From: Pocillopora verrucosa
Taxonomy: Eukaryota; Cnidaria; Anthozoa; Scleractinia; Pocilloporidae
Assembly: GCF_036669915.1 (NCBI RefSeq)
Contig: NC_089320.1
Location: 12,641,287 to 12,705,286, forward strand
Direction: 5' to 3'
DNA: 64,000 bases
The notes below the pieces were generated by a model. It was not told the origin of the DNA. It saw only the letters and a list, made by a program, of their open reading frames with translations, and searched no databases. Shown here piece after piece: positions 1 to 64,000 of this stretch (the first letter of the stretch is position 1; the number at the start of each line of letters is the position of its first letter). The position numbers and the translations under genes were made by a program.

Positions 1-519
1 TGTTAACACGACCGCATGCGAAGCAATCTTAACAGACAGCAGCTCAGGTTGATAAAGTAAACTAACATCAAATATAATGGAGAGACATGTGACATAGAAA
101 ACAACGCTTGTTTAACAGACAGAGATCAATGCAAGATGTTACTTTCTTTAGACATCTGAACTTGTTCATCCGAGAAATGATGCAATAAATGTTACGTAAA
201 ACATTTTCAATTTTTCACTTGGCAGCTCACATGTTGCAAAACTTCAAGGCTTTTTTCGTGCTTTTCACTAAAAGTAAATAGAAATTTATGTTTTAAATGG
301 GGCTTTTAAATCTTTGTCAAAATGCAATTTGCCATGTACCTGTGAAAACCAGTAACAATGGAAGATGGAAACTTCCTATTCACATGGCGTTGGCATAGTT
401 GAAAAGAAATCTTGGTGCAAATGCAGCGAATGCCCGCATCTGTCAGCTGAACAAAAAAATTCTCTACAAAATACAACGGTATCCCTGACAAAGCCATTTG
501 TGGATCAACTCACTTTGCA
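1..519. other. Upstream flank of SP1, no gene recognised
   Basis: This AT-rich stretch precedes the first S1 protease gene. A 63-codon open frame on the minus strand (306-497) has no recognisable domain and no splice partner. I see no convincing TATA box close to the SP1 start. It presumably holds the SP1 promoter and 5' untranslated region, but nothing in it can be assigned. Confidence 0.4.
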
Positions 520-2601
520 ATGATGTTAGCACTATTGGCTTTCGCCACAGTTCTTTGCTCTGTTTCCTTCGTTGAAGGTACGGTTTTCTTAATGCCTCAC
601 TTCCGAACTATCCCGCCTAATCTTATTAAAGTTTCTTATTTGTTCTCTTTGCAGCCGTGATTAATTCTGTCTCTTTCTTCATTTGTACTTTAAATTATTA
701 TTATTAACTCACAGTGATTAATTTGTTGATAATGTATATCAAAGAATTACGCGCATCTGATTGGCTGAAAACGAGTGCATTTTTCATGTAACATGAGTCC
801 CAAATACAAAAAGCGTGTGTGCGCTGCCAAAATTTCGTCTGTAATCCGTTTTTCGTGTAAATTATTAAAAAGTAACCACATGATTTCGACTGCAATTTAT
901 TGTGAAGAGGCACAAGCGCATTTTGTTACTCATACCAATCTTTTTTTTTTCCACATCTTAAGGTTGCGGAACCCGAATGTCAGGAGCACGCGTGGTGGGT
1001 GGCGATGATGCAGCCCCTCATTCTTGGCCATGGCAGATATCCCTCAGGGTCCGTGGAACTAATCACATATGCGGGGGCTCCCTTATTAAACCCAATTGGG
1101 TGATAACTGCTGCGCACTGTGTTGGCGGAAATCTCAGGCCAAGTTCATACACGGTTGTCGTCGGTGAGTAAAAGTACATTATATTGTTTCCTTTATATAT
1201 TATTGACAGTTTGTCGATCAATAGAATCTAAAAAGTAACTATCCCATTCAATTCCTAAATATTACAAATAAAATAATTTCATAAAAGCGAGATTCTCTGA
1301 AGGCAGGCCTTAGTAATCAAGTCAGAACAAATCTCAGAATATAGCATTAGGTTAGAATGAATTATAAATTGATTGTTCACATTTTAAATAAACAGAGGTA
1401 ATTGTGAATTGGGAAGGAAGCGAAGTCTCACAACCTAATTGCGTTTCAGGGGCACATAAAAGGCTAGGTGTGACCGCTGTCCAAAAATCACATAAAGTAA
1501 AGAAGGTCATCCGACATAGAGGATTCAGTATGCGTCACTTGAAAAATGACATAGCCCTTTTGGAGTTGGAACAACCCGTCATGTTAAGCAACAAGGTGAA
1601 CTTGGTATGTCTTCCATCGAGGGGAAGTAGCGCAGTTGTGGGATCAAAGTGTTACATTACTGGTAAATATTACCTTCATAACGAGTGAGATATTGCTCCT
1701 ATTATTGAATATTTTATTGAGTTTTCTTTGATCAAAATTACAACAGTAGATCAAACGCAGCAAATCTTCACACGGAACCGATTCGTGTTGCCTGACCAGC
1801 GCGAAAAAAAACTCGAATAACTAAGTCGGAATTGATCCTGATTTTGCAGTTGATTTCAGTTGGTTCAAAGGGTGACAAGGTTTTTCTTATGGTGATCAAT
1901 CACTGGGCGAAATAAAACAATTAGCTTTCACCAGAAAGAGATACAAAACTATGACCAAAAATATGACAGCAAGGATGTTGACCTCAGTTTCAATCAGTAT
2001 CTTACGCTTGAGCTACCTCCTAAATAAAATGGTATTTTCCCCTTTCTTTCAACGTATTCACAAGCACAGTCCCTTTTATGTAAAAAGTAATGCACTGAAG
2101 TAAAAATTTGAAAGGTGAGAAGGCCAGTATCATGTTTGATTCCAACTTGAATCACTCAGATTTTAATTCTTCGGGCACGGCCATGCCCTTGACTGAAAGA
2201 TTTACGATCTTACAAAAAATAACTTTTCAACAGGCTGGGGAAGAACTGTGGGAGGAGGACCTGCTGCTAACATTCTCCAACAAGGTATGCTACCTGTTGT
2301 ATCAGACGCCCGATGCAAGAAAAGGAACGGCAACCTTCTCCCTGTTGACAAGACAAGTATGCTTTGTGCCGGAAGCGGAAAGAAAAATCAACCCGGTGGT
2401 TGCCAAGGAGACAGCGGTGGCCCCTTTGTCTGTAAAGAAAATGGCAAATGGGTGCTTCGAGGTGCAGTGAGTTGGGGACATAGAATGTGCAAAACCACTA
2501 AATACACTGTGTTTGCTCGCATCAGTAACTTCATTGACTGGATAAATCAGAACATATCTGGCGGCAACAGTGGTGGAAACACTAGCGGTAGGGCTTTTTA
2601 A
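520..2601 (+). CDS. SP1: secreted chymotrypsin-like S1 serine protease, no ShKT tail
   Basis: Predicted secreted endopeptidase of about 279 residues. Exons: 520-577, 963-1163, 1450-1662, 2234-2601; every intron is phase 1 and splits a Gly codon. Exon 1 encodes a signal peptide ([20 protein letters not shown]). Exon 2 holds a short propeptide with Cys, an Arg-Val activation site (GAR|VVGG) and the catalytic His in TAAHC. Exon 3 holds the catalytic Asp (NDIALL) and exon 4 the catalytic Ser (GDSGGP). The residue at trypsin position 189 reads as Gly (GGCQGDSGG), so trypsin-like Lys/Arg specificity is not expected. The tail ends in a Gly/Ser/Asn-rich stretch. A possible donor after 2589 could join to short terminal exons at 3060-3070 or 3204-3232, but no ShKT exon was found downstream. 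The start was chosen for its signal peptide and phase fit. Confidence 0.88.
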
Positions 2602-4341
2602 TGTAGTATAGGTTTGCAAACAAATACAAAAGAAACTAAAATTGAAGCTAAAAAGGCTCTTGTTTAGGTTTTACTCAGTGGGCCGGAGTCTTAATTGTTA
2701 GAATCTGATTAGCAAATCGCGCACTTGTGAACGGCCTGCGTCATACAGACCTCCCGCCCGTTGACACACAACTTCTGAAAAAAGAGTTTCAATTATAAAT
2801 TTACCTTACCTTAGCGAATGTTGGATTTTAATTAGGAAGTTAAAAATCATTAGCTGAAACTTTAGTTGCCAAACAATCAGTTACTGTCCAAATGACTTGG
2901 CCGACTAAAAGACTCTTCACTTTCAAGTTCTCATGTCGCTTAAAAACAATTAATCAAAATTAAGGGTTGTTTATAACTAATATTATTCGAGGATTGGCTC
3001 AATAAAGAAAAAAATTCGTTCGTGTTGAAGCTCACGACAAGTTTTTATCTGTGTTGCAGGTAAAGCGTAAAAGATGAAGTCAAAGCGCCAAAGGTATACA
3101 TGGAGTGGGAGTGAGGAAAGTTACTGCCACCTTTCTGGGTTATAAGATTTGGCGAAAGTTTAGATATTGTTGAAGCTCACGGCGAGTGTTTTCTTGGTTT
3201 CAGGTAGAGAGGTCAACGTTCCACATATTTAATCGTTATGAAGTCCCGTTTGCTAGAAAAGTAAATGGCAAAATAATAAATAAACGGTAACAGATTATTT
3301 CAGTTTGCGTGTTAATTTATTGTTAACTTATAATAGTTTGAATCTGTAGGTTTTTTGCTTGTTTGTCTCAAGAAATTGTGCAAAACTAATAATATTCATA
3401 TTCGCTCTCAAGAATGAATCTCTTAATTCCAAAGGTAGAGAGTCAAACATACGTCGCATCACACCAGCTGGCTGATTGCTTGAATTTTTCGTTTGTAGTG
3501 CATATTTGGGGCTTTTAATTTTCGAAAAGAATCAGTTAAACAAGAAGCCTTTTCCTTCCCCTCGGAAGTCAACTGGTAAGTCTCGACTTCATGCACTCTA
3601 GGACCCAGTTTTCCCAGCTCAAGGTCAAAGTAGTAACTCGTTCAAAGAGTGAAACGTGATTGCCTAGTAATACAGTATTTCAACTGAGCTCAGAAAGCTG
3701 ATCTTCACTACCAGCAAAATACCATTCTTTCTTAAATGTTTTTGTATGTTTTCGCGCGGAAAATAAAATACCACGTCTCGTATCACAAAATGCGTAGGTT
3801 GCTTTATTATAAAATGCTGCAACCGTTTTTTCAAAATGCGCAAGTTATTACAAAACGCGTCGTAAGTACACATTGCCACAAAACAACAAATTGAAAAAAA
3901 GGTCAACCTCGTTCCCTCAAGACAAACTTTATTTCAACAATTGATACACCAAAATTGATAATGAATGGACCATTAAATCACTATGTATTATTTTCAACCC
4001 CACAATAGCAATTGATTTATCAAGTCCTAAAACCTGTAAAGTAAGAAAATGAAAACGAATATCAGTCGTAAATAAATCCTACTTTATCGTATTAGGATAT
4101 AAGGCGGTGGTCTTTTCGGAGTCAGACATTTTAACTTTTTGCTCTTCTAGACAGAACCTAACTATGTCGAAACAGCTCTCCACTTTTGGATATCTATTAA
4201 ATTGCGAGATAACGTATAGAGGTAATAGGATAAATTAAACAACAGTTTACAACGGTTATTTGATGGAAAATGGGGTTTGCAACGGTTGAAAGTGAATTTA
4301 ATGGGCGAATTAATGATGACCTAGAGAAAATTCACCATCTC

Positions 4342-4478
4342 AGATAAAATCACGTGTCTTTCAACATCGTAAAAAATATGGATAACCCATTAATTTTTAA
4401 ATTTTTTTTTAATTTGAAACTTCTATCTTGGATAAAGTCACGTGTCCCATACAAGCGTATAAAACAAGGATAACCCAT
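4342..4478. repeat. Two-copy tandem duplication, unit about 90 bp
   Basis: The segment starting GATAAAATCACGTGTC at 4342 and ending GGATAACCCAT near 4390 is repeated, diverged, at about 4431-4478 with the same first and last motifs. An A/T tract separates the copies. It lies just beyond the SP2 3' end and has no coding potential. Confidence 0.6.
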
Positions 4479-4569
4479 AATTGTTCTCTCCTCCTGACTT
4501 ACTACCCTTTGGAGGAAAAGTAGTTTGATAAATTTGAAACACAGCAAAATAAACAAAGGGTTCATCCAT

Positions 4570-4575
4570 TTTATT
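4570..4575 (-). promoter_or_regulatory. Candidate poly(A) signal of SP2
   Basis: AATAAA on the minus strand, about 105 bases past the SP2 stop codon. Position and sequence fit a polyadenylation signal; this is not proven. Confidence 0.5.
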
Positions 4576-4677
4576 TTAATTCAACTAAAATTTTGGTTGT
4601 TTATCGTCTTGTTCTTGCGAGGGCCAAGTAAACAACTCTTTGTAGTGGTAACTAACCTGAAGCCCGATTTTATATGT

Positions 4678-7600
4678 TCAGCACAATCGACATGTCTTCT
4701 TGCATTTAATTCTTACGTAAGCGTTAGTCGAGCATTGTGAAGCGAACATTGGACAGTACTTGCTGCTATCCTTACACGCAGGCCCGATACCACCACCTCC
4801 ACCTGCGGAATAGAAACAGAATCAAATTTTACCGGAGCCAGATGAGCTCTCCATCAGTTATGTGGAGATCAATTATCTGTACCATTATCTACCATCAAAT
4901 ATATCCCCATTTCTACTATCATAAAAATGTGACAGTCATGGCGGCCACTTTGGTTAGATTTCAACTTCTTCTTATAGAACTCATCGAAGGCCATTCATGT
5001 TAAGCGCTGGTTGCCTAAAAGTTTGTGAAGGGATACCGTACTCCCACATTTTCTTTTAAACACGATTGTTCTCAAGAAGCATATTTAGTCACTCAGTTAC
5101 TAACTATAATAACACATATTGTAATAGAGAAAAACATGGAAAGAGTGTAGAGGGAAGGGGGCGATTCTATTTGTTTTATTTTATTGTTTTTGCTATGTGA
5201 TACGAGGACAAGAGAATATAAACACTTTATGATCTCTTGAAGAGGATTATTAAGATGATTTAATCCAGAATAGTGGTTTGAAAGCTTCATTACTAATGAC
5301 AGTATTGCATTTACACCCATAAATGTAATGCACATATATTTAATAACTTACATAGTCCGCATGACTTTTTGCATATTTGCTTGACGTACGGATGGGTGTT
5401 ACAGTACTGTTTTAGGTACGGGCAATTTCTGTGGCCATCTGTACATGCTGGAAATATAGGATTAGAATTCTGTTTATTTTTTCTTTGAATGGGCATGAAG
5501 TAAAATATTAGGTTGATGGACTTCGTATCCATTTTGAATCAGATATAGAAGATAAAGATATAAAAGAATCATGCAGCACCTTCCCTTCAGAAGTAAACGT
5601 ACCAAAACCAACAGCAAAACAAAAGTAAAATTACGAATCATTAAAAAAAAGAAACCAAAACAAAACAGACAAACAAAAAAAGAAAAAGCCAAATTAGACG
5701 AGAAAAAATTGGTATGTTCTAGCTTTTACGCGTTTGGGAACAACATTACCCGAACAGTCAGCGGTAACTGCTTTAACTTTTGATTAGGCCTCATCAGTAT
5801 TGCATATATTTCCGGTTTTTAAAAGTCACTTAGACTGCTGTGCACATGTCTAAGCCGGAGGATAGTTTTTGTTAGTAACTGGCCCACAGGGGAAGAAAAA
5901 CAGGAAGTCCGGAGCAACCATCACAATTAATTTCCGTATCATAAATATAAGAAGGAGACATGCTTACCACCTCCGCTGCCACCACTGCCACCACTGCCCC
6001 CACTACCAGACATTTTCTGATTGAGCCAGTCAATGAAACTGCTGACACGGGCAAACACAGTGTAGAATTCAGTCCTGCACATTCCATTTCCCCAGCTGAC
6101 TGCACCTCGTAAAACCCATCCATCATTTTCTTTACAAACAAAAGGACCTCCACTATCTCCTTGGCAACCACCCGCCTGGTTTGCTTGTCCACTTCCTGCA
6201 CAGAGCATACTCGATTCCTCGACCGGAGCGAGTTGACCGTTCGTTCTGCTGCACGTGTTGTGATCTACAACTGGAAGTTTTGCTTGCTGTAGGGCGTTTG
6301 CGGCTGGGCCACCTCCGATGATCCTTCCCCATCCTGGTAGTAAAGATAATAAGATCTTGAAGCAGCTAGCTCTCTATTGCGGACTGAATTTTCGGGAAAC
6401 TTAAAAACATACTAAAACTGTCCCGTGTCTACTAAGTTCTATTTGATGTTAGCGTGGAAAATCAACTTTCAAATCATCCCAATTCTTTAATCCTTCTTAG
6501 CTTCACCGGCCATCGATGTTTTGAAACACTTGGAGATTTTAGGATTCCCTCCGCCTTCTCCTCCAAAAATGTTCTTACATCTGGAATTTTCAGAAATCCA
6601 AGGTGCAACGGTATTGTCATGAAAACGGAATAGATGCAAAACGTTTTTACTCGATCAAAAAGATCAGAGTCTGCCTCTCCTCATAGAAGAAAACGAGAAA
6701 TATTTTATCATTAGTGTAAATACTAAATTCTAGATACTAAATTTACAAAAATAAAGTTGACAAATGCAATTACCGCAAAATATGATTTTTTCGAGCCTGT
6801 ATGCAAACTTACCAGTGATGAAACACTCAGTTCCCGGTGGAATTCTACTTCCTTTAGGTGGCAAACAAACCGTGTTGACTTTATCACTGAGTTGAACTTC
6901 GCCATCCAGTTGCAGCAGGGCAATGTCTTTCCTTAGATGGCTCATTGAGAATCCTTCGTGTTTGAAAAGCTTTTTCAAATTGAATGTTTGTTGTACAGCT
7001 GTAGTCCCAGTTCTGATGTGGGCCCCTACATAGTGAGAAAACTTAGTGACCGTTCGTCATCGTTGGAGGGGAAAGGGAGGATTTTGGGAGATCACATAGT
7101 TTTCAGGGGAAAAGGAGGGATGATTAGTCTTCGCAGGCAGAGAATAAAGGGGGGGACTTCGGATAATTAAATGGCAATGAGGGGAGGGGGGGAGGGGGAT
7201 GATAAGAATATTGGGGGATCAGGTTTATGTTGCCGTTTCATAACCAGAATCCTCCAGCCTCCCCACCCCACATCCCCAGACGATGTACAATGAACGGTCT
7301 CTCAGAAGCGTAAGTGATAAAATTATACTCCATGAGCGAAAGATTCAAGAAATCGTGTTGCAAAATGTGTTTCAGCAATTGAGGATGAGGTAACATTTTC
7401 GCATTTCAAGAGACCTGGCAATGCTACCTCCGATTATTCAACATGTGCACTTACCAACGACCACTGTGTACCCGCTAGGATCTGGGTTCCTTTCTACGCA
7501 GTGAGCAGCAGTTACAACCCAACCAGGCTTGATTAGAGATCCTCCGCAAATGTGTCGTCCATTCACCCTGAGAGAGATCTGCCAAGGCCACGAATGCGGC

Positions 7601-8163
7601 GCAGCATCATCCCCGTTAACCACACGGGCACCAGGCGGACGAGAACCGCACCCTGAAATTCATCAATACATGGGAGATTATGGAGCTAACAGACAAATGA
7701 AAACACAAAACCCCAGATTACCGTACATGGTTTTCACCTTCTTATGGATCCAAATAAAAGTTATCCCAAAGATAAAGAAGGCACCAGTCACTGATCATGA
7801 AGAGATATGCGGATTAGGATCTTTCACGAGGATCGAGAGAAAAATGAATTGCATTGTTCTGTTTTTTGTTTTTTTTTCTTTTATGCAGAAAAGTGGGGAG
7901 CTTCCTGTGATCTTGAAACAGAGATATTGATATGGTTACATATTAGTACATGTACTTGTTCTCAAGAATGGGCAAAAAAGACACTCTTAGTTCTACCATG
8001 CTATTCGTAAATTAATGTTGCGTCATACTTTGCTTTAGTATGTATGACCTTTCTAAAATGAAAAGGATGGGGAATTGAAAAATGAAAAATTTATGAAGTG
8101 TTTCGTACCTTCAGAAAGGGCAGGAATACAAAGAGCTACAACAGCGATAAAAACAGACAACAT
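4678..8163 (-). CDS. SP2: secreted S1 serine protease with two tandem ShKT domains
   Basis: About 350 residues. Exons in order of transcription: 8109-8163, 7455-7652, 6813-7025, 5968-6333, 5352-5447, 4678-4802, all joined in phase 1. Signal peptide [19 protein letters not shown]; activation site GAR|VVNG; catalytic His in TAAHC, Asp in KDIALL, Ser in GDSGGP; Gly at specificity position 189. A Gly-Ser linker of repeated GGS follows the protease. Two six-cysteine ShKT domains come next: the first runs from ACTDG to CGLC, the second from ACKDS to CRLC, separated by GGGGIGP. The last Cys of the first ShKT is encoded across the intron: T at the end of exon 5 and GT at the start of exon 6. Reading past that GTAAGT donor would instead give an unrelated short tail ending at 5311. 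ShKT domains in animals act as protein-binding or channel-binding modules; the role here is unknown. Confidence 0.88.
7045..7303. mobile_element. Inverted-repeat MITE-like element in SP2 intron 2
   Basis: The two ends match in inverted orientation: AGTGACCGTTCGTCATCG on the left and the complement of CGATGTACAATGAACGGTCT on the right. The interior is G-rich on the plus strand at the left and C-rich at the right, consistent with one long imperfect hairpin. It begins only about 20 bases from the acceptor of SP2 exon 3 (7025/7026). No coding capacity; probably non-autonomous. Target duplication was not resolved. Confidence 0.6.
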
Positions 8164-10068
8164 GATAGTGGTAACCTATCCAAGGTAGGAAGTGAGGGAA
8201 GACAAGACGCCGTTACATTTATAAAAAGGCAATTTTTTCAGCTGACAGATGTATAGCATCGGCTCCTCTTTACTGTGCATTGTCATTTTAAAAAAAGTTG
8301 TCTTTTTTATTCACCGCTTTTTTCTCTGGAATTGCCCTTTTAAGAAACAATCGCCCTCCAATTACCCTTTTAAACTGCAGCTTTATTGATTGTTAACAAA
8401 AACGATATGAAATGGTTATTTTTTAATAAATCCCACGACTGATGACACACTAGTGTTAATCATATGCGTTGAAACAAAGCTTCATCGATCCGCAGTGTTA
8501 ATTTAATTTCTGAAAATGCGACACACAGATCTCAGATTAACCTGGAAGACATCTCAAAGTACAATACTGTCAATAACTTCAGTTAAGCATCGGTTAAGCA
8601 TCAGTTATGACAGAAAGCGACCAGTCACATTATATTTCCCTAGTAAGTCCACTCCAACAAGTTTCCTTCATTTTTGCCTTCGTATTACGTTCAAAGGCAA
8701 AATCCTAGGGAAAAAAACTTATCTATCGATAAAGCAACCATATTGATTACATTCAAGAATTTTTTTACAGATACCATAGTTTTGTAAGAATGCTCATGTA
8801 CGCATTGACGACTATTTCTTCGTAAAATAAAAATGGGAATGACTTATGGCAATTTAACAACTATATGATACAAGGAACTTGCCAAAAACTGCTAGACTCA
8901 TTCTCGATGTCCTAAAAATATCTAATATAGCCAAATGTAAATATCTTTTTGAAAGTTTGTCAACTGTTTGCTTGGTTCTGTAAACAGTAATTATCTTCAT
9001 GTAGCAACAATAAAGACATCCTTTGTGATCATGTCTTTAAATGCTGTTCACGCAAGCTAGGAAAACGTAATCGCTTCATTTTTCCATGAAGCAATTTGTA
9101 TAGTTGTCAGTAAGTCTTAGGTTTAAAACTTTGACAAGCTACCCAACCGATTTTTTTTGGACGATCTGTACAGAGAGAAAATTTAATAGAAGATAAAATA
9201 ACTGGTTTTACATTATAAAACAAACTTGTTATTCATGTGAGCCACTATCGACGTCCTTTACATTAACGATGCTGAAACAATAAGATGAGGGAAGATGTCT
9301 TTGACCACGATACTTTCTACGCCTTACGGCGCTATCAACTTTAAGAAGGACCACTCATAGTCTTCTCAGTGTACACTTGAGCCCCTACGATTGACAACAA
9401 TTTAGTTTCACCCCTTAATCAAAGACTAACGTCAAGAGAATAAAGGAAAAAATCACAAACTCAAAAAGCTCTTGATTGTTCGTTACTTTCTCCTTATAAG
9501 ATCCATGGGAAATGTATAGAGAACAGTTTCAGTGAAGAACTTGCATAATTATAGTCTAAAGGGTAACAGTTTAAAGATGGAGGTGGGGAACAGGCTTTGA
9601 TCCACAAAAGAAATCAGTCGGACGTCAGCTGTGCAATTAAACAACAACTTTATGTTTTGCAAGTTTTAAAATCATTTTGAGTGTCTCTGTGAAACACTAG
9701 ACCCTTCAAAATTTAATGTGCTACAAAATTTCTTGTTTACTTCGCTAAATGCTCTGGCGGAATTGGTACGCAATGTTCCAGGTGAAATTATTCAGATGGA
9801 AACTCGCATTGAAAACTTTCGCTTAATTTAACGGAAACACACAAAAAATTAAAAGGCACTTTCAATCCCTTTGGCAACTTTATTTTCCCTCTTTGCTATT
9901 TCTAATACAAGTCACAGGTCTTCGCCTTTCTTTGAGTTTTCTTGAGATATCGACGGACGCCTAGCTGTCTTTACGCCATATCTGCCGGAAAATAATATAG
10001 AGGAATCCTTGTCAAGAACTTTGTCATCCTCCTCGTACTGAGTGAGGCTAACACAGATATTTACTCAC
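8164..10068. other. Intergenic, SP2 promoter to SP3 3' end
   Basis: AT-rich with no recognisable coding sequence; the 76-codon open frame at 8516-8746 resembles nothing I know. The part next to SP3 contains a minus-strand AATAAA at 9879-9884 and a block around 9930-9990 that matches the 3' end of SP4, so it belongs to the duplicated SP3/SP4 unit. Confidence 0.45.
8218..8223 (-). promoter_or_regulatory. Candidate TATA box of SP2
   Basis: TATAAA on the minus strand, in TTTTTATAAATG, about 55 bases upstream of the SP2 start codon. The spacing fits a short 5' leader. Confidence 0.5.
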
Positions 10069-10437
10069 CCTTAACTTTTGCGTCAATCCAGTCCCTGAAA
10101 GAGCTTATTCGTGCAAAGACATTAAAAAAGTTAGTCCTACACATGCTATGACCCTAGCTAACAGCACCGCGTAAAACCCATTTTCTTCGCATACGTATGG
10201 TCCACTGCTATCACCTTGACAACCACCTGCCTTGTTTGGTTTACCACTTCCTGCACAGATCATGGATGTTTTGTCAATTGGTGCCCCTACTTTTCCCCAC
10301 TTTTTGGAACATCGCCTGTGACTCTGTGCGGGAAGCATCGCTTGTTGCAAGACTCTTGCAGTGTCTGCGACGTCGCCTCAACCTTCAGTCCGACCCCATC
10401 CTGAGTTAAAGAATTTAGGTAGAAAATTTTAAATAAA

Positions 10438-10482
<45 letters not shown>

Positions 10483-11548
10483 TATAGCAGGTAATTTAGT
10501 GCTAACAACTGGGTTGAAAACGTAAATTAGCCACCGTAAAGGGTAAAAAAGCTGACGTTTCGAGCGTTAGCCCTTCGTCAGAGCGATTAGAGGGAGAGAG
10601 AGAGTTAGAGATTAGAAAATTTTAAAAGCTACTTCATGTTATCCCCTTCCTCCCCCCACCCCTTTGCATTTCTTAATATTAATTACCTGTCATGTAGCAT
10701 CGGTGGCGGACTGAAATTCGAGATCCTTTGGCAGGAAGGTAAACGGAACTGACTTTGTCGCTCAATTTGGCCGGTTTGCTAAGGTGTAGAAGGGCGACGT
10801 CATTTTTTAAGGTGTTGCAAACTGAAGTCCTCGTGGGCAAAGAGTGCTCTCAGTTTAATTGTCTGCTGTACATCCATTGTGCCAAGACGCTCGTGTGCAC
10901 CTGGAAAGGTTTCAGCATTACACCAATTTAAGTGCAGAGAAGGCAAGAGAGACAAATATTACATTGTATACTCTTTTACTCTTGAACTCGTTCAGTCTTC
11001 AAAAGGTTTTTGGCAAGTTTTCGCTCTTAAGCCATGCGTGATCAATACAAGCGTCCTAAAATTTAAAAAAATATTGGTACCAACTCACTCGATGATGAAT
11101 ATGTACTTATTCCTACCGACAATAACGGTATAAAAAGAAGGATCCCGTGGAATATCATCCTGGTCCACCACACACTGCGCTACCGTCACAACCCGTTCGT
11201 CTGTGATCAAGGAACCGCCACAGGTGTGCACCAGGTCTCCAAATTGATTGAGAACTCGCAGCGACACCTGCCAGGGCCACGACTGCTTCGGTGCATCCTC
11301 GCCACCAACAACTCGAGAGAGAAAGCGTCGTTTGCCGCACTCTGGAGAGATGTAAATTGACTATATAAAGAGCACACGGAAATGCGTAAACTGCTACAAA
11401 GTCTACTTTATATGGAACCTAACTAGAAAATGTGAACCGTGCGAAGAGGTTTAGATTGAACTTAATCCTTTTTACTTAAATATTGTACCTTGAGAAAGTA
11501 CCAGTTTTAGGAAATAGCCACCACAACCACTTGTAAATAAAGCTTCAT
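10069..11548 (-). pseudogene. SP3: decayed S1 serine protease, tandem paralogue of SP4
   Basis: Four exons line up with SP4: 11489-11548 (signal peptide), 11117-11341, 10687-10900 and 10069-10400. Every exon is damaged. The signal exon is one base short and reads into a stop after MKLYLQVVVVAIS. Exon 2 is open, but the catalytic His is Gln (TVAQC). Exon 3 is 214 instead of 213 bases, a one-base insertion just before the catalytic Asp, and a core Cys is Tyr (VYLP). Exon 4 has an in-frame TGA soon after its start, a deletion of about 7 bases before the strand that ends in Ser-Trp-Gly, a TAG in place of that Trp, and GDSSGP instead of GDSGGP. Splice sites are still recognisable. No functional product is expected. 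Confidence 0.9.
10500..10612. repeat. Dispersed repeat fragment in SP3 intron 3
   Basis: Contains GACGTTTCGAGCGTTAGCCC followed by TTCGTCAGAGCGA and a short GAGA tract. From memory this motif recurs widely in cnidarian genomes as part of a dispersed repeat. Only this copy was noticed in the window, so the family assignment rests on recall. Confidence 0.5.
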
Positions 11549-13547
11549 CTTTTTGGAAAGTTTCTTCTGGCTGTGAGAAAAGTCCCTTGCATGGAGGGTT
11601 TATATATATATATATGTTCAGTCGTGTTGTAATCGCAAGGTGTCGAAACATCATAACAAATTATAAAAGCACGTTCAGTAATGGACTGTCCTCTTTTAAG
11701 TTGTCTGGGTCAAATCAGCCGTAGGTGCTTGTTGTCTGTATACTTGAGTCAAGGTTAACGCATTAAGTGTAACCTTCGTGACCTTTAATACTCTTGGCTA
11801 CTTTGTGATGTTTACTAGTCTTGAAAATTTCTTTCAGTGCAATTAAGGTTTACCACTTTATCGTTTAACACTACCGCAGCGAAACTGAAGAATTTTTCTT
11901 CACCAGCAAATTCCATATTCTTGTTTTATTGAAATCACTTTCAGATATGTCATGACATTATATTTCATAAATACTTCACTTTACCTTTGTTCCTATTTCC
12001 TTGAAATGTTTGCATCATGATTAGCAAAAAACAACGATGGTTTAAAATGGCCTCTAGTCAGAAGTTTACAATGATGTTTACATGCATAAAAGGGCACAAA
12101 GCCAAGAATTGACAATTCTCATGATTTGTATTGAAGTTGTTTTTTTAAGACAGTATTATTTCCCGTGAAATGGCCAGGAAGTCGCGCCAGGCCTAAAAAA
12201 CTTACAAGTGGTCGGACGCAACGGAAGACACTTTATGTGGAACCTAATTCAAGGACAATTGTGGCACTTTCGCTTTATTGAGCAACACAAAACCAACACA
12301 CAGTACTAGCAATGTTGTCTGCACACGCGGTCACGCAAGCACTCTGAATGATGGTTTGTGCTCCTTAAGACTGTCATATTTGAGGCGGCTGGTATTTTAT
12401 GTATTCCTACCGAAGGTCAATGCATCACGTCTAGTTCAAACAGTGTTTTTTTTTCTGGTTAAATTTTACTAATATTTATGTTCATTCAAATATTCTCTCA
12501 TCGTCGACCGTTACCACTGCGAATCTGAAGAAAATTCTTGAAATAGCAGTTTTCAATGTTCTTATTGTCAAAACATGGGGAAGATTATCGAGGCCAAATA
12601 TTTAAAATGTCATGAAATATTGACTTTTCGTTATTCTTTAACCGGCACTGTTTTTTAGCTCTCAAAAAAACTTGCATTAACCGATTAGTCTGAGCCGTTG
12701 ATGGTTTCAAGTAGCCTCTAAACAAGCGTTTGTTTATAAGCACAAAAAAGAATGGCGTTCATTTATTGTTTATTCTCGTTGTTGCTGTAGGTGGATTTTA
12801 AGCATGTTTAACTTCACGTTAAATGGCAGGAAAGCCAGGACTGAAATCTTTAGAACGGATGGTTGTTTCATAAGATTTTCCGAGTAAAACCGTGTATAGG
12901 CACTTTAGGCTAATTGAGCTAGGCTAGGAAATTTTGATTATTTTACGAAGGCAGAAGACACGCTGGGTTTAACCTAGTTTTGGGACTATAACGAATGCAC
13001 GTTTCATTTTGTTACAAGGAACAATGCAAGGTGTCACAAAATATCACTATGGAAACCTTCGGGTAAGAATCTGTGCTCCCTTAACTTGTTTGGTTCGATA
13101 GAGGTGGCAGGGCGTTTATGCTGACTGTATATCCGATTCGAGGATCAACCCATTCTCAAAAATGAGCAAAGAGAATTTCGAATTAAAATATCCGTGCATT
13201 TTTGGGCAAACAGGTGATGAGGAGAAAGGAAGTTATCAATCGGGGAATATTGTTTTGATTTAATACACCAAATTGTCGGAGCCGGGAAATTGTAAGAAAC
13301 TTATGGCAAGCAATTTTCGGCTGCAGGCTTCGAGTTTCTTGCTACGTATGGCTCAAGGACTCTGAAAAACTTTACCAACGTACAGGAAAAATCAAATTGA
13401 GGAAACCACGTATTTTTAACAAATAACGAACTGCAATTTCAATACCCTTCTCAAATTTATTTTCCCTTTAACATTTTTACATCAACTAAAATCACTGGTC
13501 TTTGCCTTTCTGTTAGGTTTGTTGAGATACACGACGGACACCTTTAT
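11549..13547. other. Intergenic between SP4 3' end and SP3, with decayed repeats
   Basis: Starts with a TA microsatellite in the SP3 promoter region (about 11600-11615). Three diverged copies of a repeated block lie at about 11635-11770, 12288-12430 and 13020-13160; see the separate repeat entry. No coding sequence is recognised. Confidence 0.5.
13456..13461 (-). promoter_or_regulatory. Candidate poly(A) signal of SP4
   Basis: AATAAA on the minus strand about 90 bases past the SP4 stop. The same hexamer in the same sequence context is found beyond SP3 at 9879-9884. Confidence 0.5.
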
Positions 13548-16119
13548 TCACTCCGTACCTGGAAAACAGCAAAAAGGAAGCCCAGTCAAGAACTTTGTTA
13601 TATTTTTTGACAAATTGAATCAGTAAGTCTGAACAAATTGACTCACCGGACCCTATTCCATCACCTAGATTGATCGACGAAAAAAGGAAAAGGAAAACGA
13701 AATTAAGGGATAAAGATGGTTAACTTTGTTATATATGGAATGGATATCTGGAGAAGTAGCAAGTTTTGTTGCTCAAAAATCCAACCTATGTGACACAGCC
13801 AATCAGAGGGGTGTAATTAACAGACACGACCTGGCATTTGGATAAACTCGAAAACCTTAATTGGTTTTCATATCCTGTGAATATTTCATCTAAACATTAT
13901 GCTACCATCTGCCTCGCAAAATCTCCTTTTATACAAGAAGAAATAAAACAGTCCATAAACAAAGATATCATTTAAGCTAAAGAAGAGTGGATTATTTAGT
14001 ACACATCTCAAATACACTGCGAAAATGATGAATTTCGTCGCAGAAAATCGTATGTCGATCGGAAAGCTATTTTAAACATCGCTAAATTAGTATTTGATCA
14101 AAGTCTGATAAACAGCTAAACAAAACAAATTTCTCAATAGAAATGGGGCTAAAATCAGCTTGAATTTATACTGTTTAAAAGCCCATGATCACAGCTTTAA
14201 CTGTTAAAACAGCATATGGGAAATAAAGAATGTAAAATGCTCATTGTTTAGTTTGACGGAAAAATAAATAAAATCAATTGGTTTGTTTGTAAAATTTCCG
14301 AAGTACCTGTGTTAGAATTCTATAAGGAGCCTTTGTAGCAACTTTCATAATCTACAGCGTGTTAAGGAAATCATTATTTTATCTGAGTTAATATATCATA
14401 CATAATGAGTTTTTTTTATCGGTAAGGACATTCCCTTACCCTCAATCTTCGCGTCAATCCAATCCCTGAAAGAGCTTATTCTTGCAAAGACAGAAAAGTA
14501 TTCTGTCTTGCACAAGCCATGACCCCAGCTCACTGCACCGCGCAAAACCCATTTGCCATATTCCGCGCATACGTATGGTCCACCGCTATCACCTTGGCAA
14601 CCACCTGTCTGATTTGCTTTACCACTTCCTCCACAGATCATGGATGTTTCGTCTATTGGTCCCAAATCGTCGTTTACTTTGGAACAATTTTCGTGGCTCT
14701 GTACGGGAAGTACCCCTTGTTGCAAGATGTCTGCGACGTTGCCTCCACCTTCGGTCCGACCCCAACCTAAATAAAAAGAATTAGAATATCAGAAAAAAGA
14801 ATTGTAACAGATCAACGTCACACCTTGCATTGTTAACTGGTCATACCTGTTATGTAACAAGGATGGCCGGCAGAAATTCGAGATCCTTGGTCAGGAAGGC
14901 AAACGAGGTTGACTTTATCGCTCAGCTGGGCCGTTGTGCTTAGGTGTAAAAGGGCGATGTCATTCTTTAAGTGTCGCATACTGAAGCCCTCGTGAGGATA
15001 GAGTGCCTTTACTTGAATTGACTGCTGTACATCCGTTGTGCCGAGACGTTCGTGTGCACCTGAAAAATTTTTAAATTTCACAATGATTCTGTTGAAGTTG
15101 TTAAATCTTATCAAGAACTCTGAATGTGTCCTTGGTCCAACGATCGTGAAAAGTGAATTTTTCGTCCTGCAATCGTACTTCCAAACCAAGCTCTTAAAAG
15201 TTTTTTCGCTCTTATACCCTCTGCTATGCTTTAATCCTATTTCTCTTAAACATTTCCACGAAAACACCCAAGCATTATGTTGAAAGACTAGTTGCGGCGC
15301 CTTAGAAAGACGAACACAATTAGTTGTGAACGAGTTATCACGAAGTCGTCTTTGTTTGCGGCTTTAGTTTTGCTTAGCTTAGTTTTCGCGTCTTCGTAGC
15401 TTTTGTTACCTTGGTCAATTAGTCATATATTGTGAGCAAGACTTTTTCCTAATCCGATGAAGTATTTGGTGGCAGAATGTTAGAGTGCTTTCCGAAGGAT
15501 CTCGATATTAGTTTATTTTTATTGTTTCATGTGACCACATATTTCCTAATGTTAAGATTCCAGAATTGATGCTTCGCCAGCTCGGGGGACTCAGTCATTT
15601 AGCTTGACTTTCTGAGGGACTGAAAATATTTTGTACCGATCGATTCACCGCAGCTTCCTGAAAAGGGTTGCTTTACAAGTTTGTTTTCTTACCGAGAACA
15701 ACGGTGAACAGAGAAGGATTCCCAGGTCTGTCACATCGGTCCACCACGCAATGTGCCGCCGTCACCACCCATTCGTCCCCGATCAAGGAGCCGCCACATA
15801 TGTGCACTGGATTTCCTTCGCGGCCTGGGAGTCGAAGTGACACTTGCCAAGGCCATGAATGCTTTGGTGCATCCTCCCCACCCACAACTCGAGAGAGAAA
15901 GTGTCGTTTGCCACACTCTGGAGAGAGAAAAAAATTAGTACGATGTGGAATAGAAAGAAGGAAATAATCAAGTCCTCTTAAATGATACCTCAATTGTGAT
16001 TAATGTGGAAAGAGATTAAAATTGGACTTAATTACACATCCTTGCTTGGGAATTGTACCTTGGGAGAGCGCGACGTGTACGAAAAAGGCCACCACAACTA
16101 CTTGTAACTTGAGCTTCAT
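13548..16119 (-). CDS. SP4: secreted S1 serine protease with short micro-exon tail
   Basis: About 284 residues. Exons in transcription order: 16059-16119, 15693-15917, 14847-15059, 14440-14766, 13647-13664 and 13548-13558 (coding part), all phase 1. Signal peptide [20 protein letters not shown]; activation site LSR|VVGG; catalytic His in TAAHC, Asp in NDIALL, Ser in GDSGGP; Gly at position 189 ([10 protein letters not shown]). Instead of ShKT, the C terminus is completed by an 18-base micro-exon (GDGIGSG) and three final codons ending TGA. The micro-exon is inferred from good splice sites and phase; if it is skipped, exon 4 joins the last exon in the same frame and still ends at the same stop. 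An extra Cys after the His loop (VVDRCDRPG) has no obvious partner. SP3 is its degraded neighbour. Confidence 0.83.
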
Positions 16120-17655
16120 CTTCTCGGAAACTTGCTTCTAGTTATTGAACAAGTCCCTTTCTTATAGGGTTTTTTGTGCATGTTTATAAGTTTGGAAATT
16201 GCAAGGTGTTCAAATATCACTATGAAGCACTTTGAGGACACTTCAATGGTCTATTGAGCTGTTCGGCCTGGGCGGCAGGGGCATTTATGATGTCTGCATA
16301 CCTGAGTCAAGGTTAACACATCAAATCTAACCCATGTAGTTTCTTCACTCTTGGCTATTTCAGGATGTTTACATAGTCATTCAAATTTCCTTTCAAAATA
16401 ACTTAAGGCTGACCACAAAAGCGTCACCCGTTACAACCGTGAATCTGAAAACGTCCTTCAATAACAAATCCCATTGCTTTTCAATTTAAATCACCTATAT
16501 GTGTCTGGCAGCCAAATACTTCTAAAATGTATCAGCCCTTTATTTTAACCAAGCACTGCATTTATCTATTCCCATTGTTTGAATTGAATTTAGTGAAACG
16601 TTGATGGTTTGAAGAGGTTTGAAGTCGGATGTTGAAAATGGTGTTTATATACATAAAAAAGATCACGGTAACGATATTGCTAATCCTCGCAATTTTTTTT
16701 TCTTTTTTCAATTTTTTTAGGCTTATTTTGGTAGATAATATTATATCACATGAAATGTTGAGGAAACCCGGCTAAGGAATTTTACAGTGCGGGTTAGTTT
16801 AATTCGAAAGACAATCTGGGTATACCCTAGTTTTAGGATTATAATGGGGCACGTTAGTCCCATTAAGCAAAAAGGAACACGTAAAGTTATTACAAAGGTG
16901 TCCAAACATCATTATGGAAGCACTTTAAGTAATAATCTATTCTCTTTTTAGCTGTCTCACTTATGGCGGCCAAGCGTTTTTGTTGTCTGCATAACTGAGT
17001 GGAGGTCAAACCCTTCAATAAACTATCAAGCTTTTTTCCAATTTTTTTTTTTTGGTCGCTGTTTATAAACCATTAAACCGTTTTCTCACAGCTAAATTAG
17101 GGTTTGTCGCCTTTATCGTTTACCACAGCTGTTGTAAATCGGAAAACTTCCTTCGCCAGCAATTTCCACATCTTTTGTATTGAAATCGTTAAGGAGTATG
17201 TCTCATTGTAGCCAAAAGTGTCATACATCATTTTTTATTATTTCTTATTCTTTCCAAGTGCTGAAAGAGGACTCCAGAGACAACCCATTATTAGGACTAT
17301 TTATAGACGCTTTCGTTTAATTGACCGATAAAGGACAATTCAAGGTATTAACACAATATCCAAACATTTGTACGGAAGCAATTTAGGTGAGGGTCTTTGC
17401 CCTCTTAAGCTGTCTGGCTGAAAGCGGCCGAACTTTTACAAAATCTGACAAGTTTCCTTCAATGGCAATATTTGTTGTCTTGAAATGCAAATAAAATGGA
17501 TTTTGAGGGCAGCCCGACGTCAAACAGGTAAAACCTTACTGCGTATTAGAAGATTGTTGACAATCATCTCTGCGAAAAAAAAAATGGAAATATATGATGC
17601 CAATTTATGTTTCTACTCCCTTCTTACCAAACTAACATGCACCTTGTTCGATAAC

Positions 17656-19465
17656 ATATGTGACCCTCCACGGGATTTCAGGGAATAAGGTGAACGCACG
17701 CACACGGCACGCTCCCACGCTAAAACAAAAGAACTAGCTTTTAACACGTTAGCTGCGTGTTAGTTACTTGCTTCATTAACTTCGCAGCCATTGTCTTGCT
17801 TCGCTCGGTAGAAGCAGAGGAACGTGTTAAGATCTTGCTTGCATCTTTGCACGATATAACACGGTGACCGAGCCAATTTTATAACACGCCTCTTAAAGTT
17901 AGAGTTCCTTTCGATTTGTGCAAGAAGTACGTCCTAAGCCGTAAGAATTTTTTAGCACACCGATACACCCGGCCGATACGATACTCAATATCCAGTGCAA
18001 CTTCAATCGCTAAATCGCCAGACATAGGGAATATCTCGACTTGTTGTCCATCATTTAAAATTATATTTTATTTTTTTTTCCTTCGTTTTCGACTTCCTCA
18101 TTTTCTTAAAATAGCTTGCAAGACACGGGCCGAACGAGCAAAGTCCTCTGCTCCTAAAATCGTGCATGAACTTTTGAAGGTAGAAGCAAACTTTTTAAAA
18201 TGATAAGAGCGAACCTGTATGACGCAGAGCAAATGGCTACTTCGTTGAGGGTAAACTTTGTTCTCACCGTGTTTGTCTATTCTGCTAGTCTCCGAGGCAT
18301 TATTTATTTATATTGTTAAATTTGTAAACCGACAAGTACAGTAGTGTGGTGCAGCGGTAGTGTTTGCGCTCTCTAGATCGGCGGTGTGGGGTCCGTTAAA
18401 TGCCAAGATCGGTACACATTTAATAATATGCATCTTCGCACGGAAAGCTTCGTTTTGTGCCGGCTAACTAGGGGTTATTTAATTTAAAAAAAAACGATTT
18501 GCTTAGAGTGACGAACAGCAACCGCGTCGATCAGGAAACATGAAGCCGGAAATTTGTTGCTAAAGGATTCGCAAAGATTCGGTACTAGGCTTATTAACTA
18601 TGCGAAGCGATAAGGATTTATATTTTACAAGGTGAGAATTAAGTTTCAAAAGAGTAACTCAAGTGTTCAAACTGAGCTCCTCTGAACCTTGTGAAACACG
18701 TCGTGCTCACTGAATTCCTTGTGAAAATCCGCAGGGAAAGAGCCGTGATTTACAATGAATGTTCCTTTTTCATTCCAACTTTCGAATAGGACAGAAGATT
18801 TCCTTCATTTTGGCTTATATTCTGTAAGTTTCTCCTCTACAAACACCATTCTCATAATTAAGAAGCTGACAAACACAAGTAACAAACTTTTTTTAATTTA
18901 AGAAAAAGTATGACAGGGAAAAATAGATCATCTGCAGTTCAAATGTATGACTTTCGTATATTCACAGTCGTTTATTCATCACTTCATGGGTTTATTTGGA
19001 ACCAACATAACAACTAGCTCCCAGTTGGCTTGATAGCTCAGTTGGTAGAGCGCTGCACCAAAGGTCATGGGTTCAAATCCCGTACAGGCCTGAATTTTTT
19101 CAGGTCTTATTTTCTCTATGTTCAAGTAGTGTTCATTACTACGAAGATCGCTTTCATACTCACGTCTTTATCCACAGTTCAAATATATGACTTTCATATA
19201 TTCACAGTCGTTTACAAGTAACAAAGTAAGCTGGGTTGTACCAGATAAGCTAGCATGTTAAGGAAACAAAGGAACGTAGTGCGTTAACAGAAAATCTAGC
19301 GTGTTATAGAAAAAAGCTTCACCGTGTTAGCCAGATATGAACAATGGCTTCGAAAAATCAATTGTTTTTATGCGCATATCTGCACGGTAAACGTGTTATA
19401 ACGTATATACGTACCGTGTGCGTGCGTTCACCTTAGTCTCTGAGACCCCGTAGAGGGTCACATAT
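17656..19465. mobile_element. 1.8-kb non-autonomous DNA transposon with terminal inverted repeats
   Basis: The left end (17656-17708) starts ATATGTGACCCTCCACGGGA and continues to AAGGTGAACGCACGCACACGG. The right end (19414-19465) is the same sequence inverted with a handful of mismatches, giving terminal inverted repeats of about 52 bp. Inside each end the 7-mer TAACACG or its complement recurs: five exact copies on the left (17742, 17756, 17823, 17857, 17882) and three on the right (19300, 19323, 19392). Such clusters resemble subterminal transposase-binding motifs. No transposase is visible; the open frame at 17916-18203 has no known domain. Superfamily and target duplication were not determined. 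Confidence 0.72.
18875..19225 (+). mobile_element. tRNA-derived SINE-like insertion flanked by a 12-bp duplication
   Basis: The segment is bounded by identical ACAAGTAACAAA at 18875-18886 and 19214-19225, consistent with a target-site duplication. It contains a tRNA-like head at 19027-19093 with an A box (TAGCTCAGTTGG) and a B box (GGTTCAAATCC), followed by a T-rich stretch. It also contains two near-identical 40-bp direct repeats (about 18936-18975 and 19176-19215) on either side of the head. It sits inside the larger inverted-repeat element and is therefore younger than it. Confidence 0.65.
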
Positions 19466-20488
19466 CCTACGCGCAGATATTCTGTGAGCTTTTTCACAGA
19501 GCTGAAATACCCCCCTCTGCAACTCGTGTACATCAGCAAAGCATTCTTGTACTATTTTGTACACAGGAGCAAAATCATGTAGCATTTTATATTGCCTAAA
19601 GAAGATCAAATGACAATAAAAAAAAATCCCATAAAGATTTATTTTGTTCACCTTAAACAAACTTCTCGACGACGCTAAAATTGTAATTTACTAAAAATGC
19701 GAATTTGCCATCAGGTTGTTACATATGTGGTTCACATGGATCGTCGGCTGGTGCTGATGAAAACTCAAATCCTGTCAATCTTCCGAAACAGAACTGTTCT
19801 GACATAACCGTTATTATAAATTTGTTTGTTAAAATTGAGGCTAACACTTACAATCTAGTAAGATAAGAAGTACAATTATTGCACACTGTTTCTTTGTAAA
19901 CGACAACTAGCATATTCATAAAAGAGGCCGGCTTTAATTGGTGTGTTGTAGTAAATTACAATATGAAGCATTCCTGACTTTATTTCCTTGGGAATTATAC
20001 TTAAAGAGCATCATGTTTATTGATTTTAAGTCATACTTGCGAAGAATATGACAGTTTTCATGTAATAAAACAAATTCAACACAAACACAATTCAGTGAAG
20101 TAGAAGCAAATATTGGATCAGTGAGACAATAAAAGTAACTCATTTCATTGGGACTGAAACTGGCTCAAAGCAGGATTTCTATGTAAATTCTTATAACGAA
20201 CGCTTGATTAACTTATTTCCTCCTTTCTCCCTGTTAAAAAAGGAAGTTAAAATTTCTTTTTAATAAAAAGATAAAGAACTCAAAATACTTTGCATTTTCG
20301 GGAAATGATAGGAGGACCTTCTCGTATTTTCTAATTACTTTTTATGTCAATCTCATCAAGGCAAAACTCAAACATGATTGGTGCTTGTATCCAAACATCG
20401 TTTTTATGAAAACGCCGCTGTTTGAGGTAGCGTCACAAGAAGGAAAGGGTGCCTTTGACGAGTAAAGAGAGCCTGGAAGCTGTGAAAT

Positions 20489-26423
<5,935 letters not shown>

Positions 26424-29298
26424 TAAGGTAAACATTAGTTTTTAAAATGATTCTGTTGGTAGTGTATTTTGAATTCAACATAGATATAAATGTCCGGAAT
26501 CAACACGCCGAGTGGTGGTTTGAAACATAACATTTTGCCTTCTTTGTGTTGTTAATTTCATTACATACCATTGCATTACATACCATTGCATTACATACCC
26601 TACTTCCAATCCGATTGGTAAGCTCCAACATCAGTCTTTTTTTTCTAAAATATTAAGAGATTTTTGACATTAAAATCGTCTCGCTTTTGAGATTAAATTT
26701 TATTTAGTTGCGTGTGTTCGAGAAAATCCCATAGAATGCCCATCACTCGGTAGTCTGTGCAAAAAAACTAAATCTCTTCCCCCTCACATAGGCGCCATCT
26801 TGCAGAAAATATCCCAGGCATTTTATTTTGTGACCAGCAATTTGAGGAAGACTAGGAACTAAACTTCCGGGCTTTACACGGGTGGGTGACATACATGTAC
26901 AAACCAGATTGAAAAATTATGTTGTTGAATAAATACAGTAATTCCTCTCTTTGCAACGCAAAAAATTATAATACTTATAAAACAGACTGTCTAGATATAA
27001 GGGTTAATTGCAACAACGTCGAAATAGCAAAGCGTGGATTAATGGCTTGAGATTAAAGGCTTTTCTCTACGAGTTCTCAATATCAGGTTGAAATTTTCAG
27101 TCATCCCTGAAGGAGTTCATAAATAATGGTAATTGAACTGAGTGGAGTGTAATTTGGGCTGAAATTATACGCGTGATTTAAAAATCGAACGAGCGCGCAG
27201 CACTAGTTCGATTTGAAATTATAAGTATGATTTCAGACCAAAATTGCACGACACGAGGTTCAATTACCACTTTATTACATCCATTTCGAAATTACCGAAA
27301 TACAGGATTTGGTCAGTTCAAATATTTTATTGATGCAGTACTGAGCCGGTCTGAAATTAAACTCGTCCACTTTTTGGGGGTAAAAAAGTAAGAGTTAAGA
27401 AACAAAAGTTGCAAAATTTGCCACATGATACTCTTTGTCTTTCATTTTCCTGCAATTTGATCGGTTACTTTAAACAAACCTTAAATCTGATTGGTTTTGT
27501 TTTTAGTGTAGCCTCCTCGTTGGCTGGGAAAAAGATGCGATTTAAAGCAAAAAATGGTGCGATTCGTGAATAAATCGCATAAATTAGAGCCAATCAGATT
27601 ACAGGGACCACCAGTGATTTCAAAACGGGTGTTATAAATGGATAAATTTACTGGTATACTCTGATTATTAAAAACAATTTCGACTCACGATTTTTTTTCT
27701 TGTTTTATTTGGATTACAGTTACGTCCATGTTCACCATTTGACGATAGATGTTTCGCAAAGGATTTTAATTTATTTTGCTTTTGGTCTATGTTTGTTTGT
27801 ATTCTGAGTTATACCATGACAATAAACAGAAAGGTTATCCAGGGAAAATCCAGACAGATACCTTAGTCTATTATGACTTGCATGTGGCCATAATGCACCT
27901 CATAACGATACGTATAAAATGATTCTGACATTTTTTTTCTGCAATCTTACCATTTAAGATGTTCCCAGTTAGAAATTTCACGTACGTACATTCTCTTTTT
28001 AACTAATTTTGTTCTAAGTACTATTAAAACAAGAGCCCATGGACTCCAGTTGAAAAAAGTGTCTCATTACTCCAAAAGATTGCAAGTCTTTGAGAGGATG
28101 GTGACGAAATTGTGAGTCGTTGAAGGTTTCATAGATGCTAGAGGCCAATGTTTAATTTTTTCCCAAGACGTTACCTCTGACTTGTGCGCAGCCACACCTG
28201 CATGATCGAAACTCATCTTTCTGGATGTCACTTTGGTTATGCAATGCAACACAAGTATGATGACAATATAAAAGCAGAAAGATGAAGAATGGAATTACAA
28301 GCGAAGAACAAAGGAAAAAAAATCCTGAGCTTCGTGGACTGGAACCTTAAACTTTTGCGACTATCGACGAATTTCAAAGCTTCGCTAGATGACTTGAAAA
28401 ACAAGGCAAACTTTTTGGGCGGGCTTGTCGATTTTGAAAGGATGATGGCATTCACGCCAATCATCTGTCACAAGCGTGGGAAGCCCACTAAAATTGTCAG
28501 TATAAACTATTGCACATTTTCTTGAGTTCAATTATGGTTAGTTATGTACATTCAAATGTTATGATTCCAAGCTGAGCACTATGCAGCCCGCCCCCGCCCC
28601 TCTCCCTTATCAACCTACCTCGTTAAGCTTAACTGAAATTTTATTTTCGGCGTTTGTTAGTTATTCATGCGTATCCCCCTACTGCGAATGAATTTCGAAT
28701 GTATGGTCTCAAATGTGATGCGGGTATAATTTTAAGATCATCGTCAATCAATGCTGAGTAAATGTTTACCTTCATATCCTAAAGCATTAAGGGACATTTG
28801 ATTAAAACTGAGGCCGTGTGCCACTTTAAATTACGTTTTAACCACCCGTAAAGCCATTTTCTAGTGTACTGTGCATTTGTATAATAGGAAGAACCAAGCT
28901 GTCCAAATATGCCGTGTGACAACTCACAATCAAAACTTCTCAGTCTGCATTAGTCAAAAACTTGCATTTGCAGTTTGAGAAGTTTGATCGGCAACAAATA
29001 ATTGCAATGATTTTAACACCTACATCGTAATTGAATTTCTTTACAAAAACAGTAGACGTCACGCAAGAACAATTCCATACGGCCTCTTTTGATCGTTCAT
29101 ATCCACGTTATAGCTTTTATATCGGCCTTATTTGTTTGAACAACTCCCTAGGAACGACAAAGAAAAGTCGTCTCGCAATGATCATTCATTATGAATGATG
29201 TTGATTTTGAGCCTAAAGCAATTATCATTTGAAAGGATTCTCTACTTAAACTGAAACACGTAGTAACACTACTAGGAGCAGTATTTTCAACAAGCAAA
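26424..29298. other. Intergenic between SP5 and SP6
   Basis: AT-rich DNA with a palindromic MITE at 27125-27272 and further inverted AATCTGATTGG/CCAATCAGATT motifs at about 27480-27600. The 78-codon open frame at 28289-28525 has no recognisable domain or signal peptide. The SP6 promoter must lie at the right end, but no clear TATA box was seen. Confidence 0.45.
27125..27272. mobile_element. Palindromic MITE, related to the one at 63131-63276
   Basis: The arms ATGGTAATTGAACTGAGTGG and the inverted GAGGTTCAATTACCACTTT pair across an interior with matching inverted GAAATTATA/TATGATTTC and AATCGAAC/GTTCGATTT motifs. The whole segment can fold into one long imperfect hairpin. No coding capacity. 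It resembles a palindromic element I recall as abundant in stony corals. Confidence 0.65.
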
Positions 29299-32200
29299 AT
29301 GGTAGTTGCGGTGGTGGTTTTTCTGGCAATTTGCTCATTGCAGCTCAATCAAGGTGAGACATTTCTGTAGTTTACTTTACGTGATTGAAGAATACATGTA
29401 GGGACAGGCATATTTTTGAAGTCCAAATTCGTCATATACCACGTCAAGTCGTCATATAAATGTAAAGTGGTTATATCTCTTAACTTAAGTGTAAAGAAGT
29501 AGAGTAATTCCTTTCAAATTACGCAGTTCGCTCATTCCTTTACCCCTGACGCGTGATAGCGTTGAAAAAGCAAAAGAAATCAAAGGACATCGAAAAAGGC
29601 GTCATGAAACAAACTGTTTTCGAGAACTGTAAAATAGTCAGACACTCCATGGAACTTTGACCATCAAAATTTGACGGTAATGCCTTATAAATCGATGCTG
29701 TTTCGCCTTTTGTATTATCAAGGGTTCTCTTTAAACGGATGAAAATGCTCTTTTAAACCGACAATCTTAGTTACAAAACTATTCCAATACCTCATTCATC
29801 ACCCAAAGACAAATATTGTCGCACCTATGTGATCTGTCATCGTACTCCTAACCTAATTAAGCGTTTCATTGAAAAACGTTCAAGTTGTGCATTAAGCAAA
29901 AGTGGCTAGTGTAGAATCTAACGTTTGTAGCTTAAATAAGTGTCTAATTACCAAATTGGTGTGTTTTTTTTCTTTTCTTTTATTACTTTATCTCGGTTTC
30001 TTTCCCACTTTATCTCCATCCTTCAACATTTCTTAACGTTATATTTATATCATTCATTTGCACTTTCCTCTTTCTTATTATTTCTGTGTATTTATTTTTT
30101 TTTTTTGCCTTATCAATGATGCTCTATTTACCTTTTATCAATTAATTTTTTTCGCTGAAAGCGTCCTCATTTAGCGGTTGTGGACAGCGAAATCCGTCGT
30201 CTCGCATTGTTGGAGGAGAGGAAGCCAAACAAGGTTCCTGGCCCTGGCAAATAGAGCTCCTAGTGTCACAACCATCAGCTGACAATGACTTGAAACCAGT
30301 CTTCTCTCATCGTTGCGGAGGAACCTTAATTGATCTTCAATGGGTGGTGACAGCTGCTCATTGCGTTTTCATGTACCCCGCCCCTGACCATTATAAAGTT
30401 GTCGTAGGTAAGTAAACATAGTAACTTATAGTCTTCCAGTTCCTTCTCTTCGTGGTCAGGCGTTCGATATAATTTATGTTTAGAAATGCCCCTAAAACTT
30501 TATCAGTATTTTTCATCCCTTCCTCAGCTAATACGCAGTCTCTGTCTCCATATGCTTCTCCTGTTCCTTTATATTATATTATTATATTTATGAGAGTATA
30601 TTTGACTTCTTTAGTCAGGAGTGTTGAGTTGTTCAGAAAGAGAATCAATACCATTCGTGTACCATGATTAATTATGTACACTCCAAAGAGGGGTAAAGCC
30701 GCCTCAGCTGGCGGCTTGTGTATGGGCAACTAATGACAGGATCGTATTTTAACAGGACAGACACATCGAACTGAAGTAAAGGAGCCATACGAGAACAAAG
30801 ACGTATACGATGTGGCAAGCGTAAGGATCCACGAAGAATATATGACTCATGGCTACGGCTTTGATGTTGCGCTGGTGAAACTAGCAAGACCTGTTATTTT
30901 AGAGCCTGGAAGAGTCTGGCCAGCCTGCCTTCCTGAACAAGGAAAGCGGGTGTCTGTTGGAAAATTATGTTTCATCACTGGTAAGTTTCAGAGTGTAAAT
31001 ATGTTAGCCAAAACTACCTAAAAAAAAGTGCATAATTTCACTCCGGGTCCTTGTTAGTGAAAATAACACTTTACTTACAGTATGGAACAACCTGCCCTAG
31101 AGTGTTAAATGTACTGACTTTTTTTCAAGTTTTAAACTAGTTTTAAAGAATATTTTTAAGGAGTACTGATATATGGTTTTTAAATATAATTATCATATGC
31201 ATTGGGATATAACTACAGTTTTTTAAATTCTTTTAATATCATTTTTCATATTGAAATTATATTCTGAAAAGCCTCAATCGGAGAATTCAATAAAGCATAG
31301 TTATGAAGGAGCTGTATTCATTTGGAAACAACACGATAAGGCTTTAAGTTGAGATATTTATTCATAGTAAGAGAGATGAACAGTGTGAGATGAACTTTCT
31401 TATTGTCCTTGAATTCGTAAAACAGATTCAATGTGACAAATACCTGCAGGCCTTTCTCACCAGACTTACGTATCAGCAAAAAATACAAATATCAGACTTA
31501 ACTCCCCTGTCAAGATGTGTACCTCGAAGCTTCCTCTTCGGATACAGTAACAGATCGCTTTCGCAAGTTACTTCAGTGCTTAGCTTTGAACTTGAGAGTC
31601 CACCTTCCTACGCTATGGTCCGGCGGCACGCTCACCTTAATTACTTTTACGTTGGACCTCGGAACCCCGGCCTCCCTTTCTTTCCCCTTCATTTCCTCTC
31701 CCTCCCCCTCTCCATAATCCCCGTGTAGTAGTTAGTCTCTCCAACCAAACATCAAACTGGTCAGTGGTGTGTCCTTGAATAAGGTAATCTTAAGGATGAA
31801 CTCCTTAGAAATCTGAAGAAGCTGTTTAGTATCTAGGTATTGGAATCGTGCATACTGAATACTGTTCACGCTCTATCGTTCTAACTTCACTCTTTTCTTT
31901 TGCCCAAGGCTGGGGCAAAACATCGGCGAACTTGAACTCTGACTTTTCGAAAGTTCTTAAACAAGCTAAGATGCCAGTTGTAGACTACCAGACCTGTGCT
32001 GCTGGAAATGCCAACTTGTCTTACGCCAAAGTGAACGATGAAACTATGTTGTGTGCTGGTTACGGTGGAAGTAGCGTAATCAGTGGTTGCCATGGTGATA
32101 GCGGGGGACCTTTCGTCTGTCGGGAGCGCAGACTTTGGGTCTTAAGAGGAGCTGTAAGCTGGGGAGACCATCGGTGTAAAGCTGGTTCGACATTCTCTGT

Positions 32201-32676
32201 TTTTACTCGGATCAGCACATTTGTGGATTGGATCTCCGCCACTAAAATAAAACCAGAACATGTGTCTGGTAAGATAAACAGGATCTTTATAATTCCTTCT
32301 TTGTCGATTAAAATAAATTTAATAGAGAATGTCAAAGTTTTGATCCAACAAAGTGTTACAGATATCAAGAACTGAACATTTCAAATTTACTCTTGCCAAT
32401 TGCAAAAGGATCCGTTGAGAATAGTAAGTGATTTATCCATTACATTCTGCAATTTACACAAAACTGTTAATGGTTCACCAAAGTTGAGAACAGCTTTCTT
32501 ATCAAACTTTCCCATGTATATTAACTCCGCCTGCCCTCCTCCCCATAGGCGAGTCTTGCAATGATGACTTGCTGCATTGTGGAAAGTGGTCCAAGGAAAA
32601 GTTTTGTGGAAGACCATGGTATAGGAACTACATGAAGTTATTCTGTCGCAAGAGCTGCGGACACTGCTCCAATTAA
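29299..32676 (+). CDS. SP6: secreted S1 serine protease with C-terminal ShKT
   Basis: About 337 residues. Exons: 29299-29353, 30162-30407, 30756-30980, 31909-32268, 32549-32676, all phase 1. Signal peptide [19 protein letters not shown]; propeptide Cys in SGCGQR; activation site SSR|IVGG; catalytic His in TAAHC, Asp in FDVALV, Ser in GDSGGP; Ser at position 189 ([10 protein letters not shown]). A short linker follows the protease, then a six-cysteine ShKT domain (from ESCNDD to CRKSCGHC) and a final SN. The acceptor of exon 2 (after 30161) was chosen because the nearer AG at 30173 breaks the reading frame. Closest in plan to SP5, from which it is separated by 2.9 kb in the same orientation; likely a tandem duplicate. 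Confidence 0.9.
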
Positions 32677-32915
32677 GCCTTCAGCTCTTTCAAAGGTGTG
32701 AGCCCACGTTGCGAAAGTCCTGTGTATGACTTTCTTGATTTTCCCCGTGATGAATGGGGCTTGAGCTTAAGTGATAGACTTCATCTTTCAATCGCGTTTG
32801 TCTTTAATTTTTCAGGTTGCAAACATGGAAAGGCAGATATTGTATAAGGAACCTACTTTTAAAACAGTTCGTCTTGTTAGGGGCATGGAAAATACGTGAA
32901 GTTACAATAAGTTAC

Positions 32916-32921
32916 AATAAA
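32916..32921 (+). promoter_or_regulatory. Candidate poly(A) signal of SP6
   Basis: AATAAA about 240 bases past the SP6 stop; further AATAAA copies follow near 32985 and 33018, so the actual site is uncertain. Confidence 0.4.
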
Positions 32922-33811
32922 GTGACGCATGACAACTACAGTAAAATGTGATAGACGTTTGTAGAGAGTTGTGACGTGAACCGGAATAAAAGGCAACAAA
33001 ACCTGAAGCAGCAAAAATAAATTTCAGAACAGTTTTTTTTCTGTATAACCAATTAAGCTAGATCTGTATTTACATACCTCTTTCTTGGCTCAAATTTGGT
33101 TTTACGGGCAAATTTTAAACTCAAATTCTCTGATACATGGCAATTGTAAAACAGTGGATCAGTAAGTGCAAGTTATCCACATGTCATCATCTTGTTGCAT
33201 GAATTGAGTAAGAGAACATAAAACAACTTAATATAGGTGATGTCACGCCAGATATACGCATTCAGATAAGTGAAAGTCGTCGTGACTGTAACTTCGTCAG
33301 GGGTCATTATTGTATCAGCCGGGAAGGAGTAGCCAGTCAAGATTCATTACGTGTGTATAGGCGATATCTTTGCCGCGCTTCTCTCCTCGTGCATGTCTCG
33401 CTACACGTGCTCGCATCGCGTTTCCGTTGCATACTCAAGCCCGTCCAACGTCGATTTGGTGCGCCACGCAATCCAAGATGGCGCTTCGCAAAATTTTTTT
33501 TTGGGATCACTTTCTAAAAGAGCTTAGACACCAGGCTCAATTAGGTAACCAAGCCTTCTGATGACATATTGCCAATTCTTCACTCACCTCCCTTGACTGG
33601 TTGAAGTGCGATTGGAGGGGGGCAGGGAAGGGAACATTCTTGTTACTTGCGCAGGAAAAAACAAATGGGAAGTTATCTATTAACCTTTGTTCTTGTAATT
33701 TTCGCGGGAAATAATATTACCTTATCTCGCTGCGCCCCGGTCATACAGGACTCCTCTGCCTTTGGCTAAAATACGCCTTCTTCGTTAATTCGAAACACTA
33801 CTCACGGTCAA

Positions 33812-34117
33812 ATGGAACCAAAGGGAATTTCAAACTTAGGAAACACTTGTTTTCTGAATAGTGTCTTACAAGCTCTGCTCTCGGTGACATGTTTTTCCGA
33901 AGGACTTGCTGGATTGCAGCACAATCGCAAGAAGTGCACCTCATCGAGAACAGGTCTACCACTTCCAAAATGCATTATCAGTTTCCCCAGATGTCCATGT
34001 CCAGGCAGTCCAGGGGTGCATTATTTCATGACAACGTACTCTAACAAGTTGGGTATATATATATATATATATATATTTAATACCACAGAAGCAAATAATT
34101 TCTGGTGTTATCGCTAA
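33812..34117 (+). pseudogene. Fragment of a ubiquitin-specific protease (C19), N-terminal Cys box
   Basis: The open frame begins MEPKGISNLGNTCFLNSVLQ and continues AL, an excellent match to the Cys box of ubiquitin-specific proteases, whose catalytic Cys follows Asn-Thr. After about 23 residues the similarity stops and the rest, to a stop near 34117, is not recognisable. No His box or other USP exons were seen nearby on this strand before SP7. It is either a stranded first exon, with a possible donor CTCG|GTGACA at about 33880, or a gene fragment moved here by duplication. A remnant is the simpler reading. Confidence 0.6.
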
Positions 34118-34500
34118 TTGAGATATCAGATCAAGAAAGTATAAGCTTATATTTTAGGTGAAGGGCTTTTCGAGTTATATTTATTTGTACGTTGTAAAAT
34201 TACAAAGCAAAACACTAAATTTAGGTAGTAAAACACTAAAATACTCACTTACCTTTCGGTCTCAAAACGTTTTTCACTTTACTGCTTTACTGCTCCCGTG
34301 TGACGACATGAACTAATAGCAAAAAAGGTCACGTGTATTGCTGCCTCTAGCGTTACGTTATATTTTCATTGTCACGCTATAGGAATGCGAACTGAGTGGC
34401 ACTGTTGAGTGATCCAATTTCTCCAGTTTCTGTCTGTACTTATGGGATAGAGAACCGTGATCGTATTGTATTTACTGTGGCTAACTGCATCCATCTAAAC

Positions 34501-37500
34501 ATGGAGAAAAAAAGTTACACCATACTTCAATTGGCAGTTATTTTCGTGTCGTGTCTTGGCTTAGAAGGTTTGTGACATGTTATTTCTACTGATTCAGTAC
34601 AGTATTAATTACGCACCTCTTGTTTGATTTACTAGTCTTTCTGAAACTCGATTCTCTCCTCGAATACATTTTCTTAAATTCGTTGGCACTTCTTTGAAGT
34701 TCTGAGCTTTCTATTATCACTGAATTGAAAGCAAAAGGGTTTGTTTCGATCTTGCTATCGTTGTAATGATTGTCGATCCAATTGTCGTTGAATCGATGAA
34801 GTAAGGATCACGAAATGCTTACCTGTTGAAAAATTAAACCGGAATTGTGTACTCATTTTAATTTTAGATTAAACTCGCATCATTCCTTGCTATCGATATC
34901 TCATGACAACGAAATCTTTGTCAGGCAATTTTACTAGTCTACTTCATCATCAGCCGACTTTGTTCCCACTCAATGTGTTTACTCATTAAACAGTCGTGTT
35001 GTTTTGCATGACACAAATCTGCCCGAAAATAAACGCAAAAGACTCTTGTCACCTCTCACTTATTAGCTGCATCAATTAATGCAGATTTAAACACAAATTT
35101 GCGCAAGAACTAAACGGCAAACATGCTCTGCCCAACAACCTGTATTATGATTCTCATGTGTCACTTGCGGTTAGATAACGGCGTAATAAGTGACCAACAG
35201 TCTATAGACTGCACGATTTTACACCACTGTCTGTGTCGGTGTACATATTGTAAGATTTTAAGCCTACTAACGGTGTAAAATCTCTTAGTATGTATATATA
35301 CCGCCTGAAAGAAATTACGCTGTTCGTTATCGGTGTAAAATCTTACGGTATATATATATATATTACCGACAAATATTACGCCGTGAGTTACTGGCGTAAA
35401 ATCTTTAAGTATATATAACACCGACTGAGCCAAATTACGCCGTTAGTTTCTGGTGTAAAATCTTTCAGGTTGAAAATATACCGACTGAATTAAATTTTAT
35501 GTGCGTTGCTTGAATACGTCATAGGTCTTCAATGAGATGACATGAAAAATATACACATTTGTCGATGTCTTGCAAGCTGTATCAGTAGAAACTTTGAGTC
35601 AGGTTAAATGTCGTCAAAAGTCTTTGTTGATCAGCCTCATTATTTTAGGTGTCGCAACGACAAATTAATCCATATAAGACCTTGTTTCTGTAATTGACAA
35701 TCACAGCAGAGCTGCATAATACCTGTGTATAAATGTATATATAACGTTTCAAACTTTCCGCAGAGGTTTAGAGAAGATTTCAACTTCTCGAAGAAATCTG
35801 AATAGTTTTAGGAAAAATTTCCGCACAGCCCCATACTTAATTATGCATGTACATCTTACTGGTGATACACTGAAAAATAAAGCCCCATATATGGATGTAT
35901 AATGATGTATGGGGCTGTGCGGAAATTTTGCCTAGTTTTATACTGTGATAACCAGCCGGACAGTAATGTACAATAATTCTCTACCAGAGCTTAAAATGAA
36001 CGCTCAAAATGCAAACGGTTCTACAGTCTCTGTGTAGTGATATTAATCATTCATTGAAGCCAGCTTTCATATTGCTCACGGCAATAGCTACTTCCGAAGA
36101 GGAGCGAAAATTAAATGCGATGGGTATTCAATTAGTTAAATTAATTAGTTTAAACAGCTCCTTAATTACATCTCTAAATGGCATGATCCTAGTAATTACT
36201 GGATTCCTAAATGCATGTGTGGAGTTATGTAATGTGTCACGTTAGGTCGAGTGTGTGACATCATGTCGTCAACAAAAACCTCGTGCGAGATAGTGATTTT
36301 CTTTTGGTACTGAACTTTTACAGTGGACCGATACTGTATGATTGTAGATGTTTAGATTCGGTCGGATTATTAACTGGATCCGGCACAATACAGGACAAAT
36401 TGCTATTTAAAACGGACAACACATGTCAATACATATTCGAAACTTAAACAGTGATCATATTGGACAGTGGAATGAGAAGGTCTCCTTGGTGAGAAACAGG
36501 AAGCGATGATCAAAGTGTGATAACCAGGTTGTTGACAACTCAGTAAAAGCTAGCCTGTAATTATATAATTATCTATAGAAAATTACCTATCTACCCCCCC
36601 CCCCCCCAAAAAAAAAACCAGGGCAAAACAAAACAGAACAAAAGCAAAAAAAGAAACGACTGGGATAGGTAAAAAATTATAATTCTTGCAAAATAATTGA
36701 AACCTGATCCTTGTTATCAACCTAAAGACTCGAGTAATACGATTAAGAGTCGGGAGGCATAGGGCTGTAAAAGTAAAGGAGGCGGGATAAAGTGGTACTC
36801 GGCGTAATTTCATTCAGTCGGTGATAAATATACTGTTAGATTTACGCCAGTAACTAACGTCGTAATATCATTCAGTCGGTGTTACATATACTGTTAGCCG
36901 ATTATACGTCAGTAACTAACGCCGTAATTTCATTTAGTCGATGTATACACATACTGTAAGCCGGATTTTACACTGGTAACTAACTACGTAATTTCTTCCA
37001 CTCGGTATATTTACATACTATGTAAGATTTTACGCCGTTAACTGACGGAGTAATTTTGCTTAGTCGTGATATGCATACTGTAAAATTTTATGTCGGTAAC
37101 TAACGGCGTAATTTGGCTCAGTCGATATATATACCTACAGTAAGATTTTACGCCGTTAACTAACGGCGTAATTTCTTACAGTCGGTAATATATATACTGT
37201 AAGATTTTACGCCGTTTACCGATGGCGTAATTTTTTCTAGTCGATATTATACACTGTAAAATTTTACGACGTTAAGTAACGGCGTCACTTCTTCCAGTTG
37301 GTAGTATATGGAACATGAATTTTACGCCGTTAACATAATTTTATATATTAATTTTTTATAATTGATATATCGACGCAGATAGTGGCGTAAAACATGTAAA
37401 ATCGAACAGTCTATAGACTGTGTTAGTCACATATTACGCCGTTGTCGATATTTCCTTGTTCGGTTTAGTTACGCAGCGCGTTGTCTTCCCCAACAGCTGT

Positions 37501-39626
37501 GAGTGTGTTTAACTTCCCAGATCCAAAAATGATTTCCCTTACCGCTGTACTTCCCTTTGGGAATGAAAGATCTGAAATAAAGCCGTCGAGTCAAAGGAAA
37601 GAGCACATGAATGTAGTAAGCAGGAAATACCCACAATCACTCTGTGTTACAAGGCGTGTGCAATACGAAAGTGCTTTACTTAAAGGAAAGTATATTTTAA
37701 CCACAGACTGCGGTCGTAGACCTCCGCTACCACGAGTAATTGGTGGTGACGAAGCTATTCCACACTCTTGGCCTTGGCAAGCAAGGATCATTCTCCAGGA
37801 CAAAGATGGAAAGTGGAACCATAAGTGTGGCGCGTCCCTGATTCATCCAGAATGGATCGTCACCGCAGCCCATTGTCTGGCGTTCCACCCGGATCCAAGG
37901 ATATATGGGGTCATTCTAGGTTTGTCTTAAAATATGTGTCAGACAAATAATGCACCGCTGAAGCAATACGCACCCATAATGGTTAGGCATAGGATTTACG
38001 GCTAAAGCTGTCCCTGAAATTCTGTACTATGTTGTTCCCTTCTTCAGTGAGACAAGGCTAAAAGGTTTAATTTGCAAGGCTACAATGATTTAAAAGCAAT
38101 TTATCTGTAAACATTATTCTCCCTTTTTTTCATTGGTTACCGAGAAGAGGGCTCAAAGAGAAGTTCCTCATTGAAATCTGTCCAACACCTTTATTTCTTA
38201 AAGAAAGTATAGCTTCTTGCTCTGGGCCTCACCGAAACAATATTTATCTTATTCGGTCCACTTGGTAGACGCATTCACGACTTGTTCAATACAGAAATGC
38301 ACTTCGGCCGCCGAGGTTACAATGAGCAGTACAATCAAAAATTTGGTTTTCCTGGCGGCTCCCAAAATTTATCCAGCTCAGATGACCAACGAATTACAGA
38401 AGACGCGTTTAGTTACAAAATGCTCAATGGAATACTTCACCACATACACCTTCCCCCCATTCCATCCGAAACTCATTTAGCGAAGGCATATTACAGTTGA
38501 AGCACGGTCTATAAATGTATGATAAATATGCAGTCAGATAAATATATGTCTGACGGTTTATTTATTGATTAATTGATAGGAGATCATGATTGGGCGAAAA
38601 AAGAACCAACAGAACAGTATTTCGAGGTTTCACAGTTGTACTTAAACAGGCTATATCAAAAGTTCTCGGGATATGGTCACGACATTGCGCTTATTAAACT
38701 GTCAAGACCCGCGATTCTTAATAAAGATGTGAATCTTGTATGCCTTCCAAAGCAGAACAACAGAGTTGCTATTGGCAAGATGTGTTACTTGACAGGTATA
38801 CACGTAAATTTACCTATTATAGCATATTTAAGATAAGCGAGTTTGAATGAAAGTATGTAAACACGGTTGTGACTTCGCCGCGCTTTCTGTGTTTACCAGA
38901 AATATTTTATAAGGGCATTAAGGGACTTCATGTTTACATAACCTCGTGTGAACAGTAGGAGTGTTGGGAGAATTTTCGAAAGTTATGCAAACCAGCAAAC
39001 GTAGTTTTCCTCTCAACTGCTTTTTTCAAACGATACCAGTCATGTTGCTTCCATAATTTACGTTTTGTTGTCTTTCTTGGACAGGCTCTTAGATTTTCTG
39101 TATTTGACTTTGTTTTGCTTTGTTCGTCGTTCGTAGTTCGTCGTATTGTTTAGTTAATGTTTAATGTAAATAGCCTGTAAGAAAGGACTAAACTAAAATT
39201 TTCCTTAGCCCGGAGATGAGTTAAAATCACACATGTTGGACATATAATTTCGATTTCCAATCTTTCCTAGGATGGGGAGTTTGGAAACCTGGAGCTCACC
39301 GGTCCGAGAAAGCTCCAAAACTGCAGCAAGCTCGATTACCCACAGTCAATTTTTCAACATGTTGGATTGGAAATTCTTTTTTCCAGCCTATCGACGACGA
39401 AACGATGCTTTGCGCAGGTTTTGGTAAAGGAAAAACTATAAGTGGATGCAATGGTGATAGTGGTGGACCTTTAGTATGCGAGGAGGATGGAAAATATGTT
39501 TTGAGGGGTGCTGTGAGCTGGGGGATACCCGGATGTCCAGGCGGAAGACATTTTTCGGTTTTTGCTCGTGTGAGTTCTTTTGTGGAATGGATTGAAAATC
39601 ACATAAAAAATAGCGACATCTATTAA
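34501..39626 (+). CDS. SP7: secreted S1 serine protease, no ShKT
   Basis: About 283 residues. Exons: 34501-34567, 37707-37919, 38580-38795, 39271-39626, all phase 1. Signal peptide with core ILQLAVIFVSCLGLEG; propeptide Cys in DCGRRP; activation site LPR|VIGG; catalytic His in TAAHC, Asp in HDIALI, Ser in GDSGGP; Ser at position 189 (ISGCNGDSGG). The protein ends 35 residues after the final SWG with a normal C-terminal helix region (FVEWIENHIKN) and no linker or ShKT. Intron 1 (3.1 kb) is mostly a foldback-like mobile element. The open frame continues upstream of exon 2 to 37481, but the phase-compatible signal exon at 34501 and the acceptor at 37706 support the spliced start. The first donor (GTTTGT) is weak. 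Confidence 0.85.
35173..37446. mobile_element. 2.3-kb foldback-like element with minisatellite arms, SP7 intron 1
   Basis: The left arm (35173-35495) and right arm (36797-37446) are inverted copies, each built of units of about 60 bp: some five on the left and nine on the right. The core unit is itself a palindrome, TTACGCCGTTA plus AC plus TAACGGCGTAA, joined by a TA-rich spacer with an AGTCGGTATA motif. Both outer ends carry the perfect palindrome CAGTCTATAGACTG. Long inverted repeats made of tandem subunits are typical of foldback-type elements. No transposase is visible in the about 1.3-kb centre, so it looks non-autonomous. Confidence 0.75.
35811..35932. mobile_element. 122-bp MITE with 8-bp target duplication (hAT-like)
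   Basis: Flanked by identical TAGTTTTA at 35803-35810 and 35933-35940. The element has inverted ends GGAAAAATTTCCGCACAGCC on the left and GGCAAAATTTCCGCACAGCC as the complement of the right, continuing as CCATA in both. An 8-bp duplication fits the hAT superfamily. It lies inside the foldback-like element, so it inserted later. Confidence 0.75.
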
Positions 39627-40589
39627 CTTATCGCTCACGTATCCCTATTATCTGAGTATCTCAAGTATCTTAATGTCTTTAGTTCCCGTAGGATTATTTT
39701 CCAATTGTGCAAGCTGATTTCAATCACAGCGACTACCTGCTTGGCTTTCCAGACAAATGTTTATATAGCGTCTCTTGTTCTTGTTCGCTGTTTTAGAGGC
39801 ATTAGTGGGAGTTTTCCGAAGAAGATTCCCTTCTAAACGTCTTCTAGGAATTTAGGAGCATACCGCACCAGATTGTATTATTTTTCAATTACTGTTACCT
39901 TAGCAAATCAGGGGCAGTAAGGAGTGAGGGGAGCCAACTTCACTTCCGTACCCTCCCCTCCCTACTCGGTCACTTTGTAATAGATGTATTGACGAAACTT
40001 GAAAACTAGCCGGCAATCAGAGCATCAGGTCTCTAGACACGATATACCTTGAAAACGACTCCTTCTTCATTGAAGCATGTCTTTTATTTAGTTTATCAGT
40101 TACTTTTATCATTGATATAGAACAGTGGGACCACTCCTTCTCTTGGTGTCACATTGAAGAATACTCTTTAAAAAGCTGTTAAGTGAAAGAGAAAAGAAGT
40201 GAATTAAAGAACTAGTTTGAATATTAATAGTAGTAATCCTTATCAATGATTTTCTTGAGGTAGCTTTTTCAATAAAACCTGCACATTGAGGGAAATTTCG
40301 CAAAGGCAACAGGTAATCAATGACCGTTAACTTGTGATCACGAAGATTCTGTCGCCGGAGTGCTACCCAATTTTAGCTTTGTGTGCGGCACCAGAAAGTA
40401 TGGCCCACAACTATATATTATGTCCTGCTTTCTTTGTATGGACAGTGCCGTACTCCGAAGTAATTCTTCAATATCGATATATTTTGTTCTCGTTTATAAT
40501 CAAATTGAATCTCTCTTTTTGTTCAACACAGTAAAGTTAGAGGGCAGCATACCCTATCAATGTTTCTAAGCATTATCCTGAACTAACCT
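39627..40589. other. Intergenic between the 3' ends of SP7 and MMP-A
   Basis: About 1 kb of AT-rich DNA at the boundary between the serine protease cluster and the metalloproteinase cluster, whose terminal genes converge here. No domain-bearing open frame, no ShKT exon for SP7 and no clear repeat were seen. Confidence 0.5.
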
Positions 40590-43500
40590 TCAACATCGAC
40601 CACATGTTTTGAGGCAGTTTTTGATAACGTAATCATGCTCGCGGCAAAGATACTTCCAAAGGTAACATTCTCGGTTGCCATCTCTACAAGCTAACGAAAA
40701 AGAACTTACACATTTCAACTTTTTCAATGATTAATACTCCAGGTGATACTGTAATCACTTGTTTATGGCCTGGGCCTCATTGTTTTAGAAAAGGCGAAAT
40801 TATTTGTCACGTACAAGGATGACACATTCGTAATAGCTCTAAGCTTTTTCTCTTTTTTTCCTTTACTTGTTATATGATTTGTTGTCTGGCTGTTTGTTTG
40901 TATTTGCGATCTATTTGCTTTGATATTACAAAACGTCGGTGATGAATGGTCTAATGAAAAATGATCTGAAAATGTATCTCGATTAAGGCAAAATTTGTAC
41001 TTACAACCACCACCCCCTCCACCCACATGACCCCCTCCACCACTGCCATAACCTAAAAAGGAAGAAAAGACAGTAATCCGTCCAGCTATGGAGAGCATTT
41101 GTTTGGGGGACTGAAAACAGGGAAGAAAATATGGATATGAGACCTCGGTCTAAATAAATTTAGGGGAAGTTGCTGTTGGTCAGTGGTTTCATTACGGTTG
41201 AAATGCTCTTAACACTTTAACTCTAAGAGTTGGTCAACATGTAATCTCTCCCTAATTATCCCCACGTAATCCAGTAAATAGCCAATGAGAATACTCAAAC
41301 GTACTAAGTAGAGGTTTTCATCTTTATCTAACACCAAATTCTCGTTACTAATTCTCAAGGATATGTGTGGCAGCCAGAGGAGAATTAATAATCAGAACTT
41401 GTCGGGGAGTTGAAGAGTTAAACGGTGTGCACGGTGAAGGTCAAAAGAACCAACCTACTATCGTCCAACAAAGAAGCATTTAGCTGCACTAACGACGCCC
41501 AGGACTTAAAGATATCATGAACCCCAAAACGAACAGACATGCCACTAAACTAAATCATAATTATAACACATGCCTCTGACTTAAAAAGCCGAGAAACGAT
41601 TATCACAGGTGAACTACAATTAAAGCAATTTAGAAATGAAGCCTGAAAAATTAAGCCTTAGATGTATTTGTTTCTGCTACCAACTTATCTACGAAGCTAC
41701 ATGTTGGAAGTGAGGCAAAGTTAAGATGGTCCTTCGTTCCCATAGCGAAAGCTAATCACGATTGTAAAAAATAAAAGATCACGTTTCTAACTTAAGATGG
41801 CAAAATTAAAAATAGTACAGACATGATGAACCAAGAGAATAACGAGGGTGAGGTGAAATCAAACAACACAAAACGACAGCATTATCATCAACAGTCAAGA
41901 CGAGTACCATAGAGAGATCGAATGCCGTTGATGTCGTCAGAATGAAGTTGCATGTTTTCAACGTATCCCGTATAATAAGGATACATAATTGCTCTGCGCA
42001 CATCAGAATGCTCAAGACCCAGAGCGTGACCGAATTCATGGGTGGCAACCCACAGTAAATTTGTTCCTCTTGACTGCCCGTCTGTGTATGTTTCATCTTC
42101 GTCAAAATGGGCACGGCCATCTGATGGAAAGAAAGCATGTGCCAAGACCTTTCCCGGCCCGTCAAAAGGGAAGTTGCATCTCCTTTCACCGTATACTCCT
42201 CCATGAGATCTGGATCCAAAACTTTGGAAATACAGAAGTATAGTTACAGTTAGAGGTAAAGTACTTAGGACGCTTAATAAATTAAAACGAAAACGTAAAG
42301 TGAATATGCTTACCGACTTAAAAAAGTTTTGGTCTAGCCTTTATCTGTTCAGAGTTTTGTGGTTAATATACCAATCTTGACGGGCTCCTTAAATTACTTT
42401 TTTCGCTTTAATTCCTGACTTTTGACAAAATTTTAATAGTCAGGGTGGGTAGGGATAGGAGGACTTTGGTTGTGTCACAATAAATTTATCTGATGCCCCC
42501 ATAAGGCCCCGTATCATTCTTATGATCCTCTCCCCTACCCCTCCCCCCTTTGCAGTAAATTGGCGGTCAATTTTCTATAGTCCCCCTTAATGCTCTTTTT
42601 ATCATCAAACGCCCCCCCCCCCTCCCAAAGTCCAGGGTGATAGATCATGACTGATCCCTAAGATTGTCGTGGCTGATGCCAAAATCGTCATTTTTTCCTT
42701 CACATCCTCCCACCTTATTTTAAGATCGGCATTGGAACTGGAGGATCTGGAAAAGGACAAGCCTGAGACATCAGCCCAGTATTGTAAAGCTCTTTGGAAA
42801 ATGCGATCTTGTTGCGAATGAGGCAGATCTCTACCATGCTGGATAAAATACGTTAAATGTGTTTTACGCCACTTCGAGCCAGTCTTATAACGTCTTACGC
42901 GACTCCTAGCTGCCACATCATCAGGCATTCCGCATCGCGGTTTTTTCATAAGCGTTACTGTTGCACGATCGAGTCGGCCGGTAACCTTAAGTCCCGCAAA
43001 ACGCTGGAAGTTCTTGATTGCAGTGTTCACATCATGATTTCCAGACCTTGAGGTCGAAAGGTAATGGTACTGGCTTAAGAAATTCTATAACAAAGACAAG
43101 TTAATAGGAAATAACGAGTTATCAACGAAGAAGAAGAATGAAGATTTTCCACGGAAACATAACTTCAGCTGTTAGTCAATGAATGGTATAGGTATCAAAT
43201 ATGTATGTAAATTCAGTGTATCTTTTTGTAATGAGATTGTGATCCTTAATGGACAAAGACACGGTAAATAGTAGTTTTAGTGTAAAGAGCAATAACAGTC
43301 AGATCCTGGCGATGGTTCTAGGAATCTCGTGCGAGCCACTTGAAACCAGCGATTTTACATTTACTCTACCGATCGAGTCGCTCCTTCTCACCATCTTGTA
43401 AAACCAGCAGACTGAAAACGAAGGTACTTTTCAAAGAGAGGACACTACGAGAACACGGTTAATTTGCCGTCTAGTTTCAAAAGGTCGACTTGAATTTCGA

Positions 43501-43962
43501 GTGGTAACAGAACATGGTGGCATATTTACGTTTGGATTATGTTTTATCTCCCACCTCACCACCTGTGGTAGACACGGACTGGTTACTGAGTTCGCTTGAC
43601 AATAGAATTAACCTAGTGATAGTGGCACATTTTGGGCTGCGAACTACACCTGAACAGCCCATTTCATCCACCCAGGAGTATTAATGGTGGCAGCGAAACC
43701 TTACAAAACACTTTTGGGTTGCTTGCCCACGGATGAATGCCAGTCAGATAGAGTGTGAATGTACCCTTGAACCACCGAGTTGTTTTATACTCAGAAACGT
43801 GATAGGCTTAGGCGGCTGTGCAACTTGCAATCGCATACAGACTTTTCCTTTCTTATCCTATATAAACGCAAAAACAAGACGCCTTACCATAGCCTCTGTA
43901 GCATCATCTTCAGCGTGGGTCAGGGCCAGCGCCCCAAAGGAGAGAGCTAGAAGCAACAACAT
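40590..43962 (-). CDS. MMP-A: furin-activated matrix metalloproteinase with ShKT tail
   Basis: Secreted zinc endopeptidase of about 302 residues. Exons in transcription order: 43888-43962, 42714-43084, 41908-42221, 41005-41052, 40590-40690, with intron phases 0, 2, 1, 1. Signal peptide [17 protein letters not shown]; propeptide with cysteine switch KKPRCGMPD; furin-type site RVRR|Y before the mature enzyme; zinc motif [12 protein letters not shown] and Met-turn AIMYP. A linker of Gly with Tyr, Ser and His joins a six-cysteine ShKT domain (SCRDG to CGRC) that ends the protein. There is no hemopexin domain. Vertebrate MMP-23 is the known MMP with a ShKT domain after the catalytic domain, but it lacks the classical cysteine switch and has an Ig domain. 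Substrates are unknown; matrix remodelling is the family role. Confidence 0.9.
42430..42640. repeat. C-rich low-complexity stretch in MMP-A intron 2
   Basis: Runs of CCCCC including an uninterrupted poly(C) of about 12 at 42611-42622, between short AT-rich spacers. No inverted ends were resolved. It may be part of a small dispersed repeat. Confidence 0.4.
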
Positions 43963-45504
43963 AGTGTTCGAGAAATCTCGAAGATAATGGCGATTCTTTT
44001 TTACGTATTAGTTTTTTCATGTGTCATTTGTACATCTTGGACAGCTATGATAATACAGACTTCAACAAATATGAAATTGCTTTTTTAGAATTGAGCTTTA
44101 CTTTGCTCAGTGTGAATGTGATGTAATCTTTCGAAATAAAAGTAATATCTATGTTTACATCAGGAGGAAGAAAAACTCAAACTGATGTTTGCACAACTGA
44201 ATGTCCCCTAAAATTTCATATCTTTATATGTTTTTATTCAAGAAGTGAATCGAGAGTGGATGTTGTTAGATATTTTCGACAGGATATCTGGTTCAAGAAG
44301 AGAGCTGCGCATTCCGGTATATTAAAGTATGGTAACGTCTGCAAGTCTGTCCGAAAAAAGATGTTTTGATCATTATTTTCTTTCCAGCAGTTATTTTAAA
44401 AAATTGAATATTGAAGACATATCACCTTCCGCAATATGAAATTGAAATGTTATAATATCAACTTGGTATAAAGTTTAATCATTCGGTACGAGATAACATA
44501 GAAAAAAAGCCCCACCCCCTCCCCATTCACCGAGATGGAGGTGGCTAGTGGTGGATATTTACTGAGCTGCGAAGTGGCGACACGATTTCAATATATACTA
44601 AAAAAATAAGATAATACGACACAAAAATATGGTTTTAACTTATTTATTCCTTTAAAACACTTGCAATATTTTATGGCACAAATCCCGCGCGAGTTTCTTG
44701 GAGTTGAATGGCGTAGGATATTCGGAGTTTGATTAGCCAATCAGAGCTCGCTTTCAACGCTTACCACTGTTTTTAACATATGCTAAAACATTTTATAACT
44801 CCAAAGATACATTGTTGTTTAATGTAGGAGTGACTATATTTTTTCCATATGTGAAGCAAACAAAGCTAATCGATATTTTTTGTTTCAATAATGCAACATT
44901 AATGTTTAATAAGGAGATTCGCATTTTTTAAGGGATTTCTTGTCATAACGTTTCCCTCTCATTAAGACTCATCAGAAAATGTTCTTCTAAGAGAAAATAC
45001 CTCAGACAAGTTTAAAACGAAATTTCATATGCATTGAAGGGTAAGTTTTAACAGGTTTCAGCATTGGCTGCTTTTATTTTTGTCAACAGCTTTATGTTGG
45101 TATTAAAATTCACGAAATTTGATATGAACTGAAGAGTGAATATCAAAAGTATTTAGCAGTTGCAGTTTTTATTTGATCAGCTTGATGTTGGTAAAAAATT
45201 CACTATGAATGTGAAGTTTTATTTCAGCATCTTTACACAACTGCACTTTCGAGGGAAGGTAACATGACATAATTTGATCAGTTTATAGCGTCTCTGCTCT
45301 TAAGTCTAACCAGCTGATACTGTATACAATAAGAAGATTCAATAAGAACCTTAAAAGTTAATCTAACAGTTTTGCACATCTGGACAACTGAGAAGTGGTC
45401 ATTTTGATTTGTTTGAACAGAGATTTAGCTTAAAGCTTATGTTAGGCATAAAAGAGTACCACGAGACCAGACGGTTTGCTAGAAGAGAAGAAGAAGTCGA
45501 CAAC
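43963..45504. other. Shared promoter region of divergent MMP-A and MMP-B
   Basis: A 1.5-kb AT-rich interval between head-to-head MMP genes. Near MMP-B there is an imperfect tandem duplication at about 45035-45225, unit about 95 bp, with shared motifs TTGAAGGGT/CTGAAGAGT, CAGCTTTATGTTGG/CAGCTTGATGTTGG and AAATTCAC. No coding sequence is recognised. A bidirectional control region is possible but not shown. Confidence 0.5.
45447..45454 (+). promoter_or_regulatory. Candidate TATA-like box of MMP-B
   Basis: CATAAAAG about 55 bases upstream of the proposed MMP-B start codon, similar in position to the TATAAA of SP2. Confidence 0.4.
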
Positions 45505-48374
45505 ATGTGGTCGCTACCGCTCCTTGCCACAATCGTGGCATTAGGAGTCGTCCAAGCAGAAGACGAAGAATCATTTGCGCTGGTAGGAAGAAAGATTTAT
45601 AATGAAGAGGATTTATTGGGAATCTTACCAGCTCTGAAAAAGCTGCAGTAAAAACCAGTTTCAAAGAAAGTATTAGTCAACTGTAACTAGGATGATTAAC
45701 CCAACGGCTTATTTCCAGCTTTTAGCAAAGGAAATCAATGATACTCCATCAAGTTGGAGTTTTTCAATATCATTTATGACTACAAAATTATTTGAAAATG
45801 AAATATCTGAGTTCAATGAAAAAGGTTTGCATACATTTAAGAAATATGTCGCAGCTTTTCTATACTTTACCGGCATCGTTTCAGGACTTGCGAATTTTGT
45901 TTTTATTTCGGAGAATCAGCCCCTTTGTTCCGTTCCAAACAGGAGATGCCACGGTCATTTTTGGGCGCGTGAAAATAGAATTTGCTGGGACTCGTACTCT
46001 TTGTTTAGCTATGAAATGATTTTACGTGCAAATGTGTGTCTTTGGTACTAATAAAAACATATTACGCTTCTGCTAGTTTTTTATCAAATTCATGAGCCAC
46101 TGAGTGATCACGTTTTTTAACTTTTATCGTAACAGAATATCTCAACCAGTTCAGCTATCTTTCAATGTCAAGATCCGGCAACCATGATGTGAAGAAAGCC
46201 ATCAGCAACTTTCAGCGTTTTGCTGGCTTGGATGTTACTGGTCGTCTGGACAGACCTACACTAACTTTGATGAAAAAACCGAGGTGTGGAATGCCAGATG
46301 AAGTGGCAAGCGGTAACCGTTTTCGCCGCTATAAAACAGCCTCAAAATGGAGGAAGACTTCTTTGACGTACTACATCCAACATGGCCGCGACCTCAGCAG
46401 AGATCAGCAAGACCGTATTTTTGCTAAGGCGTTGCAATATTGGGCTGACGTATCATCGCTCTCGTTCAGGAGAGTGAACAGTGCAGGACAAGCTGATTTG
46501 AAAATCAGGTAAAGCGTTGTCTTCAACGAAAACCTTTTTATCAAAATGGTCATCTTCAGATAAAGACAAGAGTAACAAAAAATGATAGTAGTATGTCTGC
46601 CTGTTTGTTTACCTGTCTGTTCACATGTAAATTGCATTGTTATTTATTGTCTATGTGTATGTTTGTTAATTTGTTCAGTTTACCTTTCCTGATTTTAGTT
46701 TTGGAACCCGAAGACACGGAGGAACCAGTGCTGAGAGAACATGTGGAAGCACATTCGACGGCCCGGGTAGGGTTCTGGCACACGCGTACTTCCCCTCGGA
46801 CGGCCGCGCCCATTTTGACGAAGATGAAACATACACAGACGGGCAATCAAGGGGAACAAATTTGCTGTGGGTTGCCACCCATGAATTTGGGCATTCACTC
46901 GGTTTGGAACACACCAACGTCAAAGGTGCAATCATGTACCCCTACTATACTGGCTACGTTCCTAATATGAAGCTTCACTCTGATGACATTGCAGGGATAC
47001 GCTCACTTTACGGTGAGGGAGAGAAAACTTATCATAGCTTCTCTTAATTACAGTAGTTAACATTGTATGGAAGGCCATGATGAAATACTAGCCCGAATTT
47101 TGAAAAGCATGTGAGTTTGTTTTCCTCCAGAGCGGAATTTAATTTTCCGATATCTTTAAGAACTTTTCAGCAACGATCATAGCTTTAAATTCAAGCCATA
47201 GGCCTTTTAATTCGAAGATGATGATGATACGTACGCCACAAAGATAATTTTTATGGTGCTCTATTTTACAACCTACAGTGATCAAGTGCATGGTCACGAG
47301 TGGGAGTGAAGTGCAATATGTTGCTTCGTACATTTAGCAGAGTTGAGAGAAGTGTCTTACTGGCGAAAGGGAGGCAGGAGAACGAGCCCTGTAGAAGCCT
47401 GAATTTGTGTCAGGATCATCTTTTCCCATATTATTCACACATTAAAATAAATTTCTTTTATTTCTAAAAAGCTCACTGACTGATATTTCCTATTTGTGTC
47501 ATCATCATATAGGATCTGGCGGCGGAGGTGGAGGTGGGGGCGGAGGTGGAGGCGGCGGTGGAGGTGGCGGTGGCGGAGGTAAGCATCCGGGAGAGGGGAG
47601 ACATCGATCAATTATTCTACCTTTTGAGTAACACGAAAGTGACACCCTCGCTAGGTTGTGAGGAGGGAAGGGATGGGCTGAAACCCTTCCTCGATTTTCG
47701 CCCATTTTCACTTTTTTTGACACAATCTCTTGGAATACTTTTCCCTTTGATAAGGATTATGAGTTAGTCATTTCAACTATGTACGCCCTTGGATACTGGT
47801 CTCGTAATCCAAAATAGCCGAACAGGTCTTATTTCGTTTTTGTCCCTAAAATAGATTTTTTTCCAAGACACCCCATTTCTGCTGAACCACTATTTCCAAA
47901 ATTATCAAATCTAAAAGGGCTTAGATATAAACTGCTTCTTCAAAGTAAATCTTTCATTCGGTGGATCTTAAGAACTTGTAATACTTCACGTCAACAGAAA
48001 TTGCTACACCATTCGCCTTTTTTCTCATAATACCTCCAGGAGATTTGTTATGAAATTTAAACCAAATTTTCAGCGAGCTATAATGACCAAGATGTGAATG
48101 GGCAGTTACATTAAATTTTCAAGCAGTGATTTCTTCGAAGAAATTGCACCCAGTCCCCCAAAAAAGTTAAGCTTATGGAGGTGCCCCATACAAGTAAGAG
48201 GACCCGGTAACAGTTTATTTCTGATTCATTCTACCTTTGGGAACAGGAATGATAACCTTTTTTTTATTTTCAGGCTGTGTAGACAAGGATCGACGTTGCC
48301 GTGGATGGACCAGATACTGCCGCTCCAACAGATATGTCCAGGCTAACTGTCGGAAAACATGCAGATTTTGCTGA
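45505..48374 (+). CDS. MMP-B: matrix metalloproteinase with poly-Gly linker and ShKT
   Basis: Exons: 45505-45582 (signal peptide [20 protein letters not shown]), 46136-46508, 46699-47012, 47513-47578, 48274-48374; about 310 residues if the first junction is resolved. Cysteine switch KKPRCGMPD, furin-type site RFRR|Y, zinc motif [12 protein letters not shown], Met-turn AIMYP. The linker exon encodes Ser followed by about 21 Gly. The ShKT domain runs from GCVDKD to CRKTCRFC. The signal exon ends in phase 0, but the next exon needs one preceding base to stay in frame (its EYLNQ-like start is one base short compared with MMP-A and MMP-D). As written, the exon 1-2 splice would meet an early stop. 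Either a one-base deletion, a sequencing error or an unseen alternative first exon explains it. From exon 2 onward all is intact. It is divergent from MMP-A. Confidence 0.82.
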
Positions 48375-48409
48375 ACTGGAAAGTACGTGATATGTAATGA
48401 GTTAGACCT

Positions 48410-48762
48410 TAGTCCGAGTCCGAGGGCAGTGCGACCTTGGTCTGAGGGCAGTAAGACCTTGGTCCGAGGGCAGTAAGACCTTGTTATTTTTTTCTCAGTT
48501 CGTGAGCGGGCGGTATTCTACAACTCCTGAAATCTGATTGGTTCCGAGAGCGGGCAGTATTCTCCCCATCCGGCCCGCTCACAGCGGGCGGGTTTTTTCG
48601 CAGCCATTTGTTAGGTTTTAGAGAAAAATAAAAATGTTATTCACCAGCCAAGGTCGGTCCGTATTGGGAAAAACTGTGCTCTCTGTCTTGTGTATCTTGG
48701 CAGCATCCAAGACCTTGGGCACAGTTTTTCCCAATACGGACCTCCCTTCTGGTGAATAACAT
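48410..48762. repeat. Composite repeat block: three short tandem units plus a palindromic MITE
   Basis: Three tandem copies of a unit like GAGGGCAGTAAGACCTTGGT lie at about 48419-48484. They are followed by GC-richer sequence with GAGCGGGC/GCCCGCTC motifs. A hairpin element at 48634-48762 has inverted ends ATGTTATTCACCAG and CTGGTGAATAACAT, and inner inverted arms GTCCGTATTGGGAAAAACTG and CAGTTTTTCCCAATACGGAC. I recall closely similar sequences as frequent in coral genomes. Confidence 0.6.
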
Positions 48763-50397
48763 ATATGTCCGAGTTGAGGTTAGTGCTGCAGGAAGATTAG
48801 GATGACTGATTCAAAAAAGTGCAAAATAAAAGTTCCAATTTTTTGTTGGCTGTGCACGGTCTTAAACTCATCAGACCTTTCTCCAAGTCAAAGTTTGTCT
48901 TGTTGTCCTGTTTCTTCTATACTTGATGTACTCATCTAATCAGCGACCTTATCTGTTACGTTAGCCAAAGAAATCACAATAGAAAGACGAAATTGCCTTT
49001 GCGTTTAGATTAAGTTAAACCAAGTGGAAATAATGAGACTGATCAGAACTGACGAGAGGAACCAGGCGTTAGATTTTGCTGCTATTTGTCTCTTATTTTC
49101 CTTTTTTATTTACTAAATTTATTCAATATCATAATCGTGTCGCTATTCTGTTTTTTGGTCTGAATGCTTTACTTAAAACACTCTTCTGATTGGCTTCTTT
49201 GTCTATTCTGGATACTTTGATAGAAAGGCGAAATGACTTACTTTCAGGATGATGTCAAACGTTTAAAATATGTTTTGACGAGTACAGGGCATAAAGTTTT
49301 TGCCGATAGTTTTTAATCATTGCCATTTTATTCGATGCATTTTGTACAATCTATTTTGTTTATTTATATCATCCCTTATTTTATGATTTTTATCCCGATC
49401 ATATAGGTACTCACATCCAAACTACAGTTATTGAAAGGAACGACATCTGGAGCATCTTTTGAAAGCATAAAAATCGTTAGCTTGACCATGAGTAGCACTG
49501 TAGCTTAGACGAACGAATGAATGATTAAACGGATTATTCAAATGAACGCAATAGGTCCTGAGTGCTTTGTATGGTTGCAATTTTGATGCTGTTCGTCCTG
49601 ATATAGTATAGGCAAGAATTTGAGGCAACAAATCGTCAAAGAACAGTCAAGTTCCTCTCTTTAACCCCATGCATTGCGCTTTTCGATCGTGTGTAGTAAA
49701 AAAAATTTGTTATCACAACGGCTTGTCAGAAAAATGATCAAGGACCAATGAGAACTAAATGTTTGTTCAAAACTCGGGACGATGCAGGCCAAGAAATTAG
49801 AGATTTGAGACTCAAGAAACATTATCTTAACCCTGGAATAATTTTGGCAGCCAGTTGCGAATTTCTCAAACATTGATCGACCCAATATTTCATTGTTTCT
49901 ACTTTAGTGTTTACTAAATAATTTTGCACAATTTCAAAATGATAATATAAAGCCGTAACTCATCCCCTATTTTAGCAAATATATCTACGCACTTAAACAA
50001 GGGAAATCTGTTATAACGAGTCTGTGCTAGGCTCTCGATCAAAGAATACGGAAAGATTTTGGCTCGAAAGTAGAGACGAAAGTGCGAGATCCTGGGCCGT
50101 ATCAAAATATATCCTGAGTTCAAATGATTTCAAACTGATCACCATCGAAGCTAATCTGGGACCCTGATCGTCGTCATTCACCCAGGGCTCTCTATGAAGT
50201 AACATAAAATTCGCCTGTCTTTTTCTCTTCTTAGGCAAATACTAAGATTTACCAAATGCAATTATGTATTTTTTATTGAGTTGTATCTGACATACTTCTA
50301 CATCAATGATTTTGTAGAGTGCGTCTCACGTGACACTTAGTTCGGCGTTCACACGTTACCTGCAAGCAAAAGAAAGCTCCCATCATTTACTAAGCAG

Positions 50398-50460
50398 CGA
50401 AAAAGTGAAAAAGAAAAGAGAAAGAAAAAAAGGAAGAAAGAAAGACAGAAAGAAAGGGAA
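50398..50460. repeat. Purine (GAAA-type) microsatellite
   Basis: About 60 bases of almost pure A and G made of AAAG, GAAA and GAAAGA units with interruptions. Confidence 0.7.
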
Positions 50461-50526
50461 CCAATTAACAATTGAATGAATGATTTGAATGAATAAAATT
50501 AATAACTGATAGTTGGTATACAACTT

Positions 50527-53500
50527 ACAATTTGAAACAGGACTTGGGGCACCAGTACTTCATATTATCGGGGTATATCGGCAATAATCAGCATCCACAT
50601 AAGGTTTGCATCCCATTCTGTCGCTGCACGCACCTACATGGTCTGTCATCATATAATGGACATCAGTTATGATTCCAACCGAACCGGTAAATATCTCTGG
50701 TTATAACCCACCCATTAATTTTCGCGCGACTTTATTGGCTATTTTACGTCACGTGGTTTAAATTCAGTGGATAGTGATCACGCAATATCCCCATTTACGT
50801 TTATATTGGTTCTTCGATTAGTTCTGTCGAGAATAACCAAAGCCGGTGAGAAAAGTCAGCTCAAGAGTTTCACTTTTCATCTTTTTTACGTTATATGAAA
50901 GAAAAACGAACTCATTTTTCAGATTCCATTGGCAATGACATTGATAAACTAAATGATTAAATAAATATTATTATAGATTATTAATAAACTATCTCAGCCG
51001 CGGAAATTATCAGCGGATATACCAACCGTCTAAAGGGGCATATTTACTAGATAAGCTTACTCACCATACTAGTTAATGCAGATATGCCAGAGGACCTTAA
51101 CACTTGTGTAAACACACACGATACATCCTGAATAATTTTAAAACTTTTCTATTTCAATACATTTAAGACTTTCAGGTTTTCTGATCACAAATTCAATCAT
51201 GTGAAGTGAATTGTTCACTTACAATATGTTTTTGTAAGAACAGTCTATTATCTCAATACTGTTTAAGACAAGTATGCTGAGGATCTTAATACTTCTATAA
51301 ACACATATAATAGATCCTGGAAAGTTTTTAACACTCTCTATTTCTGTGCATTAATAACATCACCAAACGACATTTTTTTTCTAAGCACAGTCTCTTACCT
51401 GAATCTGTGGGAGCAGGAGTAGTGGGAGCAAGGCTAGGAATAGGAGTCTGTACTCCACCACCACCGCCAGTGTTGGGGCCTGTTTGAAAGGAAAAGGACA
51501 ATAAAATTTCAAGACAGTGTCACTAAACCTATGCGTTTTAAGGTGGCCTTCTACAGCACACGTAAATTTCAAAAAGGAAATTGAAAAATCGTTTATGTGA
51601 CAACCATAAAACTTTATGACTTATCTGAGCAGATCTTCCACAATATTTTGTAGCAATCCATCAAATATCATGTACTCGTTGACTAAGTCGCTCTCTTTGT
51701 TTTATCCCATCTTCTTTTAGCTTGCATTCAAAGCGCTGCACGGCTCTCTGCCTCCCTGCTCAAGCCATCACGTATAGACGTCATACGAGAACTTTTGTCT
51801 ACTGTTTATCAAAAAAGTCGCACGCGGGGAAGGCCGGACGAGTCATACGATCATTCAAAAATATAAAACTTTGCGCAAATTGCCACCCGACAGGTCACAG
51901 AAATAACATCCACTAATAAAACCATTATGAGCTTGACATGAAAATCAACATATGGAAATGACTCTTCTGAGTGGATCCGACGAGCATGTATGCTTTCCAT
52001 CAATAAGCAGAGCTTTTACATGTATGTCGAATAACTATCGAATAGACGCTAACCCAATTACCCATCATAGCTTCTGGACTACTCAGTAGAGAACTCTTTA
52101 GCCATGGCTAACACCAGTTTCATTGAGCCATACGCAGCGATAACGTCCATCTTTCTCACCCGCATAGTGATCTCCTACATCCCTATCATGGAATAATGTT
52201 AAAAACTAAAATCGCTTTGTGCTCACCGTATAAATACTGTATCCCTGCAATGTCGTCAGAATGAAGCTGCATATTTGGTACATAGCCTGTATAGTAGGGG
52301 TACATGATAGCACCACGGACATTAGAGTGAGCCAGTCCAAAGAATGACCAAAACTCGTGGGTTGCCACCCACAGAAGGTTGGTACCACTAGATGTGTCAT
52401 GAGTAAACGTTTCATCCTCATCAAAATGAGCTCGTCCGTCAGAAGGATAGTAGGCATGCGCTAAAGTACCTCCAGCTCCGTCAAAGGGATAAGGACAAGT
52501 CCGTTCCACAGCAGTGCCTCCGTGACTGTACCGTCCAAAACTATGAAGTAAAATAAGTGTTCTGTTTGCATGGAGGAGTTTATTGAAGAGAAAGCTGTCT
52601 TTGGTTATTGAGGGAAACCAATCTGTTCTCTGCTTTGCCTGGAGTTTAATGATGGTTGAAACAGTTTATTCCTTCTATGCTCATAGCGCAGCTTTTTTCC
52701 TCTTTCAAATGTTTCCATATTATTTGCATGTGAATGTCTGTTTTCTCGAGTGCGCTAATAGTCTTTACTAAACAGTGATCGTGTGAATAAAACATTCTAA
52801 GCTAAACATGAAATCAGCTTTCTTAACTCAACCTGAGGCTTACAGTTGTACCTGTGGTTTGCTCATCCCATGACTCTTGCTTAACATTACAGCGTAAATC
52901 GATGTACCTTATCTTGATGTCTGCGCTGTTGGCATCCATGACCGCGCTAAATGACATTCCGGAAACATCAGCCCAGAAATTCAATGCTTGACCAAATATG
53001 GACCGTTTGTTGATCCTAGGGAGAGGAGGAGGAAAGCTTGTCATACGTGAAGCACAAGCCTATTCATATATACAAAAGAAAAAAGTATTAATTTCGTAGG
53101 TACAGGTAGTTCTCTGAAATTACATTCCCTTAAAAAGCACTGTAAAAACATCGTTATCGTGCAATAGCATTTTCATGAAACCTTTCACCTCTTCCACCCC
53201 CCTCCCCCCCCCTTTCGAGTGACTAGCATCTAGTTCCTCCTGTCTTTTCACTTTTGCTCCTTTATTAAATATTTAGATTGGGAGAAAAAGGAAATGAACG
53301 AGACTCGACTCAAGAAGCTTTTATGTTAAAAAAATTCACTTAGTACCAAAGGAAATGTATAGAGAATAGAATGGAGAATCTGCATCTTTGATTATTAGGG
53401 TGTAGCGGGTTGCTAGCTTAACATTGGGGTAGGATCGTAGCCATGCTGCACCAAACATAAGTCACAATGATTTCTTTCTCCACGTCTCCATTAGTAGCGT

Positions 53501-54640
53501 ACCTTCGCACGCGTCTGCCTCCTCAACAGGGTCGGCCATACCACATCGAGGCTTCTTCATGAGACTAATTGTTGCTTCATCGAGCTCGCCACTCACTGGG
53601 AGACCATAGAATTTCTGGAAACCCTCGGATAGCAGTCGCTACATCGTGGTTAACTGCTTCGTTGAGGATGAGATGTAGCCATAATGGCCTAGAAATTTCT
53701 AGAACATAATGAAAGTAGGTTTAAAGTAATTACTCTGTACAAAATGTAGTTCTTAACCTTGAATGTGAAAAATTTACGCTTTACGACTTTGACCAGGGAA
53801 AGTGGAAAATATGCAGGCGTTATGTGTAACGACAGTGATGTTTCTTCCTTTTGACATAACTGAAAAACTATCCAATTTTTCCCCTATCTTAGACGAAATG
53901 TCACGCAAATACAATGTTTTTTTTTAATCAGAATATTTAGATGCTAAAAAAGGATCAAAGTTAAGTGAGGTGTATGAAACTTCATGGGTTGTTTGATCAT
54001 GGTCAATTATGGGTGTCAAGACTATACGATCAAATCTCTTTTACACCTTTTTGAAAGGGAGATCCAGCGTTCGAGGAGCTTCAACTATTCAGAAGACCTC
54101 TTTCATCAAAAAATCAACTTTACAGTAGGTTTTGAAATTTGCAGACATCTTTCAGGAATCTCCTCTCCTCGTATTTTAGCAAGAGTACACGGGGCAAATT
54201 TAAAATAAAAGATTTCAAGACTGCGTAAACCCTGCTAATTAAAATAAAAACACTTGATTTGAAGCACCACTTTAGAACAAAAAAATACCCTTTTCATACC
54301 CAACGAAAAAGTTAGAAACAGTCATTAAGAAGGATTTTTGCCCCATTTTTAAGGGATTTGAATCATTAGTATTGCATAGTAATAAGCCCTTCCAACTTTT
54401 AAAGGAGGCGTGTAATGACAGTAAGTGATACTCAAATGTAAGCCTATATTGAAACATTTTACGTTAAGTTTGCAAGGATTCCTTCACGTTTCTTTTTTCG
54501 CTCATTTGCTCTATCGACAAACGAGTCATTTCCTACCAAGAAAATGAATCTTTATGTCTACATACCAGGGCCATAGTTTGGTCATCTTCACAAGTAACAA
54601 AATTGACGAGAAAAGGCAGAAATAATGCCAAATGCAACAT
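50527..54640 (-). pseudogene. MMP-C: decayed matrix metalloproteinase-ShKT gene
   Basis: Exon remnants in transcription order: 54566-54640 (intact signal peptide MLHLALFLPFLVNFVTC), 53503-53698 (propeptide), 52908-53015, 52227-52540 (catalytic), 51399-51479 (linker of Gly, Pro and Thr) and about 50527-50633 (ShKT). Lesions: compensating indels with an in-frame TAG early in the propeptide exon; the segment encoding the furin site and first catalytic strand is missing (exon 196 bases against 264 in MMP-D); a one-base insertion in exon 52908-53015 (108 against 107); the zinc motif is HEFWSFFGLAH, so the second His of HExxH is gone through two nearby offsetting indels; and a one-base deletion truncates the ShKT domain after its third Cys. 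The cysteine switch is still readable as KKPRCGMAD. Splice sites remain recognisable. Exon layout matches MMP-D, its same-strand neighbour. Confidence 0.88.
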
Positions 54641-57313
54641 TTTCGTGAAAAGTCTGTGGAAGGCTTCCAACAGAATTGAGCCTTCTGAAATGTGGTTTAA
54701 GTATCTTTATCTGGGGCAGATGTCTCACTAACGAGACAATAGAAACAAATACTACCTGGAAAATGTTTTGACTGTTCAGCAAATAATTTTTTTGTTAATT
54801 TTAAGACCTATAGAAACAAATTCCATAGTCTGTTGTGTTAGATTATCAAAGAACTAATGTTTAGATGACCTGTTCATACAAATGTTTAAATGGATGTTTT
54901 TGTTTTGGGTTTTTCTGAGGTTCTCGTTTTCCAGGTCTTCTTCAAACCTTCCCTGAGCTTTCTATTGGCATAAATGCGAAACTATTGTTTATGAGTATGT
55001 AATCAGTTCCTCGTTCTGCGAAATGTTTCTGCAGCTTAACTAATAACGTTGTTTGCTCATGAAGATTTGACAGCATGTCACTCAAAATAATAATAGAGAG
55101 CATTTATATTATTTACGTCTGCGGCACATGGCAAAAAGCAACATTTAAACTTCCTGTCATCTGTTTTCTGCTGTTTGCGTTGTTAGACGTAAACACTTGC
55201 TCTAGTTTTGAACAAGAGATTGTATGCTAGTTTTCTACACGAAAACAAAATTCATCAGCGTTCCATTGTTGCTTTTGCTGCATATGGATGTAAAAGCGTA
55301 GCTAAAGGTCACCAATATCTGTTATGAGTAATCATTTTGGTATGTGTATGTTCACAATTAAGGATTTTCGGTAGAGTGTTTAAATTTAACTTGAGATATA
55401 GGCGATTATATTCAGTGTGCTGCCTACGCACCGAGATCTGTTGCTCAGAAAATGCGCTCAAAAATCGAGCTCTCATCTGCTGATCATCGACCATTTGGAA
55501 AAACGATACCGACTCTGACTTCGTAATTTAATTTTTCTGGCGCTTAATTTGCCAGTATTTAGGGGAATCATATGAGTTTTTTCGTGACAAACCTGAAAAT
55601 CCTTCAACCCCTTCACCCCTTCCCTTCTGGCGTTTCATAATGACTGGTCCCACAAAGACATTCGTTTATCACGCTCTTAACAGAGCCAACACCCAATTTT
55701 CCCAGTGGTCTTGGTTCACGAAGGGAAGCTGTTCTCTGATAAGTGTTAACGCTAGTCAATGCTGTACGAACCATGTTATGAAAAAAAAAATACTCAGGTC
55801 AGGTGAGCTGCTAATACAACTGCATGTTCACATGGATTGTTTTGCTTCGAAGTGTTCCCTGAGTGTTTTATGTTTCAAGTCTTGTACAAACCTAATTTCA
55901 GCTTTTTATAGAAATGAATAAAGCGCTATTGTCTTGAATTGCGTACTAAAATAATGAGAGCGAGTAACTGTCTAAATAAAATTAAGGAGGTTCTGAATGA
56001 CGCTTGTGGCAAACAGCAGACAGCAACAATGAAACTTCTTTTCTCCTGTTTTCAGAAAAAAAGGAACAGTTTGCATTAGCCGTAAGTAAAAAATCTTTGC
56101 TGTTCTTCTGTAGAGATTAAACGTGTCTGCGTCACAAGTCTTCTGAAGTTCAGCCTTTTTTCTATGTATTCCTCTCGAAAAGAAAAATAGAAATCAGAAA
56201 CCTCGGAGGGATACCATTCTTTTAATCTTTTACACCCTCATATCAATATGCAATTCTCCATACTGTTCTCTCTACAATTCTGTAAGTGCTGACAAGGAGA
56301 ATTTGTTTAGCAACTGAGAGCTTTTTTAGTTCGTGATCATTTCCTTTATTCTCGGGACCTTAATGTGTGATTCAGGAGTGATAATTTTTGAAGAAAGTAC
56401 ATGCTTATCACTTAGAAAAGAGTCAAAAGCGAGAAGCAAGTGAGAGCCATGTAGAGGCTAGACCCATGTGACTGTTAACTTTGCACGGCTCTCTTCTTGA
56501 TAAAAAAGAACAGAAAAGACCTTTACGTAGACTAAACTTAAAACGTCAAAAGGAAGTGACTTATGGCTTGAAGTTTGCTCTAAATAATAAAAATGCGACC
56601 GAATGGTCCTTTTTTGTGAAAACGAATTAAGTAGCTGACTAAGAAAGAGCACCTAATAACTATCTCCAATTAAAATCCTGTCATTGTGAACGCGAAAGAT
56701 TGCCTTCTGTGACCTTTGCATCTTGAACATTTAGACAAGCCCCGTTAATAAATAAGGTCGCACACTACCAAATTATTTACGATGCCAAACTTTATTTCGT
56801 AATTCATTGCTAAGTTACTTCAGACATAATGACAAACAAAGGCTGGGAATATCGGTAAACTCTTTGATTTCACCGCCTAGACATGTTACTGACCTGCAAT
56901 GAAAGAAAGGAAAAGAATGAGACTGAGGACAGACCACAACGTCCAAATTCTCTTTAAATTTCATTTGCCAATCCGATATTGATGCATTCTTAGAACAAAT
57001 CATATTGCGCGTAAATCATGTTTCGAGTGGGTAGTACCGTATTTAATTTATCAATTGACAGGTCGGCTAGTGATTGTCTTCAAAACTGAAGTCCAGGAGT
57101 TCACCCTAAGCAAATTTTCCCTTCTTTTTTTTTCTTCTTTGTTTTAAGGCACTATCTGCACTGTGCGGATACATACTACTGCTAATGCATTGGTTGAAGA
57201 AGTGTCTTAAAATCCAGAAGAATGTAAAATGCAAGTACAGAAAGGTTAACAAAAATGAAAGCTCCATTTTCCTCGTAAATGCAAGGGAGTTTCTTAAACG
57301 ACTGATTAAGCAA
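54641..57313. other. Intergenic between MMP-D 3' end and MMP-C
   Basis: AT-rich, with one copy of the dispersed repeat at about 56215-56400. The 93-codon open frame at 55640-55921 shows no recognisable domain. Nothing else is supported. Confidence 0.45.
56215..56400 (+). repeat. Third copy of the dispersed repeat seen in SP5 intron 3
   Basis: Shares with 24317-24505 the order TTTACA-CCT, ATCA-TATGCA, AAGGAGAATTTGTT-type, GATCATTTCCTTTATTCT and TGATTCAGGAGTGATA. Same orientation as the copy at 24317. No coding capacity. Confidence 0.6.
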
Positions 57314-60300
57314 TCAGAACTCACATTTAGAACACGACTTCGCGCACCAGTACTTCATATTGGAAGGGTAAGCGTCGCAATAACCAGCCTCGACATATGG
57401 TTGGCAAGATGACGCCAACCTATCATCGCAGTCAGCTTCATTGACAAAAAAGAAGGTATTAAAAAAAAATCAATTATAACTTGAATTAACAAGGATTAGC
57501 CAATCTAATGAACTAGTGATCAGTAACTTCCTCGCGGTACTTTAAATAGGAGTTTCTTGACTTTTGTAATTAATTTTGTCATTAACCTTCCCAGGTATTA
57601 CTATATTTATATCTGCTGGAAATAAAGTGGATCAAACTTTCATGGTCGCATCGTATGCACTCATCGTGTTCACTATGCAAAATTCATATGATCTCTAACA
57701 AATTACAAAGCCGCACAAGAATGTTTACACAAAATACAACACTTTCTACAAAAGCTCAAGGGCGCGAGGTAAGATATTTTCGAGACAAGGAGTATATTTG
57801 AGCTCTAGCGCATTGTCAAACGTAAATATTGTACACAGCTGCACGTATGTTTTGTGGAGTGAAACTGAGCGAAGGATGAGATGAAGAAAAGCTTTCGTTT
57901 AAATATTTTTAACTTAATTTATCGCTCTCAGCTTTACAAACTTAGTGAGACATGTTTTCAGTTTTAGTCTTCTATTTTTCTGAGATGTCAAAACCTCAAG
58001 CTCTTCGGGAAGCTCTGTGTACAAAACTTTTTTCGCAGTGTGAAAGCCAACGCAGGCAACCAACACTATGTCTGCTGGTGTGGATATCATAGATGAACTT
58101 TTGGGAAAAAAGGGTCCTTGCAAAGCGCAGAAATTTCAAAACAGAGTTTGGGCTCTGATCTTGCGTGGAAAAGTCCAATATATTTTGAAGTCCTCCTTCT
58201 GTTACGATTTGCAAATCATCCTTAAATTTTGAAGGTAACCGGCTCTTATTTCTGTTGTTGTTATAATTATTTGAGGATGTAAGATTTGTAAGGAGCAATA
58301 TCTTGGATATATGGGCCAAGCTTAAAAGATAGTTACCATTAGATAGCATCATATACACACTACACTTCGTGGGTCTTATCATTACTTCCGGAATGTTATC
58401 GAATGACTAGTATTTGTTTTACTTTCGATCAAAAAGAAATTCAGCATAGTGACTGACATCTGGAGGAGTGATTTCTTTAGTCGGGTAAGACTGTATATGA
58501 TTTGATTACCCGTACGACATGAACCGATCAGAATTCTATAAATGCGATATCCGAAGTTGAGAATTTAACAAATAGCTCTTTAGTTATCATAACTTACAAG
58601 GTGGAGCAGGGGTCTGGCCGCCACCACCAGCATCAGTACCATCGTTTGAACCTGTAACGAACACAAGTCAGTGAAGCGTTTAAGAATCAAACTACAAAAC
58701 TTGTATCTTTAAATACTATAGCTTGTTTTTAAAAGCACGATGATCATGACAGCGACTACTTTAGAAATTTCAGTTCCAAAATAAAAAGGTTTCTTGAAAT
58801 GAATTATCGTAATCACAACCATCAACAGCGTTATCAACATCAAAAACATCGTTATAATCGTCAATATTACGAATTAACATTTGGCACTCTCAGTCATTGA
58901 CAATTTTAAAATCCTCACTAAAGACCCATTTATTTTGGAAATACCTCCTTGTTTAATAGGTTTAGTCTCAGAGGTTCATGATAACCTTGATCACACCCAT
59001 AGAAATTATATTTAATCCACTGTAATTGGATCTTGTAAAAGTTGTAGACATACATACTTGATGTTTTCTATCTGTACATGTCGATAGGGAACTGGTTACA
59101 CTTGAAAAGCATTGAAATTTATGTAATGCCATAAATCATAATATATTATGAATTTAAAGTAATTACCATTAACATCATCACTATTACCATCGAATATCAC
59201 ATTTAGTATTTTTGCTATCATTAGAAAAAGTAACTCTGTGGATAGTTTTAAAAGGGCATTGAAAACGTAACTTTTTCGTGAGAGCTCTTTCTTTTAGTTG
59301 TAAAAAGCATCGAGACATTTATATGTAGAATACGTTCTTAAAAACTCTAGTTATTATTGTTATTATTACTATCATATAAAGTGTGATTATTACTTTTCGT
59401 GGGTGCACTTCTATTCTGACCATAAGAGAAAAATAGTTTACGATGAATAGCTAATATTGAAAATCCCTGCTCATTACTATTGGAAAATAGAACAATTCGT
59501 GTATGAGAGCGCAAGTCATCAAAATTCTTACCGTATAGATATTGTATCCCAGCAATGTCGTCTGAATGAAGCTTCATATCTGGTACATAGCCTGTGTAGT
59601 AGGGATACATGATCGCACCCTGGACATTTGTGTGGTCAAGGCCAAGGGAATGTCCAAATTCGTGCGTCGCCACCCACAGAAGATTGACGCCATATTTAGT
59701 GTCGTGTGTGTAAGTTTCATCCTCGTCAAAATGGGCTCGACCATCTCGAGGGTAATAGGCATGCGCCAACACACCTCCAGCGCCTCCGAACGGATAGGGG
59801 CATATTGTCTCTCCATTTGTACCATTATGGCTGTACGTTCCAAAGCTATTTCAAGAAAAATTATCAACATTTTATAATTTCGTCATTCGTAGACTACAAC
59901 TTCTTTGGAAAAATTCCTTTCCTATAAGCGATTTCGGTAGGCTTCGTCTGCAATACGGTTTCATGTCTTCATTGCTTGGTAAAACGCATATCTTAAAGCC
60001 GAAAAATAGTCAATTTTCTCTGGATTGGCTGAAAAAGATTATAACATACACCATTCGCGCACATGTATTTTGGTTGAGTAGTGAAGTTCTTCTTATCTTA
60101 ATTACATGGAGGTGATCCATCAGATAAATCACAGTCATATCTAACTAATCTGTAATCAGCTAAACTCGTGTCTAGATTACCTTATTTTGATGTCAGCTTC
60201 ACTGGGACTTTCAACTGATCTGAATGATAACTTGGAAACATCAGCCCAGTACTGCAGTGCCTTAGCAAATATCTCTTTTTGTTGTTCCTGAGCAAAGAGT

Positions 60301-61889
60301 TAGATTTCTATGAGTTGCTTTGTATTCATAAGAATTACAGGATTTTTAAAAAATATTCCAAAACGGAACAGGCTTGTTCGAAAAAGCTGCTGGCTGTATA
60401 CTTTGATCGCAGAGAATTGTGGGGACATTCAAAAAGGTTAAGAGAGAAACTAAGTAGCATATTTACGAGAGGGTGTCGGGATAATTCACTCTTTTTCAAA
60501 GTCATGAATTCAAATAATGTTTTGTTGCATTTTCTTCCAAAATATTCTGCATAAGCCATGTCTTTTTCTAATTTCTGTTCGTTCTTGCCTCTCTTTGTGT
60601 TCTTCGGGGTTTTTTTATGTTTGTGTATTACTTTCTGTTTGCTTTTATTTCTCCTTGGCTGATGCCGCTTTTTGCTTTTTTTTTAAGGGTAAGTAATAAC
60701 TCACTGTCATAAAACGCCTTGCAATGAATGTCGTAATGCCAGACCAACCAAAAGAATCACAAAAGCCAATCAGAAGAAAAGGAACATCACAAGGAGCGTA
60801 TGAGGACCCATAGAAGGGTGAAAGTTTTCTCGATCAATCAAAATGCAAACTTAAGCAAATCTAATGCAATCTCGTATTACTTTCTACACTAAATTTCGCT
60901 CAAGATTCTCGTTGCATGGCTTTGTTTAGTTATTTCTATGATCTGATGGTAAATGTAACCCCGCCCCAAGTAGATGTTATTTACCGCTGGTAGATCCAGG
61001 CCAGGTTGTACGTAATACGTTAACTCAGTCTTGTACCATTTGCTTCTGGTGACATATCTTCGCTTTCGAGATTCTCCAGTTGGATCAGGCATTCCACAGC
61101 GCGGTTTCTTCATGAGTCTAATTGTCGAGTCATCGAGTTTACCACTGGCTGGAAGGCCAAAATACTCCTGAAAATTTCTTATGGCTGTGGGTACATCGTG
61201 GTTGCCGCTTCGCGTGTGTGATATGTACCCGTATTGGTTGAGGAATTCCTTATTTTTGAAGGAAAATGGAATATTTTAAGGAGCCATTTATATCGTTAGC
61301 GTTTCTCTACAATTTTTTCTTTTTGCTTCGATTTGGGAAGAGTTATCTAAGTGCTGTCCATGCATCAAGCGCCCTTCTTATCCTTATTTTGACGCGCTAA
61401 TTGGACGATGTTGTGATAAACTAAAAGTAAAAATTTAATTGGTACGAAAATGACTAAAAATCCAACAAAAATTGCAAATGACCAACTGAAAAATTGACCA
61501 TTGACGGAATAGATAATGAGCACAAATCAAAATCTGATTTTTACTAAACTGATGTTTGATGTTTTATGCATCTTCTTTGAAGACATGAAGGCCTTGGGTA
61601 GAGGAATTGACAAAAAATCTAATATCAAAATTTGATTTCTCTTAGGGAACACTAACAATTTGTTAATTTTCGGTACCCTGACTAGTTCGGTGATGACTGA
61701 AAGAAGGATATACCAGAAGAGGAACAAGAGTTAGGAAATTTTCCTTCGTACGTGATTAGGTCAAGCATGATCTCCTGCTTAAGTCTTAAAAACTCAGTTT
61801 GATTTCGAACTTACCAAGCCCTCAGTTAGGTCATCATCACCGACACCAACTTGAATAAAAAATGCTACTAGAAGCGCGACAGCCAACAT
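57314..61889 (-). CDS. MMP-D: furin-activated matrix metalloproteinase with ShKT tail
   Basis: About 311 residues. Exons in transcription order: 61815-61889, 60985-61248, 60181-60287, 59532-59845, 58598-58651, 57314-57435; phases 0, 0, 2, 1, 1, all consistent. Signal peptide MLAVALLVAFFIQVGVG; cysteine switch KKPRCGMPD; furin-type site RKRR|Y; zinc motif [12 protein letters not shown]; Met-turn AIMYP. The linker mixes Gly, Gln, Thr and Pro (GGGGQTPAPP), unlike the pure Gly linker of MMP-B. The ShKT domain runs from DCDDRL to CAKSCSKC and ends EF. Compared with MMP-A and MMP-B, an extra phase-0 intron splits the mature N-terminal region after LDLPA. The ShKT has a longer spacing (GYCDAYPSNMKYWC), shared with MMP-C. 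All catalytic residues are present. Confidence 0.9.
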
Positions 61890-61956
61890 CTTTGCAACAA
61901 CGCCGCAGAAAATCTACTAAATCACTGAAAATAGTGAGCATTTCAAAAGTGGCTTG

Positions 61957-61967
61957 CTATTTAAAAG
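61957..61967 (-). promoter_or_regulatory. Candidate TATA-like box of MMP-D
   Basis: CTTTTAAATAG on the minus strand, about 70 bases upstream of the MMP-D start codon. A weak match to TATA; position is plausible. Confidence 0.35.
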
Positions 61968-63130
61968 GGCATACGGCAAAGAAGGAACCTTGAAAATGTC
62001 ATAAAAATGGAGCGAGAAAAATTGACTATGACAACTATTTCTTATTGTATTTTATAGAGCCACACTTCAAAATACATTTCCTACTGTATGTTGCGGGTAT
62101 CAAATGATTCTCTCCGACCAGCTTAACAAGTAAAAGTGCAAGTTAATGTTTACTTTAACATGAAAAAAAAAATCTGTATAAATTGCTGTTACAGCTACTC
62201 AAATAAGTCTTTTGTGCGAGATTCCATATTACTTCATTGTTTACGACATTCTCTATTGACTTTGCGTTGAGTCCCCTTTAACTCATTTTTGCCACTTGCT
62301 GCGCAAAATCCAAAATATAAAACGTATGATGACCAACCCAAAACACTAACTCTCGGTAACAATAATGTTCTTTAGCGGGGAAAACACCTCTTGGCAGTTT
62401 CATGGCATACATGTGTACCCCTTAAGATTTTCCTGTTTGGTTTCCCGACAGAATTTTCATGTGCTCATGATAAAGAGATTTATCTACAATTTGGGACGTG
62501 ATCAAGTCAGTGTAATTAAGATTATGTTTGATAGTTCCATTGTTTGCATTTAACTTAACAAGTGACATTTGAAAATTGAAAACCGTTCGATACAATTTAA
62601 AAGTATTCCTGTTGGTCACGAACCTGCTTTTTAACATCGCATTTAACATTAAAAAAGGGGCCGATTTTTTCGGTAGGTCACACAATTAAATTTGGAAACT
62701 TAGATCATCATTTCGCAGAATTTACTAGTTTTACATCGCTGACGAACTCGCCTCGTTTCTGACACTTAGCGATTATTCTAGCCGATAGTTTTAGTCGTTT
62801 GTACATGTGGAACAGATTTTATAAATAAACTGAATGAGGTTTTCGTTTTCCTTACTACTTCAAATTACTCGTATAGTAGCAAGCGACAGCCAAGAAATTC
62901 GTTAAAATCTCGATGCAATGCCAACGTTTCAAAGAAAATGTTCTCAAAACTAAATAGCACAAAACTATCTTAATAATTTGCTAGTTTACTTTGCGTTATC
63001 AGTATAATTATTGTTATGACTATTATTATTGTTGTCATTTGTTTTCTAAAAGTCTACCAAGCCTCTTATTGATTGACTATTCGAATGTCTTCAATGAAAT
63101 AAAACTGATAAATCATGATAAAAGTAAGTA

Positions 63131-63276
63131 ATAGTAATAGGACTGCGTGGATTCGTATTCGGCCTGTAATCATACAGGTGATCATCAAAATCGGTCGACC
63201 ACGAAGCAGGAGTCCGATTTTTTATTACGACTATGATTACAGACAGAATTGGATGACACGAATTCCTATTACCATT
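63131..63276. mobile_element. Palindromic MITE, related to the one at 27125-27272
   Basis: Ends AGTAATAGGACTGCGTGG and the inverted GAATTCCTATTACC, with inner inverted CTGTAATCATA/TATGATTACAG and AAAATCGG/CCGATTTT. It folds as a single imperfect hairpin. The inner core resembles the 27-kb copy, so both likely belong to one family. Confidence 0.62.
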
Positions 63277-64000
63277 TAATCAATAATGCATGACAAAATT
63301 GGGTAAAAAAAATAGCCATGTTGTATACGGTTTCATAAAAAGCAACAGTTAACTCGGCGAAATGTGTGACAATAGCACGCGTACATGATGCGTAATGTCC
63401 AGTTACATAAGCATGACGAGTACAGAGTCCTCTTAGTGCTCAAACCGAGCTGGTGATAACCAATCACGTTCGGCAATTATGTTATAGTTTCATTTGTCGG
63501 TAGTACTATTGATGAAACCAAAACGTTTTCTTGTCTCCTACATCATTCTCGCGGCGCATTTTGATTGTCCAATGAGCAATAGAGAACGAGCACACATTGG
63601 TGATTAGGCATGTGATTGTAACGAGTCTGAATTCTTTTTTTACAATCACAAACGGTACTTTGAATAACAACATGAAGATATCAAAATTCAATTAACAAAT
63701 CTGACGTTTTGAGAATTTGCACTCCGCCAGACCTAATGACAAAGGAAGAGGGCATTGGGGTCTATTATAGACCGCAAAACCGCGAAAAATCGATCAAAAC
63801 CGAAAACTGCATGCAAAACCATCAAAATCGATAATTTTTTACATCCCAGTTCTCAAAACAGTGACAAATGGAGCATACAGAGGTTTGACGGCTATTCGAG
63901 ATTAGTAGAGGTGCATAATTGCCGCTCAGATCAAAGAGAAATCGGAACCCAAATAGGAAAAGTCGAAAACCAAATCCAAAGACCAATTCGTGTTTTTTAA

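What the first reader, a model, noticed from the sequence alone, without database searches (positions are those of the whole stretch)
4678..61889. One linker-ShKT exon module attached to two unrelated protease families in a single locus
Seven S1 loci and four matrixin loci lie side by side. SP2, SP5, SP6 and MMP-A to MMP-D all end in a ShKT exon entered in phase 1; SP2 and all the MMPs also have a separate Gly-rich linker (its own 1-1 exon in the MMPs). Internal ShKT and linker exons are symmetric 1-1, the class most easily shuffled. Two catalytic folds with no common ancestry sharing a tail in adjacent clusters suggests exon transfer between neighbours, or repeated capture. The combined locus may act as a secreted protease toolkit with common targeting.
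Basis: partly seen in the sequence, partly recalled or inferred. Interest (0 to 1): 0.78.

Follow-up and report, generated by a model that had tools for sequence, protein, structure and literature searches.

The report
Protease cluster with ShKT tails
Two unrelated families of secreted protease genes sit side by side in what looks like a cnidarian genome, and several carry the same kind of small cysteine-rich tail; this is real but mostly follows a known pattern of exon shuffling, and nothing here shows that neighbours recently swapped tails.

Summary
The window has seven S1 loci (SP3 broken) and four matrixin (MMP) loci (MMP-C broken). Intact ShKT exons follow SP2, SP5, SP6, MMP-A, MMP-B and MMP-D; MMP-C has a frameshifted one. 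SP2 has two. All four MMPs have a candidate 1-1 linker exon. Seven genes splice to open frames.

Phase 1 is the default in the S1 genes (12 of 12 catalytic introns), so phase-1 entry says little. It is not clearly one module: SP2a, SP2b, MMP-A and MMP-B share one cysteine spacing; SP5, SP6 and MMP-D differ; jellyfish aurelin falls in the same weak branch as the first four. No S1 ShKT exon shows significant DNA similarity to an MMP ShKT exon, and synonymous sites are near saturation. Recent transfer is unsupported; ancient transfer cannot be settled from such short domains (AU p 0.11-0.40).

Trypsin-ShK proteins, single-exon ShK domains and their shuffling are published for Nematostella (PMC6767649), and MMP23 is a known matrixin with ShK. 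New member of a known kind; the mixed S1/MMP neighbourhood is the mildly unusual part.

The parts
520..2601 (+). SP1: S1 protease, signal exon 520-577, exons 963-1163, 1450-1662, 2234-2601; ends in a Gly/Ser/Asn stretch, no ShKT found
4678..8163 (-). SP2: S1 protease, exons 8163-8109, 7652-7455, 7025-6813, 6333-5968, 5447-5352, 4802-4678
5968..6010 (-). SP2 Gly/Ser linker at the end of the last catalytic exon, ending in a phase-1 donor
5352..5447 (-). SP2 ShKT1 exon (SP2a), symmetric 1-1; the last Cys codon is split by the donor
   Evidence: Pfam ShK E 1.9e-08
4678..4802 (-). SP2 terminal exon: Gly linker plus ShKT2 (SP2b)
   Evidence: Pfam ShK E 2.5e-07
10064..11360 (-). SP3: broken S1 locus (in-frame stop in the last catalytic exon, GDSSG for GDSGG)
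14442..16119 (-). SP4: S1 protease; phase-1 donor-like site at its end, no ShKT found downstream; signal-exon junction ambiguous
20489..26423 (+). SP5: S1 protease, exons 20489-20552, 22438-22671, 23295-23510, 24623-24973, ShKT 26299-26423
26299..26423 (+). SP5 terminal ShKT exon, entered in phase 1 (two acceptors 6 bases apart, both phase 1)
   Evidence: Pfam ShK E 7.6e-07
29299..32676 (+). SP6: S1 protease, exons 29299-29353, 30162-30407, 30756-30980, 31909-32268, ShKT 32549-32676
32549..32676 (+). SP6 terminal ShKT exon, entered in phase 1
   Evidence: Pfam ShK E 6.2e-09
37685..39626 (+). SP7: S1 protease catalytic exons, no ShKT found; no convincing first exon found
40590..43962 (-). MMP-A: exons 43962-43888, 43084-42714, 42221-41908, linker 41052-41005, ShKT 40690-40590
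41005..41052 (-). MMP-A Gly-rich linker exon, 1-1
40590..40690 (-). MMP-A terminal ShKT exon
   Evidence: Pfam ShK E 1.9e-06
45505..48374 (+). MMP-B: exons 45505-45582, 46150-46508, 46699-47012, linker 47513-47578, ShKT 48274-48374 (the 46150 acceptor was found only after the search range was widened)
47513..47578 (+). MMP-B poly-Gly linker exon, 1-1; also a tandem array of period 18
48274..48374 (+). MMP-B terminal ShKT exon
   Evidence: Pfam ShK E 4.3e-09
50528..53638 (-). MMP-C: broken matrixin locus (disrupted prodomain, zinc motif lost, ShKT exon frameshifted); candidate linker exon 51479-51399
57314..61889 (-). MMP-D: exons 61889-61815, 61248-60985, 60287-60181, 59845-59532, linker 58651-58598, ShKT 57435-57314
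58598..58651 (-). MMP-D linker exon, 1-1 (short Gly stretch, then Thr/Pro-rich)
57314..57435 (-). MMP-D ShKT exon; a stop follows two residues after the last Cys, but that Cys codon also overlaps a donor-like GTGAGT, so a further exon is not excluded
   Evidence: Pfam ShK E 0.0031

Best explanation
The locus is a cluster of secreted protease genes from two families, several of which carry a C-terminal ShKT exon. The S1 genes look chymotrypsin/elastase-like. The MMPs are minimal: signal peptide, prodomain with Cys switch, furin-like site, catalytic domain, linker, ShKT. The S1 zymogens would be activated by cleavage before the VVGG/IVGG start, the MMPs at RxRR and by release of the Cys switch. 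The linker lets the ShKT knob move freely from the catalytic domain, and the ShKT most likely binds a target or surface. The tails sit at phase-1 introns, the usual class for metazoan extracellular modules, and were gained, lost and reshaped over long times while local duplication multiplied the genes. Shown here: anatomy, phases by consensus splice sites, open frames, old divergence, no DNA trace of S1-MMP tail exchange. Inferred: secretion, activation, linker role, ShKT as a binding module, and repeated gain and loss.
For: Spliced frames without internal stops, starting with a hydrophobic signal-like stretch, for SP1, SP2, SP5, SP6, MMP-A, MMP-B and MMP-D, the seven genes assembled of the eleven loci. 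Catalytic triad motifs and GDSGG in 6 of 6 S1 genes other than the broken SP3. Cys switch, RxRR and HExxHxxGxxH readable in MMP-A, B and D. S1 catalytic introns phase 1 in 12 of 12 best-scored joins, three of them after moving the search range. No significant S1-MMP ShKT DNA similarity. Synonymous differences pS 0.61-0.94 in the 28 exon pairs compared. ShKT presence needs at least two changes on the tree of six S1 genes. Nematostella: 26/82 ShK domains associated with trypsins, every ShK of the tryptome on one exon, ShK domains of sister trypsins almost never monophyletic (passages of PMC6767649). Metazoan shuffled modules are mainly 1-1, serine proteases cited as an example (passages of PMC7259759). 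One gland-cell type of a stony coral expresses many trypsins and other proteases (passage of PMC8162421).
Against: Splice sites are consensus calls without RNA data; signal peptides were judged by hydrophobicity only. The case for repeated gain rests mostly on published Nematostella work, not on this genome. MMP-A/MMP-B tails (15 of 33 residues identical) diverge more than their prodomain plus catalytic exons (167 of 211; Fisher p 1.3e-4, an unplanned test), while MMP-C/MMP-D do not (78% over 91 bp of the tail, 79% over 278 bp of the catalytic exon) and SP5/SP6 do not significantly (14 of 38 against 127 of 255, p 0.16); the MMP-A/B contrast could mean a swapped tail as well as weaker constraint. 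The absence of S1-MMP DNA similarity is a weak argument beyond recent times, because MMP-A/MMP-B and SP5/SP6 ShKT exons show none either. PMC8162421 places ShK toxins in cnidocytes (passage), so a gland setting for these proteins is not assured.
Confidence: 0.72

Rival explanations
1. Ancient local exon transfer: a ShKT exon of the MMP-A/B type moved to SP2, or the reverse, between neighbours, long enough ago for DNA similarity to be lost.
For: SP2a, SP2b, MMP-A and MMP-B share one spacing (C-x6-C-x6-C-x8-C-x3-C-x2-C). SP2a matches MMP-A at 10 of 27 non-Cys positions, as well as it matches SP2b (9 of 27). Holding all four S1 ShKTs as one clade costs 6.0-6.6 log-likelihood units, against 1.8-2.8 for SP2a+SP2b+MMP-A+MMP-B.
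Against: AU p for the S1-only clade is 0.113-0.189 and for SP2+MMP-A/B 0.179-0.363; neither is rejected, and neither is in the best seven-row tree. Aurelin, from a jellyfish, falls in the same weak branch (29/80 support) and matches SP2b at 9 of 27 positions (S=26) against 7 of 27 (S=31) for MMP-B. No DNA trace. The linkers are low-complexity.
Confidence: 0.15
2. Vertical inheritance: each family already had its ShKT before the local duplications, and the patchy pattern is loss (SP1, SP4, SP7).
For: SP1 keeps a linker-like stretch without ShKT; SP4 and the broken SP3 keep a phase-1 donor-like site after the catalytic domain. MMP-C and MMP-D tails match at DNA level. All four MMPs have a candidate linker exon and a ShKT exon or its remnant.
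Against: SP2 ShKTs (33 aa) differ in spacing from those of SP5/SP6 (38-39 aa). In Nematostella the ShKs of sister trypsins are almost never monophyletic. A single S1-ShKT clade is not rejected, however.
Confidence: 0.3
3. The shared linker is convergence, not a shared part: GGN repeats expand easily and give Gly-rich linkers independently.
For: The MMP-B linker is a tandem array. SP2 has a Gly-Ser repeat; the MMP-C/D linkers are a short Gly stretch plus Pro/Thr-rich sequence. SP2 and MMP-B linker stretches align only at E 0.073 and 0.89.
Against: The linker's position and 1-1 phase are constant in all four MMPs, so within the MMPs it is probably homologous.
Confidence: 0.65

Closest known systems
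Trypsin-ShK proteins of Nematostella and other cnidarians (Babonis et al. 2019, PMC6767649)
   Same: S1 domain plus ShK; each tryptome ShK on a single exon; tandem duplication and exon shuffling; ShK of sister trypsins almost never monophyletic (abstract and passages)
   Different: The parts read say nothing of an adjacent matrixin cluster with ShK tails, and the word 'phase' does not occur in the main text; supplements not read
Vertebrate MMP23 (catalytic domain, ShK, Ig-like domain)
   Same: Matrixin with a ShK domain; the window's ShKT profile finds the solved MMP23 ShK domain at E 4.4e-4
   Different: The window MMPs end at ShKT with no Ig-like domain found and have a linker exon. PMC1867822 (passages) infers that MMP23 gained ShK early in the tetrapod lineage, so a shared origin of the fusion is not shown
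ShKT-astacins of cnidarians and other animals (PMC9848320 passages)
   Same: Secreted metalloprotease with ShKT
   Different: Astacin family, not matrixin; no S1 partner cluster mentioned in the passages read
Matrilysin (MMP-7)
   Same: Best solved match of the MMP-B catalytic exon, E 6.5e-26; no hemopexin domain (recalled)
   Different: No linker-ShKT tail (recalled)
Chymotrypsinogen C
   Same: The only solved match of the SP2 last catalytic exon at E 1e-22 or better (E 2.8e-23)
   Different: No ShKT tail (recalled)

Membership tests
ShK domain (PF01549) | Profile match and six cysteines | tested here: met
   Six of seven intact domains above the gathering score, MMP-D 18.5 against 20.9 bits; six Cys in all seven
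ShK domain (PF01549) | Two-helix ShKT fold | tested here: inconclusive
   SP2a model, mean pLDDT 69.9, two short helices. The top two Foldseek hits are ShKT peptides, but none reaches E 0.001 (best 0.041)
Matrixin (M10) | HExxHxxGxxH zinc motif with Met-turn, Cys switch in prodomain | tested here: met
   MMP-A, B and D met; MMP-C not met for the zinc motif. Pfam M10: MMP-A pro/catalytic exon E 4e-10, catalytic exon of the broken MMP-C E 4e-30; MMP-B catalytic exon against matrilysin E 6.5e-26
S1 chymotrypsin-like protease | His-Asp-Ser triad and GDSGG | tested here: met
   Motifs in 6 of 6 genes other than the broken SP3; SP1 last exon Pfam Trypsin E 1.5e-22
Trypsin-ShK shuffled by single exons | Each ShK domain encoded by one exon | tested here: met
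   7 of 7 intact domains lie within one exon, save that the last Cys codon of SP2a is completed by the next exon
MMP23-type MMP | Ig-like domain after ShK | tested here: not met
   MMP-A and MMP-B stop at the last Cys, MMP-D two residues later; a further MMP-D exon is not excluded
K-channel blocker | Blocks Kv channels | not testable with these tools
   No assay
Local S1-MMP exon transfer | S1 and MMP ShKTs of the locus group together against other ShKTs | tested here: inconclusive
   Only two outside domains used; support 29/80; aurelin inside the group; AU tests without outside rows reject nothing

The most novel reading that the evidence does not exclude
The locus is a long-lived exchange hub in which ShKT exons have passed between S1 and matrixin genes by recombination through phase-1 introns. 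SP2 tails would come from the MMP-A/B type, and one of MMP-A or MMP-B would have replaced its tail after duplication.
Probability: 0.1. Interest if true: 0.55.

Novelty: new member of a known kind. Interest (0 to 1): 0.27.

Why it matters
It gives a compact natural case of two protease families with the same kind of tail as neighbours, including broken copies and a copy with a linker-like stretch but no tail. That makes tail gain, loss and replacement testable across related cnidarian genomes. As it stands it mainly illustrates exon shuffling already described for Nematostella trypsins.

Tried and rejected
Whole-genome search for other ShKT domains: no genome is held. Outside relatives were sought in viral contigs with the MMP profile (42 stretches, 0 relatives) and the S1 profile (41 stretches, 1 relative), and in prokaryote genomes with the MMP profile (108 stretches, 5 bacterial relatives). 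The five are bacterial by title and the one viral-contig locus was not looked into; none entered a tree. A paper search for printed ShKT end motifs gave 5 papers; one was opened for its exon passages (PMC11122761) and no sequence was taken from it. Synonymous divergence as a clock failed because pairs are near saturation. The ShKT trees are unresolved. Structure prediction of SP2a gave moderate confidence only. A Lys-Tyr pair before the fourth Cys of MMP-D was considered as a channel-blocking pair and dropped: by recalled ShK numbering it lies at a different offset from the third Cys (no call). The phase-1 argument for transfer was rejected because the S1 genes are phase 1 throughout.

Rows dropped: MMP-C was left out of all ShKT comparisons and trees except the DNA comparison, because it is broken; SP3 was left out of the S1 tree and. 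SP4 and SP7 were not. MMP-C's catalytic exon was kept. Of the 13 solved ShKT-like chains, two (aurelin, MMP23) were used as outside rows.
Full report
What is there. The window holds seven S1 serine protease loci and four matrixin loci. I assembled seven genes, SP1, SP2, SP5, SP6, MMP-A, MMP-B and MMP-D. All splice to frames without internal stops that start with a signal-peptide-like stretch, judged by hydrophobicity. For MMP-B a first try found no join of the signal exon and a wider range did. SP4 and SP7 have open catalytic exons but were not assembled: the first junction of SP4 is ambiguous and no convincing first exon was found for SP7. SP3 has an in-frame stop and GDSSG for GDSGG. MMP-C is broken in prodomain, zinc motif and ShKT exon.

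The tails. A cysteine pattern found seven intact ShKT domains: two in SP2 and one each in SP5, SP6, MMP-A, MMP-B and MMP-D. A profile of these, run with filters off over the six frames of the window, added only the MMP-C remnant (E 3.4e-4); the next match is at 0.55. Pfam ShK matches all seven, six above its gathering score. These searches found no ShKT for SP1, SP4 or SP7. SP1 keeps a Gly/Ser/Asn stretch like the SP2 linker.

Exon phases. The best-scored introns between the catalytic exons are phase 1 in 12 of 12 junctions of SP1, SP2, SP4, SP5, SP6 and SP7; three of the twelve come, where I moved the search range after one search had missed the homologous boundary. The signal-exon junction is phase 1 in SP1, SP2, SP5 and SP6; for SP4 the best-scored join is phase 0 and the second phase 1. 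In the MMPs the phases run 0, 2, 1, 1 (signal/pro, pro/catalytic, catalytic/linker, linker/ShKT) in MMP-A and MMP-B; MMP-D is the same with an added phase-0 intron. So the tail always enters at phase 1. In S1 genes that is simply the usual phase, and metazoan extracellular modules are mainly 1-1 (passages of PMC7259759). Only the first SP2 ShKT exon and the MMP linker exons are symmetric 1-1; the other ShKT exons appear terminal. In SP2 the last Cys codon of the first ShKT is completed by the next exon, and skipping that exon also keeps the frame.

Is it one module? The ShKTs fall into spacing classes. SP2a, SP2b, MMP-A and MMP-B have 33 residues as cut and identical spacing; SP5 and SP6 have 39 and 38; MMP-D has 37, and the broken MMP-C is its sister at DNA level (78% over 91 bp). 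By score SP2a is as near to MMP-A as to SP2b (S=38 each). Aurelin of a jellyfish, an outside domain, scores S=26 with SP2b, close to MMP-B with SP2b at 31. The nine-row tree puts SP2a, SP2b, MMP-A, MMP-B and aurelin on one side with support 29/80, which is weak, and long branches are flagged. Without the two outside rows the best tree differs: SP2a goes with SP6 and MMP-D, SP2b with MMP-A, MMP-B and SP5. AU tests of four groupings under two models reject none, p 0.113 to 0.401.

Age. Blastn among eight tail regions (SP1, SP2, SP5, SP6 and the four MMPs) found S1-S1 and MMP-MMP similarity in catalytic exons, but nothing significant between any S1 and any MMP ShKT exon. The best is 24 bp at 83%, E 0.26, in the cysteine end motif of SP2b and MMP-B. 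The control limits what this shows: of the sister pairs only MMP-C/MMP-D have ShKT exons alike at DNA level; MMP-A/MMP-B and SP5/SP6 do not, although their catalytic exons are. Synonymous differences are 0.61-0.94 per site in the 28 exon pairs compared, so even sister genes here are old. A recent S1-MMP transfer should have left a trace like that of MMP-C/MMP-D and there is none. An old one cannot be excluded.

One result against the plain reading. MMP-A and MMP-B share 167 of 211 residues in prodomain and catalytic exon but only 15 of 33 in ShKT (Fisher p 1.3e-4). SP5/SP6 show no significant contrast (127 of 255 against 14 of 38, p 0.16). Weaker constraint on the tail or a replaced tail could both cause this. 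The test was not planned beforehand, and saturation prevents a synonymous check.

The linker. The MMP-B linker is a tandem repeat. The SP2 linker is a Gly-Ser repeat. The MMP-C and MMP-D linkers are a short Gly stretch with Pro/Thr-rich sequence. The SP5 and SP6 linkers are not Gly-rich. Common ancestry of the SP2 and MMP linkers is not shown and repeat growth would explain the likeness.

How it probably works. The parts point to secreted zymogens: S1 enzymes with Gly189 in SP1, SP2, SP4 and Ser189 in SP5, SP6, SP7 by recalled chymotrypsin numbering (residues), so chymotrypsin- or elastase-like rather than trypsin-like; and MMPs with a Cys switch, a furin-like RxRR and an intact zinc motif. 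Best solved relatives are matrilysin for the MMP-B catalytic exon and chymotrypsinogen C for the SP2 last exon. The ShKT is most likely a disulphide-rich binding tail on a flexible linker. Nematostella proteases are expressed in mesentery ectoderm (passages of PMC6767649) and one gland-cell type of a stony coral expresses many trypsins and other proteases (passage of PMC8162421), so a digestive or mesentery role is the likeliest setting; the same coral paper places ShK toxins in cnidocytes. Function and expression were not tested here.

Against what is known. Babonis et al. 2019 (abstract and passages) report the trypsin-ShK combination, single-exon ShK domains, almost no monophyly of ShK between sister trypsins, and exon shuffling. 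MMP23 shows that a matrixin can carry ShK (passages of PMC1867822). ShKT-astacins are widespread (passages of PMC9848320). Gerdol et al. 2019 name metalloproteases and trypsin-like proteases among ShKT-bearing proteins (passages of PMC6409789). A Nematostella ShK-type short protein has been likened to a segment of MMP23 (passage of PMC3509713). I did not find a cnidarian matrixin-ShK, or a mixed S1-matrixin ShKT cluster, in the listings of my searches. Those searches cover open-licence papers, several listings were cut (20 of 34, 15 of 46, 15 of 60 and 10 of 154), and I opened eight papers in all, so this is not a claim of novelty in print.

Verdict. The striking part of the interpretation, transfer between neighbours, is unsupported for recent times and undecidable here for old times. 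It is a new member of a known kind with modest interest.

Noticed in passing
5352-5447: The first ShKT exon of SP2 is an in-frame cassette whose last Cys codon is completed by the next exon; isoforms with one or two ShKTs are possible.
   Followed up: partly
33770-34117: A short open frame matches the start of a ubiquitin carboxyl-terminal hydrolase (Pfam UCH, E 2.1e-8) between SP6 and SP7; the rest of such a gene was not sought.
   Followed up: partly
35272-35488 and 36800-37334: Two minisatellite arrays of about 60 bases upstream of SP7; by eye the units are related and in opposite orientation.
   Followed up: no
48650-48748: A 41-base inverted repeat, 85% complementary with a 17-base loop, downstream of MMP-B; it may be a small mobile element.
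   Followed up: no
48418-48483: A 22-base tandem repeat of three copies shortly after the MMP-B stop.
   Followed up: no
L002-L006, match at 8001 onwards: Bacterial genomes (four Streptomyces and a Chloroflexia bin, by title) encode matrixins 48-54% identical to the MMP catalytic exon.
   Followed up: no
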